From Virgibacillus doumboii (GTDB taxonomy: Bacteria; Bacillota; Bacilli; Bacillales; Amphibacillaceae), in assembly GCF_902806455.1 (NCBI RefSeq), contig NZ_CADCWQ010000001.1, positions 3,038,001 through 3,102,000 of the forward strand: a stretch of DNA of 64,000 bases. The letters are read 5' to 3'. The translations under genes were made by a program, and so were the position numbers. The notes under the pieces are model-generated. The model was not told the DNA's origin, searched no databases, and worked only from the letters and a program-made list of their open reading frames with translations. Positions within the stretch are counted from its first letter, which is position 1; every line of letters starts with the position of its first letter. Positions 1 through 64,000 of the stretch are shown here, in pieces.

Positions 1-1029
1 GTCTGCCTGCATCCTGTCTCCGAAGAAACTTCCCGCGATTGCAGCCAACACATAAATTGAAACCGCGATGCCAAGATGATAGATAAAATCAGACATAAAA
101 ACAAATACGATATTCATCAGTATAAGTACACCTATTACCTGGAATAGGAGCTGCAAATTTTTAGCCAGATAGATTCGCCACAATCTATTATGGATTGATT
201 TATCTGATTGAAATGGCTTCTTCGCCCTTTTCGTGTTCTGAAAGATACTGAATGTCTTCTGCCGCTTAAACTTAGTCTGGGATGCCGCCGAAATCAGGAA
301 CATTTTCCATATCTGAAAATCATTCACTTCTGTTACCTTCGACCACTGAACCCGATCGAATATAGAACGTGAAAGCAGGTAATGATTAATTACGATAATC
401 AGCACAAGCTGGGCCAAACCGACAAATGGTGAACCAGTCAATACGCCAACACTATTTATCGCAAGAACAGCCAAAAGCCATCCAACTTTAACCCAGAAAC
501 CCTTTTGAAACAGCACCCATTGCGGAACAGTCAAGATGATTTCATATAATAGAAAAATGGATACATATGCACTAACAATTGATGCGGAAATAGGAGTTAA
601 CAAAATTACCAGACTTGCAGCCGCAACTGATATCAGTAATCGCTTAATCAATTTTTCCAGAAATATATATAACCAGATTCTTCCCCTGCTGTATGGGAGA
701 AGCGTCAACTGGTATTCCGTGCTGGAAAACAATACCCCCGGCTCACGGAAAGACTTGAAAATATAGCGAATCGGCAGAGCGGTCAAAATCAGCCAGAATC
801 CTGCCTCAGCATTCGATTCTATAAATAAGAACTCTTCCTGAAAGCTATCCAGCGCATCGCCAAAGATAAATATGCTTGCAAATACATACCCGCCCAAAAG
901 AACCAAATAAACGGCTGTTATTTTATCAACCATGACTTCCATGGCCATTTTGTTTATTTTTCTCTTTTTACGGAACCGGCTTTTCCGGATAAAATAATAT
1001 GTACTGGCTTCATTTGTTCTCCTAGTCAT
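1..1029 (-). CDS. ABC transporter permease, partial (cut by left edge)
   Basis: The frame is open from an ATG at 1029 to the window edge, giving 343 codons of a multi-spanning hydrophobic protein with no stop. Several membrane segments alternate with basic loops such as RKSRFRKKRK. The start overlaps the last 8 bases of the upstream ATPase gene, which indicates translational coupling. Together they look like a two-gene ABC exporter of the YthP/YthQ or EcsA/EcsB type; that assignment rests on context and general character, not on a signature motif. The C-terminus is missing. Substrate unknown. Confidence 0.75.
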   Translation of the reverse strand, partial: MTRRTNEASTYYFIRKSRFRKKRKINKMAMEVMVDKITAVYLVLLGGYVFASIFIFGDALDSFQEEFLFIESNAEAGFWLILTALPIRYIFKSFREPGVLFSSTEYQLTLLPYSRGRIWLYIFLEKLIKRLLISVAAASLVILLTPISASIVSAYVSIFLLYEIILTVPQWVLFQKGFWVKVGWLLAVLAINSVGVLTGSPFVGLAQLVLIIVINHYLLSRSIFDRVQWSKVTEVNDFQIWKMFLISAASQTKFKRQKTFSIFQNTKRAKKPFQSDKSIHNRLWRIYLAKNLQLLFQVIGVLILMNIVFVFMSDFIYHLGIAVSIYVLAAIAGSFFGDRMQAD

Positions 1030-1720
1030 CGACGGACCTCCGTTTGATTGTCTGAAAATCAGCTATCGGTCCAAGACTTTGTATCTTGCCATGCTGCAAC
1101 ATTATGTGATTTTCAGCAATATCCTTTACCCGTTCAAGCTGGTGGGAGGTCAGTAAAACACTTGTCCCGTTTTGCGCCTTTTCATGAATCAGTTCTTCCA
1201 AATATTCCATAGCGTAAATATCCAGCCCCATAAACGGCTCATCGATCAGCAGAAGAGGTGCATCGGGGAGCAATGCACAGATTGTCTGCACTTTTTGCCG
1301 CATCCCTTTTGAAAGAGCCTCCGGATATTCATCTAATTTATCCTCCAGCTCAAAACCGGGAACCAGCCGATTCAGCAAGTTTTGCATTTTATCTTCCGGA
1401 ATTGCATAACTCATTGCATACAACTGAAAATGCTGCCTAACTGTTAATTCTGTCAAAAGCAACGGTTCTTCCGGCAAATAGGAGATCATTTGTTTAAAGG
1501 AGAGAAAGTCATCATCCTGGCTGTGTGTTTCGTTGATCCAGATTTCACCTTCTGACTTAGCCATAACCCCCATTATCGTTTTAAACAGTGTCGACTTGCC
1601 GGCACCATTATGACCAACAAGCGCTGTTACGGAAGAAGGCTTGATTTCAAATGTAATTCCATCTAGCAGAACGGCCTGATTCATTTCTGTCCGGAGGTTT
1701 TTAACCTGTAACACGTTCAT
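1022..1720 (-). CDS. ABC transporter ATP-binding protein
   Basis: A 232-residue nucleotide-binding domain of normal single-domain length. Visible motifs: Walker A GHNGAGKST (residues 36-44), signature LSKGM (about 136-140), Walker B LLLIDEP (about 156-162) and the switch histidine in TSHQ. It should power the permease encoded immediately downstream, whose start overlaps this stop by 8 bases. A GAGGA-like ribosome site precedes the ATG. The ABC-2-type permease partner and the long C-terminal part point to an exporter like YthP/EcsA. Substrate unknown. Confidence 0.9.
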   Translation of the reverse strand: MNVLQVKNLRTEMNQAVLLDGITFEIKPSSVTALVGHNGAGKSTLFKTIMGVMAKSEGEIWINETHSQDDDFLSFKQMISYLPEEPLLLTELTVRQHFQLYAMSYAIPEDKMQNLLNRLVPGFELEDKLDEYPEALSKGMRQKVQTICALLPDAPLLLIDEPFMGLDIYAMEYLEELIHEKAQNGTSVLLTSHQLERVKDIAENHIMLQHGKIQSLGPIADFQTIKRRSVDD

Positions 1721-1817
1721 ATGTACTCATCCTCGTCTATATCTATATCAATCTTTTATACGTTTGAATATTAGGATTAGTTTCAGTTGTGGGCAGGGAT
1801 ACAAAAACTTATTCGCT

Positions 1818-1882
1818 TAACGCCGATGTTTTTTCAGCATTTGATGTAAATATTCCTTCGACTTTCCTTTAGGATCCAGAAT
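1818..1882 (-). pseudogene. Possible C-terminal remnant of an unidentified protein
   Basis: Directly after the anti-sigma stop, the frame starting ATT CTG GAT CCT reads DPKGKSKEYLHQMLKKHRR and ends in TAA. The charged, helix-like composition looks like the true C-terminus of a protein, but there is no start codon. I read it as the tail of a gene whose body was lost, possibly when the sigma/anti-sigma pair arrived. Parent gene not recognised; chance cannot be excluded. Confidence 0.3.
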
Positions 1883-2788
1883 CTAATCAGAAATCTTAGT
1901 TAATTTTACTGTTATATCCGTTTCTTCCTTAGACCAATTTGAAATATTGATGAATTCACCTTTTTTAACCGAAAAGGTATGAACCTTGGAGTCCTTTATG
2001 TCAATGCTCCGCTTATTTAAGGAATCCTCACTAAAGTTATCAATAGTTGTAAAAACATAAAAGGGAGTTTCTAAATCATTTAATACTTGTATTTCATATG
2101 TTCCTGGTTCAATTTCAATACCAGCTTGATATTTTCCAAACTTGTTATGGAACTTGTAGGTATTATTATTCATGGTTTCTTTTTGAAATTTAGCCGGCAC
2201 TAGTTGTGCATATCCATTTCCTCTTACCGAAATAAGATTATTACTATAAAATTGTTTACCAACGTACTGTTGACCTTCACTTAAATGAATTCCACCGATA
2301 TCAACATTACCTTCAACCGCTGCAATGTCATAGTATCCTGGCATAACATCTTTATGATTCACCTGATACGATTTTAAAATCGATGATTCAAGATTTACTT
2401 TTTCAGCAGGATTATCGTATGTATTTCGATTTTCAAATGTTAAAGGTATTGGCTGAACTCTGTTTATGATGAAATTGTTTGCATAAAATAGGTATCCTCC
2501 TAATAAGAAGCCTAGTATTGAGAATATGACTAAAATCGAACCAGCATTTATTATTTTCCTTTTTTTTATTCTATTTATTAACTGTTTTAAATTATATTCA
2601 GGAAGTTCTTCTACATTATGACTGCTAATAGACATATCATTTTTCATATCATGATACATTTGATTGCAATTTTCACATTCATCTAAGTGATTAATAACCA
2701 GTAAATTACTTTCATTACTTGTAACGTTATCAACATACAACGGTAATAAGTCCTGAATTACTTTACAGCTATTTGTCAAATTCTTCAC
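1883..2788 (-). CDS. Zinc-binding anti-sigma factor, membrane-anchored
   Basis: A 301-residue protein with an N-terminal cytoplasmic zinc-finger (ZAS) domain: the Hx3Cx2C pattern is visible in HLDECENCNQ. Basic residues and one membrane segment follow (about residues 80-105), then a long extracellular domain. It overlaps the 3' end of the upstream ECF sigma gene, the classic cognate arrangement, and should hold that sigma factor at the membrane until a signal releases it. Start choice: the GTG at 2788 is the longest form, but a TTG at 2779 has the better ribosome site (GAGGTGA, 6 bases away) and is more likely. Signal unknown. Confidence 0.85.
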   Translation of the reverse strand: MKNLTNSCKVIQDLLPLYVDNVTSNESNLLVINHLDECENCNQMYHDMKNDMSISSHNVEELPEYNLKQLINRIKKRKIINAGSILVIFSILGFLLGGYLFYANNFIINRVQPIPLTFENRNTYDNPAEKVNLESSILKSYQVNHKDVMPGYYDIAAVEGNVDIGGIHLSEGQQYVGKQFYSNNLISVRGNGYAQLVPAKFQKETMNNNTYKFHNKFGKYQAGIEIEPGTYEIQVLNDLETPFYVFTTIDNFSEDSLNKRSIDIKDSKVHTFSVKKGEFINISNWSKEETDITVKLTKISD

Positions 2789-3272
2789 CTCTCTTTATAA
2801 TTTCTTTCAACTTATGCTTACCTCTATGAAAAGTAACTCTTGCCCAGTTCTCACTCTTAAGGAAAATATCCCCTATCTCTTTAAAACTCAGATCATTAAA
2901 ACTACGAAGAATAATTACTTGATTATACGGCCAATTTAGTTGTTTAATTGATTGCAATAATAGCTGTTCTTGTTCTTTCATTTCCAATACCTTTGGAGGG
3001 GTTGAAAGATCAGCAGCATTTTTATCATTTTCGTTGAACTCACCATATATAGTTGGATTTTTTATTAAATGTTTATAATAAACGTTTTTTCCAATTTGAT
3101 ATAACCACGTTTTTATTGAAGAATTACCTTTAAATCGATGTATTGATTTGTACGCTTGATAAAATGTTTCTTGAACCAGCTCTTCCGCCAACAGTTGTTC
3201 TTTGGTTAGATGAAACAAGTAGTTGTATAATTCCTTGGGATATAGTCTGTATAGTTCAGTGAATTCTTTCAA
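2769..3272 (-). CDS. ECF-type RNA polymerase sigma factor
   Basis: About 167 residues from a TTG at 3272. Region 2 includes LAEELVQETFYQAYKSIHRFKGNSS; the region 4 helix-turn-helix includes LSFKEIGDIFLKSENWARVTFHRG. The TTG is chosen because a strong site (GGGGGGAGGG) lies 6 bases upstream; a further 24 codons are open upstream but lack any ribosome site. The anti-sigma gene overlaps its 3' end. Members of this family redirect polymerase to envelope-stress promoters and usually activate themselves. A 26-bp inverted repeat sits about 60 bp upstream. Confidence 0.88.
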   Translation of the reverse strand: MKEFTELYRLYPKELYNYLFHLTKEQLLAEELVQETFYQAYKSIHRFKGNSSIKTWLYQIGKNVYYKHLIKNPTIYGEFNENDKNAADLSTPPKVLEMKEQEQLLLQSIKQLNWPYNQVIILRSFNDLSFKEIGDIFLKSENWARVTFHRGKHKLKEIIKRGEEFDK

Positions 3273-3334
3273 AATCGCCCTCCCCCCTCGTATTGTTAGT
3301 ACCTTTTTTAAAGCATTCGTTACAAAAATTAAAA

Positions 3335-3360
3335 GATTAGTCACTATTAAGTAACTAATC
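3335..3360. promoter_or_regulatory. Inverted repeat upstream of the ECF sigma gene
   Basis: GATTAGTCAC and GTAACTAATC flank a 6-base spacer; the arms match with one mismatch. It lies between the MMPL terminator and the sigma start, where an operator or promoter element would be expected. Function inferred from position only. Confidence 0.4.
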
Positions 3361-3420
3361 TTCGGCAGATAGTAAAAAATTCCTTCTTAGCAAAATTTTT
3401 AATTGGACAGCTAAATGTAA

Positions 3421-3465
3421 AAAGAGAAAGCAAATCAAAGACATAGCTTTGATTCACTTTCCCAT
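3421..3465 (-). terminator. Rho-independent terminator of the MMPL gene
   Basis: On the minus strand GAAAG and AATCAAAG pair with CTTTGATT and CTTTC across a 6-base loop, with a symmetrical 2-base internal loop, followed by TCTTTTT. It begins about 10 bases after the MMPL stop. Confidence 0.8.
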
Positions 3466-3475
3466 CCTGTCATTT

Positions 3476-5710
3476 CTATTTTCCCTCATTATAGCCTTTC
3501 TCATGGGAGTTCTTCTTCCACAGCTTGCCGGGCCAAAAAGCAAACCTTCCAAGCACAGTTGTAATGGACGGGACAAGTAACGGTCTGACAACAAACGTAT
3601 CCAGCAAAACACCAATTGCCATGACAATGCCGAATTGGACCAAAACCTGGAGCGGCATGACAGCCAGAACCGAAAAAGTTCCCGCCAGAATTAATCCTGC
3701 TGAACTGATTACACCGCTCGTTTGCCCAACGCCTTCCGAAATTGCTTGTTTAAGCGGCATTTTTTTACGATTTTTCCAGATGCTCGACATCATAAAAATA
3801 TTGTAATCCTCACCAAGCGCTACAAGGAAAACAAATGCATATAGAGGAATTAATCCCTGCATGGCTGGTACGTCCAACCCATAATGAATAAGTAACCAGC
3901 CTATTCCCAGAGCAGAAAAGTAAGAAAGCAGAATTGTTACAATTAAATACAACATGGCCGTAATTGATCGCAAGTAGGCAAGTAAAAGGACTGCAATAAT
4001 AATGAGTATCACCGGAATGATGATATTCTGATCCTGCTTTGTAACCTGTCTGGTGTCGTAGAGCGTTGCCGTTTCGCCGCCAATCCAGACATTCCCGTCA
4101 GCATTCGCAATTCCGGCCTCCTGGAGTTTTTTTGCCACAGCGTCTTTTATATCCGGTATCATATGAATCGCTTTTTCCGAGTAAGGATCAATTGCCAGTG
4201 TTAACTCATACGCCTGATAGTCCAGATTTTCTTTCCCGGTTTTTGGATCACTGACGGTTTCTGTAGTATCCATCGAGGCAAGTGCATGCTGAATGGATAC
4301 ATTTTCCCCTTCCGAATCAACAATTACCTGGACAGGGGCAACTTTACCTGGGGGATAGTGGTCCGCAATAACAGCAAACCCTTCCCGTGAAGGCATATCT
4401 TCTGGAAATGAATCAAGCAGCCCATATGTATAAGGTATTTTTGGAACGATCAATGCTGCGGCACCAAGAAAAAGGGTACAGACAACAATAATCAGCCATG
4501 GCCTCTCCGTTACCCACCTGCCGACTGCCTTACTGAACCAGCTCCTTGTTTTCGGATGCCGAACGGGTTTGCCCTTTTTCTCCTCCAATTTCCTTGCCAT
4601 TTCTTCCGTGCGGGGAATAAATGGGAAAAAGGCTGTTCTGCCAAGTAATGCTAAAATGGCTGGCAAGAAAGCAATTACAGCAACTCCCATAATCAATATA
4701 GCCAGACTGAACGGTACGGCAAAACGGTCATAGGAGGCGTATTGTGCAAGGGACAACGTGAATAGTCCAATAAACGTTGTCATCGCACTCATCATGATTG
4801 CTCCACCGGAATGGGCGATCGCTTTTTGCAGTGCAGTATATTTATTAACCTCAAGCTGTAATTCATCACGATATCTGGAAATCAGGAATAAACAATAATC
4901 CGTCCCAGCACCAAATAACAATACAGTCATGATCGATATCGCCTGTGAATCAACCTCTATCCAGCCTTCCCGTGCCATAAATCCAAGCAGTGGACTAATG
5001 ATTCCATAAGCAATCCCAACACTTATAAGCGGCACAACAGCCAATATCGGTGACCGGTACAACACAATTAATAGCACTAACACAAGTACGACTGTTGCGA
5101 TTAATAATGTGATATCCGCCTGACTGAACAATTCGACGGCGTCAGTTTGAATGCCCACCGGACCGGTTAATCGTGTTTGTAATTCATCGGATGAAATCGC
5201 CCCATTAAACGTATTATTCCCAGCTATATTCGCTACATTTTCTTTCAATATACTCATATCCTGCTGCAACTCATCTGTTGACGCAGCTTTTTCAAAAAAC
5301 ACCGGCGTAATGAGTGCCTCTCCGTCATCGGAGGCCATCTGCTTCAGTGCGGCTGCAGGTGCCTTTCCAAGCGGCGGCACAAGTGACTGATGTGTGAGTG
5401 GATTGTCCGTTAACTCCTGATACACCGATTTGACAGTATTATAATCTGAATCCGTTAACCCATCATCACGATGCCACACCATCAGTAACGGAACACCATT
5501 GTTATCAGGAAACTGCTCCTCCATTAAGGCCGCTGCTTCATTCGACATGGCATCTTCAGGCAGCAAATTTTGTGAAGTGGTTGTCTCGCTGTTTACTTGC
5601 GGCCATGCAATTGTCAGAATACCAATAATCAGCACCCAAATCACCGGCGTTGCAAACCGGCTCTTTTTCCCTGCAACTGTTTTTCCCCATTTATATAAAA
5701 AATTGTCCAT
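3476..5710 (-). CDS. MMPL/RND-family membrane transporter (YdfJ-like)
   Basis: About 744 residues with two homologous halves. Each half has a membrane helix, a large extracytoplasmic loop and a bundle of five or six helices, as in the MMPL family. The charged family motifs are visible as GAGTDYCLFLISRYRDEL in the first half and GEDYNIFMMSSI in the second. The family uses the proton gradient to export lipids or hydrophobic drugs. Start: the frame opens with a TTG at 5731, but the ATG at 5710 (MDNFLYKW) has a good AAGGAAG site and is preferred. A TetR gene diverges from it and probably represses it. Substrate unknown. Confidence 0.88.
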   Translation of the reverse strand: MDNFLYKWGKTVAGKKSRFATPVIWVLIIGILTIAWPQVNSETTTSQNLLPEDAMSNEAAALMEEQFPDNNGVPLLMVWHRDDGLTDSDYNTVKSVYQELTDNPLTHQSLVPPLGKAPAAALKQMASDDGEALITPVFFEKAASTDELQQDMSILKENVANIAGNNTFNGAISSDELQTRLTGPVGIQTDAVELFSQADITLLIATVVLVLVLLIVLYRSPILAVVPLISVGIAYGIISPLLGFMAREGWIEVDSQAISIMTVLLFGAGTDYCLFLISRYRDELQLEVNKYTALQKAIAHSGGAIMMSAMTTFIGLFTLSLAQYASYDRFAVPFSLAILIMGVAVIAFLPAILALLGRTAFFPFIPRTEEMARKLEEKKGKPVRHPKTRSWFSKAVGRWVTERPWLIIVVCTLFLGAAALIVPKIPYTYGLLDSFPEDMPSREGFAVIADHYPPGKVAPVQVIVDSEGENVSIQHALASMDTTETVSDPKTGKENLDYQAYELTLAIDPYSEKAIHMIPDIKDAVAKKLQEAGIANADGNVWIGGETATLYDTRQVTKQDQNIIIPVILIIIAVLLLAYLRSITAMLYLIVTILLSYFSALGIGWLLIHYGLDVPAMQGLIPLYAFVFLVALGEDYNIFMMSSIWKNRKKMPLKQAISEGVGQTSGVISSAGLILAGTFSVLAVMPLQVLVQFGIVMAIGVLLDTFVVRPLLVPSITTVLGRFAFWPGKLWKKNSHEKGYNEGK

Positions 5711-5838
5711 CCAATCTTCCTTCCCGTTCAATAAAAACCTGTTGATATTTCATAATTATATATACTGGTTAGTTAATTATCAACTGCCGAGAATTGTATG
5801 GTATAATTTTTAAAAGTAACGACAAGGAGCGAGCCATT
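5711..5838. promoter_or_regulatory. Divergent MMPL/TetR control region
   Basis: The 128-bp region holds the inverted repeat GTTGATA (5741-5747) / TATCAAC (5778-5784) with 30 bases between the arms, and an ACTGGTTAGT segment within. A TATAAT hexamer at 5802-5807 fits the -10 of the rightward tetR promoter. TetR-family repressors commonly bind such shared regions; the exact operator is not resolved. Confidence 0.45.
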
Positions 5839-6477
5839 TTGAAGAGGAAAAACGAACGTCAATTAGGTCGACCACGGGCAAATGACCTAACCCAGCCAAC
5901 AAATGAATTTATTATCCAGACAGCTTCCCGTCTATTCCTGGAAAAAGGATATCCCAATATCTCCGTTGATGATGTTGCGAAAGCGTGCAACGTAACGAAA
6001 GCAACTATCTATTATTACTATGTCAGCAAAGCAGAATTATTTACCGAAACAATGGTCCAAATGATGATTCATATCCAGGAAAAAATGTCCGGCTATTTAC
6101 AGGAAAACCTTCCGTTAAAGGCGCGGCTTATAAAAATAACAAATGCACACCTGCAAGCAACTGTTGATATTGATATGAACGGATTAACAAAAGGAATGGA
6201 AAATGCGTTGTCAGCTGAACAACAGGAACGAATCCAGCAAGCTGAAGGGAATCTGTACCAGGCATTGGAAAGTGTGTTCATCGCGGCAATGGAACAAAAT
6301 GAAATCCGTAAAATAAATCCACGTTTTGCCGTTCATGCATACCTCGCACTTATGAAAACAGGCAATGTCAATCGTGAACAAGATAAACTGTTTCCTTCAA
6401 CAGACGAAACTGCTAATCAGATTGTGGAATTGTTTTGGCATGGAATCAGTCCGAATCATAAAATGGATGAAAACTGA
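5839..6477 (+). CDS. TetR/AcrR-family transcriptional regulator
   Basis: About 212 residues from a TTG at 5839, chosen because AAGGAGCGAG precedes it; the frame stays open to 5794 but without a ribosome site. The N-terminal helix-turn-helix is typical: FIIQTASRLFLEKGYPNIS, then VDDVAKACNVTKATIYYYY and KAELF. The C-terminal ligand domain is divergent as usual. It is transcribed away from the MMPL transporter, so it most likely represses that pump (and itself) until a ligand binds. Ligand unknown. Confidence 0.88.
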   Translation: MKRKNERQLGRPRANDLTQPTNEFIIQTASRLFLEKGYPNISVDDVAKACNVTKATIYYYYVSKAELFTETMVQMMIHIQEKMSGYLQENLPLKARLIKITNAHLQATVDIDMNGLTKGMENALSAEQQERIQQAEGNLYQALESVFIAAMEQNEIRKINPRFAVHAYLALMKTGNVNREQDKLFPSTDETANQIVELFWHGISPNHKMDEN

Positions 6478-6640
6478 TTATGTGTATGGCATGAACAGTT
6501 ATTAGTATTGGAGTATAATTTTTGAAAAGGTCAACAAAATCCAGAGTGGAAAATGATGACCTTTATTATTGTTTTCTGATGAAGAATGTTTATAAAATAC
6601 CGCTATCACTTTTTTATCCATGGACTTGAATCCGCCTGGC

Positions 6641-7486
6641 TTAGTTTGTTTTTTTCTTATTTTCAAGTCTTTCTTTTAAATCCCTGAAATCTTCAACCAC
6701 ATAGGTTAAAGAAGATTGTTCGGCTATCGAAATACCTTTTTGAATAGATTTCTCGGCCTTATCCAATAAATTTGCTTTAATCTGAGCATCCGCAAGCGTG
6801 TACCAGTAGAACCAGGCATTCATTTGTGCCAGTTTATCTTTGTGAAATTTTTCAATAACAGGATAGTATTCAGAAAATAACCCTTCATCAAAAACTAATT
6901 GCTGACCATCCCATGTAAGGACATACACTAGATAAGTGTCGGCGACATACCTTTGCCAGACCGCTAATCCAATCCCATTATTGCTTAGAAGCTCCAACTT
7001 ATGATAAGGAACTTCTGCTATCATTGTTAGAGAATTATTTTGCCATTGGTAAATCCCAAGTTGATTTCCGGCTGATGCACCAATCCTTACACCGAACAAG
7101 TACTCTTTCACCCCATCACCGGTAATATCAGCCAATCCCGAATAATCTAATCCGACACCTTGTATTTCTGCTTCCCATATTTTCTTCCATTCGTCATTGA
7201 CTTTTTTTAAAATAATTGCACCGTGCTGTGATGGAGAAGGTTGTTCCTCCGCTTTCAGTTCATAGGTAAAAATAATTTCTTCGCTTCCGTCATCGTCAAA
7301 ATCATACAGCTGAAGCAGTTCAGTTGAAGCAGGCTGTTCAGGACTTACCAGCGTTGCGTTTGCAGGTATAAACGCATTGATCATTTCGATAAGGTCCTTA
7401 TTGCGTTTTTCTTCGGCACTAGTGGACATTGCGATCAAGTTCAACATCACGGTCATCATTAGGGATAAAAAAATTACTTTTCTCAT
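6641..7486 (-). CDS. Secreted or anchored protein with FG-GAP/VCBS-like repeats
   Basis: A 281-residue protein with an N-terminal signal peptide (MRKVIFLSLMMTVMLNL, likely cleavage near STSAEE). Two acidic loops, DFDDDGSEE and DITGDGVKEY, resemble the calcium-binding blades of FG-GAP/VCBS beta-propellers. The rest alternates tryptophan-rich strands, and the last 60 residues are helical (DLKERLENKKK). No catalytic motif was seen, and it stands alone between tetR and the VWA operon. Probably an envelope-associated surface protein; function not recognised. Confidence 0.7.
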   Translation of the reverse strand: MRKVIFLSLMMTVMLNLIAMSTSAEEKRNKDLIEMINAFIPANATLVSPEQPASTELLQLYDFDDDGSEEIIFTYELKAEEQPSPSQHGAIILKKVNDEWKKIWEAEIQGVGLDYSGLADITGDGVKEYLFGVRIGASAGNQLGIYQWQNNSLTMIAEVPYHKLELLSNNGIGLAVWQRYVADTYLVYVLTWDGQQLVFDEGLFSEYYPVIEKFHKDKLAQMNAWFYWYTLADAQIKANLLDKAEKSIQKGISIAEQSSLTYVVEDFRDLKERLENKKKTN

Positions 7487-7673
7487 CTATAATCCCCTTT
7501 CCTGAAATATCATGGATTATTGTTCCCTATATTGCGTCGGATATTGGTTGTTATTATTTGCAATGTATAGACCAAAAATTAAACATGATTAGAAAAACCT
7601 TTTAAAAAGTTTTGAATTACAGTTTCTAAGATCATCCCATACTATTGCCTAGTGCGGAATGCGATTCTCTTAT

Positions 7674-7843
7674 TTATTCCATACTCTCCTGTAAATCAAT
7701 CATTTCTTCAGCAAGAAGTCTTATTCGCCTATCAACATCTTTATCAATAATTTCATTCAAATCATTAAACGAATCATTATGAAAAAATATTTTATTGAAT
7801 GGCACCAGCCCTTTGGATAGAAAGCAGATAAGTCAATCAACAT
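7674..7843 (-). pseudogene. Small downstream ORF with an apparent frameshift
   Basis: The ATG at 7843 follows the TAA of the last VWA gene directly and has GGAGG inside that gene, 7 bases away. This frame reads MLIDLSAFYPKGWCHS and stops at 7757. A second frame, from about 7805 to the TAA at 7674, encodes 43 residues of normal-looking protein (NEIIDKDVDRRIRLLAEEM). Joining them by one shift gives a plausible 57-residue acidic helical protein. Either a recent frameshift, a programmed shift or chance; I favour a broken small gene. The region 7487-7673 beyond it shows nothing else. Confidence 0.35.
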
Positions 7844-10678
7844 TTATTTTCCTCCACGTTTTTTTGCACTCAGTAATCGGGCCAGTCTTTCTTCTTTGCT
7901 TTCACCACCATTACTTTGGCTTGGTTTGGACTTCTCAACCGGTTTTTGTCTTTCCATTTTTTCTTTCTGTTTCCCTTTCTTTGGTGGGTCTGGTTTTTGT
8001 TTAACTGGTAGATTCGTCTGCTTCGGTTGTGGAGCAGTCTTTTTCGTTGATGCTTGTTTTAATTGACCAAGCTGTGCAGACCTTTTTTCTGTGACCTCAC
8101 TTACCTTACTCCGTTGTTTTTTCAACCCTGAGCTCAATTTCGTAACAAATGCAAAATTTATTCGGAACCGTCTAACTGCCACATCCACCATAAACAAAAG
8201 CAATGCCACGGCCAGTAATAGATAAAATAAATCCTGTCTATCGTAACGAGGTGGTAAATCCTCTGGTGAAAAGACATTGTCCAGGTTTTCGATTACCTGA
8301 CCACCGCCCGCTGAAGCTATTTCTTCGATTAGGTGATCATTCGTAGGCGTGAATGTATATTCCTTTGAATACGGAACGACGATTCCTGTCTTGAACGAGC
8401 CGACAACTTTTTCATTTTGCCGTTCGGATATTTGTAAAAAGTAAACACCGGATTCACTAGCCTCAAAAGTTCCTTGATACTCTCCCGGAGCTTTTGGTTG
8501 CAGGTTGAAGTCGACTTCTTCCCCTGTTTCACTTACCAGATTTGCAGTTAAATTGGCTGGATCATTATCTGCTGCTGTTACGTTAAGTGTAACTTGATTT
8601 CCCTCAATCTTTTTCGATACTTGATAGGTTTGCTTTTGATATTGTGGAAATGTCCAGGTGACAATATCATTCCACAGCGGAGACCAATTTTTCCACGCAG
8701 GCCAATTACCAGCCCATTTTCCGGACAAGTCCGATGTCCAGGCAACTGTTTTGCCTAACCCATATTGCCACCTGGTCAAAACCGGATCACCTTTTTCACT
8801 TGTTAAAATTTGCTGTGCCCGACCTTTTGGGGTTGTGGCAATATAAGCATTCATCTGTGGAACACCATTTTCAAAATACGATCCCCATCCATAAGCCCTG
8901 ACAAGCTTAGGAAAAAACGGATCATCTTCAATATATGTTCTGGTGACCAATGCAGTTTCTCTGGATAAAATCGTTGGGATACTGGAGTCGTTTTGCACCT
9001 GATAAAAACGGCCACCACCCAACTGGGCCATTTCTTCTAACAATGGCCCATCTGCTCCCATTCCAATCGCTACCGTTGATAAGGTTATCCCCTTTTGCTG
9101 TGCTTCTTCAATCATTTGCCGATAGTTAATCGATGTCGCTGACTGACCATCCGTCAGCAGTATGATGTGTTTCCTCTTTAATTCCAAGGGCTCCATTTGA
9201 GCGTAGGCTTGAGATAATGGTGTGAAAATATCTGTACCACCACTTGCTGTTATCGAGCGAATATTCTTTAGCACTTCTTCCTTATCATTGATTGGCCCAA
9301 GTTCGACCACCTGCCAGGGAGCTGAGTCAAAGGCAATTACCCCAAGCGTATCTTTTTCCCTTAGCAGTCCAACTGATCGGGCAGCCGCTTCACGAGCCAA
9401 TGCAATTTTACTTCCCATCATGCTCCCTGATTTATCAAGAACAATTGACAGACCAAGTGAAGGCAGTTCTTTTTTTCCTTTTAGATCCATATTTACTGGC
9501 ATCAATCGCTCAATCGGAGTTTTAAAATAACCACCAACACCAAACGATTGATCACCACCAGTCATGATAAAACCAACCCCAAAGTCCTTTACCGCACGTT
9601 CAATTAATTCCATTTGCTTTCCCGTAGTCATATGGGCAGATACATTGCTGAAAATAATTGAGTCATACGTCAAATAACTGCTTAATTGTCCAGGCAATAA
9701 CGCTGGAGGTATTGTTTCCACCTGAACCGCGGAGGCATCAAGCGCTTTTTCCAGGTTAGCTGCTGCATCATTTTTCCCTTCAACAATCAAAACATTCGGC
9801 AAACCTTTTGTTTCAGCAAATGCTGACAACTGATTATTTTCAATGACCTGGTCTCCCTCGCTGACTATTTCTGCATTAAACGTATGAAATCCGTCCGTTG
9901 AAACCAAGTGGTTAAACGCCAATTGATTCGTTCCTTTATTCAATTCAACGGTTTGATCAATGATCGTTTCTCCATCCTGTGTGATGCGTATTTGGCTTGT
10001 TGTATCAATGCTGCTGTCTATTGTCATGGAAAGGGTTGCTTGTTCACCTAAATAGATATTTTCCGGTACATCAAAGGATGAAATCGCAACATCGTCCTTA
10101 TAAACCGATTCAAAAGGCATAACATCAACAATGTAGCCCCGTTTATTTAAATAACTTGCTTGCCTGAGGGCATCACCAATATTTTCATTGCCATCTGTCA
10201 TTAACACAACCCGACCTTTATCATCCGCTGAAAACAAACTTCCAGCCAACTGTAATCCAGAAGCCAGGTTCGTATAGGAACGGTTCACTTCGGTTTGAAA
10301 CGACTGAATACCATCTCCCTGATCAGATAAAGGAGTTTCTACTACAGCTTCTCTTCCAGTAGACACTATACCTGCTTGATCTTCCGGAGCTTTGCCATTG
10401 ATTGCATCATTTACTTGTTTCAGCGCAAACTCTTCGTTATCAGCCATACTGTGTGATCGGTCAACAACGAAAGCAGTAGCCATCTGTTGGATTGGCCAAA
10501 GTATTTGTACCCCTGCCAATGCCAGAATAATCAGGGTGAAAACAATCGTGCGCAGAACTGTCAAGACTATCTTTCTGCCACCAGATAGTAAACTATTGGA
10601 CCGCCAGTATAAATAAAGAACGACAACCATTGGAATGAATCCGAGAAACCATAAGGGATTATCGACTTGAAATGCCAC
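7844..10678 (-). CDS. Membrane protein with two VWA domains and a GATase-like domain
   Basis: A 944-residue protein. Two N-terminal membrane helices (about residues 8-25 and 37-60) are followed by a first VWA-like domain with DRSHS at 73-77. A GATase-like segment (about 293-400, TGGDQSFGVGG) comes next. The second VWA domain has a complete MIDAS motif, DKSGS at 415-419 and GGTD at 480-483. Another membrane helix lies at about 816-838, and a lysine/proline-rich cytoplasmic tail ends in AKKRGGK. VWA domains bind ligands through metal and partner with MoxR AAA+ ATPases. It is the last gene of the operon and overlaps the upstream VWA gene by 20 bp. It likely acts in envelope complex assembly; substrate unknown. 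Confidence 0.85.
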   Translation of the reverse strand: MAFQVDNPLWFLGFIPMVVVLYLYWRSNSLLSGGRKIVLTVLRTIVFTLIILALAGVQILWPIQQMATAFVVDRSHSMADNEEFALKQVNDAINGKAPEDQAGIVSTGREAVVETPLSDQGDGIQSFQTEVNRSYTNLASGLQLAGSLFSADDKGRVVLMTDGNENIGDALRQASYLNKRGYIVDVMPFESVYKDDVAISSFDVPENIYLGEQATLSMTIDSSIDTTSQIRITQDGETIIDQTVELNKGTNQLAFNHLVSTDGFHTFNAEIVSEGDQVIENNQLSAFAETKGLPNVLIVEGKNDAAANLEKALDASAVQVETIPPALLPGQLSSYLTYDSIIFSNVSAHMTTGKQMELIERAVKDFGVGFIMTGGDQSFGVGGYFKTPIERLMPVNMDLKGKKELPSLGLSIVLDKSGSMMGSKIALAREAAARSVGLLREKDTLGVIAFDSAPWQVVELGPINDKEEVLKNIRSITASGGTDIFTPLSQAYAQMEPLELKRKHIILLTDGQSATSINYRQMIEEAQQKGITLSTVAIGMGADGPLLEEMAQLGGGRFYQVQNDSSIPTILSRETALVTRTYIEDDPFFPKLVRAYGWGSYFENGVPQMNAYIATTPKGRAQQILTSEKGDPVLTRWQYGLGKTVAWTSDLSGKWAGNWPAWKNWSPLWNDIVTWTFPQYQKQTYQVSKKIEGNQVTLNVTAADNDPANLTANLVSETGEEVDFNLQPKAPGEYQGTFEASESGVYFLQISERQNEKVVGSFKTGIVVPYSKEYTFTPTNDHLIEEIASAGGGQVIENLDNVFSPEDLPPRYDRQDLFYLLLAVALLLFMVDVAVRRFRINFAFVTKLSSGLKKQRSKVSEVTEKRSAQLGQLKQASTKKTAPQPKQTNLPVKQKPDPPKKGKQKEKMERQKPVEKSKPSQSNGGESKEERLARLLSAKKRGGK

Positions 10679-12488
10679 GTCGATACACCTCCCACTCGAT
10701 AAACAATAAAATTAAAGCTATGCTAGCAAAAATACGCCAGATTTCCTGTTTAGATAATTGTGCAGAACGCTCTTCCTGCCCCTCAACATCAACGGAAAAG
10801 GATTTGGCCGATTTAATAGTCCGTTCTTCATTATCCAACTGAACGACAAAATAGCTAAACAACGACCCGGATGCTGATTTTTCATGAAGTTGATAGATTC
10901 CTGGTTTACTTGGCATCGTTAACTCTGGTTGACTAAAACTTATTTCTTTAACATTTTCACCGTCCAATCTTTCTATTACCGCTTCCTCTGTTACTGTTGA
11001 TAAATTAATTGTTGCAGTTTCCAATGGCTTATAATAGCCCAGTGATTCCCCGCTTCCTGCTAATTCTTCAATACTATTCGCAAGCATTATCGGGAAGCCT
11101 GGCTGAAGCGGCCAATCCGAATCATTCAGGTCAAATGCAAATAAAATCATCGGGGCCTTCTCATACGTCCCTTTGCCGATGATAACCTGGTCGCGACTTT
11201 GAACAAGTGGCTGCAAATCGTTCCAATTACCAATTGGATATGCCTGACCTAAATAAACGTTACTTACATTGGAATAGGATAATATCGGGTCATCCATCAC
11301 TTGTTTTAAGCCATAGTTTAATTCTATTTTTTCTTCCACATCAAAAGGTCCTCCAACAGAAGGAGAAAAAATCAACTTCGGTCCGGCTGGCCATTGATCA
11401 GCTTCAACTCCCGATAACAGGTAAATGGCTTCCGGCTTCTGTTCGGGAAAAGAATAGTTGCCATTTTCATCTTTTGGAACCGTTGTTACTTGCATTCCAG
11501 CCGACAGAAGTGCCTGTTCGATAAACGAATTAACCTCACCCACTAAATAAATCGATGACGATAGCTGTTTCGGTAACAAAGCATACATGACATTATCCAA
11601 CGAATAGGCATCATCATCTGTTTTCACCTGGTAATAATCATGAACAGGTAAATTATTAAGGCTAATCGTTTGCTGTTCGTTTGCCGGAATATTTTCCGTT
11701 AACTGCTCCAATGCATTTCCATCATTACTGACCGACAGTGTAACATCAGCAGCTTCTGACGATTGATTTTTCACGGTAACAATCGCAGCGACTTGATTAC
11801 CGGTTTGTTTAACACCAAACGCTTGGATAGATATATTTTTTTGTGATACTTGACTATTATGTACAATGATTGGATTAGAAAATTTCTGACCAGATAGGCT
11901 ATCCTTGTCCAGATTGTCCGTAAATATATGCACCTCGCCTGTCTCCTGTTGGATCAACGACTGTGCCAATTGCACACTATCACTAAGGTTCTCATGCTGG
12001 TAGGTCAGCTGTAAGTCTTCTATTTTATCAAGGACAGCCGCATGATTTGTCTGATTGGAAGCAAGCAGGACAGGGTCTTTTTTGGCATGAATCACACTAA
12101 CTTTATGACCGTTTCCCAACTGGTCAATTATCTCCTGTGCCTGTTGTTTTGCTTCAGCGAACCTCGTCTTACCACTTTGTTCGGCCATCATTGTTGCCGA
12201 TGAATCAAAGACGATAACCAGATGATCTCCGCTTACTTCCTCACCAACAAAATATGGACGAGTCAACGCAAAAATCAGAAACAACAGGATAAGGAGCTGC
12301 AGAAGTAATAATAAATTCTTCTGAAGTTTGCTCCACCAGCGATCCGACTCCCATTCCTGGAGGGTGCGTTCCCATAGATAAATAGACGAAATGGTTTGCT
12401 TATCATATTGCTTTTTAAAGAAATAGAATACAAGTAATACTGGAATAGTACTTAAAAACCAGAAAGAAATCGGTGCCAGAAACCCCAT
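10659..12488 (-). CDS. BatA-type VWA membrane protein
   Basis: A 609-residue protein that starts like the BatA N-terminal domain family: two helices (about residues 5-24 and 57-77) around a cytoplasmic loop with YLWERTLQEW. A VWA domain follows, its MIDAS reading DSSAT at 95-99 rather than the canonical DxSxS, so metal binding may be weaker. A beta-rich region and a final helix (SIALILLFIEWEVYRR) close the protein. It is translated between the DUF58 gene and the large double-VWA gene. The family pairs with MoxR ATPases in Bat-type clusters. Confidence 0.82.
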   Translation of the reverse strand: MGFLAPISFWFLSTIPVLLVFYFFKKQYDKQTISSIYLWERTLQEWESDRWWSKLQKNLLLLLQLLILLFLIFALTRPYFVGEEVSGDHLVIVFDSSATMMAEQSGKTRFAEAKQQAQEIIDQLGNGHKVSVIHAKKDPVLLASNQTNHAAVLDKIEDLQLTYQHENLSDSVQLAQSLIQQETGEVHIFTDNLDKDSLSGQKFSNPIIVHNSQVSQKNISIQAFGVKQTGNQVAAIVTVKNQSSEAADVTLSVSNDGNALEQLTENIPANEQQTISLNNLPVHDYYQVKTDDDAYSLDNVMYALLPKQLSSSIYLVGEVNSFIEQALLSAGMQVTTVPKDENGNYSFPEQKPEAIYLLSGVEADQWPAGPKLIFSPSVGGPFDVEEKIELNYGLKQVMDDPILSYSNVSNVYLGQAYPIGNWNDLQPLVQSRDQVIIGKGTYEKAPMILFAFDLNDSDWPLQPGFPIMLANSIEELAGSGESLGYYKPLETATINLSTVTEEAVIERLDGENVKEISFSQPELTMPSKPGIYQLHEKSASGSLFSYFVVQLDNEERTIKSAKSFSVDVEGQEERSAQLSKQEIWRIFASIALILLFIEWEVYRRGISSR

Positions 12489-12492
12489 ACCT

Positions 12493-13374
12493 TCACCTCC
12501 CGATCCAGCCTTTACGCATTATTGACGAAAAAATCGTTTCTTCCAAGCTAGTAGAAGTAGGACAGATAATTAACTCCATTCCCCGCCGGTGACAGAACGA
12601 TTTGATTTTGTCTGTATGGTTTTCAAATAATTGCTTGTAGTTATCAATAACTTTAGGAGACATCGATACTTCACGCCGTCCAGTTGTCTCGATATCAACA
12701 AGTTGCAGGTCACCTATGTAGTCAGGGTCAACTTCCTCCGGCAACACAACTTGAATAAGCAATACTTGCTGGTGTCGTGCCTGCATCTTTTTAATTGCCG
12801 AAAACAAGTTGGCAGGATCATCCAGGAAATCGCTGATTATAACATTAAGACTTCCCTTTCTTCCTTGGTTTGACTTCTTGACCAGATGCTGACCAAATCG
12901 TTCTTCCCCATTCGCTACGGAAACTTCGTCAATAAAATGGATGACTTTATTCGTCATTGCCTTTCCCTTTGTATACGGGTAAATGCCAGAGGGGGAAGCA
13001 ACTGGAATAAAGCTTAACCGGTCTGAATTTGCTAAGGTTAAAAATGTGAATGATGCAGCAAGTTGCTTTGCCCTATCCCACTTTTCATTCGTAACGCCCA
13101 TTGATTTCGTACAATCCAAATAGATGGAGACCGAAAGCTCCTGTTCATCCAAAAAGCGTTTAACATAATATTTCTGTGTTCTCGCATATGTATTCCAATC
13201 AATCTGCCTCAGGTCATCCCCAGGATTATACAGACGATAATCGGAAAATTCCAAGGAGGTTCCCTGTCGCTGTGACCGCCGCTCACCCTTATGACCTCCC
13301 CGAACAATGCGCTTGGAGGTAAGTTTAAAATTAGCAAGACGTTTGGACAGGACTGGCGGTAGAAGCGTAGTCAT
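12493..13374 (-). CDS. DUF58 domain protein
   Basis: A 293-residue soluble protein with the DUF58 core signature SLEFSDYRLYNPGDDLRQID followed by W and YAR, and a downstream VWA-like fold (IYLDCTKSM). It starts 4 bases after the MoxR stop. DUF58 proteins nearly always sit next to MoxR genes and are thought to be adaptor partners of the ATPase. Most homologues carry N-terminal helices; this one does not. Confidence 0.88.
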   Translation of the reverse strand: MTTLLPPVLSKRLANFKLTSKRIVRGGHKGERRSQRQGTSLEFSDYRLYNPGDDLRQIDWNTYARTQKYYVKRFLDEQELSVSIYLDCTKSMGVTNEKWDRAKQLAASFTFLTLANSDRLSFIPVASPSGIYPYTKGKAMTNKVIHFIDEVSVANGEERFGQHLVKKSNQGRKGSLNVIISDFLDDPANLFSAIKKMQARHQQVLLIQVVLPEEVDPDYIGDLQLVDIETTGRREVSMSPKVIDNYKQLFENHTDKIKSFCHRRGMELIICPTSTSLEETIFSSIMRKGWIGR

Positions 13375-13378
13375 CGGC

Positions 13379-14371
13379 TCACGACCTTTCTTCTACATTC
13401 TTAAGCAATTCTGTGATTAACTGATCCTTATCGACCTGTTCAGCTTCCCCTTCAAAATTTAAAAACAAGCGATGACGAAGCACCGAATAAGCTACCTTTT
13501 TTATGTCTCCCATTGATACATTGTAACGTCCATCAAATAATGCCCGAACTTTCGCAATGGCGATTAAACTCTGCAGTCCTCTCGGTCCAGAACCGTAATG
13601 GACATAATTTTTCACACCACCTGTTGCATACTCATTATCCGCATGCGTCGCCATCGTTACATTAACGGCATAATCCAATACATTATCTGCTACCAGCAAG
13701 TGCTTAGCCATTTGCTGGACATGAACAACGTAGGATGCATCAACAAGTTTTTCCAGACCTTGAACACTCGATCCGGTCGTCCTTACTGCGATTTCCTTTA
13801 GTTCTTCACGTGTTGGATAGGCGACATCAATTTTCATGATAAACCGATCCATTTGTGCTTCCGGCAACGGATATGTCCCTTCCAATTCAATCGGGTTTTG
13901 GGTAGCAAGCACAAAAAATGGCTCCGGCAATGTATGCCTTTCTCCCATTACCGTAACGGTTTTCTCCCCCATCGCTTCAAGCAACGCACTTTGGGTTTTC
14001 GGCGTCGCACGGTTAATTTCATCCGCCAAAATAATATTAGAAAAAAGTGGACCCTGATGAAAAACGAATGACTGCCCTCCTTGTTCATTTGGCTGGATCA
14101 TGTTTGTTCCCGTAATATCTGTTGGCATCAAATCCGGGGTGAACTGTACACGTGAAAACTGCAGGTCCATAACTTCGGAAATTTTACGAACTAGCATTGT
14201 TTTCCCAAGACCAGGCAGCCCTTCCAGTAAGACATGTCCCTCAGCAAATATTCCCCAGAGAAGCTGCTCGACAACATCACTTTGTCCAACGATGAAGCGA
14301 CTAATTTCTGATTTCACTGCTTCAATCCGTTCCTTTACTTCCATCAACTCTTGTTCATTTACTGCTTCCAT
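13379..14371 (-). CDS. MoxR-family AAA+ ATPase
   Basis: A 330-residue AAA+ protein with Walker A GLPGLGKT (51-58), Walker B ILADEINRA (about 114-122), sensor 1 ATQNP (156-160) and a C-terminal lid domain, all typical of MoxR. Members act as chaperones that remodel or insert metal into VWA-containing partners. Here it lies directly before a DUF58 gene and two VWA genes, which are its likely clients. It starts 1 base after the preceding gene ends. Confidence 0.92.
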   Translation of the reverse strand: MEAVNEQELMEVKERIEAVKSEISRFIVGQSDVVEQLLWGIFAEGHVLLEGLPGLGKTMLVRKISEVMDLQFSRVQFTPDLMPTDITGTNMIQPNEQGGQSFVFHQGPLFSNIILADEINRATPKTQSALLEAMGEKTVTVMGERHTLPEPFFVLATQNPIELEGTYPLPEAQMDRFIMKIDVAYPTREELKEIAVRTTGSSVQGLEKLVDASYVVHVQQMAKHLLVADNVLDYAVNVTMATHADNEYATGGVKNYVHYGSGPRGLQSLIAIAKVRALFDGRYNVSMGDIKKVAYSVLRHRLFLNFEGEAEQVDKDQLITELLKNVEERS

Positions 14372-14372
14372 A

Positions 14373-16001
14373 CTAATTCGCTCCCTCCGCTGGCTTTATA
14401 TCGGAAAAGTAATCCTTGATTATTTCCTGTAAATGGTCCGGATAATCGTTTCGTTCCAAGCTCTCACGGTAGGTATTTTCATAGTGCTGGTAAACCTCAC
14501 CATATGAACGCACTTCCCCAGGCACAATTGGTGCGTTTGGAGCGATTTGTTGTTCACTTGGCCCCGAACCCAATTCACCTGTATCTACTTCCCGGTTCTG
14601 TTTACCATCCAGTTTTTCGGGAACAGTTAGGTTATGGTTGCCGGCACCGAGACCTGCACCATTACCACCACTACCAGACCCACTGCCTGAACCTGAACCG
14701 CTCCCACTTCCAGAGCCCGAGCCACTGCCCGATCCTGAACCGCTTCCAGACCCTGATCCACTACCCGAACCGGTGCCACTCCCGTTTCCGGACCCTGAGC
14801 CACTACCAGAGCCAGACTTCCCTTGTTGACCGCTTTGACCTGATGGACCACTAGTTCCTGACGTGCTGCCTGATGATGATGGACCACTTGAAAATGCCAG
14901 TGAACCCGGTGTACCAAGTCCGGCAGCTGCCATTTGCTGGTTCATATTTTTGGCAAGTTGTTGTAAATCCTTCTGTGCTGCTGCTAGCTTCGATTCATTT
15001 CCGGCAGATTTTGCAAGGTCCTTCAGTTGTTTTTCCATCTTAGACATTAAATGTTCAAGCTGTTCCTTGGATAACTCCCCTTTAGGCAGTGCTTCACTAT
15101 CCATTCCCATTGAGTTGGCTGCTGACTTTAGCTTTTTCTGTAAGGCCTTTAATTCTTCCTCACTCAAATCGTTCAGTTGCTCCTTCAGCATTGCCATTTG
15201 CTTTTCCATTTGTTTTGGATTCATTTGATTGATAGCCTTTGCCAGGCTGTTTAGTCCTTTTGACTGTAAGTGTTTTGCCAGCTTATTTAATTGCTTTTGG
15301 CTGTTTTCGGATTGCTCCTTCAGTTCATTCAGCTGCTTTTCCGCCCGCAGCAAATCCTCTTTCATTTCCCCAGCTTTCTTTTCCTGTTTTACTTCTTCAA
15401 GAAGCTTATCCAGCTTTTCGTCTGCTTCTTTCCCTGCTTTTTCTTTATGTTTTTCAGTGAACTGTTCAACCTTTTCTTTGTTCTCTTTTATAATTTCCTG
15501 TTCTTCTTCCTTGTCCTTCGCAGCTTCCATTGCATCATTTGGAAAAAGAATTCCAAGATACGCAACCAGCAGCAGACTGGAGAAAATAGCTAATTTCCTC
15601 CATTGAAACCAGTTGACCTTTTCCTGCTTAATATCCGGTAATACCTGCTTCATTTTTTTCAGGGTGTCTTTTCGTTGCAATTCGGCAATATCCGATGTCT
15701 CATCCTTAAAATGAAAAGAAGTTGTTACACGGTCATCCAAGCCCTGTTGATCAAATTTCCTGGCTGCCTCAAGATTGGTTGGTTTTTTCCAAAAAAAGTA
15801 AACGAGAAAACCAACAATAACCAGAACAATTGTTATTGCAATTTTAATGTCTACATAAGGAATGATTATAAACCGGCTGGCCACTGCCCACAGCAACGTA
15901 ATCCCCGCACACGTTAGAAGGAAGGTATACAAGGTATGAACTGCAACTTGTAACCTTAGTTTTCTTTTCACTTCTTTCAGCAACCGAAAAAACTGATCCA
16001 T
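14373..16001 (-). CDS. Coiled-coil membrane protein with a Ser-Gly tract (DUF4175-like)
   Basis: A 542-residue protein. Two N-terminal helices (about residues 20-70) and a third (near [15 protein letters not shown]) anchor it, followed by about 200 residues of Lys/Glu-rich coiled coil (for example [20 protein letters not shown]). A long Ser-Gly dipeptide tract, spanning roughly 14640-14820, acts as a flexible linker before a conserved end containing [20 protein letters not shown]. The layout resembles DUF4175-type proteins found beside MoxR. The tract is encoded by mixed codons, so it is not a simple DNA slippage product. It probably scaffolds the complex. Confidence 0.72.
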
Positions 16002-16004
16002 AGA

Positions 16005-16889
16005 TTACCCCTTCTTCATTTTCTTTGACTTAATTCTAGTACTGGGCCGCAGACGTCTAACTGCAATTAGTAAGATAACCAACGTAATTGTGGAATAAGC
16101 AAGCGTAAATCCTGTCCAAAGCGGCAAGTCAATACCCAGTTGCCGAAATTGATACATAAACAGATTCATATCAAACGATGAGAGCATCGCGACTGCAGGA
16201 TTAAATATCAGAACCAGGTATGGCAAAATGTTGTTATTCGTTTGTCCAGTTCCCACAGGTCCTTGCGAAAATCCAAGGATTAAGCGCATCATGATAAAAA
16301 ACAGAATCAGTGTACCTATAACTAAGAACAGCATCACTCCATACGTGGTAATAGTAGATACGATTGTTTTCTTCATAATCGTCGAAAACATGATTCCTAT
16401 ACTTCCTAATGCCAGCATTGTCAATAACTGATAGCCAAACATTGTAAGTACCATTTGCGGTGACACACCACCATACAGGAAAACAATACTGTATAACGGT
16501 AAAGATGCGATTAACATTAATGTCAGGAATAATATTGAAGAAAACAGCTTGCTCAAGATAATCGATGTTGATGACTGTTGAGTTGTCAGCATAATATTCA
16601 GGGTCTGCTTTTCCCTCTCTCCACTGATCGATCCTGCTGTCAGTCCAGGCGTAATAAAAATGATTAAACCAAGCTGACCCATCGAAAGCAGCATAAATAA
16701 ATTTTTACTATCTGCAGCTGTAAAACTATCACGAGTAAACTGTGTTTCGGTGTAGATGAACGCCAGGCAAACCGCCCCACATATAGCCAAGAATAAAAAG
16801 ATACCTACAAAATTTTTGAATGATCGAAACCTTAATCTAATCTCTTTATTTAAGACAGGGTTGATGAATAATCCTTGTAATCGACTCAT
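16005..16889 (-). CDS. ABC-2 type transporter permease
   Basis: A 294-residue protein with about six membrane helices. The conserved SGEREKQTLNIMLTTQQSS segment after the second helix is characteristic of ABC-2 permeases (compare GldF/YhaP). It is immediately downstream of its ATPase with no gap. The pairing with MoxR/VWA genes recalls Gld-type clusters, but no gliding or secretion substrate can be named from sequence. Confidence 0.88.
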   Translation of the reverse strand: MSRLQGLFINPVLNKEIRLRFRSFKNFVGIFLFLAICGAVCLAFIYTETQFTRDSFTAADSKNLFMLLSMGQLGLIIFITPGLTAGSISGEREKQTLNIMLTTQQSSTSIILSKLFSSILFLTLMLIASLPLYSIVFLYGGVSPQMVLTMFGYQLLTMLALGSIGIMFSTIMKKTIVSTITTYGVMLFLVIGTLILFFIMMRLILGFSQGPVGTGQTNNNILPYLVLIFNPAVAMLSSFDMNLFMYQFRQLGIDLPLWTGFTLAYSTITLVILLIAVRRLRPSTRIKSKKMKKG

Positions 16890-17822
16890 CTACTCACCTC
16901 CCTTGGTAATTTCCATAAAGATGTCTTCCAAATTCGTTTGTTTTTGTGAAAGCGTTAAGATAGGTAATCCACTGTTTACGGCTTTTTTCAATAATGCCAC
17001 TTGCTCATCGTCCGTTCCCTGATACGATAGCTGTAATAGTTGAGTATCTTGTTCACTCCGGTCAATCTCAAGCACATTAGGGTCATCCTCAAAAAACGAG
17101 ATTGCCTGCTCTACATTTTCATTTACTGTTACTAACAATACTTTTTGTGCTTGCAGCTGGTTTTCAATCTGGCCGACATTCCCATGTGCAATTAATTGGC
17201 CGTTTTCAATTACCCCTAATTCATCACAGAGCTCTGACAGCTCCGGAAGAATATGAGATGAAATAATGATTGTCTTATCCATATTTTTAAGTTCCCTTAA
17301 TATTCCTCTCATTTCAACCCTGGCACGGGGATCGAGCCCGGAAGCAGGCTCATCCAGTATTAAAACCTCCGGGTCATGAATTAATGCCCTTGCCAAACAA
17401 AGACGCTGCTTCATTCCCCTTGATAACAAATCAACATAGGCATCTATTTTTTCTGTTAAATTTACTAGTTCCAGTAATTGCGGAATTATTGTCTTTCTTT
17501 CAGTGCTTGAAATTCCGTAACTGGCACCATAAAAATCCAAATACTCATGTACTTTAAATTGATCATACACACCAAAGAAATCAGGTACATATCCAATATG
17601 CTTGCGAACCTGCTTCGGATCCTTCGTCACATCGTACCCGTTTATATATGCAGTCCCTTCACTCGGTGCCAAAAGCGTTGCCAAAATGGAAAAAGTTGTT
17701 GATTTTCCTGCACCATTTGGACCGACAAACCCAAACACAGTACCTTTGTCAATGGTTAAGTTAAGATCTTCGAGTGCTGTAAATGAACCATATCGTTTCG
17801 TTAAATTCAGGATCTCAATCAT
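16890..17822 (-). CDS. ABC transporter ATP-binding protein
   Basis: A 310-residue ATPase with Walker A GPNGAGKST (34-42), signature LSRGMKQRLCLARAL, Walker B VLILDEPASGLD and the switch SSHI, plus a C-terminal extension (about residues 220-310) seen in CcmA/GldA-type drug or polysaccharide exporters. Its ATG overlaps the stop of the preceding 800-residue gene (ATGA, 17819-17822), and the permease gene follows at once. It energises that permease. Confidence 0.92.
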   Translation of the reverse strand: MIEILNLTKRYGSFTALEDLNLTIDKGTVFGFVGPNGAGKSTTFSILATLLAPSEGTAYINGYDVTKDPKQVRKHIGYVPDFFGVYDQFKVHEYLDFYGASYGISSTERKTIIPQLLELVNLTEKIDAYVDLLSRGMKQRLCLARALIHDPEVLILDEPASGLDPRARVEMRGILRELKNMDKTIIISSHILPELSELCDELGVIENGQLIAHGNVGQIENQLQAQKVLLVTVNENVEQAISFFEDDPNVLEIDRSEQDTQLLQLSYQGTDDEQVALLKKAVNSGLPILTLSQKQTNLEDIFMEITKGGE

Positions 17823-20215
17823 GGGTTTATCACTCCTTCAGCAGTAACAGTTGGAACATCTATTGGACCTTGTGCAGCTATACTGACACGAAGCACGATT
17901 GCATTATCTTTTAGATAGTTTTCGTCTGCCTTTTGATTAAAGGTAGCATAATTTTGCTCAATCGGTTCATACGTATCGCTTTTAACGTTATAAAGCGAAA
18001 AGGCTGCACCATTTCTGCGATGCTTAATGCGTATCCCTAATTCCGCTAACTCAAATGGTTGCTTACTCAAAGACTCTGGCAGTTCATACGTCAATAAATA
18101 GGTGCCCGCTTCAGCATCAATGAAAGGCTCACCCCGTCCAATCCCATTGTGAAAGATTTGACCTTTGACGGTGGATACCTTTGGCAATTTTATTTCCGAT
18201 GAAACCGAACTTGTTTCCCCTTCAGGTATTTGAATCGTTGCCGGTTGTGTAAATAGGTGAAGATTGTTCTGGACAGTTTCATCCCCGTTTACAGTTATTG
18301 GATTTAGCGATCCTTCGGTAAACCCGATTAATCTGGGTGAATTGACGTTACTATCTATATGGTTTCTAATTGCCATGGCCAAGAGATCTGACTTTAATTG
18401 TTCATCATTCCGCTGCCCCATTTGACCTGGGTGGCCAAATAATTTAAAGGCAACCTGTTCTGTTGGCTCTCCCTGGAAAAAGCCTTTGTTTCGCACATTG
18501 AAACTAACTTCTTTTGACTCGCCGGCAGCTAACTCTCCAAATTCATGATAGTTCTGTCCACTGATTAAGTAGATATTCTGAAAATCATAGTCAAAGCTGT
18601 TCGTAATTTTGCCGGTAATTTCACCATTGCTCAGTGTTAAATTCGATGCGAATTGACCATATTCTTTTACAGGATAATCAACTGCCACACTGCGGGGTGA
18701 CCAAAATTCAACATGCTGAAATTGAACAATTGATTCGTTACCTTTCGCTTCAACATATGGTAAATCAGAATGCGATTGCTGTGGCTGTGGGCCGTATTGT
18801 CTTCCTGCAGGTAATGGATCAAGCTTATTGTCGAGGGATAACGTATACGAACCAGATCCTTTAGACAGCATCGATATTGCACCTTCACCACTGCCTATCC
18901 CTTGTTCATTGACGGAAATTACAGAAACTGTATTGGTTTTTACAGAGCCGCCTCGATCTTTTGCTCCTACTCCATATAGTCCGACACTTGATACAATTGC
19001 CAGCGCAGGAATGACCAGCCATGCCCACTCCCGTTTGTCCATTCTTTTTAAAACAATGTAAAGAACAGGAATAATCACCAACAAGTATGCTGCAAATAAC
19101 AAGGAAAGCGTTGAAACCTTAAAATTTGCCAGCGTTGGAAAAGTTCTGGAAAGGTCCGCCAATCTATCACCCATATGCATATTAACAACATTCATTCCTG
19201 GGTTTGGACTGCTGATATCGCTTCCAATTGATTGCCATAATGGGGCATTACCTTTCCAGTTTGACAATGCCGAAAGCCCTAAATCAAAGGTTACTTGATT
19301 AACTGAGCCCCTTCCGAATTTTTTCTCAACAACTAAAGGTATGGAATCTTCTTTATACAAGACAGTAGCTTCCTTATCGATATCACCGGTAAACAATTCC
19401 AGGTTATTCGCTTCGATTGGCTCCTTGTACAGTTTTTCGAAGCCTTGAATCTTTTGAACAGTTTCTGTCCCTGTAATTGTTAATGGCAATACGTCTGCAA
19501 GCGTACCAAACTGCTTCTGCAGTCCTGGTTCACTGCCCGTAACAAGAGTTCCACCATTTCGCACCCAGTTTTTAATGGACTCTTGCATCTCCTCCGGTAA
19601 TTTAGCAACCGAATAATCATTGATAACAAGCAGATCAAGGACTTCAAGTCCCTCTGCATCTTCAGGTATATCACTTGCCTCCAATGTAAAAACTTCAGGA
19701 TTATTGCCATAAAATGATGTTAACTTTAAATAATTCAAACTATCCGGCCGGTCAGAAAGCACACCAATAACCAGTTTGTCAGGTTGAATATATGCAGGAG
19801 TTACTTCCAGGCTGGAATCAATCGATACCTCATTACCATTTTTCCAATCGCCCTCATATAAGTGGAATTGTTGCTCATTTTGATAAGGACCCTGTCTAAA
19901 TCTTCCCATTTCCTCCATAGCTGGTAATGAGAAGGAAATTGTTTTTGTTGTCCCGGATGCAATGTCAATGGGTATTACTTTGTTGCCAACAGGTAATGTG
20001 AAAACCAGATCCCCATTGAAATTCTCTTTATTGTTCGTAACCGTTAAAGTAACAGGATACCCTTGCTGTTGTTTCGCTTTTCCATCTAAACCAGCTTCCA
20101 CTTTTATTTCAAGTCTGTCCTGTTCATCGGCATGTGCTGTATATGTATAACCAAAACTTAAAAAAGTAAACACCAGTACAAAAAATCCGATGATTGCTAT
20201 TAGTCTTTTCATCAT
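17819..20215 (-). CDS. Large exported membrane protein heading the MoxR/VWA operon
   Basis: About 798 residues. A signal peptide (LIAIIGFFVLVFTFLSFGY, then THADE-like cleavage) precedes beta-rich domains. A GATase-like segment, LLVINDYSVAKLPEEMQ ... WVRNGGTLVTG, is followed by helices near residues 375-430 (LLFAAYLLVIIPVLYIVL and WLVIPALAIVSSVGLYGV) and a second extracellular half. It is the first gene of the operon. Start: an ATG exists at 20230, but the site AAGGGGG favours the ATG pair at 20215/20212. It likely forms the external part of the ABC/MoxR complex. Family not firmly recognised. Confidence 0.72.
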   Translation of the reverse strand: MMKRLIAIIGFFVLVFTFLSFGYTYTAHADEQDRLEIKVEAGLDGKAKQQQGYPVTLTVTNNKENFNGDLVFTLPVGNKVIPIDIASGTTKTISFSLPAMEEMGRFRQGPYQNEQQFHLYEGDWKNGNEVSIDSSLEVTPAYIQPDKLVIGVLSDRPDSLNYLKLTSFYGNNPEVFTLEASDIPEDAEGLEVLDLLVINDYSVAKLPEEMQESIKNWVRNGGTLVTGSEPGLQKQFGTLADVLPLTITGTETVQKIQGFEKLYKEPIEANNLELFTGDIDKEATVLYKEDSIPLVVEKKFGRGSVNQVTFDLGLSALSNWKGNAPLWQSIGSDISSPNPGMNVVNMHMGDRLADLSRTFPTLANFKVSTLSLLFAAYLLVIIPVLYIVLKRMDKREWAWLVIPALAIVSSVGLYGVGAKDRGGSVKTNTVSVISVNEQGIGSGEGAISMLSKGSGSYTLSLDNKLDPLPAGRQYGPQPQQSHSDLPYVEAKGNESIVQFQHVEFWSPRSVAVDYPVKEYGQFASNLTLSNGEITGKITNSFDYDFQNIYLISGQNYHEFGELAAGESKEVSFNVRNKGFFQGEPTEQVAFKLFGHPGQMGQRNDEQLKSDLLAMAIRNHIDSNVNSPRLIGFTEGSLNPITVNGDETVQNNLHLFTQPATIQIPEGETSSVSSEIKLPKVSTVKGQIFHNGIGRGEPFIDAEAGTYLLTYELPESLSKQPFELAELGIRIKHRRNGAAFSLYNVKSDTYEPIEQNYATFNQKADENYLKDNAIVLRVSIAAQGPIDVPTVTAEGVINP

Positions 20216-20306
20216 CTTCCCCCTTTGCATCCATCTTAGACGATTTAAAATAGTAGAAATTTATTAGAAAACTATGTATCTATAGCAAACGTAATAAAAT
20301 TGTAAC

Positions 20307-20334
20307 ATAATATAAGCAGAATTCTGAATATCAA
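20307..20334 (-). promoter_or_regulatory. Candidate SigA promoter of the MoxR/VWA operon
   Basis: On the minus strand TTGATA and TATTAT are separated by 16 bases, about 90 bases before the first start codon. It lies just after the terminator of the upstream gene. By eye only. Confidence 0.45.
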
Positions 20335-20342
20335 TTATATAA

Positions 20343-20372
20343 AAAGAGCTATTCGCCCTGAAATAGCTCTTT
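20343..20372 (-). terminator. Rho-independent terminator of the SDR-like gene
   Basis: AAAGAGCTATT pairs with AATAGCTCTTT across 8 bases, followed on the minus strand by a T run. It starts 25 bases after the stop at 20397. Confidence 0.85.
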
Positions 20373-20396
20373 AAAATTACTTTTATTGGCAATTAG

Positions 20397-21053
20397 TTAA
20401 ATTGAATCAATTGCTTCCTTAATGGATTTAGGATTATTACCTGTTACTACCTGAAATTCCTTGCCGATCGACTTCTCATTTTCCAGGCTGGAAACAATTA
20501 CGTTTGCAATGTCTTCTCTGGGAACCTCACCCATTTCCACTTTTGATCCAACCTCTACTTGACCGGTTCCTTTATCATTTGTCAGCAAACCGGGGTGGAT
20601 GATCGTATAATCCAAATCTGTTCCCCGCAGCCACTCATCCGAATAATGCTTCGCTGCAACATATGGTGCAAAGGAAGAAGGAGCATCCTGAATTGCTTCA
20701 CGTGTCGTATCAAATGAACTAATCATAACAAACCGCTTCACACCAGCTGCTTTAGCTGCCTCAATTGTTTTTACTGCACCATCCAGATCGACCATAATAG
20801 TTTTATCTTTCCCTGTATGACCGCCTGAGCCTGCTGTGAATACAACTGCATCCATCCCTTCAGCAGCTTTCGCAATCGGATCGATGTCGCCTTCCAGGTC
20901 TACTACCGCAGTTTTCGCACCTAAATCTTCAAAAAAGGAAGCCTGCTCTTGCTTACGAATCATCGCCTTTGCCTCAAGGCTATCACTTTCCTGAATGAAC
21001 GTAACCAGATGTTTTCCAATTTGACCATTTGCACCTGCTACAAGAATTTTCAT
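20397..21053 (-). CDS. NAD(P)-binding SDR-type oxidoreductase (YhfK-like)
   Basis: About 218 residues. The N-terminal nucleotide-binding motif GANGQIG (MKILVAGANGQIGKHLV) marks an atypical short-chain dehydrogenase of the NAD(P)H-binding family. VVFTAGSGGHTGKDKT and YVAAKHYSDEWLRGTDLDYT are typical of B. subtilis YhfK relatives. An ATG also exists at 21062, but the AAGGA site favours the one at 21053. Substrate unknown; it stands as a single gene with its own terminator. Confidence 0.8.
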   Translation of the reverse strand: MKILVAGANGQIGKHLVTFIQESDSLEAKAMIRKQEQASFFEDLGAKTAVVDLEGDIDPIAKAAEGMDAVVFTAGSGGHTGKDKTIMVDLDGAVKTIEAAKAAGVKRFVMISSFDTTREAIQDAPSSFAPYVAAKHYSDEWLRGTDLDYTIIHPGLLTNDKGTGQVEVGSKVEMGEVPREDIANVIVSSLENEKSIGKEFQVVTGNNPKSIKEAIDSI

Positions 21054-21107
21054 AATCTCCATCCTTTCTAAATAAAACTATTTTGATTTCTTATCTTTAT
21101 CATAAAT

Positions 21108-21169
21108 AAAGAAGAAGAACGTTGTCTAGATTTCCGCTCCCTTGCAATCGACATCCGTTCTTCTTCTTT
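21108..21169 (-). terminator. Terminator of the small membrane protein gene
   Basis: A perfect 14-bp inverted repeat, AAAGAAGAAGAACG / CGTTCTTCTTCTTT, with a 34-base loop, followed on the minus strand by ATTTAT. The loop is unusually long for a terminator. Confidence 0.5.
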
Positions 21170-21192
21170 AACTCTATAAAAGTGCATTTCTA

Positions 21193-21600
21193 TCAATGTG
21201 CTTCTTTACTTGATTCCATGTTATATGCATATCGCCAAGCCTTCTGACTGACTGCAATTGCCGCCCAGAACATAACCAATGCGATTACCGGATGAAATGC
21301 TCCAGCATTTGGTATATTGGCCGTTGCATACATCAAAATAAACAGTATGAACAATCCAAAACTCTGCCACTTCATGCTCTTTGGCAGCTTCGCAAAAAAA
21401 CTGAAAATCAGCATCAGGATTGGTACATACTCAATAATTCTCACAAATATCCGGTGTGTCTGCCACCTGGATGGATCTACAAAAGTCGCTAACCCGGCGA
21501 AAAAAACCTGTGTTGCAACAGTTATTACAAAAACTACTGCCAGATAAAAGAAAACTTTCCGCCACAAGCACGCCTTTCCCGTTACCTCCACGTTCTTCAT
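21193..21600 (-). CDS. Small four-helix membrane protein
   Basis: A 135-residue protein with four predicted membrane segments (VFFYLAVVFVITVATQVFF, a second near YVPILMLIFSFF, then SFGLFILFILMYATANI and PVIALVMFWAAIAVS). Conserved-looking histidines lie near helices 2 and 4, giving it a DUF6220-like appearance; this is a weak assignment. The ribosome site lies unusually close to the ATG. It is separate from the DUF4097 gene upstream, with 25 bases between. Confidence 0.6.
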   Translation of the reverse strand: MKNVEVTGKACLWRKVFFYLAVVFVITVATQVFFAGLATFVDPSRWQTHRIFVRIIEYVPILMLIFSFFAKLPKSMKWQSFGLFILFILMYATANIPNAGAFHPVIALVMFWAAIAVSQKAWRYAYNMESSKEAH

Positions 21601-21625
21601 CCCCTTTCATAATCATTCGTTTCTT

Positions 21626-22429
21626 TTATTTCTCGACGGAAATATGCCCGTTATTGGTTTTCAGTTTTATTAGATTTTCCCCATCGCCAACGACAGTGTT
21701 CCAATTAGAGCTCCCAAAAACAGTCGCTTTGCCATTGTCAATTTCAATATCAAACGTTGTATTTGTCGGTTCTTTTTCGGTCTCAATTTTAATTTTTCCA
21801 TTATTGGATTCTAATGTTATCGGGCGATCCAACGTTTTGGTTCCAAGATAAATTTTCCCATTATTTACTTTTCCGTAAATTTTTCCTTCTACATTTTCAA
21901 GTGAAATCTGACCATTATCCGCTTCTGTACTCACCATCGCCGCAGTAATGTTTTTCATTTCAATCAGTCCATTACTCACTCCAGCCTTAACTTCTCTGAT
22001 CTTCAGCTGTTCTGCCTGAAATTCACCATTATCGATATCAACCTGTAATGATTCATATACTTTTTCGGGTAAGTGTACCTCCAATGTTAAAGATGTTCCT
22101 ATGAAATTGAAAAAGTCGAAAAACTGCAATCTCTTTTCAACTAAATTGATGGATAATGTATTTCCATCTACATTAACGCTTAACTGATTTTTAACATCCT
22201 CCGTACTTCTACCAGATAATTCCACCCTCGGTTTATCTTCATTAGCTGAAATAAGCTCTACTTTTTGGTTATCTGCACTAATTTCAATATCTGTAATATC
22301 GTCATCAATGACCCTCTCTTCCGAAACGGTGACAGGTTTACTAGTTGTATTGAATGTAACAAAACTGCCAATCACACCAATAATTAAGAGAGCTAATGCA
22401 ACAATGGATATTTTTTTGATGCTACTCAT
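21626..22429 (-). CDS. DUF4097 family envelope protein
   Basis: A 267-residue protein with an N-terminal membrane anchor (IVALALLIIGVIGSFVTF) and a repetitive beta-helix built of short units such as EADNGQISLENVEGKIYGK and NNGKIKIETEKEP, the DUF4097 pattern also seen in LiaG. It overlaps the DUF1700 gene by 8 bp and ends the padR operon. The family is linked to envelope stress; exact role unknown. Confidence 0.85.
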   Translation of the reverse strand: MSSIKKISIVALALLIIGVIGSFVTFNTTSKPVTVSEERVIDDDITDIEISADNQKVELISANEDKPRVELSGRSTEDVKNQLSVNVDGNTLSINLVEKRLQFFDFFNFIGTSLTLEVHLPEKVYESLQVDIDNGEFQAEQLKIREVKAGVSNGLIEMKNITAAMVSTEADNGQISLENVEGKIYGKVNNGKIYLGTKTLDRPITLESNNGKIKIETEKEPTNTTFDIEIDNGKATVFGSSNWNTVVGDGENLIKLKTNNGHISVEK

Positions 22430-22982
22430 CTTTTAAACCTCCCTTCACAAGCGAAACGTTATATTTCAAATAACGCACCAATTGATTTGCCAACGCCTTT
22501 GTTGCAGAAAACATACCGATTACAATAAACAGTCCAACTCCACAAAGCATGAATGAAAAGAATAAATCAAACCATTCAAATCCTGCCGGGTAAGTTATCA
22601 CATTTATTAAAACCATTAATGGTGAAACAATAAATGCAATCCCTGACGTCCATCCCGCAAATAAAATTGCCAGTAATGCAACAAATGGTCCAAACACGAT
22701 TACAAAATTAAAGAATCCCAGTCCAATGACAGCCCATACTGCGCGAAAAATATTCCCTGTCGTTGCTGTGGCTTCCACTTTTTCAATGTGGTAATTAGCC
22801 TGTAATTCTTTAGCTATCTGCTTAGGTGACCCCAGCGATTCAGCAATTTGCTCTTCCGTTTTTCCGTCTGCTGAACCCATGGAAAAATGCTCCCGGAAGT
22901 CGTGCAAAATATCTTCACGCTCCGCCTGAGGAAGCTTTTTCAGTCCATTTTCCAGGCTTTTCAAAAACTGCTCTCTATTCAT
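22422..22982 (-). CDS. DUF1700 family membrane protein
   Basis: About 186 residues. The N-terminal cytoplasmic part (MNREQFLKSLENGLKKLPQA, then EREDILHDFREHF and ESLGSPKQIAKEL) is the hallmark of DUF1700; it is followed by three or four membrane helices. The ATG at 22982 is preferred over a GTG at 22991 because AAGGAAGGTG lies 6 bases upstream. It overlaps padR by 8 bp. The family is nearly always co-transcribed with a PadR regulator and a DUF4097 gene. Confidence 0.88.
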   Translation of the reverse strand: MNREQFLKSLENGLKKLPQAEREDILHDFREHFSMGSADGKTEEQIAESLGSPKQIAKELQANYHIEKVEATATTGNIFRAVWAVIGLGFFNFVIVFGPFVALLAILFAGWTSGIAFIVSPLMVLINVITYPAGFEWFDLFFSFMLCGVGLFIVIGMFSATKALANQLVRYLKYNVSLVKGGLKDE

Positions 22983-23298
22983 GGTTAACACCTTCCTTTA
23001 CTATTTGATTAACACCATCCGAAAACTGCTCCCACTCATCATTAAGGACATAAAGGTGGTCTTTTCCTTTATCAGTAATCCTGTAGTATTTTCGGGAAGG
23101 ACCTTCTTTTGACTCCTGTAAATAGGTTGTTAAATAATCCTCTTTTTTCAATCTCCTTAACAACGGATATACCGAACCTTCGGAAATGACGATCTGATCA
23201 GAGATTTTTTGAACAATCTCATACCCATAACGGTCTTGCTTATTTAGCAGCGCAAGTACGCAAAATTCCAAAGCTCCTTTTTTAAACTGTATATTCAT
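22975..23298 (-). CDS. PadR-family transcriptional regulator
   Basis: A 107-residue winged-helix protein: LLNKQDRYGYEIVQKIS, GSVYPLLRRLKKEDYLTTYL and the wing GPSRKYYRITDKG are typical PadR motifs. It heads a three-gene operon with DUF1700 and DUF4097. Four copies of ACAGTA lie in the promoter region, so autoregulation is likely. The inducing signal is unknown. Confidence 0.92.
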   Translation of the reverse strand: MNIQFKKGALEFCVLALLNKQDRYGYEIVQKISDQIVISEGSVYPLLRRLKKEDYLTTYLQESKEGPSRKYYRITDKGKDHLYVLNDEWEQFSDGVNQIVKEGVNHE

Positions 23299-23320
23299 TA
23301 GACGTACACCTCATTTTCAC

Positions 23321-23405
23321 TACTGTGCATTAAACAGTACTGTAATAAAAAAATACCTTGTGAAAAATAATTTACCACACACTACTGTTTATTGCAAGGT
23401 ACTGT
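23321..23405. promoter_or_regulatory. PadR operon promoter with repeated ACAGTA boxes
   Basis: TACTGT occurs at 23321, 23383 and 23400 and its complement ACAGTA at 23334. The first and last of the 23321-23339 pair form a palindrome with a 7-base spacer. On the minus strand TTGCAA and TAAATT with a 17-base spacer could be the promoter and lie among the boxes. Confidence 0.5.
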
Positions 23406-23437
23406 ATAAAATATTTTTTATGATTAAAGTTAAACAT

Positions 23438-23470
23438 CAAAAAAAGCGTTAACCTTTTATAGATTAACGC
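23438..23470 (-). terminator. Terminator of the 3-methyladenine glycosylase gene
   Basis: On the minus strand GCGTTAA pairs with TTAACGC over an 11-base loop, followed by seven T residues. Confidence 0.8.
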
Positions 23471-23548
23471 CTCAGACCCACAGGGTATCTGTATTCACTT
23501 TGTTTTAGTTAAATAAACATTAAAATTGATGAAAGAATTCTATCCCAT

Positions 23549-24148
23549 TTACCTGGAAATAAATTCATTCCCATCAATCCAAAATCTCCAAGGATAATCT
23601 TTCGCGTCCCCGGTATTTTCAATACCAATCCGTGGACCTGAGACAATTTCAGAAGGCTTCACTGTTTTTCCCTGAGCAATCCAAAGCGGGTACTGATTGA
23701 ATGAATGCCCATAATCATCCATCGTAATTCCAAGTGCTTGAGTTAATTTGCCTGGGCCGTTTGTCCATTGAGTTTTCTTCTTTGCTTTTGGACGTCGTTT
23801 TTCCATTAATTCCTGTCCTGTATATGGATCAACCCCCCGTATCAATATAGCTTCCGGATGATTGATTTGTCCGCTCACAACGTTAACCAGGCAGTGTGTA
23901 TGCATCGTATGGGTATACGCATGACCGGCTTCACCGAACATGATTTCCGTTCGCTTCGTCCTCCGATTGTTAAAGCTGTGTGCTGCACGATCATCAGGCC
24001 CGATATATGCTTCCGCTTCAACAATGAAACCAGAAGCAATCCCTTCATCTGTTTCCTTCAGCAGCCATTTACCAAGTAATGATTGAGCCATTTGAAGGGT
24101 TGGCTGATTGTAGAATGATTTATCCAATGGTTCTGGTGAGATGTGCAT
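23549..24148 (-). CDS. 3-methyladenine DNA glycosylase (AAG/MPG family)
   Basis: A 199-residue protein of normal length for the AAG fold. Visible motifs: VEAEAYIGPDDRAAHSFNNR with the catalytic glutamate, RTKRTEIMFGEAGHAYTH, and NGPGKLTQALGI. It excises alkylated purines such as 3-methyladenine in base-excision repair. An AAGGAG site precedes the ATG. The usual YxxYG segment after the GxA turn reads HTMHTHCLVNVV here, a mild departure. It stands alone with its own terminator. The B. subtilis counterpart is YxlJ. Confidence 0.88.
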   Translation of the reverse strand: MHISPEPLDKSFYNQPTLQMAQSLLGKWLLKETDEGIASGFIVEAEAYIGPDDRAAHSFNNRRTKRTEIMFGEAGHAYTHTMHTHCLVNVVSGQINHPEAILIRGVDPYTGQELMEKRRPKAKKKTQWTNGPGKLTQALGITMDDYGHSFNQYPLWIAQGKTVKPSEIVSGPRIGIENTGDAKDYPWRFWIDGNEFISR

Positions 24149-24231
24149 GCTATTTCTCCTTAGGTTTTAAAATTAATAATCATTATTTTGTTCTACAATG
24201 TATTGTAATACGTATCATCCGGAATAATCTT

Positions 24232-24924
24232 TTACTTCAAGGCCACATTTTTAATAATCAGAGGTACCTCTTTCAAATCATCCACCATAAAATCAGCTTT
24301 AACATTGTTCCATTTATAGTCTTTTTTCCATACACCCTTCATACCTGCCCGTTGAGCGGCCTTCACATCTTTTTCCGGGTGATCACCAACATAAATACTT
24401 TCGCCAGGCAAAACATTAAGGCTATCAAAGGCTCTATGGAATATTCGAGGTTCAGGCTTATTCATCCCTTCCCATTCGGATATGAGGATTGTCTCAAAGT
24501 ATTTCTCAATACCCAAAGCCTTTATATTATCCATCTGAAACTGGCCTTTTCCATTAGTAATTATTCCAAGGTTATAGTTATCGCTCTTCAATTCTTCCAG
24601 CATACGAAGGAGATTGGGAAATGGGACACAGCTATATTGAAATTGACTGACATAATCCTGAAGCAATTCCTCCCAAGTCAGACCGGTAATATCAAATTCC
24701 GCCAGTAACTGTTGATATACTTTATCCTTCCAGACATAGCCTCTGTTATCAAGCTCTATGAACCTTGTTATATACTTATCTTTTGGCACATGATTTAGCC
24801 ACTGATTGAAACGCTGGTATTGTTTTTCAATAAAAATCTTTACTGACTCATCCCGGTTCAGCAAAGTTCCATCTAGATCAAATAAAACAGCTTTTATTAT
24901 ATTTATCCTCCCCTGATATCCCAA
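24232..24924 (-). CDS. HAD-superfamily hydrolase (start codon uncertain)
   Basis: About 222-230 residues with all four HAD motifs: DLDGTLLN (nucleophile D), ITNGKGQFQ, the lysine in MNKPEPRIF and GDHPEKDVKAAQRAG. It is likely a phosphatase for a small phosphorylated metabolite. The only canonical start is the TTG at 24924, but a strong GGGGAGG site lies downstream of it and points to ATA at 24900, where homologues would begin MIKAVLFD. See findings. No operon partner is obvious. Confidence 0.85.
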   Translation of the reverse strand: MGYQGRINIIKAVLFDLDGTLLNRDESVKIFIEKQYQRFNQWLNHVPKDKYITRFIELDNRGYVWKDKVYQQLLAEFDITGLTWEELLQDYVSQFQYSCVPFPNLLRMLEELKSDNYNLGIITNGKGQFQMDNIKALGIEKYFETILISEWEGMNKPEPRIFHRAFDSLNVLPGESIYVGDHPEKDVKAAQRAGMKGVWKKDYKWNNVKADFMVDDLKEVPLIIKNVALK

Positions 24925-24980
24925 TTTCCTGGAGTGGTGACAAAGAAATTTGGATAGTCTTTTAACATTTTTCTATTCAG

Positions 24981-25538
24981 TTATCTATATAAATAGTGCG
25001 TTGGGTGAAACAGATCCTCATTTGTATTTCTGACAATCGAAAAGTGATCAACATTGTAATGGCCATGGAGCGTTTCATTATGATGCTTTACTATTTGTTC
25101 GGCACTTAGAACATCCCCGCCTATTGTTGAATGTCCATCACTAACCAATGTGACATCCATACCATTAATCGTGGCTGTTCTGACTGCACTATCGATGCAG
25201 TGTTGCGTTTCACAGCCCATTATAACGATGTGTTCCATTTCCTGAGATTTTAAGTGGCTTAGAAGTCCTGTCCCATGAAAGGAATTCGTTGCAGCTTTAT
25301 CAAAAAAATTCGCATTCGCAGGCACACTAATTTCACCGTGAACCTGAAATCCATTCCCTTTACCTTCAGCAACGTCCAGATCCCTTACAAAGACAACCGG
25401 AATATCAGACTTTCCTGCTTTTTCAATTACCAAATTAATGTTTTTAATAAGCTGCTCCTTATTAAAAACTCCACGTTCTTCCTGATTCCCTTCAATTAAC
25501 TCCTGCTGGGCATCAATTATTAATAATGTTTGATTCAA
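24981..25538 (-). CDS. Isochorismatase-like cysteine hydrolase
   Basis: A 185-residue protein of the isochorismatase fold: IIDAQQELIEG (catalytic Asp), VVFVRD and IVIMGCETQHCIDSAVRT with the nucleophilic cysteine. The C-terminus also fits (TLVSDGHSTIGGD). Family members hydrolyse isochorismate, nicotinamide or related amides; the substrate here is not predictable. Translation starts at a TTG (25538), with its AAAGGGG site inside a potential terminator stem (see the upstream leader). Confidence 0.85.
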   Translation of the reverse strand: MNQTLLIIDAQQELIEGNQEERGVFNKEQLIKNINLVIEKAGKSDIPVVFVRDLDVAEGKGNGFQVHGEISVPANANFFDKAATNSFHGTGLLSHLKSQEMEHIVIMGCETQHCIDSAVRTATINGMDVTLVSDGHSTIGGDVLSAEQIVKHHNETLHGHYNVDHFSIVRNTNEDLFHPTHYLYR

Positions 25539-25650
25539 AAAATTTTTCCCCTTTCGAATGTGGGGAAACGCTATTATGTTATTTAGACGTTTTCCCCTTG
25601 GTATTTTCTACGTCTGCATATTTTTTGTTCATCATAATAACTACCTCCTG
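25537..25650 (-). promoter_or_regulatory. Possible leader-peptide attenuator upstream of the hydrolase
   Basis: On the minus strand three segments compete. GGGGAAAACG (25597-25588) can pair with CGTTTCCCC (25570-25562). The inner TTTCCCC (25568-25562) can instead pair with GGGGAAA (25551-25545), which is followed by six T residues. The second hairpin looks like a terminator and hides the ribosome site of the hydrolase. The first segment is the end of a short peptide gene. Confidence 0.5.
25579..25635 (-). CDS. 18-residue leader peptide candidate
   Basis: MMNKKYADVENTKGKTSK from an ATG at 25635, preceded by the perfect site AGGAGGTAG 5 bases away. No membrane segment or signal peptide. Its last codons overlap the first arm of the hairpin pair above, and its stop lies in that hairpin's loop, as in attenuators. 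An inverted repeat ATTGTCTAA / TTAGACAAT (25659-25667 / 25687-25695) lies upstream. A free-standing small protein is the alternative. Confidence 0.5.
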   Translation of the reverse strand: MMNKKYADVENTKGKTSK

Positions 25651-25737
25651 AACAGAGTATTGTCTAATAATTGGTGTTTCTAATTTTTAGACAATTTAAC
25701 TTTACCATAATTTTTTTGGAAATAATATACCTTGTAT

Positions 25738-26064
25738 TCAAGAAACACCAGACTTTTTCCCTTTTGAAAAACGAAATAATGCAATTACCAAACAAAGCAT
25801 ACTAAGCGCCCAAACCACACCGGAAATGCCTATTTGAAGTGAGACTTCTTCTGATGCCATCGGATGATCATAATCAAAAGCAACAGCCTTTAATGCAAAA
25901 TATACTGCAACAGAAAACGATAGCAAATGCAGCAATGTCCAGATATATCCTGAACTGTTGCCTTTATTTTTCAACCAAAGAAACACCGTTATTAAAACCG
26001 AAATCCCCATAACAATTGAAAATCCGCCAATTAACATTCCCAAAACTTCTTGCTCTAAAGGCAT
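25738..26064 (-). CDS. Small membrane protein, unknown
   Basis: About 108 residues with three membrane segments (VLGMLIGGFSIVMGISVLITVFL, IWTLLHLLSFSVAVYFALKA, VVWALSMLCLVIALFRF) and a basic C-terminus. The ATG at 26064 follows GGGGGTGA; a longer frame to 26088 has no ribosome site. It is the last of six small genes in one direction. Not recognised. Confidence 0.65.
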   Translation of the reverse strand: MPLEQEVLGMLIGGFSIVMGISVLITVFLWLKNKGNSSGYIWTLLHLLSFSVAVYFALKAVAFDYDHPMASEEVSLQIGISGVVWALSMLCLVIALFRFSKGKKSGVS

Positions 26065-26090
26065 AAGATCACCCCCAACTTTTCGCACCT

Positions 26091-26393
26091 TTATCTAAAT
26101 AGTTCATTAAAATAAATGGAAATAAGTGTCCAATTAGGCAAGTAAAATAAGAACGGCACAAATAAATAAAAAATTGTATTAATATCTGTTCTCAGTTTCC
26201 TTGGTAAAACCAATAATATGGTTATGAAATATAATGGAAAAATAATAAAGGAAACTGGACGACTATTCATCAATAGATTCTTCGGTTCTGTTCCCATTAA
26301 AACCATTATTAATAGATAGCAGTATTCCAACAGCAAAAATATTCCTATTGACCACCAAAACCATTTTGGCTGTTCCCATTTTCTTTGCGGCAA
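26091..26393 (-). CDS. Small membrane protein, unknown
   Basis: A 100-residue protein from TTG at 26393, supported by GGGAGGGGG 6 bases upstream. Three membrane segments: SIGIFLLLEYCYLLIMVLM, FIIFPLYFITILLVL and a third near IFYLFVPFLFYL. Part of the small-gene run; gaps of about 25 bases on both sides suggest co-transcription. Not recognised. Confidence 0.65.
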   Translation of the reverse strand: MPQRKWEQPKWFWWSIGIFLLLEYCYLLIMVLMGTEPKNLLMNSRPVSFIIFPLYFITILLVLPRKLRTDINTIFYLFVPFLFYLPNWTLISIYFNELFR

Positions 26394-26420
26394 AAGATTC
26401 CCCCTCCCTGAAAAAAGCTT

Positions 26421-26900
26421 TTAAAGGCTTTCCTCAACACTGCTACTATATTCGCTTAGACTGATCCCCTTTGAACCAAATCTACACTTAAGTTCTTTTT
26501 TCAGTTCTTCCGTATCTTCATTGGATAACCATTCTGTATAAATTGGTTCTTCCTTACCATTATCCAATTTAAATACGATGACTTCGTTGATTTTGGCAAC
26601 CCGGTCCACATGATTGAATCGAATCAGTTTTCTTGAAAGAATATTTCCTCTGTACATTGACAAAGAACTGTCGTCAATGATTAGATAATCCTTTTTATGT
26701 AATTTAAAATAATATAAAGCCCTGTTTGTCCCTAATAAGATAAACACAAATAGGAGAATGCTTAAAAATGCTTTAGCGGTATATCCTGTATCAATTATAG
26801 AAAAGGAGTAACTAACAGAGAAAATAATTAATAATACATTAAATATCGAAAGTATACCTTCTCTAATCCATTTCCTTTTTGAAATAAATTTGTATCTCAT
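26421..26900 (-). CDS. Membrane protein with a PH-like C-terminal domain
   Basis: A 159-residue protein: a basic N-terminus, two membrane helices (about residues 13-35 and 44-62) and a cytoplasmic strand-rich part (YLIIDDSSLSMYRGNIL ... RVAKINEVIVFKLDNG) that reads like a bacterial PH domain, ending in a short acidic helix. Such proteins are often of unknown role in Bacillaceae accessory clusters. Member of the six-gene run. Confidence 0.62.
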   Translation of the reverse strand: MRYKFISKRKWIREGILSIFNVLLIIFSVSYSFSIIDTGYTAKAFLSILLFVFILLGTNRALYYFKLHKKDYLIIDDSSLSMYRGNILSRKLIRFNHVDRVAKINEVIVFKLDNGKEEPIYTEWLSNEDTEELKKELKCRFGSKGISLSEYSSSVEESL

Positions 26901-26928
26901 TTTTTCCCCCTTTAAAACAGCACAAGAA

Positions 26929-27471
26929 TTAAGAGCTTTTTCTTCTAAAATATACTAGTGATACACTAGCAATTCCCAGTATTGCTACGCTTATGGATAA
27001 TTTTACAGTTCCATCCGAGTTTGACTTTGGCGATTTTCCATCTATAAAATCTTCATAAAAAGTCCTCTTTTTACCCTCTTCATCTACCTTACCATTGATG
27101 AGTTTTACCATCCCGTTTTGTGCTACTACTGGTGTTGGATAGCTGGCAAATTCAGTATGTTCCAAGAGTAAAAGAAACTTACCACCTTTTTCTTGAAAAT
27201 CCTTTGTCATACTAACATCGTACATATCAATTCCAGCCGTTATTTCCGTGGTGGCTTCACCTTTTAAAACCCGTTCAACATCAAACTCATAACCACTGTA
27301 AATAAAATCGCTTTCTTCCGGGTTATCATTAAAATTGTATTTTCCAATAACAATTATATCCGCACGTTTAACAACCTCTTGTGGTTCCAATGTTTCATAG
27401 CTTGACGCTGAAACTTTGATGTTTATGCCAAGTATGAAAATAATCAATATCAGGATGAAAAGCTTCCTCAT
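26929..27471 (-). CDS. Exported protein with C-terminal membrane anchor
   Basis: About 180 residues from the ATG at 27471 (site GGAGGGAAATA); the frame extends further without a site. Signal peptide KLFILILIIFILGINIK, a compact extracellular domain (ADIIVIGKYNFNDNP ... GGKFLLLLEHTEF) and a C-terminal helix ending in YFRRKSS. The end looks like a sorting-signal tail, but no LPxTG motif is present. It resembles cell-surface proteins such as those with the fragment GKxxLLFL; function unknown. Confidence 0.65.
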   Translation of the reverse strand: MRKLFILILIIFILGINIKVSASSYETLEPQEVVKRADIIVIGKYNFNDNPEESDFIYSGYEFDVERVLKGEATTEITAGIDMYDVSMTKDFQEKGGKFLLLLEHTEFASYPTPVVAQNGMVKLINGKVDEEGKKRTFYEDFIDGKSPKSNSDGTVKLSISVAILGIASVSLVYFRRKSS

Positions 27472-27493
27472 TATTTCCCTCCTATTTTCACAA

Positions 27494-27808
27494 TTACCTT
27501 TCGTTCTCTTTCCACTTTTCATAGTTATACGTTAGTTCTAATAAGAAATAGAATACGAGAATCATGCCAACAAACTTTAATTCACCTGGATTTAGAGAAA
27601 CAAACCAGTAAATCAAAAGAAAGAAAAGTATCATAAAGGGGAGTCCCCATAACGTACGTATCATCTTTCTTCTGTAAGTTAACCTGTAATAGTTCCATAC
27701 AAAGCCTTTATCCACCTTTTCTTTATCCCGATATCTGACTAATTGAATTCTTGTGATAACTAAAACCAGGATTGCTATGAAAATAATTGATACTGTCAGC
27801 CTTATCAC
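27494..27808 (-). CDS. Small membrane protein, unknown
   Basis: A 104-residue protein with an N-terminal helix (LTVSIIFIAILVLVITRI), a basic cytoplasmic stretch (RLTYRRKM), then helices LPFMILFFLLIYWFVSL and FVGMILVFYFLLEL. It lies between two other unrecognised genes with 20-base gaps. Not recognised. Confidence 0.6.
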   Translation of the reverse strand: MIRLTVSIIFIAILVLVITRIQLVRYRDKEKVDKGFVWNYYRLTYRRKMIRTLWGLPFMILFFLLIYWFVSLNPGELKFVGMILVFYFLLELTYNYEKWKENER

Positions 27809-27827
27809 CCCTGCTTTTCACCGTTTA

Positions 27828-28367
27828 TTAATAATACTTCCAATCAAGTTCCTCATTTTCAACCAGGGATCCTATTGTTTTTAAATGGTCAGTATCACTA
27901 ACAATCTCATAATTTTCGAGGTAATTACTATTTAAATCCAAGGTAACAAATTCTGATTCGTAAGTATTTTCCTTTATCTTATTGGTTGAAACAAATCTTA
28001 TTGAGTAAATTCTGAAAGGATCGTCTAGGTTTTCATCCTTTTTCAGCTCTAATTTTGAAAAATCTTGAAAGAGATCTTCCATAATTTCCTTATCTTCTAT
28101 TTCTAGCTCCGCCTTTCTCTTAGGAAAATGATCATCAGCACGTTCATAAACCGTTAAGGTTGCCTTTTCCAAAATACTATCATCGTTGATTTCGTCTGAA
28201 TAAAGCTCTGTGAAGGTTGTATATTTCATTTGGTCTACCAAAAAAATAGTTCCAAAGATTATACTTACAGTCACAATAATCAATGTGGTTCTTTTTTTGA
28301 TAAACGCACTCAATAGCAGCATAAGTAAAATGATTCCAAAAATAGCCAATAAAAAAACCATAAACAC
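27828..28367 (-). CDS. Membrane-anchored extracytoplasmic protein, unknown
   Basis: A 179-residue protein with two N-terminal helices (VFLLAIFGIILLMLLLSAF and TLIIVTVSIIFGTIFLV) followed by a charged, strand-rich outer domain (KATLTVYERADDHFPKRKAEL, then EIEDKEIMEDLFQDF). It is the first gene of the six-gene run. No known family seen. Confidence 0.62.
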   Translation of the reverse strand: MFMVFLLAIFGIILLMLLLSAFIKKRTTLIIVTVSIIFGTIFLVDQMKYTTFTELYSDEINDDSILEKATLTVYERADDHFPKRKAELEIEDKEIMEDLFQDFSKLELKKDENLDDPFRIYSIRFVSTNKIKENTYESEFVTLDLNSNYLENYEIVSDTDHLKTIGSLVENEELDWKYY

Positions 28368-28741
28368 CCTTCCCTAAATTATTGTCACCCTATTTGTACC
28401 AATTCTGAGTGTTTCCACTCCTTGAAGAAACAAACCCGTTAGCGAATTATCCTACTCTTAATCTGCCTTCTTTATAAAATCAAATATAAAACTGGATAGG
28501 ATAAATGAAACCACTATCATTATTGGTATCACTATATGTTATAAGAAAAAAGCTTTCATAAATTATAACCTAGGTACACTTTATCATATTTTCTAAAAAT
28601 TTTTAATACGGATAATTCCCGTTTTAATAATGCTTCTAACCCCATACTTCCATATTATGGTTTAACCTTTATTTGCTAATTACATTCGCCATCAAATGTA
28701 CTACAATGGTGGATGAAATTTTGCAATAAGGAGGATTTTTC
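28368..28741. other. Intergenic region between divergent genes
   Basis: AT-rich. A tiny minus-strand frame at 28458-28532 (GTG start) would give a 24-residue hydrophobic peptide, VIPIMIVVSFILSSFIFD, but has no clear ribosome site. A TACAAT hexamer at 28701 may be the -10 of the nuclease gene. Nothing else supported. Confidence 0.3.
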
Positions 28742-29866
28742 TTGCTGGATGATTTATTTTTGGCATTCATGCTTATAAGTCTTTTTTGTTTATTTTTAGG
28801 TCTTTTCTATCCAAAATACGTTTTATTCTGGCTTCCTTTTAAGGCAAGCCGTGGGTTGGTAGCTTCTATTTTTCCGGCACTTACGGTAATCTTTTTCATA
28901 CTTTTTGGTATCACTGCACCACCTGTAGAGGAATTGGCAGATGGAAACAAGACGAAAAATGTTCAAACTGAAGAAACAGTGAATAAAGACGCGGCAAATA
29001 AAAAAGAGGATAGCGAACGGGATAAAAAAGACACTAAAGAAAAAACGGATACTGACAATAATAAAGATAACAAACAAAATAATAACAAATCGAAAACAGA
29101 TAAAAATACTGCAAAAAATAACAACACCACAAAAGATACTTCCAAACCTGAGGAAGATACCGACAAAAAGAAAGAAAATGTTTCAACTGAATCTCCTGCC
29201 CCATCAGCTGCTAAAAAAGCAACCGTAAAGAGGGTAGTAGACGGCGATACCGTTGAAATTAAATACAACGGGTCAGTTGAAGATGTTCGATTACTCCTGG
29301 TGGACACACCGGAAACAGTACATCCATCAAAGCCGGTGCAACCAGTTGGTCCTAAAGCTTCTACCTTTGCGAAAAATACATTAACGCAAGGAGAAACTAT
29401 TAAAATAGAATTTGACGGACCAAAGCGCGACCATTACGATCGCTTATTGGGATACATTTGGGATGACGGGAAGAATTTCAACAAGATGCTCCTGAAAAAA
29501 GGACTTGCAAGATATGCATATGTATACGATCCACCGTACACACATCAACAGACTTTCCAACAAGCAGAATCCTATGCAAAAAGCCGTGATCTTGGTATTT
29601 GGAGCATGGAAGGATATGTGACTCCGGATGGGTTTACTTCAAAATCGAACAAATCAGAGGATACTTCTTCATCGGATTCTTCCGGCTCTAATGATAATTC
29701 CAGTTCATCCGGTTATGACCCGAACGGACCGGATAGAGACTGCGGTGATTTTGATACACAACATGCTGCTCAGGATTTCTATGAAGCAGCTGGCGGTCCA
29801 GATGAAGATCCACACCGCCTGGATGGTTCTGATAATGATGGAAAAGTATGTGAGAGTCTTCCATAA
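28742..29866 (+). CDS. Membrane-anchored thermonuclease with excalibur domain
   Basis: A 374-residue protein from TTG at 28742 (site AAGGAGG). Two N-terminal helices (about residues 4-23 and 39-60) lead to a Lys/Asp/Asn-rich linker (about 66-155), then a staphylococcal-nuclease domain (about 160-285). Its catalytic triad is visible as the Arg in VRLLLVDTPE, the Glu of the same motif and the Arg in YDRLLGYIW. A C-terminal excalibur calcium-binding motif, DRDCGDF ... DGSDNDGKVC, closes it. Related to B. subtilis YncB/YokF nucleases, which degrade extracellular DNA or RNA. A terminator follows directly. Confidence 0.93.
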   Translation: MLDDLFLAFMLISLFCLFLGLFYPKYVLFWLPFKASRGLVASIFPALTVIFFILFGITAPPVEELADGNKTKNVQTEETVNKDAANKKEDSERDKKDTKEKTDTDNNKDNKQNNNKSKTDKNTAKNNNTTKDTSKPEEDTDKKKENVSTESPAPSAAKKATVKRVVDGDTVEIKYNGSVEDVRLLLVDTPETVHPSKPVQPVGPKASTFAKNTLTQGETIKIEFDGPKRDHYDRLLGYIWDDGKNFNKMLLKKGLARYAYVYDPPYTHQQTFQQAESYAKSRDLGIWSMEGYVTPDGFTSKSNKSEDTSSSDSSGSNDNSSSSGYDPNGPDRDCGDFDTQHAAQDFYEAAGGPDEDPHRLDGSDNDGKVCESLP

Positions 29867-29871
29867 CTGGC

Positions 29872-29900
29872 AAAAGCCTCTTTGTTTGAGGAGGCTTTTT
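29872..29900 (+). terminator. Terminator of the nuclease gene
   Basis: AAGCCTC pairs with GAGGCTT across a 10-base loop, followed by a T run on the plus strand. Confidence 0.85.
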
Positions 29901-30123
29901 TTGGACAATAGAATTAAACGCGACCCCTCGTGCTCTGCGCGGAAATGGATGGGGAAAAAAGCATGCGACAGTTAATTATGTATTGAAAATCTCCAGGAAA
30001 AAGGAATATATTTGTAAACATAATGCCTTGAATCTTATACAATACCTCATTTTTGAAGCCGCTGGACGTCCTGAATATTGCGCAGGCTCAACAATTTCAA
30101 CAACATTAAATAGAAAGCAGTAG
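29890..30123 (+). pseudogene. Remnant of a TIGR02328/Pyr_excise-like gene
   Basis: A 77-codon open frame without start. It contains ALRGNGWGKKHATVNYV, which I recognise as the conserved core of the TIGR02328 (pyrimidine-dimer-glycosylase-like) family. The N-terminus is missing and the sequence after it (KISRKKEYICKHNALNLIQY) does not continue the family, so the gene is rearranged. It ends at a TAG followed at once by a terminator, which supports it having been a real gene. Confidence 0.5.
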
Positions 30124-30150
30124 GGTTTGGTCATTGGCCAAATCCTTTTT
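30122..30150 (+). terminator. Terminator after the remnant
   Basis: AGGGTTTGG pairs with CCAAATCCT (one G-U) across 7 bases, followed by TTTTT on the plus strand. Confidence 0.7.
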
Positions 30151-30255
30151 AGTTCCCTGAATATAACATGTCTCTTTCTCCTAGTTACACCCGTTGTCTT
30201 GTTTAAGATCCATCTTCAAGGTAACACTAAGGGAAAAATTAGAAAGGGCTGTTTT

Positions 30256-30627
30256 ATGGAATTGGAAATAACCTTGATGGAGTTTATGATGCTGATACTT
30301 GCCAGCTATCGGCTGACACACTTAATCGTGTTTGATAAAATAACTGAATTTATCCGTAAGCCCTTTTTAACAACGAAAAAGACTTCATCAAAAGAAACGA
30401 AGCAGGTGCCTAAATCGAAATTCGGTTACCTCCTGACCTGTTACTGGTGCGCCGGGGTATGGAGCGCGATATTCCTGGGTCTGACATATTTGTGGATTCC
30501 CGACATTGCTCAGTATGTCATCTTTATCCTGGCAATTGCCGGCGGTCAGGCAATCCTTGAGTCTTTTGTCGGCGTGAATATTAAACGCACTGCTTTGTAT
30601 GATGAGGAAACAAAAAAGTTGAAATAA
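30256..30627 (+). CDS. DUF1360 membrane protein (YjcA-like)
   Basis: A 123-residue protein from ATG 30256 (site AGAAAGGG). Helix ITLMEFMMLILASYRLTHLI, then a basic loop, the DUF1360 motif YLLTCYWCAGVWSAIFLGL with its Cys pair, and a further helix. B. subtilis YjcA of this family is a sporulation-associated protein of unknown biochemical role. The frame extends upstream to 30127 but has no ribosome site there. It stands alone. Confidence 0.85.
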   Translation: MELEITLMEFMMLILASYRLTHLIVFDKITEFIRKPFLTTKKTSSKETKQVPKSKFGYLLTCYWCAGVWSAIFLGLTYLWIPDIAQYVIFILAIAGGQAILESFVGVNIKRTALYDEETKKLK

Positions 30628-30714
30628 GAAGAGGACCTAAATAAACACTCCTGTTTTTTCCGGAAAATGTGTGATGGATTTTATTCTATATTCAATCCCT
30701 TTCTCAAAAAAACC

Positions 30715-30755
30715 GAACCGTGGAGTAAGCGCCACATGCACTACTTGCACGGTTC
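30715..30755 (-). terminator. Terminator of the decayed SDR gene
   Basis: GAACCGTG pairs with CACGGTTC with inner pairing of AGTA/TACT and GTGC/GCGC, followed by a T run on the minus strand. It sits 20 bases after the remnant's stop. Confidence 0.65.
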
Positions 30756-30775
30756 AATTTCATATTTTTTCTCCA

Positions 30776-30877
30776 TTATTGAGCGGTTTGTCCACCGTCA
30801 ACAATGAGATTCACTCCTGTAATATAAGCGGCTTAATCCGAACAAAGCCGTACTGCTGCATTTTCCTGCTCATTCGG
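30776..30877 (-). pseudogene. C-terminal remnant of a short-chain dehydrogenase
   Basis: In one frame the segment reads NEQENAAVRLCSD, an in-frame TAA, then AAYITGVNLIVDGGQTAQ and stop. ITG..L.VDGG is the classic C-terminus of SDR enzymes. The internal stop and absent upstream part mark a pseudogene. Its own terminator survives downstream. Confidence 0.65.
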
Positions 30878-31001
30878 ATGAAGAGAAAAGATGGATTGTA
30901 TTGAGTTAAAGTTGGAAAATAACTGGATTATTATTGAAATAAATATTGGGTGGGTATTGAAAAAAGCCAGGACTAACAAGGGAAATAGCAGAATAAAGAA
31001 A

Positions 31002-31027
31002 GGAGAGAAATGCACTCGTTTCTCTCC
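31002..31027 (-). terminator. Terminator of the dus gene
   Basis: GGAGAGAAA pairs with TTTCTCTCC across 8 bases, followed on the minus strand by TTTCTTTATT. Confidence 0.8.
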
Positions 31028-31079
31028 CACTCAATCTTCATTAGAGGCAGAAGGACAGGTTTAACGTCCCGCTTCGCTT

Positions 31080-32081
31080 TTACCTTGAATTGGGACACTT
31101 CTCCTGTCCCCTCGTCTCATCAGTATTCTCAAAGTTATTGAGCAATGCACGCACTTCATCTGTCGACTCTGTTTCCATCAATTGATTTCTTAATTCACTT
31201 GCCCCTCGAAATCCGCGGACATATATCTTAAAAAAGCGACGAAGCGGTCTAAATGGACGTGACTCGAATTCTTTTGTATATTTATCAAAAAGATCAAGCT
31301 GCAATCTTAAGAGATCAAGCAATTCCTTCGTGCTATGGTCTTTGGGCTCCTTTTCAAAGGCAAATGGATTGTTAAAAACACCGCGCCCAATCATAACCCC
31401 ATCTACTCCATATTTATGAACAAGCTCCAAGCCAGTTTGACGATCAGGAATATCTCCATTGATTGTTAAAAGTGTATCTGGTGCCACTTCATCACGAAGT
31501 TTCTTGATTTCCGGAATCAGTTCCCAATGAGCATCTACTTTGCTCATTTCTTTTTTTGTACGCAGATGAATAGAAAGATTAGCGATTTCTTGTTTCAATA
31601 AGTGTGCCAGCCAGTCGTGCCATTCATCTACATCCGTATAACCAAGCCTTGTTTTCACACTTACGGGCAAACCGCCAGCTTTTGCTGCCTGTATGATATC
31701 TGCCGCAACTTCCGGACGGCGGATGAGACCGCATCCCTTTCCTTTCGGTGCCACATTAGGAGCAGGACAACCCATATTAATATCCACACCCCGAAAGCCT
31801 TGCTTCGCCATTCCAATACTCATTTGCCGAAAGTGTTCGGGCTTGTCTCCCCATATATGGGCCACCATTGGCTGTTCATCTTCGGTAAAAGTCAAACGCC
31901 CACGCACACTAAAAATCCCCTCTGGGTGACAATAGCTTTCTGTATTTGTAAACTCTGTAAAAAATACATCAGGTCTGCCTGCTTCACTTACTACATGGCG
32001 AAAAATAACATTCGTCACATCTTCCATTGGTGCCAATATAAAAAACGGTCGTGGTAAATCACGCCAAAAATTATCTATCAT
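31080..32081 (-). CDS. tRNA-dihydrouridine synthase
   Basis: About 333 residues. The FMN-binding TIM barrel starts with [27 protein letters not shown] contains the catalytic cysteine, and [24 protein letters not shown] and [12 protein letters not shown] are conserved Dus motifs. It reduces uridine in the D-loop or D-stem of tRNA. B. subtilis YfjN is a close type. The preferred start is the ATG at 32081 (site GAGAGG), two codons inside a TTG at 32087. Monocistronic with its own terminator. Confidence 0.92.
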
Positions 32082-32087
32082 ATTCAA

Positions 32088-32574
32088 AACCTCTCACTAT
32101 GGGACACTATGTTAAACACTTGTCCCCAAAATAAAAAGCAAAGATACCTCTGCTATCTTTATACTTATACCATGCTTGAGCACTTTTTATCAAACTATTG
32201 AAAGTTTTGATAATTATACACTTTAATAACTATTAAAATGCCGCCGAAGCGTTATGATCCGAGCGGTTTTCAGGTTTACTACCTAATGTTATTCTTCAGC
32301 TTAAGCCTCTGTTAGCCGGGGAAAACTTTAATTAGGAAAAAAAAAAGAACTACTTTTCAATATGCCTCTCATAACAAAAATAAGAGTAAAGTCTATAACC
32401 AATTGGAATAATTGCAAGAAGTGACAGCATATTACCACTTCTTTCCATTGAATAACTTTAACTATCAATACGCAATTTATTTTTAATTTGTTTCACTAAC
32501 CGGCCCCATTAACACAAGAAGCAACTGTTCTTTTTAGACCGATGCACACGTAAATAAAATAAAACAAGATAAAC
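32088..32574. other. Intergenic region without a supported gene
   Basis: AT-rich. A 32-codon minus-strand frame near 32356-32451 (ATG, MERSGNMLSLLAIIPIG) has one hydrophobic stretch but no ribosome site. A plus-strand frame from the ATG at 32238 (MPPKRYDPSGFQVYY) is also short and has none. Both could be remnants; neither is called. Confidence 0.3.
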
Positions 32575-33012
32575 TTATAATGACATACTCATCGTAATTG
32601 TTCTGTTTTCAAATCCCAGACTTTCATATATTTTAATTGCTTGATTTCCTTCAAATACACTTAAACGTACTTCCGAATATCCCTCTTGTTTAAGTTGTTC
32701 AATACCTGTTTCAATCAAATGTTTAGATATACCTTTGCCTCTATATTGATCTAAAACAAATAATTCATAAATAAATCCGATTGTCTTATTCGAGAACTGG
32801 TCTTTACTTCCTCCTATAAGGATCCATCCCATTAATTCATTATTTTTTGTTGATATTAAATAATAACCTCCCTTCTTTAAAAGAGGTTCTACCAGTTGTT
32901 TGGCTTTTTCAATCGTTGGTTTTACTTCACCTAACGTACCCTCAGATACCGCTTGTGGAGAATGTGACAATATCTTTTCCATTTCTAAATCATTTGGTTT
33001 TCTTATATCCAT
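32575..33012 (-). CDS. GNAT-family N-acetyltransferase
   Basis: A 145-residue protein with the GNAT core: YELFVLDQYRGKGISKHLIE, in which RGKGIS is the acetyl-CoA pyrophosphate loop, and a C-terminal RLSVFEGNQAIKIYESLGF. The acceptor substrate is unknown. It stands alone in a decayed stretch. Confidence 0.88.
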   Translation of the reverse strand: MDIRKPNDLEMEKILSHSPQAVSEGTLGEVKPTIEKAKQLVEPLLKKGGYYLISTKNNELMGWILIGGSKDQFSNKTIGFIYELFVLDQYRGKGISKHLIETGIEQLKQEGYSEVRLSVFEGNQAIKIYESLGFENRTITMSMSL

Positions 33013-33112
33013 TTATTTAACTCAACCCTTCCAAAAACTTTTAAGAACTGATTTTCGATAATTTTGATTGTCTTGCTTAACTCTCGCTACCCTATAATTT
33101 AATCCCTTCAGA

Positions 33113-33265
33113 TTATTTATTTTTAATATCATCCAACAAAGAAATGACCTTTTCATTCTGTTCAATGATTGTTTCGTTTTGTTTTCTAATCTTTGCAAAA
33201 TCAAATAAATACACTAATAAAATCACTAATAAAATTTGGAGTAAACCAACTTTAAAAAGCTTTAT
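33113..33265 (-). pseudogene. Small TM plus coiled-coil protein, probably decayed start
   Basis: An open frame to the TAA at 33113 reads VGLLQILLVILLVYLFDFAK followed by a helical part (KQNETIIEQNEKVISLLDD), the look of a small Bacillaceae membrane protein. No ATG is present; GTG codons at 33226 and 33214 fall inside the membrane segment and lack ribosome sites, so the start is probably lost. Confidence 0.45.
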
Positions 33266-33295
33266 TTATCAAGGGATGGCCATGAAAAAGACCCC

Positions 33296-33680
33296 GGAAT
33301 CGGAAATGTTTTTATCACGAATTCAGGGTCTAAGTCGGAAATGTTTGTTTTAACTGAGAAGTTTCTATTTTAATTAGACACTTTTTGTTCAGCAACAATA
33401 GAAACCTGCTAAATCATCCCCCTCAAACCCGCATTCCACCGTTATAATGATAATAGAAATTTGCTACAAACCCCGCTTTTTCCCACTTTTTGATTCACGT
33501 TTTTTAGCAAAATTATATAATTGGTGAGAATACACTTTTGCTAAATCACGCTTTATCACGCCTTGATATGATGGGATTTTGCAATTTTTGTCACGCTTCT
33601 TTTCACGCCTTTTCACACTTTTTATTATCAAAAAAGGGCGATTTCACAAGTTTATATTATCAATAGCAAGTTTCTATTAG
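33296..33680. repeat. AT-rich region with short repeated motifs downstream of rlmCD
   Basis: TAGAAAnnTGCTA occurs at 33399-33411 and 33454-33466 and inverted at 33664-33676. TCGGAAATGTTT occurs twice (near 33299 and 33335). CACGC/CACGT occurs five times between 33496 and 33610. The spacing is irregular. No gene is seen and no clear terminator of rlmCD was found. Confidence 0.45.
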
Positions 33681-33684
33681 CGGG

Positions 33685-35058
33685 TTACAATTTTCTTTCC
33701 AACCAGCAAACATTTTCTATATGAGGCGTATTAGGAAACATATCAACCGGCTGTACTTCCTGTGTCGCAAAGCCGCCGTCCTCCAAAATACGCAGATCTC
33801 TTGCCAATGTGGATGGATTGCAGGAAACGTACACAATCCGCTTCGGTTGCATGGCAATCATGGCCTTGAGTAATTCTTCGTCACAGCCTTTCCGTGGCGG
33901 ATCCACGACAATTACATCTGGATTCAACCCTTGTGCTTTCCACCAGGGCATAATTTTTTCTGCTTCACCTACATAAAATTCTGCATTTGTGATACCGTTC
34001 TTTTTGGCATTCATCTTGGCATCGCTGATTGCTTCAGGGACTATTTCGACACCGTACACTTTCTTGGCCTTTTGTGCCAAAAATAAGGAGATTGTCCCAA
34101 TGCCGCAATACGCATCGATTACAATATCGCCACTGTCAATCGCAGCATATTCCAATGCTTTATCATACAGTGTTTTTGTCTGAGGCGGATTAACCTGATA
34201 AAACGATTTTGCTGAAATGGCAAATGTAATGTCTCCAATTTTATCGTAAATGTATTCATCGCCCCAAATTACCTTTGTTTTTTTGCCCATGATAACGTTT
34301 GTCCGTTTATCGTTGATGTTATGAACGACCGACTTTACATGCGGGAACTGTTTCGTTAATTCTTCTACCAGTTCATCCTTATGCGGCAATTCGTTCGTCC
34401 GGGTTACGAGCACAACCATGATGTCCTTCGTTTCCTCGCCTGTGCGTACCATGATGTGGCGGAGAACTCCACTGTGCTTTTCCTCATTATATGCACTTAT
34501 CCCAAGCCGATTTGCAATGCTTCTGACTGCCTTCACGACTTCATTAATCACTTCATTATGTGTAGAACATGTTTCTGTATTTTCGATGATACGGTGACTG
34601 CGTTTTTGATAAAAGCCGGTTATCAGTTCACCATTCTTTTCACCGACAGGGATTTGCACCTTATTCCGGTAATGCAATGGATCATCCATGCCAATTATCG
34701 GGTGTACCGGTACATGTTCCAGGTGAGCAACTTTCTTCATCGCATTTTGCACCTGGTTTTGTTTCATCTCAAGCTGCAGCTGGTAACTCATATGCTGCAG
34801 GCCGCAGCCATTGCAATGATCATGACAAACTGGTTCAACGCGCTCCGGGCTTTCTTTTGTCAGATGCAGCAGCTTTCCGAAGCCGAAATTTTTATTTGCT
34901 TTAACAACCTTCACTTCGCCTTCTTCTTCCGGGAGTGCGTTGGGCACAAATAACGGATAGCCGTTTACTTTTCCAACACCGCTTCCTTCGTGGGTAAGGT
35001 CCTCGAAGCGAAGACTAATTGTCTCATTCTTTTTTACTGGAGCATTATGTTTTGCCAT
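33685..35058 (-). CDS. rlmCD: 23S rRNA (uracil-5-)-methyltransferase RlmCD
   Basis: A 457-residue protein with an N-terminal TRAM domain (ISLRFEDLTHEGSGVGKVNG), iron-sulfur cysteines in CHDHCNGCGLQH, the SAM motif IDAYCGIGTISLFLA and the catalytic VSCNPSTLARDL. It makes 5-methyluridine in 23S rRNA (and is the counterpart of B. subtilis YefA). It follows the yerQ (dgkB) gene, as in B. subtilis. AAGGAAGG precedes the ATG. Confidence 0.93.
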   Translation of the reverse strand: MAKHNAPVKKNETISLRFEDLTHEGSGVGKVNGYPLFVPNALPEEEGEVKVVKANKNFGFGKLLHLTKESPERVEPVCHDHCNGCGLQHMSYQLQLEMKQNQVQNAMKKVAHLEHVPVHPIIGMDDPLHYRNKVQIPVGEKNGELITGFYQKRSHRIIENTETCSTHNEVINEVVKAVRSIANRLGISAYNEEKHSGVLRHIMVRTGEETKDIMVVLVTRTNELPHKDELVEELTKQFPHVKSVVHNINDKRTNVIMGKKTKVIWGDEYIYDKIGDITFAISAKSFYQVNPPQTKTLYDKALEYAAIDSGDIVIDAYCGIGTISLFLAQKAKKVYGVEIVPEAISDAKMNAKKNGITNAEFYVGEAEKIMPWWKAQGLNPDVIVVDPPRKGCDEELLKAMIAMQPKRIVYVSCNPSTLARDLRILEDGGFATQEVQPVDMFPNTPHIENVCWLERKL

Positions 35059-35122
35059 TGGTACCTTCCTTTTCGTGCTTGTATGTGGTTTTTATCTTAT
35101 CATATCCGCTGTAACTTTAAAA

Positions 35123-35159
35123 AACCAATGAAAATGGTTTGTAACCTATCTTCATTGGT
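35123..35159 (-). terminator. Terminator of dgkB
   Basis: ACCAATGAA pairs with TTCATTGGT over an 18-base loop, followed on the minus strand by TTTTTT. Confidence 0.75.
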
Positions 35160-35180
35160 CTTCAATCCGTTATTCGTTTT

Positions 35181-36080
35181 CTACTGGTTGATAAATATCT
35201 CTGGTACAAAAAATTCAATATGCTGCTGCAGGTTGACGAACTCTCCCGGCAGCAATCCGCCAAACTCTCCATCTATATTTAATTGCATTTTTTCATCTGT
35301 CTCGACTTTGACATGGTTAGCCTGTGCATAAAGGATACGTTTATCCTCAAGGTGTGCTCCTCTTTGCGCAAGGGTGGCTATACGAACAAACTCAGCCAGG
35401 TTCATTTTTTTCAGGATCAGCAGGTCGAAATAACCGTCATTCAAACGTGCCTCGGGAACCAGTTTTTCAAAACCGCCAACCGAGTTTGTATTGGATACAA
35501 GAAACAGCATAATGTCCTCGTCAATAATTGTTCCGTCATACTCTATTTTGGCACGTGTTGGCTTTAGGGATGGAAGCATTTCAATACCTTTGACATAATA
35601 AGCCAGCTGTCCAAGCATGGTTTTCAGCTTGCTTGGCACTTCATACGTCAATTCCGTCAGTTTTCCCCCGCCGGCAATATTCATGAAATAATGGTCATTA
35701 ACGCGCCCAATATCCAGAAGCATTGACTGATCTGCCAAAATAACATCAACTGCTTTATTGATATCACGCGGTATACGCAAAGCTCTCGCAAAATCATTCG
35801 TCGTCCCCATTGGGATAATGCCAAGCTTTGGACGGTATTCCTGTTCCGCAAGACCATTAATGACTTCATTTATCGTGCCATCACCGCCTGCTGCTACAAC
35901 AATATCATAACGACGTTCCACAGCATTTTTTGCTGCTTCAATGGCATCGCCTTCACCGGTTGTCGCGTGTGCCGAAGTTTCATATCCGGCTATTTCAAAA
36001 CGCTCCAGGACGTTCGCTAATTCTCTTTTAAAGGCTTCGCGCCCGGAAGTTGGATTATAAATGATTCGAGCTTTCTTCAT
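35181..36080 (-). CDS. dgkB: Diacylglycerol kinase DgkB (YerQ)
   Basis: About 299 residues from ATG 36080 (MKKARIIYNPTSGREAFK). GGDGTINEVINGL is the DAGK catalytic motif that binds ATP; PMGTTNDFARALRIP and NIAGGGKLTELTYE follow. It phosphorylates diacylglycerol to return it to phospholipid synthesis. The frame starts earlier (36137), but the GGGGAGA site favours 36080. It follows gatB, as in B. subtilis. Confidence 0.93.
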   Translation of the reverse strand: MKKARIIYNPTSGREAFKRELANVLERFEIAGYETSAHATTGEGDAIEAAKNAVERRYDIVVAAGGDGTINEVINGLAEQEYRPKLGIIPMGTTNDFARALRIPRDINKAVDVILADQSMLLDIGRVNDHYFMNIAGGGKLTELTYEVPSKLKTMLGQLAYYVKGIEMLPSLKPTRAKIEYDGTIIDEDIMLFLVSNTNSVGGFEKLVPEARLNDGYFDLLILKKMNLAEFVRIATLAQRGAHLEDKRILYAQANHVKVETDEKMQLNIDGEFGGLLPGEFVNLQQHIEFFVPEIFINQ

Positions 36081-36180
36081 AGTTTTCTCTCCCCAATTGC
36101 TTCCCCATGACTGATTTTTTACATCAATATTCATCATAGCCCTTTTTGTCCATTTTGAAAAGGGTATAGCGCAAAAATAA

Positions 36181-36211
36181 AGACTACTGCCACAAATATG
36201 AGCAGTAGTCT
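36181..36211 (-). terminator. Terminator of the gatCAB operon
   Basis: AGACTACTGC pairs with GCAGTAGTCT over an 11-base loop, followed on the minus strand by TTATTTTT. 15 bases after the gatB stop. Confidence 0.85.
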
Positions 36212-36225
36212 ATTAGGGGTTGAGC

Positions 36226-37656
36226 TTATCTTTTTTCCAGCTCCGCACTCAAAATCTTATTAACCATCGGCGGGTTTGCCTGACCTTTGGTAGCCTTCAT
36301 AACCTGTCCTACCAGGTACTTCTGGGCACGGTCTTTTCCGTTTTTATAGTCAACAATCGATTGTTCGTTTTCATCAAGAATCTTCGTGATAATTTCCGTC
36401 AGCTGACCTTCATCGGAAATTTGCACAAGTCCTTTTTCTTTAACGATTTTCTCCGGATCGCCGCCGTTTTCAACCAGTTCTGCGAAAACTTTCTTGGCAA
36501 TTTTTGATGAAATGGTTCCGTCCTCAATCAGTTTAATCATTTTAGCCAATGCTTCCGGTGTCAGGGCCAGTTCATGTAATTCTTTCTGATGTTTATTCAT
36601 GTAGCCCGAAATGTCACCCATCAGCCAGTTTGACGCCTGTTTAATGTCGGAGCCATTCTCAACTGCTTCTTCGAAAAAGTCGGACAATTCTTTGGAATTC
36701 GTTAAAACGGCTGCATCATATTCCGGTAATCCCAATTCATCGATGTAGCGCTTTTTACGGGCATCCGGAAGTTCAGGAATTTGCTCGCGAATCCGTTCTT
36801 TCCATGCTTCATCGATATACAATGGTACCAAATCTGGCTCAGGAAAATAACGATAATCATCCGAACCCTCTTTGACACGCATCAGAATCGTTTCTTTCGT
36901 TTTTTCATCGTACCTGCGTGTTTCCTGTAAAATCTCGCCGCCTGTTAAGAGCTCTTTTTCCTGACGCTTTTCTTCAAATTCCAAACCTTTTTGGACAAAG
37001 TTAAACGAGTTCAGGTTTTTCAGCTCGGTTTTTGTTCCGAACGCTTCCTGACCGATTGGACGAATAGACAGGTTGGCATCACAGCGCAGTGACCCTTCTT
37101 CCATTTTACAGTCAGAAACTCCGGTATATTGAATAATGTTTTTCAGTTTTTCCAGGTATGCGTTTGCTTCTTCGGGTGAGCGCATATCCGGCTCGGACAC
37201 AATTTCAATTAATGGTGTGCCCTGACGGTTAAAGTCAACCAGGGAATAGCCGTCATCCTGGTGATTCAGTTTGCCGGCATCTTCTTCCATATGAAGACGG
37301 GTAATACCGATCCGCTTCTTTTTCCCGTTCACTTCAATTTCAAGCCAGCCGTTTTCACCAATCGGCTTATCAAACTGGGAAATCTGATACGCTTTTGGAT
37401 TATCCGGGTAAAAATAATTCTTCCGGTCAAATTTGGTATCTGTTGCAACTTCACAGTTCAGAGCCATTGCGGCTTTCATGGCAAAGTTAACTGCTTCCTC
37501 ATTTAGTACGGGAAGTACACCGGGATACCCCAGATCGATTGGATTTACATTGGCGTTTGGTTCTGCACCAAATGCGTTTGAGCTCGGGCTGAAAATCTTT
37601 GAATCCGTTTTAAGCTCAACGTGTACTTCAAGACCGATAATCGTTTCAAAGTTCAT
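36226..37656 (-). CDS. gatB: Asp/Glu-tRNA amidotransferase subunit B
   Basis: A 476-residue Gat[21 protein letters not shown] at the N-terminus, [31 protein letters not shown] and the C-terminal tRNA-binding YqeY-like tail. It activates and holds the misacylated tRNA while GatA supplies ammonia, giving Gln-tRNA(Gln) and Asn-tRNA(Asn). Its start overlaps the gatA stop by one base. Length is normal. Confidence 0.96.
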
Positions 37657-39122
37657 TATTTTGCACCTCCGATTTGAGGTCGTTTTGTATGATGTTCTGT
37701 TGCTTGTTCAAAAGCATGAGCTGTTCTGTAAACCGTGCTTTCATCAAATGGCTTTCCGATTATTTGCAGTCCAATAGGCAACCCTTTTTCTGAGAAACCG
37801 CATGGCACTGAAATTCCGGGAACACCGGCAAGGTTTACCGGAATCGTCAGGATATCATTTGCATACATCGTTAACGGATCGTCCACTTTTTCGCCAATTT
37901 TAAACGCTGGTGTTGGCGTTGTCGGCCCAATGACTACATCATAGTCTTCAAAAATTTTATCAAAGTCATTTTTGATTAGTGTACGTACTTTTTGTGCTTT
38001 TTTGTAATAAGCATCATAGTAGCCCGAGCTTAATGCAAAGGTACCAAGCATAATACGGCGTTTTACTTCTTCCCCAAAGCCTTCGCTACGGGAGTATTTA
38101 AACATATCAACCATATTATCTGCGTTTTCCGAACGGACGCCGTAACGTACTCCATCAAAGCGCGCAAGGTTTGCGGATGCTTCAGAAGACGCCAGAAGAT
38201 AGTATGTCGCCACAGCATATTTCGAATGTGGCAATGATACTTCTTCCCACTCTGCGCCAAGTGATTCATAAACTTTCAGGGCGTTCATGACGGATTCTTT
38301 TACCTCTGGTGCAACACCTTCACCTAAGTATTCTTTTGGTACAGCGATTTTGAGACCTTTTACATCATTTGTTAATGCTTCAGTAAAGTTGGGAATGTCC
38401 ACATCAGCACTCGTTGAATCCATTTTATCGTGTCCGGAAATAACTTCGAGTACCCGTGCGTTATCTTCCACATTTCGAGTGATTGGCCCAATCTGATCAA
38501 GTGATGATGCAAATGCCACCAGGCCAAAGCGGGAAACCCGTCCGTATGTAGGCTTCAGTCCAACAACACCGCAAAACGCTGCCGGCTGTCGGATGGAACC
38601 ACCTGTATCAGAACCTAACGCAAACATTACTTCTCCTGCCGATACAGCTGCTGCAGAACCACCGCTGGAACCACCTGGCACATGGTCGGTATTCCACGGG
38701 TTACGAGTCGGTTTGTAGCTTGAATTTTCGTTGGATGATCCCATTGCGAATTCATCCATGTTCAGCTTCCCTACTGTAACGGACTTCTGGGCATTAAGCT
38801 TATCGATAACGGTTGCGTTATATAGTGGATCGTCGAAGTTCTTTAAAAACTGACTGCCACAAGTTGTTCTCAATCCTTTTGTTACGATATTATCTTTAAT
38901 GCCGGACGGAATCCCGAATAACTTAGCAGTTTCATCAGGGGCAGCATCCAATTGTTTGGCATTGCTGCGTGCCGTTTCTTCATCCAGTGTTAAAAAGGCT
39001 TGTACCTCGTCGTCCACTTCATTGATCCGGTCATAGGAAGCATCGACTAAATCTTCCACAGTAATTTCTTTATTATGTAGCATTTTTTCCAGTTCTTTTA
39101 TGCTATGGTCAAATAATGACAT
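37656..39122 (-). CDS. gatA: Asp/Glu-tRNA amidotransferase subunit A
   Basis: A 488-residue amidase-signature protein. The catalytic Ser-cisSer-Lys triad is visible in [10 protein letters not shown] (Lys) and in [14 protein letters not shown] and [13 protein letters not shown] (serines). It hydrolyses glutamine to give ammonia to GatB. It is the middle gene of gatCAB, 12 bases after gatC. Confidence 0.96.
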
Positions 39123-39134
39123 CTTGTTCCCTCC

Positions 39135-39425
39135 CTACTCCAGAATTGATGGCACGCGAAAATACCCATTCTGTTTATCCGGAGCGTTTTTCAATGCGTC
39201 CTCTTTTGAAATCCATTCCGTCGGCTCGTCCTTACGCAGGACATTTTTCAAGTCCAGAACATGGGTTGTCGGTTCTACACCATCTGTATCCAATTCATTT
39301 AATTGCTCAGCGTATTCTATAATTGAACTTAGTTGATCGGTAAACATATCAGCTTCTTCTTCGGTAACAGCAAGTCTTGCCAAATGGGCAACATGCTTCA
39401 CCTGATCCTTTGAAATATCTGCCAT
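39135..39425 (-). CDS. gatC: Asp/Glu-tRNA amidotransferase subunit C
   Basis: A 96-residue subunit from ATG 39425 ([20 protein letters not shown]), preceded by GGAGGTG; a longer frame to 39440 is not needed. The C-terminus includes RVPSILE. It stabilises the GatAB complex. First gene of the operon. Confidence 0.94.
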
Positions 39426-39650
39426 GAATGACACCTCCAAATAGTTTTTATTTGTTTCCTTTTTATTATAATTTTACTTATACCTATTATAATACTACTT
39501 ACTAAAGACACTATTGATAATAGCAGAAATGGCTGTGTGTAAGCAAATGAATAGACATTAGTGTGGTTATCTATAAAACATAGTGCGCATGAAAAAGTAA
39601 TGATATTTATCAACATGATTCTTTGATTTGCAGCCTTGTTTATCATGCAG

Positions 39651-39735
39651 TCTGCCGCGGCAGATTGTGACAAACTTCGGCGTTTTCATTGTGAACTCCG
39701 GCGTTTTCCGGTTAAACTTCGGCGATTCGCAGTTT
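39651..39735. repeat. Intergenic repeat array A (three GTGAACTTCGGCG units)
   Basis: Three related units start near 39666, 39690 and 39710: GTGACAAACTTCGGCG, GTGAACTCCGGCG and GTTAAACTTCGGCG. They are spaced about 20-24 bp and separated by TTTTC-type spacers. A 14-bp perfect palindrome, TCTGCCGCGGCAGA (39651-39664), borders the array. It lies between putP and gatC. The core is shared with arrays B and C. Confidence 0.65.
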
Positions 39736-39754
39736 GCTCATTTTTTTCAGCACT

Positions 39755-39793
39755 AAAAAATCCCCCCCCCTCATTAAGGAAAGTGGATTTTTT
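39755..39793 (-). terminator. Terminator of putP with a nine-C tract
   Basis: AAAAAATCC pairs with GGATTTTTT; on the plus strand the loop side contains nine consecutive C residues. Confidence 0.75.
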
Positions 39794-39796
39794 ATC

Positions 39797-41317
39797 TTAT
39801 TCGTTCAGTTTTGCTACGGCTTCATCATATTCAGCTTCAATTTCCTGTGATGGTTTTCCTGCCATACTAACCAATACGGCAACAATCAGGTTAAGTAAGA
39901 AACCAGGAACAATCTCATACAGATCGAATATTCCTCCCGACAGGAAGTCACCCCAGACGATAACGGTTACTGCACCGACTATGATACCTGCCAGTGCACC
40001 ATTTCGGGTAAATCCTTTCCAGAATAGTGCCAGCAGGATAGTAGGACCGAATGCTGCACCAAAACCGGCCCATGCATAACTTACAAGCGTTAATACCGAG
40101 CTGTCCGGATTCGTGGCGATTAAAGCTGCAATCAGTGCAATACCAACTGTAGCAAAACGTCCTACCCATACAAGTTCTTTATCCTTTGCTTCTCGGCGGA
40201 AAATTGCTTTGTAAAAGTCTTCCGCAACTGCTGATGAAGAAACGAGTAATTGCGAGTCAATTGTACTCATAATAGCTGACAGAATTGCAGCTAATAAGAT
40301 ACCCGCAACAATCGGGTTGAATAAAATCTGTGAAAATGCAATAAAGATTTTTTCCGGATCTTCAAGCATCTGAATTCCATTTTCAGTAACAACGGATATA
40401 CCAAATTCACTTAAAACATTGACATCCTGGGTGCTGATAAATGCCAGACCAACAAAGCCTGTAAATATGGCACCGTATAACCCAAGAATCATCCAGGTTG
40501 TACCGATAAAACGTGCTTTTGGAACATCTTTTGCAGACTTTAATGCCATAAAACGGACAATGATATGCGGCTGTCCGAAATATCCAAGACCCCAGGCAAC
40601 TGATGAAATGATGGCTATTATGCCAACCCCTTGAATCATATTGAGATGGTCCGGATTAATTTGTCCTACAGCATTAACTGCAGCATCCCATCCACCCATG
40701 TTATTCAAGGCAACAATCGGAACAACAATTAATGCAAGGAACATTAAAATACCTTGTATAAAGTCAGTCCATGAAACAGCCAGAAAGCCGCCTAATAGTG
40801 TGTACGAAACAACAACCAGCGTTCCTATCCAGAGTGCTGATTGATATGATAATCCAAATGATGCTTCAAATAGTTTCGCGCCCGCTACCATTCCTGATGA
40901 AGTATAAAAAGTGAAGAACAGTAAAATGACTAATGCAGAAATAACACGAAGTATGTGGGACTTGTCTTTAAAGCGGTTTTCCAAAAAGTCCGGGACTGTA
41001 ACAGAGTCTTCCGAAACCTCCGTATAAACACGTAAACGCTTTGCAACGAATTGCCAGTTCAAATAAGCACCAATCGAAAGCCCGATAGCCATCCAAGCTT
41101 CCGACATCCCTGAGGCATAAATCGCACCTGGCAGTCCCAATAACAGCCATCCACTCATATCGGATGCACCGGCACTTAACGCAGCAACTCCAGGACCTAA
41201 TGAACGTCCGCCTAAAACATAATCAGACAAGTTGTTTGTTCTAAAATACATATAAAGGCCGATTCCCAGCATTCCAGCTAAATAAACAATAAACGTAATA
41301 AGCGTTGTCGTACCCAT
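39797..41317 (-). CDS. putP: Sodium/proline symporter (PutP/OpuE type)
   Basis: A 506-residue SSS-family transporter with 13 helices; it starts TLITFIVYLAGMLGIGLYMY and includes SDYVLGGRSLGPGVAALSAG and ASDMSGWLLLGLPGAIYASG. It imports proline with sodium for use as carbon source or osmolyte. In B. subtilis opuE sits at the same place next to gatC. A small membrane ORF ends immediately before its ATG, whose ribosome site GGGAGGA lies inside that ORF. Confidence 0.94.
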   Translation of the reverse strand: MGTTTLITFIVYLAGMLGIGLYMYFRTNNLSDYVLGGRSLGPGVAALSAGASDMSGWLLLGLPGAIYASGMSEAWMAIGLSIGAYLNWQFVAKRLRVYTEVSEDSVTVPDFLENRFKDKSHILRVISALVILLFFTFYTSSGMVAGAKLFEASFGLSYQSALWIGTLVVVSYTLLGGFLAVSWTDFIQGILMFLALIVVPIVALNNMGGWDAAVNAVGQINPDHLNMIQGVGIIAIISSVAWGLGYFGQPHIIVRFMALKSAKDVPKARFIGTTWMILGLYGAIFTGFVGLAFISTQDVNVLSEFGISVVTENGIQMLEDPEKIFIAFSQILFNPIVAGILLAAILSAIMSTIDSQLLVSSSAVAEDFYKAIFRREAKDKELVWVGRFATVGIALIAALIATNPDSSVLTLVSYAWAGFGAAFGPTILLALFWKGFTRNGALAGIIVGAVTVIVWGDFLSGGIFDLYEIVPGFLLNLIVAVLVSMAGKPSQEIEAEYDEAVAKLNE

Positions 41318-41425
41318 TTATTTTTTCCTCCCTTCTGCAATTAAAGTGATAATTGAAAGTAAGATCAAGATTGGCATAGGTATAAATAACCACAGCCACG
41401 TTGCACCAGAAATAGCATATTCCAT
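41318..41425 (-). CDS. Small membrane protein coupled to putP
   Basis: A 35-residue protein from ATG 41425, preceded by AAAGGGGAG: MEYAISGATWLWLFIPMPIL then one hydrophobic helix ending in AEGRKK. Its TAA touches the putP ATG (TAAATG), so the two are almost certainly co-translated. Small single-helix accessory subunits are known for several sodium symporters; an equivalent role here is inference. Confidence 0.65.
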   Translation of the reverse strand: MEYAISGATWLWLFIPMPILILLSIITLIAEGRKK

Positions 41426-41469
41426 AGCACACTCCCCTTTCTGAAAATTTAAAATTTAACCACATTTCA

Positions 41470-41478
41470 ATAATATCA
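41470..41478 (-). promoter_or_regulatory. Candidate extended -10 of the putP transcript
   Basis: On the minus strand TGATATTAT matches an extended -10 element 45 bases before the small ORF. No convincing -35 hexamer. Remainder of 41479-41826 holds no gene. Confidence 0.35.
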
Positions 41479-41826
41479 CAAATACTATACAATCACACTA
41501 GTTTTTTTATTACAACAGTGCACGGTTAATTCTAAACCTTGGAATAATTGTGTCATTTCTGTGACGCACTGAAGTATTAGGACTTATAGACTGTTTAAAA
41601 AAATGAAATAAATTGTTAGATTGAGAGAGGACAAAGTGAAATTTTGATTTTAAATCGAAAATATTGAGATATATTGTGAGATTTATTGAAGTGATGAGAG
41701 AGATTTTTGCGAGTCAGGTTTGGAATATAGTTCTCAGGCGGATGATGATCCTTCTCTGGTTTTCTCTTATTCTGCCGATGTTTTGTTCACGATCTAAGTT
41801 TCTATTATTCTTTAAAACAAAAAAAG

Positions 41827-41856
41827 GCCTGAAACAGCTTCCACACTATTTCAGGC
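41827..41856 (-). terminator. Terminator of the receptor/peptide cassette
   Basis: GCCTGAAA pairs with TTTCAGGC over a 14-base loop, followed on the minus strand by CCTTTTTTTG. About 55 bases after the peptide stop. Confidence 0.8.
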
Positions 41857-41910
41857 AAGTTCATCATATAGTAATAGGGTAAAAAAATTACTGACTAGCT
41901 CTTCAAAGGA

Positions 41911-42048
41911 TTAGAAAAAGCTAGTATCATAACCGATTGAAAATATACTTGGTTCAAGGTCTGACGCTAATTCCGCTGGTTCTTGTGAAAATAGAAAGCC
42001 TCCTACTAGAAGTGCTCCCAATGATACTGTTGCAATTAGCTTTTTCAT
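41911..42048 (-). CDS. Secreted signalling pre-peptide candidate (NprX/PapR-like)
   Basis: A 45-residue peptide from ATG 42048, with AGGAGGGGAG immediately upstream. Positively charged start and hydrophobic core (MKKLIATVSLGALLVGGFLF) form a signal peptide; the rest is FSQEPAELASDLEPS then IFSIGYDTSFF. It begins 14 bases after the stop of the HTH-TPR receptor gene, the usual place of the peptide in RNPP systems. A mature ligand would come from the C-terminal part by extracellular processing; exact ends are unknown. Confidence 0.7.
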   Translation of the reverse strand: MKKLIATVSLGALLVGGFLFSQEPAELASDLEPSIFSIGYDTSFF

Positions 42049-42062
42049 TTATCTCCCCTCCT

Positions 42063-43325
42063 TTACAGATTTATCAATTCCTCATAGGTGATATTTGCTA
42101 ATTTATAATATTTAACAGAATCTTTATACCTATGTTGCTTTTCAAAATGCTTACCAAGCATCTTTGCATAATCGACTAAGTTAGCAAAATTTTTATGCTT
42201 TTGTAAATACGGAATAAATTCATTAATTACCAAATTCTCGAACTTCTCATTATCTTGTTTTATAGCATAATTGTATGAATTGATAACATAGTAATGAATT
42301 TTAAATAATTCTTTATTATTAATGCTATCCAATAATTCAAACCCTTTATCAACCATTTCTTTTGTTTTATCAAAGTTATATATAGAGTAATATTCCTTGA
42401 TTAAAGATGTTACAGCGGTTAATCTAGCGTTTAGTTCAACTTCTGGATCGTTTAATACCTCGACATAGTAGTGAATTGCCTGTTTTGTATCACCTTTTGT
42501 AGAGTGTAAATATCCAAGATTCTGGTTTGTCAGCTGAATAATCTGCTTATTTTTGCTTAATTCACCTAAATGTTTCGCTAAATTATGATGCTTTATTGAT
42601 TTATCATACATTCTAATTCTTCGGTATGAAATCCCCAATACTATATGACACTGGGCACACCGTATAAAATTATATTCTTTACGAAAAGTATCAATGGCTT
42701 TTTCAGCATATTCAATTGCCTCAAGGGTATTATGTAATTTACTATGTGTAACAGCAATTGTATACTGTAGATCAGCTGTTTTACCTTCCGACAACTCAAT
42801 CTGGTTCAATTTTTCCTCTGCAATCTTGTACATTCGCATGGCCTGATTGAATTCAGCATTAGTTGAACTATAATTCCCCTTAAACTTATACCAGTAAAAC
42901 TGATGCAAACTGTCGAAGGTACCAGACATTTCAGTTAATTTATTAATCTGGTTTAAAGCTTCCTCCATTTCACCCAGTACCAAAAAATATCTAATCTTAT
43001 GAATCTCAAACATTATCAGGTTATCTGAGTGATGCTCATACATGAGTTTATTTAATTCATTATAAGTTTCAACCATTTCTTTCTCATTTACCTCAAAAAG
43101 CATCTCATACCACTTCTGGCATTTTTCCCTGATCGTCTCATCTGTTGTGTTGTCCAGTTGAATTCCAAGGCGGGTGCATAACAGGCTTATTACGTTTGGG
43201 CTTGCCTCTGTTTTTTGATTTTCAATTTTTGAGAGATATGCATACGAGACAATTCCATCAGCCAGTTCCGCCTGAGTCATTTCCTGCTTAATTCGGTGCA
43301 GTTTTATATAGGGCCCAATTTCCAT
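42063..43325 (-). CDS. HTH+TPR peptide-responsive regulator (RNPP family, NprR-like)
   Basis: A 420-residue protein from ATG 43325 (site GAGGTGG 8 bases away). Residues 1-65 form an XRE helix-turn-helix (GPYIKLHRIKQEMTQAELAD ... YLSKIENQ). The rest is a series of about nine TPR-like helix pairs, e.g. YAEKAIDTFRKEYNFIRCAQ and NLGYLHSTKGDTKQAIHYYV. NprR of the Bacillus cereus group has the same size and layout; PlcR is shorter. Such receptors bind re-imported peptides and switch transcription. The peptide gene follows directly. Target genes not identified. Confidence 0.85.
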   Translation of the reverse strand: MEIGPYIKLHRIKQEMTQAELADGIVSYAYLSKIENQKTEASPNVISLLCTRLGIQLDNTTDETIREKCQKWYEMLFEVNEKEMVETYNELNKLMYEHHSDNLIMFEIHKIRYFLVLGEMEEALNQINKLTEMSGTFDSLHQFYWYKFKGNYSSTNAEFNQAMRMYKIAEEKLNQIELSEGKTADLQYTIAVTHSKLHNTLEAIEYAEKAIDTFRKEYNFIRCAQCHIVLGISYRRIRMYDKSIKHHNLAKHLGELSKNKQIIQLTNQNLGYLHSTKGDTKQAIHYYVEVLNDPEVELNARLTAVTSLIKEYYSIYNFDKTKEMVDKGFELLDSINNKELFKIHYYVINSYNYAIKQDNEKFENLVINEFIPYLQKHKNFANLVDYAKMLGKHFEKQHRYKDSVKYYKLANITYEELINL

Positions 43326-43433
43326 CTTTATACCCACCTCACCAGCTGAAATTTAAATGAACTAAATATTTTTTCTATAATTATATGATAACATATTTTC
43401 AAATAATTCATATTGGGAAAGTTGAGGAGTAAA

Positions 43434-43488
43434 TATGGCGATAAACACAATAAAAACTTGCCAACTTTCCTGAATTGAGGAAAGTTTG
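43434..43488 (+). other. 12-codon ORF with ribosome site, followed by a hairpin
   Basis: On the plus strand GAGGAGTAAAT precedes an ATG giving MAINTIKTCQLS. The end overlaps the hairpin AACTTTCCT / AGGAAAGTT (43463-43486). It lies between the divergently irrelevant pruA terminator and the receptor promoter region. It may be chance; recorded because ribosome site, ORF and stem lie together. Confidence 0.25.
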
Positions 43489-43490
43489 AC

Positions 43491-43535
43491 AAAAAAAGAC
43501 CCTTTTAACACGTTTTCGTGAAAAAAAGGTCTTTT
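43491..43535 (-). terminator. Terminator of the P5C dehydrogenase gene
   Basis: AAAAAGACC pairs with GGTCTTTTT, with an inner stem CACG/CGTG. T runs on both sides make it usable on either strand. Confidence 0.85.
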
Positions 43536-43546
43536 TGTCTATTGAC

Positions 43547-45094
43547 TTACAGCATTTCTGATGTTGTTTTTCCTTGCATGTGATGGATTAGGTAATCCGG
43601 ACCACCGGCTTTTGAGTCTGTGCCTGACATGTTGAAGCCGCCGAATGGCTGGTATCCAACGATTGCGGCGGTGCAGCCGCGGTTGAAGTAAAGGTTTCCG
43701 ACATGGAAATCTTCGCGTGCTTTTTCCTGATGAACACGATTGTTCGTGATTACCGCGCCAGTCAGGCCGTATTCTGTATTGTTGGCAATTTCGATTGCGT
43801 TATCAAAGTCTTTTGCTTTCGTTAGTGCTACGACCGGACCGAAGATTTCTTCCTGCATGATGCGTGCTTCCGGATCAACGTCAGCAAATACGGTTGGGTT
43901 TACAAACCAGCCTTTGCTGTCATCTCCGTCACCGCCGACAAGAAGTTCACCTTCTTTTTTACCAATTTCAACGTAGCTCATGATTTTATCATATGCAGCC
44001 TGATCAATAACAGGTCCCATAAAGTGTGAATTGTCGTGCGGGTTACCTGCTGTGACATCTTTTGTAATTTCTGCCACACGATCTTTCACTTCGTTATAAA
44101 CGTCCTGATGTATTACCGCTCGTGAACAGGCTGAACATTTCTGGCCGGAGAAGCCGAATGCAGATTGCACGATTGATTGTGCTGCCAGTTCAAGGTCTGC
44201 TTCTTTATCTACAACGATGGTGTCTTTTCCACCCATTTCAATAATTGTGCGTTTCAGCCACTTTTGACCTGGCTGTACTTTTGCTGCACGTTCGAAAATA
44301 CGTGTACCCACATCACGGGACCCTGTGAAGCTTACAAAACGTGTGCGTGGATGGTCGACTAAATAGTCACCAACCTCACTGCCCGGTCCAGGAATGTAGT
44401 TGATTACACCTTTTGGCATGCCTGCCTCTTCAAGTACTTCCATTAATTTATATGCAATAACAGGGGTTGCACTGGCTGGTTTCAACAGTACCGTGTTCCC
44501 TGAAACCATTGCAGCCACTGTGGTACCTGCCATAATCGCGAACAGGAAGTTCCATGGTGAAATAACCACACCAACACCTAATGGGATATAGTTGAATTGA
44601 TTGTGCTCAATTGGACGGCTGTTCACGTGTGCACCATTTTTCAATTCGAGCATTTGACGGCCATAATATTCCATGAAGTCAATAGCTTCAGCTGTATCAG
44701 CATCTGCTTCTTTCCATGGTTTACCGCCTTCCTTAACTAAATGGGCCGTGAATTCGTGCTTACGACGTCTCACAATTGCTGCTGCACGGAATAGGACATC
44801 TGCACGAAACTTGGGATCAGACTTTCTCCACGTTTCAAATGTTTTATCGGCAACTTTCATTGCCTGTTCAGCCAGTTGCTGATTGGCTTTGGAAACATAG
44901 CCGACAACCTCTTTTTTGTTCGCGGGATTTACGGATACGATTTTATCATCAGTAGTGATGCGTTCTCCCCCAATGATCAACGGATATTCTTTACCTAGGT
45001 CAGCTTCCACCTTTTTAAGTGCTTCGAGCATATCTTTCTTGTTTTCTTCAACTGTGAAATCTGTAAAAGGTTCATGCTTGTATGGTACTACCAT
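43547..45094 (-). CDS. pruA: 1-pyrroline-5-carboxylate dehydrogenase
   Basis: A 515-residue aldehyde dehydrogenase of the RocA/PutC type: [35 protein letters not shown], the catalytic glutamate in IEMGGKD and the nucleophilic cysteine in [13 protein letters not shown]. It oxidises pyrroline-5-carboxylate to glutamate, the second step of proline (and arginine) breakdown. It has its own terminator, and putP lies 2 kb away beyond the signalling cassette. AAGGGGG precedes the ATG. No proline dehydrogenase gene is in the window. Confidence 0.95.
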
Positions 45095-45153
45095 TAAAAA
45101 TCCCCCTTAAAATTATAAATTTTACTCCGATGTTTGCGCTTTCATGGAAATAT

Positions 45154-45178
45154 AAAAGATGGAGTAATTCCATCTTTT
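45154..45178 (-). terminator. Terminator of camS
   Basis: AAAAGATGG pairs with CCATCTTTT over a 7-base loop, followed on the minus strand by ATATTT. Confidence 0.7.
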
Positions 45179-45211
45179 ATTTTACCCCAATCATTCAAGT
45201 ACTTCAATGTG

Positions 45212-46474
45212 TTATTGACCAAAAATATGGTAGGTTGGTTCGTTTTCTCCTGCTTCCCGGAAAATAATACTTTCCATTTTTTGATTGGATTTGATCTTAA
45301 CTTCGAGCTCGTAATAATCGGAGAACATCTCTTTTACCAGCCCATACGTATATTGTGTAAACCCGATTACTTCACCTTTCCCGTAAAACTCAATCGGTAT
45401 CTCAAGGGTTAATTTCTGCAATTCTTCGTTTATATAAAATCCTTTTCCGATAACCCCAACATAATTCGGGAAGTATTGCTCAATCTCAGCACCGAAATCC
45501 TGGACTAACTGATAATGATCATAGTATTTTTCTTCTCCTTCATCTGAAGGAAAAAGAATATTTTCTTCATTTATTGCTTCCCATTCACCAATCGACGTAT
45601 CACCGCCTTGAACCCCTGTTTTAACAACATAACTCCCAGGTACCGGTGATCCCTGATCTTCTTCCCGGTAAATAGCAATCAGTATAGGAATATCATTTAA
45701 ACCTTCCATTTTACGGATACGTTTCAGAACGGTTTGAGCAATTTCTTTTCCTTTTTTCAGCATTTCCTTCTTGGATATTTCGTATTGATGGGTGGCACCA
45801 CCCTCTTCTGTCTGATAAGCGTAAACTGACTTCATCGCTATACCAATTGACATCCCGACAAGTTCAACGGTATTATCTTCTTTTTTTTGCAAAAAGTTTT
45901 GTTCCAGAATATGAGACAGGTATTTCGGGCTGTTCTCATGCTGCTCTTTCGTATTCTTCCATTCATCCGCATAATGCTCAATTTTCGGATTCAGCGCCAG
46001 TGAATTTTCATGCCGGAGCTCTTGCTTCAGCGACTCGATTTGACTTTCGCTTGCACCGGGGTTATTATCTTTAAAAACTTTCACTTGGTTGTCGATTGTA
46101 TCCTGCAGCTGCCCCTTAGTCATTTTGCGTTCAAGCCAGCTGTACATCATATCTTTGCCCAAATACTGACCTTCTTCAAAAAACAATTTTTCCGGGTCAA
46201 AATATTCTTTTGAATGCCGTCTTAAACCTTGTTCCATCTCATCAATGTCCAGGCGGTTCCCCATTTGATTAGTGATCACCCCACGGGCAGCACTTGGTCG
46301 ATATGGAAGAATCGTCCGGTACATTTCATCGGAAAGCTGGTAACTGGGTACGATTGATGTCTTTTTCTCTGTCTCATCTTCCTTTTTGACAACCTCTTCA
46401 TCATTATTGATGGTTGGGGCACAGCTCGTTAGGACCAGGACAGTACTCAGGAGCCCAACAAAAATCTTTTTCAA
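45212..46474 (-). CDS. camS: CamS-family sex-pheromone lipoprotein
   Basis: A 420-residue lipoprotein from TTG 46474 (site GGAGTGGAG). The signal peptide MKKIFVGLLSTVLVLTSC has a lipobox with Cys18. The mature part is hydrophilic and typical of YerH/CamS (SAARGVITNQMGNRLDI, EQGLRRHSKEYFDPEKLFFE). In enterococcal and staphylococcal relatives the signal-peptide fragment acts as a pheromone; here the hydrophobic part LLSTVLVL would be the corresponding segment, which is inference. It follows ligA, as in B. subtilis. Confidence 0.92.
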   Translation of the reverse strand: MKKIFVGLLSTVLVLTSCAPTINNDEEVVKKEDETEKKTSIVPSYQLSDEMYRTILPYRPSAARGVITNQMGNRLDIDEMEQGLRRHSKEYFDPEKLFFEEGQYLGKDMMYSWLERKMTKGQLQDTIDNQVKVFKDNNPGASESQIESLKQELRHENSLALNPKIEHYADEWKNTKEQHENSPKYLSHILEQNFLQKKEDNTVELVGMSIGIAMKSVYAYQTEEGGATHQYEISKKEMLKKGKEIAQTVLKRIRKMEGLNDIPILIAIYREEDQGSPVPGSYVVKTGVQGGDTSIGEWEAINEENILFPSDEGEEKYYDHYQLVQDFGAEIEQYFPNYVGVIGKGFYINEELQKLTLEIPIEFYGKGEVIGFTQYTYGLVKEMFSDYYELEVKIKSNQKMESIIFREAGENEPTYHIFGQ

Positions 46475-46487
46475 AATTCTCCACTCC

Positions 46488-48506
<2,019 letters not shown>

Positions 48507-50723
48507 CTATTCTTTTGTAATTGGGGCAAATTTTGCGAGTACACGTTTGATCCCTGTTGGTGCCGGGAAGGCGATATCAAGCTCCATCGAATCTCCCGCG
48601 CCCTGCACTTTAACAACGGTTCCAACGCCCCATTTATTATGTTTTGCTTTATCACCAGGGGCCCACATTTCATTTTCCGCACCGGTTGTCGTCTGCATTT
48701 TTTGCGCCCGGCGTTTAGCAGGGGCTGGTCTGTCCTTTTGCTTTTCGAACGAACCATACATCGTTGCTCGCGCTTGTTCAATTCCATCCACAAGATCTTC
48801 AGGAATTTCATTGATAAAACGGCTGATCGGGTTCATGTTGGTTCGGCCAAACAGTGTGCGCATTTTTGCATGGGTCAAGTACAGCTGCTGCTCGGCCCGT
48901 GTGATCCCTACATAAGCCAGACGCCGCTCCTCTTCCATTTCATCATTGTCCATCATTGACCGGCTGTGCGGAAAGACATTTTCCTCCAGCCCGATTAAAA
49001 AGACAACTGGAAACTCAAGCCCTTTTGCCGCATGCAATGTCATGAGGGTTACTTTTTCTTCACTCTCAATATCCTCTTCATCAACACGGTCAATATCGGC
49101 AATTAATGCCAAATCTGTCAGGAATGCAATAAGTGTTTTGTCTTCACTGGTTTCCTCAAAATCCTGGGTAACGGTCATGAACTCTTCCAGGTTTTCCAGT
49201 CGGCTCTGTGCTTCGATTGATCGTTCATTTTTCAGCATTTGTTCATAGCCTGTCCGCTCGAGCACAGCCTCAACCATGTCTGTTGCAGTCAGGAACTCTT
49301 GCTGCTGGGTCAGTGATTGAATCAGCTCTCCAAACTTGGCCAGTGCATTCGCTGCTTTTTTCGGAACACCGGTAAAGTCAACTTCTTTTACTGCCTGGTA
49401 AAATGAAATATCATGTTCAGCCGCGTATGCGCGCAGTCTGTCCACCGATGTTTTTCCAATGCTGCGTTTTGGCGTATTGACTACCCGCTCGAAACTCAAA
49501 TCATCGTCCGGGTTTGTAATCAGGCGTAAATACGCGATCATATCCTTTATTTCTTTGCGGTCGTAGAACTTCTGTCCACCGACCATCTGGTAGCTAATAT
49601 TCGATTTTGTCAGCGTTGACTCAATTGCCCGGGACTGTGCGTTTGTCCGGTACAGAATTGAAATATCACCTGGGGAGAAACCTTCTTCACGGGTTAATTC
49701 CTGAATTTTATCGGTTACATACAGGGCTTCCTCCTGCTCGGTTGCGCCCTGAAAATAATGAATATTTCTCCCATCATCATTTTCCGTCCAGAGATTTTTC
49801 GGCTTTCTTCCGGTGTTATTTTCGATGACACTGTTTGCTGCTTTTAGGATTGCCTTGGTCGAGCGGTAGTTTTGCTCGAGAAAAACCGTACGTGCTGTTG
49901 GATAGTCCTCTTCAAAGGAAAGAATATTGGTAATATCCGCCCCGCGCCAAGCATAAATCGACTGGTCGGAGTCACCGACAACACATAAATTCTGAAAGCG
50001 GTTCGCCAGTTGTTTTACCAGATAGTATTGGGCATGGTTCGTATCCTGATACTCATCGACATGAATATACTGGAACCTGCGCTGATAATATTCCAGCACT
50101 TCCGGAACACGCTTGAACAAATGAATGGTCTGCATAATCAGATCATCAAAGTCGAGTGACTGATTTTTTTGCAATGTTTTCTGGTACGCATGATATACCT
50201 GAGATACCTGGCGTCCAAAGAAATCCCCGACTTTTTTATCATATACTTCTGGCGTAATAAGCTCGTTTTTTGCACCGCTAATCGCACTGAGCATTGCCCG
50301 CGGTTCGAACTTTTTCGGATCTATATTGAGGTCTTTCAGGGTCTGTTTAATAACGGACAACTGATCACTGCTGTCCAGGATTGAAAAATTCCGGCTATAG
50401 CCAATCCGGTCAATGTCGCGTCTGAGTATCCGCACACACATCGAGTGAAACGTAGAAACCCAAATCTGTTCACTCCCCGGTCCGACAAGTTTGCGGACAC
50501 GCTCCTTCATTTCACGTGCTGCTTTATTCGTAAACGTAATCGCCAAAACACTTCTCGGCGAAACATCTTTTTCACCAAGCAAATAAGCAATCCGGTGGGT
50601 AAGCACACGTGTCTTGCCGCTTCCGGCCCCCGCCATGATAAGTAATGGTCCTTCTGTATGTTTTACAGCCTGTTGCTGTTCTTTATTCAGTCCTTGCAGT
50701 AAGTCTCCAATCGTCTGACTCAC
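48507..50723 (-). CDS. pcrA: ATP-dependent DNA helicase PcrA
   Basis: A 738-residue UvrD/Rep-family helicase from GTG 50723 ([20 protein letters not shown]). Motifs: Walker [47 protein letters not shown] and [18 protein letters not shown]. The C-terminus has a Tudor-like part ([19 protein letters not shown]) that contacts RNA polymerase. It works in repair, replication-fork maintenance and rolling-circle replication. Operon pcrB-pcrA-ligA-camS. Confidence 0.97.
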
Positions 50724-50736
50724 AATGACACCACCT

Positions 50737-51429
50737 TTACTCCATTTCGTTAACAGCTTTAACTGTTTTTAGTGCTTTTTTTATATCCCTGTAAATAATA
50801 TTGCCAACGATTACTGCATCGGCATGGGCCTTCATTTCCTGTGTCTGGAAGTTATTTTCGATTCCGCCACCGTAAAAGAGCTTCGTGTTCTTCAATTGGT
50901 CTTTCACTTTTTTTACAAGGTCAGGATCGCCATATGTACCACTGTATTCCAGGTAAAAAATCGGCAAATGAAAAACATGCTCTGCCATGTATGCATATGC
51001 CGTGACATCCTCGTTATCCGGCATTTCACAGTTTGTTTTTTGGAAAGCCTTGGCGTCCTGATTCAGAATACAATAGCCTTCCACGAACATTTCATTCCAG
51101 TCCATGATATCTTTATATTCCTTGATCGCCTGATGCTGGATATCCATCATCCATTTTTTCTCCGTACTGTTCATCACCATCGGGATAAAGTAGTAGTCGA
51201 ATCCGGGTGTGATTGCCTCCATGTTCGAAATCTCCAAAACACACGGAACCGTATGGCGCCTGATGCGTGAAAGCAAATCCAGCACACCATCCAATGTCAC
51301 ATCATCGGTTCCCCCGACGATAACAGCATCCGTCCCTGATTCACAGATCATATCAAGATGCTCGTCCGAAATTTCTTTGGCAGGATCCAGTTTAAATAAA
51401 TGCTTCCATTCGTTCAAAGTATAATTCAA
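50737..51429 (-). CDS. pcrB: Heptaprenylglyceryl phosphate synthase PcrB
   Basis: A 230-residue TIM barrel with the conserved [22 protein letters not shown] and [10 protein letters not shown] phosphate-binding segments. It joins heptaprenyl diphosphate to glycerol-1-phosphate, making an ether lipid in Bacillales. First gene of the pcrB-pcrA-ligA-camS run. Repeat array B lies 160 bp upstream of its start. Confidence 0.94.
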
Positions 51430-51588
51430 CGTATATCCTCCATATGTAAAAAAATTGGATATTTTTTCAGTATCGTAATATAAGTTTTCCCATTCTTAAA
51501 GTATATCAAAAATCGGCGACGGAATTTAGAGGAAAGTTAAATATTTTTGCCTGGGTGGGTGGAAGTTGACATGGAGCGTGTGTGGGTT

Positions 51589-51693
51589 TGTGAACTTTGG
51601 CGAAATGATTGTGAACTTCGAGCAACCTAATTGTGAACTTTGGCGTTTGGCCTGTGAACTTTGGCATGTTTCCTGTGAACTTTGGCATTTAGC
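51589..51693. repeat. Intergenic repeat array B (five units, 21-bp period)
   Basis: TGTGAACTT starts at 51589, 51610, 51632, 51653 and 51674, spacings 21, 22, 21 and 21. Four of five units read TGTGAACTTTGGC, followed by 8 variable bases; the second reads TGTGAACTTCGAGC. It lies between the ABC ATPase terminators and pcrB. No hairpin and no credible gene. Confidence 0.85.
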
Positions 51694-51704
51694 CCGTCAT
51701 CATG

Positions 51705-51746
51705 AAAAAAACCACTATACCGAAGTTACGGAATAACGGTTTTTTT
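51705..51746 (-). terminator. Distal terminator after the TrpX-type operon
   Basis: AAAAAAACC pairs with GGTTTTTTT around an imperfect inner stem. Confidence 0.6.
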
Positions 51747-51764
51747 GAAATCCTTTTGAAAATA

Positions 51765-51795
51765 AACCCGCTAAAATCTATTCAGGCTGCGGGTT
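51765..51795 (-). terminator. Proximal terminator of the TrpX-type operon
   Basis: AACCCGC pairs with GCGGGTT over a 17-base loop overlapping the ATPase stop, followed on the minus strand by TATTTTC. Confidence 0.6.
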
Positions 51796-52588
51796 AACCC
51801 AGTACAGCCCGATCATCTTCAAACTGTGTGCCACGTATTCGCTTGAATTCATGTAACAGATCTTCAAGGGCCAATTTTTGCTTTTCTTCACCACTTACAT
51901 CGAAAATAATCTGTCCTCTATCCATCATAATTAATCTGGTTCCCAAATCCAATGCCTGTTGCATATTATGGGTTACCATTAATGTCGTTAATTCAGATTT
52001 ACGTACCACATCATCTGTAAGCTTGGTGATTAGCTCTGCCCGGGAAGGATCCAATGCAGCCGTATGTTCGTCCAGTAATAGGATATTTGGTTCGGTGAAG
52101 GTTGTCATTAACAACGAAAGTGCCTGCCTTTCTCCCCCGGACAGAAAACCGACTTTAGCTGTTAAACGGTCTTCCAAACCTAATCCGAGCGACTTTAAAT
52201 ATTCGGCAAACATTTCTTTACGCTTCTTCGTTACACCGGGCTTTAGTTTCCTTTTCTTATTACGCGCATAAGCCATCGCTAAATTTTCTTCGATTGTCAT
52301 TGATGGAGCTGTTCCTGCCATCGGATCCTGGAACACACGGCCAATGTATGCTGAACGCCTGTATTCCGGCAAATGCACAACTTGTTTCCCGCCAATAATA
52401 ACATTCCCAACATCTGGAATCAGATTGCCTGAGATGACATTCATTAAGGTTGATTTACCGGCCCCATTACTTCCGATTACGGTTACAAATTCTCCTTTTT
52501 CCAGTTCTAAATTAATATCCTTTAACGCTTTTTTTTCGTCCTGGGTACCCTCATTAAACGTAATTGAAATATCACTTAGTTTCAGCAC
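51794..52588 (-). CDS. ABC importer ATPase (TrpZ type)
   Basis: A 264-residue ATPase: Walker A GSNGAGKST, signature LSGGERQALSLLM and Walker B NILLLDEHTAALD, where the usual Pro after DE is His, a feature common in this family. It partners the permease 2 bases upstream and the lipoprotein SBP. The TrpXYZ-like family often imports tryptophan or tyrosine; no T-box or similar was found here, so the substrate is open. Confidence 0.88.
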   Translation of the reverse strand: MLKLSDISITFNEGTQDEKKALKDINLELEKGEFVTVIGSNGAGKSTLMNVISGNLIPDVGNVIIGGKQVVHLPEYRRSAYIGRVFQDPMAGTAPSMTIEENLAMAYARNKKRKLKPGVTKKRKEMFAEYLKSLGLGLEDRLTAKVGFLSGGERQALSLLMTTFTEPNILLLDEHTAALDPSRAELITKLTDDVVRKSELTTLMVTHNMQQALDLGTRLIMMDRGQIIFDVSGEEKQKLALEDLLHEFKRIRGTQFEDDRAVLG

Positions 52589-52590
52589 GG

Positions 52591-53574
52591 CTAGACCACC
52601 TTTCTTTTATGACCAAGTTGTTTACGCTTTAGCAGACGGCGCTTCTTTTCTTTTCTGGCCTGGAGAATTTTCGGGGTAATTAATGCCGCTATAACGATAA
52701 CAGCTGTAATTACTTTCATGTCCCCTGTTTTCAAAAAGTCAACACGTAGTGCCAATGTAACGATAATACGGTAAATAATTGCTCCTCCAAGAACAGCCAG
52801 TGTCGCTCTTTGAATTGTCTTCGTGCCAAACAGTGCTTCACCAATTATTACGGATGCCAGACCAATAACGATCATCCCAATCCCCATATTCACATTTGCA
52901 AATCCGCCCAACTGTGCAATCAGCCCACCGGAAACGGCAACAAGACCATTCGACAATCCGACGCCAACAATAGTTAATGAATCTGTATTTGCCGATAGAC
53001 TTCGAATCATTCGTTTATTGTCACCAATCGCCCGTAGTGCAAGACCCACATCAGTCTTTAAATAGTAATCTGTCAGCAGTTTGATTAGTAACGTTACAAT
53101 AGTCATAACAATAACGATTATCCATGTAGCAGGTAATTGTTCGGCACCGAAAAATAATACTTTTCCATTAAAAAAAGAATTAATATTTGCTGTAACACCA
53201 ACGGACTCCAGTTGGTTAAAAATGGTTGGCTCATTTAGCATTGAAACTGTAGGCTGTCCCATAATCCGCAAATTGATTGAATATAAGGCGGTCATCATAA
53301 GAATACCAGATAACAATGCATTAACTTTCCCTTTCGTATGCAACAAACCAGTTAAACATCCCGCTATAAATCCGGCAGCCGCTGCCAAGCCTGTTGCGAT
53401 AATAGGAGGGATTCCATTAACAATCGAAATTGCTGCTACACCCGCGCCCGTTACAAAGCTTCCATCCACTGTTAAATCAGGAAAATCCAGAACACGGAAG
53501 GTTAAATAAACGCCAAGAGCCATAATGGCATAAATGACGCCTGACTCCACAGCACCAAACATTGATATAAGCAT
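52591..53574 (-). CDS. ABC importer permease (TrpY type)
   Basis: A 327-residue permease with about eight to nine helices: YAIMALGVYLTFRVLDFPDL then TVDGSF, a typical start for this BPD_transp_2 branch, and a basic C-terminus (KEKKRRLLKRKQLGHKRK). It forms the membrane channel with the ATPase. A long gap with a strong hairpin separates it from the SBP gene. Confidence 0.88.
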   Translation of the reverse strand: MLISMFGAVESGVIYAIMALGVYLTFRVLDFPDLTVDGSFVTGAGVAAISIVNGIPPIIATGLAAAAGFIAGCLTGLLHTKGKVNALLSGILMMTALYSINLRIMGQPTVSMLNEPTIFNQLESVGVTANINSFFNGKVLFFGAEQLPATWIIVIVMTIVTLLIKLLTDYYLKTDVGLALRAIGDNKRMIRSLSANTDSLTIVGVGLSNGLVAVSGGLIAQLGGFANVNMGIGMIVIGLASVIIGEALFGTKTIQRATLAVLGGAIIYRIIVTLALRVDFLKTGDMKVITAVIVIAALITPKILQARKEKKRRLLKRKQLGHKRKVV

Positions 53575-53728
53575 AATTACCTTCCTTCCTTTCGCAACAT
53601 CTATAAAATTACTAGTATACTATGAAAATATAATTGCTATTCTTAACGATTGTTATCATTTAAAGTCTTCTTACCTGACCCGGCAAAAAGCAAAAATCTT
53701 TTATAAAACAGCCAAAATATAAGTGCCT

Positions 53729-53779
53729 GAGAGGGTGTTCCATAGGGTTTGATTCCTTCCTTTATTGAAACACCCTCTC
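53729..53779 (-). other. Strong intercistronic hairpin between SBP and permease genes
   Basis: A perfect 11-bp inverted repeat, GAGAGGGTGTT / AACACCCTCTC, with a 29-base loop. No T run follows on the transcribed strand, so it more likely protects the SBP part of the mRNA or causes partial termination than full termination. Confidence 0.55.
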
Positions 53780-53800
53780 GTTTATTCTTTTAAAATGATA

Positions 53801-54814
53801 TTATTCTGCTGTTTCTACAAACTGTGCTGTTTCGTCCCATTCTTCTTTCCATTCTATTCCCTGTTCTTCTGCAGCTTGCTTATTAATAAACAATTGAATT
53901 TCCGGCGGATACTCTGGAGGAATCTCACTTGGTTCTTTTTCACCTGTTAAAATTGCAGCTGCCATTTCTCCGGAACGGTAGCCAATCTTATTATAATCAA
54001 TTCCAAAGGTTGCAAAGCCACCTTTTTCCAATGAATTTGGTTCTCCAACAATAAGTGGTATATCCTGTTCATTTGCAACCCCGACTACACCATCCAGTGC
54101 TTCAACAACTGTATTATCTGTAATAATATAAAAGACATCTACTTCACTCACAAGTGTTGTTGCAGCCTGTCGTACTTCAGCAGAATTCGCTACTGTACGC
54201 TCAACAATGTTCAGACTAGTTCCTTCAGCAGCTGCCTTCACATCTTCAATCTGACTAACTGAGTTTTGTTCTCCCGCATTATAAATCATGCCTACATTTG
54301 CATCAGAGAAATTAGCGTCAATAAATTCCACTGTTTTTTTAATAGCGTCAGGATGAAGATCAGTCACACCGGTAATATTACCGCCGGATTCGTCCATAGA
54401 AGGTACCAATTCAGCACCCACCGGATCTGTAACAGAAGTAAAGATGATTGGGATTTCTTTTGTCGCTTGCAACGCACCTATCGCACTTGGCGTAGAGTTG
54501 GCAAAAATCAAATCTACATTATCCGAAACAAATCCATCAGAAATCGGCTTTACATTATTTTGGTCGTTCTGTGCGCTTTGCAGATCATACTCCACTTCAA
54601 GTCCGGCATCCGCCAACGCTGCCTTAAAGCCATCATAAGCCGCATCAAGTGATGGGTGTTCCACAATTTGAGTTGCCCCCACTTTATAAGCTTTATCTCC
54701 TTCTGAATCAGAGCCTTCCCCACTTTCTTCATTAGCATCTGAGGAATCGCTTGTTCCACAAGCTGCTAATGCAATAACTCCAATTATTGCAATCAGTTGC
54801 AAAAACCTCTTCAT
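53801..54814 (-). CDS. ABC importer substrate-binding lipoprotein (TrpX type)
   Basis: About 337 residues from ATG 54814 (site GGGAGTATGG). Lipobox ALAACG with Cys19. The sequence matches the ABC_sub_bind family: VGATQIVEHPSLDAAYDGFK, VDLIFANSTPSAIGALQAT, IPIIFTSVTDPVGAEL and IGYRSGEMAAAILTG. An acidic serine-rich linker follows the cysteine. First gene of the three-gene importer operon. Likely ligand a small aromatic amino acid or related compound; not proven. Confidence 0.9.
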   Translation of the reverse strand: MKRFLQLIAIIGVIALAACGTSDSSDANEESGEGSDSEGDKAYKVGATQIVEHPSLDAAYDGFKAALADAGLEVEYDLQSAQNDQNNVKPISDGFVSDNVDLIFANSTPSAIGALQATKEIPIIFTSVTDPVGAELVPSMDESGGNITGVTDLHPDAIKKTVEFIDANFSDANVGMIYNAGEQNSVSQIEDVKAAAEGTSLNIVERTVANSAEVRQAATTLVSEVDVFYIITDNTVVEALDGVVGVANEQDIPLIVGEPNSLEKGGFATFGIDYNKIGYRSGEMAAAILTGEKEPSEIPPEYPPEIQLFINKQAAEEQGIEWKEEWDETAQFVETAE

Positions 54815-54911
54815 ACCATACTCCCATTCATCATTTATATTATTCAAAATATTTAAACGTGATTATATCATACTATTCAACTATTCGCGTAATTTTTTTC
54901 ATGAAATATAA

Positions 54912-54945
54912 AAAAAATGCCGTACCAACTAAGGTAACGACATTT
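54912..54945 (-). terminator. Terminator of yerC
   Basis: An imperfect stem AAATG-CGT-CC with GG-ACG-CATTT over the stop codon, then on the minus strand an eight-T run. Confidence 0.65.
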
Positions 54946-55256
54946 TAGTTATCTTTATTTTCATCGGTATCTGAAATTCGATCCAGCACCATTTGATAGC
55001 CGTCACTGCCGTAATTGATGCAGCGGCGTACGCGTGAGATGGTTGCTGTTGAGGCGTTTGTTTCGTTTTCGATAACCGTGTACGTGTGGCCTTCCGTCAA
55101 CATTTTGGCAACCTGCAAACGCTGAGCAATGGAATGGACCTCTGACATTGTTGCGATATCGTCAAAAAATTTATAGCATTCTTCTCGGTCTTTGAGTGAT
55201 AAAATAGCATCAAAGAATTGATCCAGCTGCTTTCCGCGTAATTTATCAATTTGCAT
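54945..55256 (-). CDS. yerC: YerC/YecD-family TrpR-like HTH protein
   Basis: A 103-residue protein with the TrpR-like HTH IAQRLQVAKMLTEGHTYTVI then ETNASTATISRVRRCINYG. In Bacillaceae it lies beside yerB and is a DNA-binding protein of poorly known targets. It lies 18 bases after yerB and directly before the TrpX-type importer, so a link to tryptophan-like ligand control is possible but speculative. Confidence 0.9.
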   Translation of the reverse strand: MQIDKLRGKQLDQFFDAILSLKDREECYKFFDDIATMSEVHSIAQRLQVAKMLTEGHTYTVIENETNASTATISRVRRCINYGSDGYQMVLDRISDTDENKDN

Positions 55257-55274
55257 GACTTGCCCCCCTGCCTT

Positions 55275-56333
55275 TTACTGGTTTGTTACGTTCACTGACT
55301 GCGCAATTCCCGGGTTTGATGGCACGACGTTAATCCATGTTTTACCAGGCACCAATCCAACCGGCTGACCATTCTTTACAGGAATGATACGGCCATTGCG
55401 ATTTTCCCATTGCACTTCCTGAATTTTACCTTTTTGAATGAGATAGCCGTTTCCACCCGATGTGATATCGATGGCCCGACGACCAGCATCATCAATTACT
55501 TCATGATGGGTTTCGACAATAAATACATTTTCTACCTGTATCGGTTCTTCTGAATTCAATTCGACCGTTTTTTCACGATCGCTAAACCGTGTATATTTTC
55601 CACTTGATTCGTCATATTCAAATTCGACAATCTCCATCGGGTTGTCGGAATAGACAATTTCTACATGGTTTGCTGCTTCACCTGAAATATTTTTCACTTC
55701 GCCCCCAGCCAGGAATGGGAGCGGCTCATAATCATGGGTAACTTCATAACCTTTATCTTTGGCTGCATCATACACGTTTTCAAACAGCAGATAGGAATTG
55801 TGCGGTGCTTGACGGAATGATTCGCGCTTGAACAAATAACCATCATCATCGTGAAGCGAACCATTCAAATGCTCAATCCCGCGATTTTTTATCATATCAT
55901 TTACAAAATTTGCTGCCCCGTGGTAAACATATAATGCATTATAGCCATTTGCCAATTCAAAATAATACTCACGTGCACTGCGGACAGGACCGACTACATC
56001 CGGTTTTTCACTTTGAAACATTGCGAGAAAACGGGTGATTTGTCCCTCTGCCAATATTTCAAATACGATATCCGCCTTGGAAAGTCCCGTTTGCGGACGT
56101 GCCTTTGTATGGTTGTTGACCATTACACTGACAATCCGGTCATTTACTTTCTGATCCGTCTTGATTCCTGTTAGTGGGAACGTATTTGATTTCTCCGGTG
56201 CTTCAGGAGCCTTTTCTTTTTCTTCTACTGCGTTTTCCTTTGATTCACTGTCTTCCGCACTTTGCTCCTCGTCTGAACAAGCCGCAAGCAGGAAGAACAT
56301 TAGTATAAATAGTAAAAAAAGTAACTTCCTCAT
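55275..56333 (-). CDS. yerB: YerB, DUF3048 lipoprotein
   Basis: About 352 residues from ATG 56333 (AAGGAGTGGGGAT). Lipobox LLAAC with Cys19, then a Glu/Lys-rich linker and a DUF3048 domain (VNDRIVSVMVNNHTKARPQT, then SKADIVFEILAEG, and VGPVRSAREYYFELANGYNA). Surface lipoprotein of unknown role, located next to yerA and yerC as in B. subtilis. Confidence 0.93.
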   Translation of the reverse strand: MRKLLFLLFILMFFLLAACSDEEQSAEDSESKENAVEEKEKAPEAPEKSNTFPLTGIKTDQKVNDRIVSVMVNNHTKARPQTGLSKADIVFEILAEGQITRFLAMFQSEKPDVVGPVRSAREYYFELANGYNALYVYHGAANFVNDMIKNRGIEHLNGSLHDDDGYLFKRESFRQAPHNSYLLFENVYDAAKDKGYEVTHDYEPLPFLAGGEVKNISGEAANHVEIVYSDNPMEIVEFEYDESSGKYTRFSDREKTVELNSEEPIQVENVFIVETHHEVIDDAGRRAIDITSGGNGYLIQKGKIQEVQWENRNGRIIPVKNGQPVGLVPGKTWINVVPSNPGIAQSVNVTNQ

Positions 56334-56431
56334 ATCCCCACTCCTTAAAAAAATTATGTCTGTAACGTATAGTATTGGCGCTAACGACTGGTAAGAATAC
56401 ACCAAACTCTACCGCTTTTTTCCATTATACG

Positions 56432-58183
56432 CTATCGCATGGTTGCTGGGAAGAGGACTTCGCGTTTCTTTACGTCCAAAATGCCTTGCTGTGTAATGCG
56501 GATGTAAGGCAAGTGGGTTGCTGATAAAAATAATATTGTATAAACCGGATCGGAAAAATGATAGCCATAGTATTGCAGCAGTTCTCTTAATTGTTTTTCT
56601 TTTTCAATCAACTCGGTCATGGTTCCGGCAAACATACTGCCACCAAGTTTCAATGGTAATTCAAAGATAATTTCTCCTTGATGGGCGAGTACAATCCCGC
56701 CGCCCAGTTCCTTCATTCGTTCCCAGGCCAACAACATATCTGACTTGCTTTTACCGATAAACACAATGTCACCGGTAGTGGAATAAGAACTTACCAGCGC
56801 ACCCAACTGATTGGTAAAGCCTTTAATTGCTGTATTGACGCGCCATTTTCCTTTGCGGTCAACCAGTAAAAGAAATGCATCATCTCGTGTCTTCGGAATT
56901 ACATCAAGCGTTACATCGGTTTCAATGGGATACGGTTTAATGATGACATCATTTACCATATGCAAACCGATTGGGACGGAAAACTGCATATCATCCATGG
57001 TCAGATCCCAATCAAATGTAAGGGGATCCAGCCCATATTTTTCCCAGTTAATCGAACATGATCTTTTTTGTTCCTCATGTGCTTTTACAATCCATTTTCC
57101 TTTTGCCAAAACACTGACAGGGTGCGGATTTTCTTTTTCCTCTAAAATATTAATATTTGCGATTCTGCCCGGTGCAATACACCCGAGCTCTTCAATAAGT
57201 CCATAATGTCTGGCAACATTATGTGATGCCATTCGGTAGGCATACTCAATCGGAATACCCTTATCAATAGCAATTTCAATACAGACGTTCATTAATCCAT
57301 CTTCGTAAAATGCAGGTGTTGCTCCGTCAGTTGTCATTGTAATATTTTCATAGGTTTTAATGTTCTTCGTCTTCAATTCTTCCAGTAACTTTGGCAGATC
57401 CGGTCGAATGGAAGAATAGCGCAAGCCAACCTGATAGCCAAGCTGCAGCCGTTTGACTACTTCGTCGCCTGTCATTGCTTCATGGTCTGCAGACACGCCC
57501 AATAATTTCATTTTCGTTAAGGTTTTCTCGGATGCTCCCGGAAAGTGTCCTTCGATCGGTTTCCCGCGACGTTTTGCTTCCTGAATCCAATACAGCAATC
57601 GCTCATCGCCGGCAAGCAAATTCGGCCATGAGGTTAACTCCCCGCCCTGAACAACAGATTGATGTTCAAGCCATGATAAAACCTGACTTGTATTGAAAAT
57701 TTCACCTTCATCCTGTAATGCTGTCTGCGAGTCAAACCTTGCCCACCAGTACATCGAAACTGGCAAACTATTAAACTCCTCCAGCAAGGAAAACGCTTTC
57801 TTTTCATCCAATAAAAAATTCCACATTAAGTTATCGTTTATTAATGTAGTAGTTCCATATTTTGCAGCATGATGAGCAAGTTCTGCAGGGTTATATAATT
57901 GGAATGGATGCGCATGCGGTTCCATGTATCCAGGCACAAGATATAATCCTTCACAATCCACCACTTCAGTTTCCTGACTGTTTCCTGGAAGACGATCACC
58001 AACATAAACGATGCGATCATTTAAAATCCAGATATTTGCACGCAGCCATTGATTTGTATACGTATTTAAATACATTCCATTTTTCAAAAGAATGTCCGGA
58101 GCTACTGTGCCATCTACGGCAGCAACGTGTTCCCTTATTTCACGATTTCTCCAATAGTATCCATTTTCCAGCATATCAACCAA
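56432..58183 (-). CDS. yerA: YerA-type adenine deaminase-like amidohydrolase
   Basis: A 583-residue amidohydrolase: VPGYMEPHAHPFQLYNPAEL (metal-binding HxH), HFPGASEKTLTKMKLLGVSA then DHEA, and EELGCIAPGRIANINILEE. The C-terminal AdeC half is present (GGIVLAHQGEIIFELPLKLG). It resembles adenine deaminase but B. subtilis YerA is only a paralogue, so activity is uncertain. It sits next to the pur operon. The start could be TTG 58183 or ATG 58174; the site GGAG fits both poorly. Confidence 0.88.
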   Translation of the reverse strand: MVDMLENGYYWRNREIREHVAAVDGTVAPDILLKNGMYLNTYTNQWLRANIWILNDRIVYVGDRLPGNSQETEVVDCEGLYLVPGYMEPHAHPFQLYNPAELAHHAAKYGTTTLINDNLMWNFLLDEKKAFSLLEEFNSLPVSMYWWARFDSQTALQDEGEIFNTSQVLSWLEHQSVVQGGELTSWPNLLAGDERLLYWIQEAKRRGKPIEGHFPGASEKTLTKMKLLGVSADHEAMTGDEVVKRLQLGYQVGLRYSSIRPDLPKLLEELKTKNIKTYENITMTTDGATPAFYEDGLMNVCIEIAIDKGIPIEYAYRMASHNVARHYGLIEELGCIAPGRIANINILEEKENPHPVSVLAKGKWIVKAHEEQKRSCSINWEKYGLDPLTFDWDLTMDDMQFSVPIGLHMVNDVIIKPYPIETDVTLDVIPKTRDDAFLLLVDRKGKWRVNTAIKGFTNQLGALVSSYSTTGDIVFIGKSKSDMLLAWERMKELGGGIVLAHQGEIIFELPLKLGGSMFAGTMTELIEKEKQLRELLQYYGYHFSDPVYTILFLSATHLPYIRITQQGILDVKKREVLFPATMR

Positions 58184-58263
58184 CGCTCCAATAAGTGATT
58201 TTTTCTATCGTAACATATTTTCGCTTTCGTACTGTAACGTTTTTATGAATTAAAGTGAAAATT

Positions 58264-58550
58264 TTGTGACCGGGGTACATTCGATCTAAATGTAGGTGCT
58301 TTCTCGGGTTTTTAGGCGAACAAATTGTGAACTTTGGCAAAGTAATTGTGAACTTTGAGCAACCTAATTGTGAACTTAAGCGAATTCTTTGTGAACTTTG
58401 GCATTTTCGCACCCAGACCGTTCGTTTGAGGGTTTCCTGTGCAACTGAAATGTGAACTAAGAGAGAAATTTGTGAACTTGAGCGGATTTTCTGTGAACTT
58501 AAGCCAAGTTTGTGAACACTTAAGCGGTTTCTGTGACAACTTAAGCCGAA
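58264..58550. repeat. Intergenic repeat array C (about ten units)
   Basis: TGTGAAC or close variants start at 58326, 58347, 58369, 58390, then 58438 (variant), 58451, 58471, 58492, 58511 and 58532. Spacings are mostly 19-22 bp. Units read TGTGAACTTTGGC or TGTGAACTTAAGC. It shares a 32-bp block with array B. Between the purD terminator and yerA. The rest of 58184-58608 holds no gene. Confidence 0.85.
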
Positions 58551-58572
58551 TCGCATTTTTTTAAAATAACAA

Positions 58573-58600
58573 GCCTGAGAACGGCCGGATCTTCTCAGGC
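58573..58600 (-). terminator. Terminator of the pur operon
   Basis: GCCTGAGAA pairs with TTCTCAGGC across 10 bases, then TTGTTATTTT on the minus strand. 9 bases after the purD stop. Confidence 0.88.
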
Positions 58601-58608
58601 TCACACAG

Positions 58609-59856
58609 TTATTTTTTTCCGATATCAGTCCGGTAAAAGAACTCACTTGATTCGGAATAGCTGTTTAAACACTGATAAGATAGCTCTGCAGCTTTTTCCA
58701 GCGTTGTTCCTTTAGCACCTGCCAGCAAGACTCTGCCACCATCGGATACCAGCCCTGTTTCGGATTGCTTTGTACCCGCATGAACAACAAACCCTTCAGC
58801 CAACGAATCCAAATTCTTCAATGGAATCCCTTTATTATATGATGCAGGATACCCTTTTGATGCCAAAACCACCCCTGCACAGCAATTATTTTCCCACTCG
58901 AGATGGGGGTCTCTCTCCTCTATCACATCGGTAATGACCTGCAGCAAGTCATTGCGCAACAGAGGTAAAACAACCTGTGTTTCCGGATCCCCAAAGCGGA
59001 CATTAAATTCAATGACTTTTGGACCATCCATTGTCATAATTAACCCTGCATAAAGGATTCCGGTGAATGGCCGTTCTTCTGCAACCAGGCTATCAGCTGT
59101 TTTTTGTAAAATGTTCTCTGTGGCAAAAGAAAGATGTTCAGCTGTGATATCTTCTGCCGGAGCATATGCACCCATGCCTCCTGTGTTCGGACCTTCATCA
59201 TTATCATAAGCACGTTTATGATCTCTCGCCGGCACCATCGGATAAACATTATTTTCATGAACAAATGCCATCAATGAAAATTCCATACCCTGTAAAAATT
59301 CCTCGATCACAATGGTTGCGCCTGCTTCGGCAAACGACTTCGCAACAAGCATATCATCAACTGCCTGGTGTGCCTGTTCAATCGTCTCCGCCACGACAAC
59401 GCCCTTCCCAGCAGCAAGTCCGTCCGCTTTTACAACGATCGGTGCACCTTTTTCATTAATATATTCTTTTGCCGCATCAGCATTCGTAAAACTGGCATAG
59501 TCCGCGGTAGGGATGCCATGTTTCAGCATAAATTCTTTGGCAAACCGTTTGCTTCCCTCCAGTAATGCAGCCTCTTTCGTCGGGGCAAAAACAGCCAGAT
59601 TTTCTTCGCGAAACCTGTTTGCAATCCCTGCAAGCAGCGGGTTTTCCGGGCCAACGATGGTTAGGTCAATTTTATACACTTTAGCAAAATCCACCAGACC
59701 ATCGATATCCATTTCATCGATACGTACACACGTTGCTTGCTCAGCAATTCCGCCATTTCCCGGTGCCGCAAAGATTTGATTGACTCTATCACTCTCTGCC
59801 AGTTTCATAACTATACTATGTTCACGCCCACCACGACCGACAACTAATATATTCAT
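58609..59856 (-). CDS. purD: Phosphoribosylamine-glycine ligase
   Basis: A 415-residue GARS enzyme with the ATP-grasp fold: NILVVGRGGREHSI, GIPTADYASF, PIVVKADGLAAGKGVVVA and EFNVRFGDPETQVVLPLL. It adds glycine to phosphoribosylamine in purine synthesis. Last gene of the purine operon, 20 bases after purH. Confidence 0.96.
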   Translation of the reverse strand: MNILVVGRGGREHSIVMKLAESDRVNQIFAAPGNGGIAEQATCVRIDEMDIDGLVDFAKVYKIDLTIVGPENPLLAGIANRFREENLAVFAPTKEAALLEGSKRFAKEFMLKHGIPTADYASFTNADAAKEYINEKGAPIVVKADGLAAGKGVVVAETIEQAHQAVDDMLVAKSFAEAGATIVIEEFLQGMEFSLMAFVHENNVYPMVPARDHKRAYDNDEGPNTGGMGAYAPAEDITAEHLSFATENILQKTADSLVAEERPFTGILYAGLIMTMDGPKVIEFNVRFGDPETQVVLPLLRNDLLQVITDVIEERDPHLEWENNCCAGVVLASKGYPASYNKGIPLKNLDSLAEGFVVHAGTKQSETGLVSDGGRVLLAGAKGTTLEKAAELSYQCLNSYSESSEFFYRTDIGKK

Positions 59857-59877
59857 AGAAAAACACCTTTCCTGTTT

Positions 59878-61401
59878 TTAATGTTTAAAATGCCGCATTC
59901 CTGTAAATACCATGGCAATCCCGTGCTCGTTGCACATATCAATAGAATCCTGATCACGCTTGGAACCACCCGGCTGAATGATTGCTTTTACACCTGCTTT
60001 TGCTGCTACTTCCACGGTATCTGGCATTGGAAAAAATGCATCTGAAGCAAGTACGGTTCCCTCAGCCTTCTCTCCTGCCTGCTTAATGGCAATGTTCGCT
60101 GCACCCACACGATTCATCTGGCCTGCACCGACACCGACCGTTTGCTTGTTGCTGGCAAGTACGATCGCATTTGATTTCACATGCTTGACAGCCTTCCAGG
60201 AAAATAACAGATCCTCGATTTGTTCATTGGTAGGTTTCTTTTCAGTCGGATACGTCAGTTGTTCCTTTTTCAGGTCGGCCGCATCGTTGCTTTGAATGAG
60301 CACCCCGCCTTTGACTGTTGTGAGTTTATGATAGTTTGATTGATTGTTGTCCATCCGCAATGTAAGAAGACGAATGTTTTTCTTTTTCGTTAAAATCGTT
60401 AACGCTTCCTCCGTAAATGAAGGGGAAATGATAATTTCCAAAAATATGCCGCTCAATTTTTTTGCCAGGTCAGCGTCAATTTCCCGGTTACATGCTACAA
60501 TACCGCCAAAAATTGATACTGAGTCTCCCTCATATGCTTTGTCGAATGCACGATTGATTGTTTCAGCAACGCCGATTCCGCATGGATTCATATGCTTTAC
60601 TGCTACAGTGCTTGGATCGCTGTATTCCGCGATAATCTCCAGTGCAGCATTTGCGTCCTGAATATTATTGTAGGAAAGTTCTTTGCCGTGTAATTGTGTT
60701 GCTGATGCAAGACTCATCGATGTGTTTATCGGATTCTTGTAAAATGCCGCCTGCTGGTGCGGGTTCTCCCCATAGCGAAGTGTCTGCACTTTTTCATAGG
60801 TAACAGTATGATTTTTCGGGAAAGGTTCATCGGTAAAATAATCGGCAATCAACGCATCGTAATGGGCTGTGTGACGGAACACCTTGGCAGCCAGCTGTTT
60901 ACGTTGAGCTTTGTCCATTTTCCCTTCAGTTAGGCCGGTGATCACATCATCATAATCAGCCGGGTCCACCACTACGGTTACATCGCCAAAGTTCTTGGCA
61001 GCCGCACGCAGCATTGTCGGACCACCGATATCAATATTTTCAATGATTTCTTCTTCGGTAACGTTTATTTGATCAAGCGTTTGTTTGAATGGATAAAGAT
61101 TCACAACGACCATGTCTATCGGAAGGATATTATGTTCCTGAAGTTGTGCTTGATGGCTGGAATGATCACGCTTAGCCAGTAACCCTCCATGAATGGAAGG
61201 ATGCAGTGTCTTAACACGTCCATCAAGGATTTCCGGCGATTCCGTAACCTGTTCTACAGCAATCGCTTCGACGCCTGCCTCTACCAATGCCTTTAGCGTG
61301 CCACCCGTGGAAATTATGTCGTAATCAAGTTCTGTGAGTTTTTTTGCGAATTCAGTAATATTGGATTTATCGGATACACTGATAAGTGCTCGTTTTTTCA
61401 T
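59878..61401 (-). CDS. purH: Bifunctional AICAR transformylase / IMP cyclohydrolase
   Basis: A 507-residue PurH. The N-terminal cyclohydrolase part has ALISVSDKSNITEFAKKL and GRVKTLHPSIHGGLLA; the transformylase part has AVKHMNPCGIGVAETI and NAIVLASNKQTVGVGAGQMN. It performs the last two steps to IMP. In contrast to the usual tight pur operons, 231 bp with a repeat array separate it from purN. Confidence 0.96.
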   Translation of the reverse strand: MKKRALISVSDKSNITEFAKKLTELDYDIISTGGTLKALVEAGVEAIAVEQVTESPEILDGRVKTLHPSIHGGLLAKRDHSSHQAQLQEHNILPIDMVVVNLYPFKQTLDQINVTEEEIIENIDIGGPTMLRAAAKNFGDVTVVVDPADYDDVITGLTEGKMDKAQRKQLAAKVFRHTAHYDALIADYFTDEPFPKNHTVTYEKVQTLRYGENPHQQAAFYKNPINTSMSLASATQLHGKELSYNNIQDANAALEIIAEYSDPSTVAVKHMNPCGIGVAETINRAFDKAYEGDSVSIFGGIVACNREIDADLAKKLSGIFLEIIISPSFTEEALTILTKKKNIRLLTLRMDNNQSNYHKLTTVKGGVLIQSNDAADLKKEQLTYPTEKKPTNEQIEDLLFSWKAVKHVKSNAIVLASNKQTVGVGAGQMNRVGAANIAIKQAGEKAEGTVLASDAFFPMPDTVEVAAKAGVKAIIQPGGSKRDQDSIDMCNEHGIAMVFTGMRHFKH

Positions 61402-61480
61402 AAAAAAACACCTCGCTATAGTTGGATATGTTATGAAGATTGTTTATTGCTTGATTCACTTGGATAATTGCGTGTTGTTG

Positions 61481-61627
61481 TTGCGCGTTTTGAGTGACCC
61501 GTTGCGCGACTTTGAACTGTTTTCGCGCGGATTTGTGCTGTTGTTGCGCGACTTCGGGCTGTCCTCGCACGACTTCTGGTTGTTCCCGCGCGACATTGGA
61601 CTGTTCTTGCGCGACTTTCGGTAAAAT
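61481..61627. repeat. Intergenic repeat array D (seven units, exact 21-bp period)
   Basis: Units start at 61481, 61502, 61523, 61544, 61565, 61586 and 61607, exactly 21 bp apart. Consensus TTGCGCGACTT plus 10 variable bases rich in CTGTT. Head variants are TCGCGCG, TCGCACG and CCGCGCG. It fills most of the gap between purN and purH within the operon. GC-rich compared with the surroundings. Confidence 0.9.
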
Positions 61628-61632
61628 TACCG

Positions 61633-62196
61633 CTATTCCCTTAATAGATGGTTAATCGTATCGGGGTAAAGCTTGTGTTCAACTTCCTGGATCCGCGTTT
61701 TCAAGGTTTGTTCTGTATCATCAGCGTATACAGTTACGGATTCCTGCGAGATAATTGGTCCGGTATCGATGCCTTCGTCAATAAAATGTACGGTCACACC
61801 GGTTACCTCAACTCCCGCATGAAAGACCTGATTGATTGCGTCTTTTCCTGGAAAGGCAGGAAGCAATGAAGGATGAATGTTTACAATCCGTTCGGTGTAC
61901 GCGTCAAGTAATGTCCTGCCCACAATCCGCATATATCCCGCCAGGAAAATCCACTCCACTTCGGCATCCCGAAGTCTGGAAATAAGCATCGTCTCGTATT
62001 CTTTCTTGGAGGCGTACTCTTTTGGGTCAAATTCCAGCACAGGGACACCAAACTTCACTGCCTTATCAATCACACTGGCACCGGTCTTGTCACAAACAAG
62101 CAATACTACATCACATAGAAGGTCATCCCGCTCCATCATTGCCTCAAAATTGCTGCCGGTTCCTGATGCGAATACAGCGGCCTTTATTTTTTTCAT
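61633..62196 (-). CDS. purN: Phosphoribosylglycinamide formyltransferase
   Basis: A 187-residue GAR transformylase: [15 protein letters not shown], the catalytic [16 protein letters not shown] and [15 protein letters not shown]. It formylates GAR with 10-formyl-tetrahydrofolate. It overlaps purM by 4 bp (ATGA). Confidence 0.95.
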
Positions 62197-63212
62197 GATG
62201 TGAAATACACTCCTTCGCCGGCAGTTATTTCACCGATTACTGTTGCTGTTTCGCCTGCTTCGCGCAGACTATCCAGTGCAGCGTCCGCATCTTTAGCCGA
62301 CACCACAATTGCCATACCGATTCCCATGTTAAATACGCCGTACATTTCGTCCTCAGAAATCCCTCCGAGCTCCTGCAAAAACGGAAATATTGCTGGTACT
62401 TCCCAGCTGTTCCGGTTCACCTGGACACCAAGGCCATCAGGAAGCATCCGTGGCAGATTTTCGTAAAAACCCCCGCCGGTTATGTGGGAAATGCCTTTAA
62501 CCTCCACCTGGTCCATAACCGCTGAAACAGATTTTGCGTAAATCCGGGTTGGTGTCAAAAGAACGTCACCAAGCGGTTTATCAAGTCCATCGTAGGTCTC
62601 CATAAAATCAAGCCCCTTAACAAGCTTTCGAACCAACGAATATCCGTTAGAATGGATTCCGCTTGAAGCGAGACCAATCACCACATCGCCAGGTGCAATC
62701 TGATTTCCGGTAATGAGTTTCGACTTTTCAGCAATACCAACCGTAAATCCGGCCAGGTCATATTCTTCCTCACCGTACATCCCCGGCATTTCAGCTGTTT
62801 CGCCGCCGATCAGAGCAGCACCCGCCTCCACACAACCATCGGAAATGCCGGTGACAATCCGTTCAATCATTTCGGGGTTATTTTTCCCGCAGGCAATATA
62901 GTCCAGAAAAAATAACGGACGGGCACCCTGCGCGACAATGTCATTGACGCACATAGCCACAAGATCGACTCCCACGGTATCATGCTTTTGCAGTTCGAAG
63001 GCGAGCTTCAACTTGGTCCCCACACCATCGGTTCCCGAAACCATTACCGGTTCTTGATAGTTAAATGAAGTCAGTTCAAATAGTCCTGCAAACGCGCCGA
63101 CACCACCAAGCACTTCAGGCCGGGCCGTCCGCGCGATATGCTTCTTCATTCGTTCAACGGCCTCATAGCCTTTTTCCACATCGACTCCTGCCGTTTTATA
63201 TACATCCGACAT
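62193..63212 (-). CDS. purM: Phosphoribosylformylglycinamidine cyclo-ligase
   Basis: A 339-residue AIR synthetase: [49 protein letters not shown] and [17 protein letters not shown]. It closes the imidazole ring. 12 bases after purF. Confidence 0.96.
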
Positions 63213-63224
63213 TCCAGCCGCCCC

Positions 63225-64000
63225 CTAACATTTCGTATACATCATTTCCGTTTGCCCGTCTTTTTTTACCGGATATTTTCCGGTCATACAGGCTGTGCAG
63301 ATTCCCTGATGGATTGTTTTATTTTTAATAACTGCCCGTTCCAATCCTTTCTCGGACAAATATGCAATACTGTCAGCGCCGATAATCTCACAGATCTCAT
63401 CAAGGGTATTATTTGCTGCAATCAGTTCATCCCGTGTTGACATATCAATCCCGTAATAGCAGGGATTCTGAATGGATGGAGATGCAATCCGAACATGGAC
63501 TTCTTTTGCTCCTGCACTTTTCAGCATTTGGACGATTCGTTTGCTTGTTGTTCCGCGAACGATTGAATCATCAATCATAACAACTCTTTTGCCCTCGACA
63601 ATTCCTCGTACCGGTGCAAGTTTCAACTTCACACCCTGTTCGCGCAGTTCCTGGGAAGGCTGGATAAACGTTCTTCCGACATAACGGTTTTTGATAATCC
63701 CCATTTCATAAGGAAGGCCGCTCATCTCGGCATAGCCAATTGCTGCTGAAATGCTGGAATCAGGAACCCCGATAACAATATCCGCTTCCGGTGCCGGTGA
63801 TTCTTTTGCCAGTTCGACTCCCATTCGCTTCCGTGACGCATGGATGTTCACCTCATTCACATCACTGTCAGGCCGTGATAAATAAACATATTCCATCGCA
63901 CACATTTTTCGCTGTTCGCGCATTGCGAAGCGTGTTGACTTGATTCCTTCATCACTGATCGTCACCAGTTCACCGGGCAGAACTTCACGTTCGAATGTTG
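63225..64000 (-). CDS. purF: Amidophosphoribosyltransferase, partial (cut by right edge)
   Basis: The C-terminal 258 codons of PurF; the frame runs off the edge. The PRPP-binding motif [17 protein letters not shown] and the iron-sulfur cysteines ([20 protein letters not shown]) are present, as in B. subtilis-type PurF. It starts purine synthesis from PRPP and glutamine. N-terminal glutaminase half is outside the window. Confidence 0.94.

Follow-up and report, generated by a model that had tools for sequence, protein, structure and literature searches.

What are the short tandem arrays that recur between genes in this 64,000-nucleotide stretch of Virgibacillus doumboii DNA (the window)? An earlier note on the sequence had described arrays of ~21-bp period at four loci, A to D, all in non-coding gaps, and had offered a protein-binding DNA site, an RNA-level element or a selfish repeat as possible roles. 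Using TRF at a score of at least 60, we recovered all four with a period of 21–22 bp (Table 1) and found no fifth array of period 19–23 in the 64 kb, and 20 first-order Markov shuffles of the window yielded no such array; no called gene overlapped any of the four. The four arrays are confirmed as real.

The boundaries and the grouping of the arrays required revision. The span assigned to array C (58264–58550) does contain repeats, which fall into two blocks, and a unit scan found no periodicity in its first ~55 bases. The proposal that A–D form one family did not survive: by their sequence, the window arrays are two families, one comprising A–C (GTGAACTT type) and the other D (TCGCGC type). 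Array A is weak, with about three units and a diverged core. The unit listing placed both the conserved core and the variable half inside one 21–22-bp step. Some copies of the array D core, TCGCGCGA, appear self-complementary by eye.

Table 1. Tandem arrays of the window: positions, composition, surroundings and the matches on which each row is based.
Feature	Position	Strand	Units	Neighbours	Basis
Array A	39664..39733	-	~3 diverged units, GTGAACTT family; sense strand (-) reads GTTCACA	SSF symporter 39797-41317 and small ORF 39135-39440	TRF 39672-39724, score 64; model match E 2.3e-7; NERD N1 arrays 0.15 vs 0.047 shuffled
Array B	51584..51696	-	five units, GTGAACTT family	between ABC-transporter ATPase gene and pcrB	TRF 51588-51694 (two overlapping rows), scores 72 and 91; model match E 6.7e-30; NERD N1 arrays 0.27 vs 0.041 shuffled
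Array B, unit 2			22 bp, bears GAGCAACC signature		
Array C, block 1	58321..58408	-	four units, GTGAACTT family	between purD and adenine deaminase gene	TRF 58315-58403, score 99; model match E 2.1e-20; N1 0.19, N2 0.18 vs 0.055 shuffled
Array C, block 2	58448..58550	-	variant subtype: GGC replaced by GAGC/AAGC		model match 58448-58517, E 5.3e-7; N2 arrays (L144) 0.22 vs 0.051 shuffled
Array D	61481..61627	-	21-bp units, TCGCGC family, 5.5 copies by TRF	between purN and purH	TRF 61504-61618, score 104; NERD N4 arrays (L140) 0.12 vs 0.039 shuffled

A model search of the whole genome returned 58 matches at E ≤ 0.1, and the exact pattern TGTGAACTTYGGC occurred 51 times, compared with 0 for the reversed pattern. 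The earlier note had named an absence of further copies as grounds for dropping its proposal; because additional copies were found, those grounds fell away. The copies also sit between genes, in that none of the 53 best model matches lay wholly within a called gene and one overlapped the final codons of a NERD ORF. A coding origin, with 21 bp specifying a seven-residue heptad repeat, was rejected on this count (0 of 53 arrays) and because 22-bp units break the frame. Within the genus, array occupancy differs between species: the purN–purH gap carries arrays in most members, with counts that run between none detected and 30 units and a type that switches from one species to another. At the pcrB locus an array was found in 0 of 8 genus relatives, and there, in G000, a block of three additional genes separates yerC from pcrB, so that pcrB is not a clean empty site. 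Two other, distant genera each had a dispersed private unit of their own (27 and 38 matches, versus 2 and 2 for the controls). The dispersed-repeat role is thus backed by both the 58 genome matches and the change in occupancy between species.

On the question of orientation to genes, also raised by the earlier note, solo arrays lie mostly 3′ of a gene and are co-oriented with it (35 versus 7 in codirectional gaps, in a table that wrongly scored the row C1:2826273 as convergent because a NERD ORF overlaps its array). This placement would suit a 3′ element such as a Rho-type terminator, a processing site or an mRNA stabiliser, a reading that we nevertheless consider very improbable. Folding of the sense strand of the window arrays did not exceed that of shuffles (z −0.65 to 1.45), in agreement with the claim that they are not hairpins; the + strand of array A gave z −2.1 in a stretch that included its flanks. 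The mean C/(C+G) on the NERD strand was just 0.52 across 94 arrays, with no consistent Rho-type bias of C over G, and Rfam gave 0 matches in the window at the gathering score; Rho sites and a structured RNA of an Rfam family were rejected as candidates on these results. Array D, moreover, lies in a gap that is array-bearing in most genus members; a terminator at this point would leave purH cut off, and an RNA element would leave unexplained both the linkage to NERD genes described below and the 20–21-bp period shared by unrelated units. An RNA-level role of the arrays received no positive support.

Outside the window, in the same genome, both of its array families are also found on the flanks of genes for NERD-domain nucleases. 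Arrays A, B and C match those of the NERD paralogs N1/N2 and D-type arrays match those of N4/N5, the 7-mers of array D being found in arrays around paralogs other than those matched by A–C. Across Bacillales, 67 of the best 80 of 119 loci encoding NERD, zinc-ribbon and winged-helix domains adjoin a ~20–21-bp array; these 80 were recovered with one winged-helix peptide pattern and are therefore not a sample of all NERD genes. In the same best 80 of 119, arrays were present in 94 of 160 flanks (59 percent), compared with 22 of 675 control windows taken from the same loci (3.3 percent; Fisher 1.6e-58). This difference argues against arrays that arose passively by slippage and have no relation to NERD, the gene merely happening to lie in repeat-rich stretches, as do the private matching units on both flanks and the correlation of array sequence with the relatedness of the NERD proteins (Mantel r 0.36, 0/2000). 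Although a single site can differ widely in its number of units, as slippage would allow, we give that explanation almost no credence.

The linkage extended to the orientation of the arrays and to their distribution among genomes. Where arrays occupied both flanks of a gene, 25 of 27 loci had mostly the same unit on both sides, with more 7-mers shared in direct than in inverted orientation (0.44 direct, 0.036 inverted and 0.018 between loci); the exceptions were L239, which is clearly inverted, and L230, which shows little sharing in either orientation. Among the matches listed, arrays were present in at least 24 of 25 genomes with a close NERD relative, versus at least 24 of 134 otherwise, by a hand tally over related genomes that are not independent. 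Per-genome array counts are lower bounds, with 22 candidates scored in each among the matches listed; the search for the unit-2 signature tolerated four substitutions in 15 bases, and the 1e-80 cut defining a close NERD relative, the TRF thresholds and the window sizes were all chosen after seeing the data. NERD loci without the zinc ribbon, surveyed phylum-wide, had arrays at 0 of 29 in the 48 flanks seen, which do not include the downstream flank of the 10 loci with long genes. A scan of 12 hand-picked loci at a looser TRF score of 40 found arrays at 0 of 6 other NERD loci, including two genes repeated from the set of 29. The period was 19–22 bp in 94 arrays, and, with core and variable half contained in one step, the judgement that the arrays are not CRISPR was upheld. 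MITEs and transposon ends are marked by terminal inverted repeats and target duplication; in ten aligned arrays, conservation stopped at the array edges and no shared terminal inverted repeat was seen by eye.

Three array-flanked NERD proteins matched PF08378 in hmmscan at 61.9–65.1 bits (cut-off 22.1), and at E ≤ 0.001 this was their only match, with no Transposase_17 (PF01797). The proteins combine a NERD domain (PD-(D/E)XK-like), a four-cysteine zinc ribbon and a winged helix; fold comparison gave a winged-helix and a nuclease-like fold, with AspA among the structure-match rows, and residues of catalytic type are conserved in the family. By these residues and the fold class, the zinc-ribbon/winged-helix NERD proteins are putative nucleases. 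In some species the NERD ORF reads on into its 3′ array.

The DNA-site role suggested in the earlier note thereby gains a candidate partner. We think it very likely, judging from sequence, that the arrays are recognised by their cognate NERD protein, and we are evenly divided over whether the nuclease drives their spread; in the combined reading, which we favour as somewhat probable, the arrays are cognate DNA sites of a NERD–zinc-ribbon–winged-helix nuclease, which would spread them, raise their number and keep them uniform. Purifying selection in six of seven NERD pairs counts toward this reading as well. The winged helix would read the conserved half of every unit, and a unit of two helical turns would align all sites along the same face of the helix, where the proteins could load together. 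The NERD domain would nick or cut within arrays, and repair templated by other arrays would expand, shrink and homogenise them and copy whole arrays to new intergenic places; the nuclease gene itself might occasionally be copied to such a place. The pair could work in the manner of REP/RAYT, or as a homing nuclease with the repeat as its target.

A stricter homing cassette would have the NERD gene sit inside its own target, cut gene-less arrays and be copied in through array homology, the direct flanks being a split and duplicated target and the solo arrays uninvaded targets or remnants. In 25 of 27 loci the two flanking arrays run in the same direction, which fits this picture, as does frequent decay (in-frame stops in 12 of 80 NERD matches, from the best 80 of 119 loci). 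So do the three related NERD copies at different sites in G000 and, among 19 genomes compared at the ypsA locus, the one-unit remnant behind ypsA in G006, where NERD is absent; none of the 19 offered an empty allele with defined junctions. However, each NERD flank in G000 and G010 is a complete five-unit array rather than half of one, and the NERD gene beside ypsA is inherited in place in 9 of 12 genus members, and we regard this cassette as improbable.

A domesticated host function is possible, though we doubt it: NERD would dock at the arrays to act, for example, on stalled forks, transcription–replication conflicts or incoming DNA, and dispersal would reflect ordinary recombination and slippage. 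Purifying selection (dN/dS 0.11–0.15 in six of seven NERD pairs) and retention of NERD beside ypsA in several genera favour such a function, as does a chromosomal location: tblastn of P0003 at 1e-10 gave no match in the plasmid or phage collections, on which result carriage by either was rejected as a candidate, absence there not being proof. The arrays also share the direction of genes and of the leading strand as read from GC skew (43 of 51, the pair located on C2 under 100 kb being excluded from the count), which points the same way and may be set by replication or by transcription. The model search also found no array in C1 1.27–2.21 Mb, around the terminus by skew. Against it stand the variation of occupancy and array type within one genus, the in-frame stops and the many paralogous NERD–array pairs in a single genome.

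Returning to arrays spread by their cognate nuclease, we see about equal grounds for and against an undescribed selfish or half-domesticated system in which the nuclease identifies its own ~21-bp arrays, multiplies them and scatters them, with several paralogous pairs side by side in one genome and across Bacillales, as a non-transposase counterpart of REP/RAYT. In open-licence literature, judged by titles and abstract openings, we did not find a NERD–repeat pairing described. A passage of a 2022 report (PMC9040797) calls the role of NERD in bacteria unstudied to its authors' knowledge; the zinc-ribbon/winged-helix branch now gains a testable candidate DNA target, defined letter by letter in naturally occurring variants that number in the dozens. 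Should the nuclease move or homogenise arrays, it would constitute a second, unrelated route to the accumulation of short intergenic repeats in bacterial genomes; otherwise, the arrays would mark genome-wide sites of an unknown DNA-processing job. Matched variants of enzyme and site would in addition be material for learning how winged helices choose their sites.

Homing endonuclease genes are free-standing nuclease genes set in their target, with related and decayed copies. The NERD genes resemble them but differ in that their presumed target is a repeated array at dozens of sites and that the G000 and G010 flanks are full arrays. Plasmid iterons and centromere arrays are tandem, helix-phased sites of ~20–22 bp bound by winged-helix or similar proteins; the NERD arrays are likewise tandem and helix-phased and linked to a protein with a winged helix, but they have many chromosomal intergenic copies and their protein has a nuclease-like domain. 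CRISPR loci carry repeats of ~23–50 bp with unique spacers of about the same length in between, and also pair regular tandem repeats with an adjoining nuclease gene, whereas the present arrays have a period of 20–21 bp, lack the usual spacer and hold the unit wholly inside the period. NERD has itself been named, in a passage of PMC10910872, as a putative CRISPR auxiliary gene. The membrane protein SmdA shares the NERD domain by name, but according to a passage of PMC9040797 several conserved residues of that domain are missing from it; the array-linked family, in contrast, retains them and adds the zinc ribbon and winged helix. In the REP/BIME repeats of PMC2817692, the gene for the REP-associated tyrosine transposase (RAYT) is flanked by two inverted palindromic repeats. 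As there, a chromosomal gene for a nucleic-acid enzyme is flanked by a repeat that is also scattered between genes, and the phylogenies of repeat and enzyme correspond. In place of a Transposase_17 (PF01797) tyrosine enzyme, however, stands a NERD protein, and in place of two inverted palindromes stand direct ~21-bp tandem arrays, whose sense strand in the window folds no more than shuffles do.

TRF (score at least 60, period 19–23) returned exactly the four array places that the earlier note had reported, A to D, and none besides in the window (G000:C1:3038001-3102000, within the 3.9 Mb genome of Virgibacillus doumboii), and no array appeared at the same settings in 20 Markov shuffles of that sequence. 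All four arrays do lie in non-coding DNA as claimed, each between genes called on the minus strand. Array C is real, although it comprises two blocks of different subtype rather than a single array, and the assignment of all four loci to one family had to be abandoned: D belongs to a sequence family distinct from that of A–C. Array B stands at one edge of a three-gene block (window 51794-54847; an ABC ATPase gene at 51794, a gene at 52591 and, at 53801, one for a lipoprotein-like substrate-binding protein) that sits between yerC (54945-55256) and pcrB. Eight genus relatives have a yerC-like gene immediately before pcrB, and no array was found in the gap corresponding to B in the eight relatives checked, where synteny also differs.

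Further copies, on which the earlier note had staked its reading, are abundant: TGTGAACTTYGGC has 51 exact matches in the V. doumboii genome versus 0 for the reversed control. A sequence-only model built from ten arrays matched 58 places at E ≤ 0.1, of which 53 (E up to 0.0011) were examined for context. None of the 53 lies wholly within a called gene, and in codirectional gaps 35 arrays are co-oriented with the genes versus 7 that are not (binomial 1.5e-5). The remaining arrays occupy convergent (9, one of them misassigned) or divergent (2) gaps. By GC skew, 43 of 51 arrays point in the leading-strand direction, and in the eight codirectional gaps on the lagging strand orientation splits 4 to 4 (hand count); the directions of genes and of the fork coincide too often for one to be told from the other as the orienting cause. 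Among the model matches, no GTGAACTT-type array falls in G000:C1:1270407-2208727 (1.27–2.21 Mb, about 0.94 Mb), which surrounds the replication terminus by GC skew; had the stretch been specified in advance, which it was not, the chance of this would be about 4e-7.

The 151 unit steps listed include 98 of 21 bp and 29 of 22 bp. A GAGCAACC signature in unit 2 recurs in 19 of the 53 arrays under loose matching, and 24 of the 53 have at least 4 units together with a 22-bp step. This shared unit order suggests that arrays were copied whole rather than regrown anew at each site.

Array matches occurred in 48 of the 159 family genomes searched, with a recurrent spacing of about 1.1–1.2 kb between paired matches. 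Of nine such pairs fetched, seven bracket a single gene encoding a NERD (PF08378) protein, which adjoins ypsA in several species; the other two bracket non-NERD genes. The V. doumboii genome has 11 NERD matches, listed below with the two exceptions.

Genes considered as array partners, with their flanking arrays
Locus	Coordinates	Gene	Flanking array
L105	2608-3471	metallo-beta-lactamase-fold protein (G083)	bracketed
L107	3032-3745	protein without Pfam match (G001)	bracketed
L142		NERD, V. doumboii	bracketed, GTGAACTT type
L144		NERD, V. doumboii	bracketed, GTGAACTT type
L145		NERD, V. doumboii	GCTAAAG array, 3' side
L140		NERD, V. doumboii	bracketed, TCGCGC (family of D)
L143		NERD, V. doumboii	bracketed, TCGCGC (family of D)
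L146		NERD, V. doumboii	bracketed, 20-bp ATATCAACC
L141		NERD, V. doumboii	20-bp array, one side
L139		NERD, V. doumboii	none
L147		NERD, V. doumboii	none
L148		NERD, V. doumboii	none
L149		NERD, V. doumboii	none

The dispersed arrays could be matched by 7-mer sharing to the arrays of individual NERD paralogs (N1–N5). Arrays A and B share most with N1 (L142); block 1 of C is about equally close to N1 and N2 (L144), and block 2 goes with N2. For D, and for four further D-type arrays, the best match is N4 (L140) or N5, and the L026 array matches N3. The margin over shuffles is larger for array B (0.27 versus 0.041) and modest for the D type (0.10–0.18 versus 0.034–0.040). In V. doumboii both D-type NERD genes are followed immediately by a gene that carries 21-bp coding repeats itself, in the form of DGMDKRFDGIDNRL-like heptads (L140:2797-2909, L143:2770-2893). 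At L100:3294-3385 a NERD ORF of V. doumboii extends into its own 3' array, which encodes its last ~30 residues, a segment of low model confidence.

Scanning genome contigs with a seven-protein alignment gave 119 NERD loci. Among the best 80 of these, a ~20–21-bp-period array adjoins the NERD gene in 67 (upstream in 45, downstream in 49, both in 27; 94 of 160 flanks), against 22 of 675 control windows of equal size more than 700 bp away within the same loci (Fisher 1.6e-58). The period is 21 in 57 and 20 in 31 of the 94 flanking arrays. At the 27 two-flank loci, mean 7-mer sharing is 0.44 when the flanks are compared directly and 0.036 when one is inverted, versus 0.018 between loci, and direct exceeds inverted in 25; a Paraliobacillus quinghaiensis record (L239:3592-3645 and 5044-5117) is the clear exception, with inverted flanking arrays. 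In 17 loci GATAAA is found predominantly on the NERD strand, and in 0 does the opposite strand predominate. Array similarity climbs with NERD protein identity once the latter exceeds about 45 percent (67 loci; Mantel r 0.36, 0 of 2000 permutations). The unit of each genome's own NERD arrays matched 27 places in Metabacillus idriensis and 38 in Peribacillus frigoritolerans, counts that take in NERD-side copies, versus 2 and 2 for controls; both genomes have tandem clusters of it at non-NERD sites too.

As to specificity, 29 phylum-wide NERD loci showed no ~20–21-bp array (both flanks covered in 19, the upstream flank alone in 10), and none has two CxxC motifs or a winged-helix motif. Of 12 further loci, six come from genomes G345 and G370; arrays flank 4 of these 6, and 5 of the 6 have two CxxC motifs in the NERD-like ORF, whereas arrays flank 0 of the 6 others. 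A close NERD relative (E ≤ 1e-80) is present in 25 genomes, 24 of which have arrays, as do 24 of the 134 remaining genomes; at least five arrays occur in 19 of 25 versus 3 of 134 (hand tallies), a co-occurrence confounded by phylogeny.

Genus relatives, which include named Virgibacillus and Lentibacillus species, were compared at fixed sites. In the 19 ypsA loci read, out of 28 located, NERD adjoins ypsA in 9 of the 12 genus members; the gene has decayed in G003 and is split in G001. The ypsA-side array subtype differs from species to species, and in G001, G003 and G004 the upstream array is either shortened or absent. In G008 an additional gene separates the array from NERD; NERD is missing beside ypsA in G005 and G006, and one array unit remains in G006. 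At purN–purH, the gap measures -11 to 16 bp in the seven readable genomes that belong to other genera. Within the genus, TCGCGC-like arrays (likeness judged by eye) have 5.6 copies in V. doumboii, 9.8 in G009, 30 in G010, 22 in G008, 4.8 in G007 and 7.5 in G001, with two short blocks in G005; G006 and G011 have array fragments (by eye), and G004 a GCCAAAGTTTGG array in place of the TCGCGC type. No array was detected in this gap in G002 or G003, the latter gap not being delimited by the gene caller. From these differences, unit number and type both change between species at a fixed address. The 30 copies in G010 (L342:2068-2698) have the unit AAACTCGAGCGAGCAGCACCC, which closely resembles the array adjoining a NERD gene of the same species (L256). 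The G002 gap (L341) holds an unrelated 211-bp stretch with TTCCGGACATACACTTCGCTTTCCGCGGG, and a similar stretch lies in the pcrB gap of G001 (L331), so a further dispersed repeat may exist.

A nuclease-like NERD lineage is paired with private tandem arrays and with dispersed copies of them. Very probably the NERD protein recognises its own arrays; that the nuclease also drives their spread and homogenisation we consider an even bet. REP/RAYT can be regarded as the nearest analogue of this pairing rather than a class that includes it: REP/RAYT systems, as defined in PMC2817692, consist of a Y1 enzyme between inverted palindromes, a description that does not fit the NERD–array pairs. NERD also appears among putative CRISPR auxiliary genes in PMC10910872, and NERD-type arrays might contribute to such a score.
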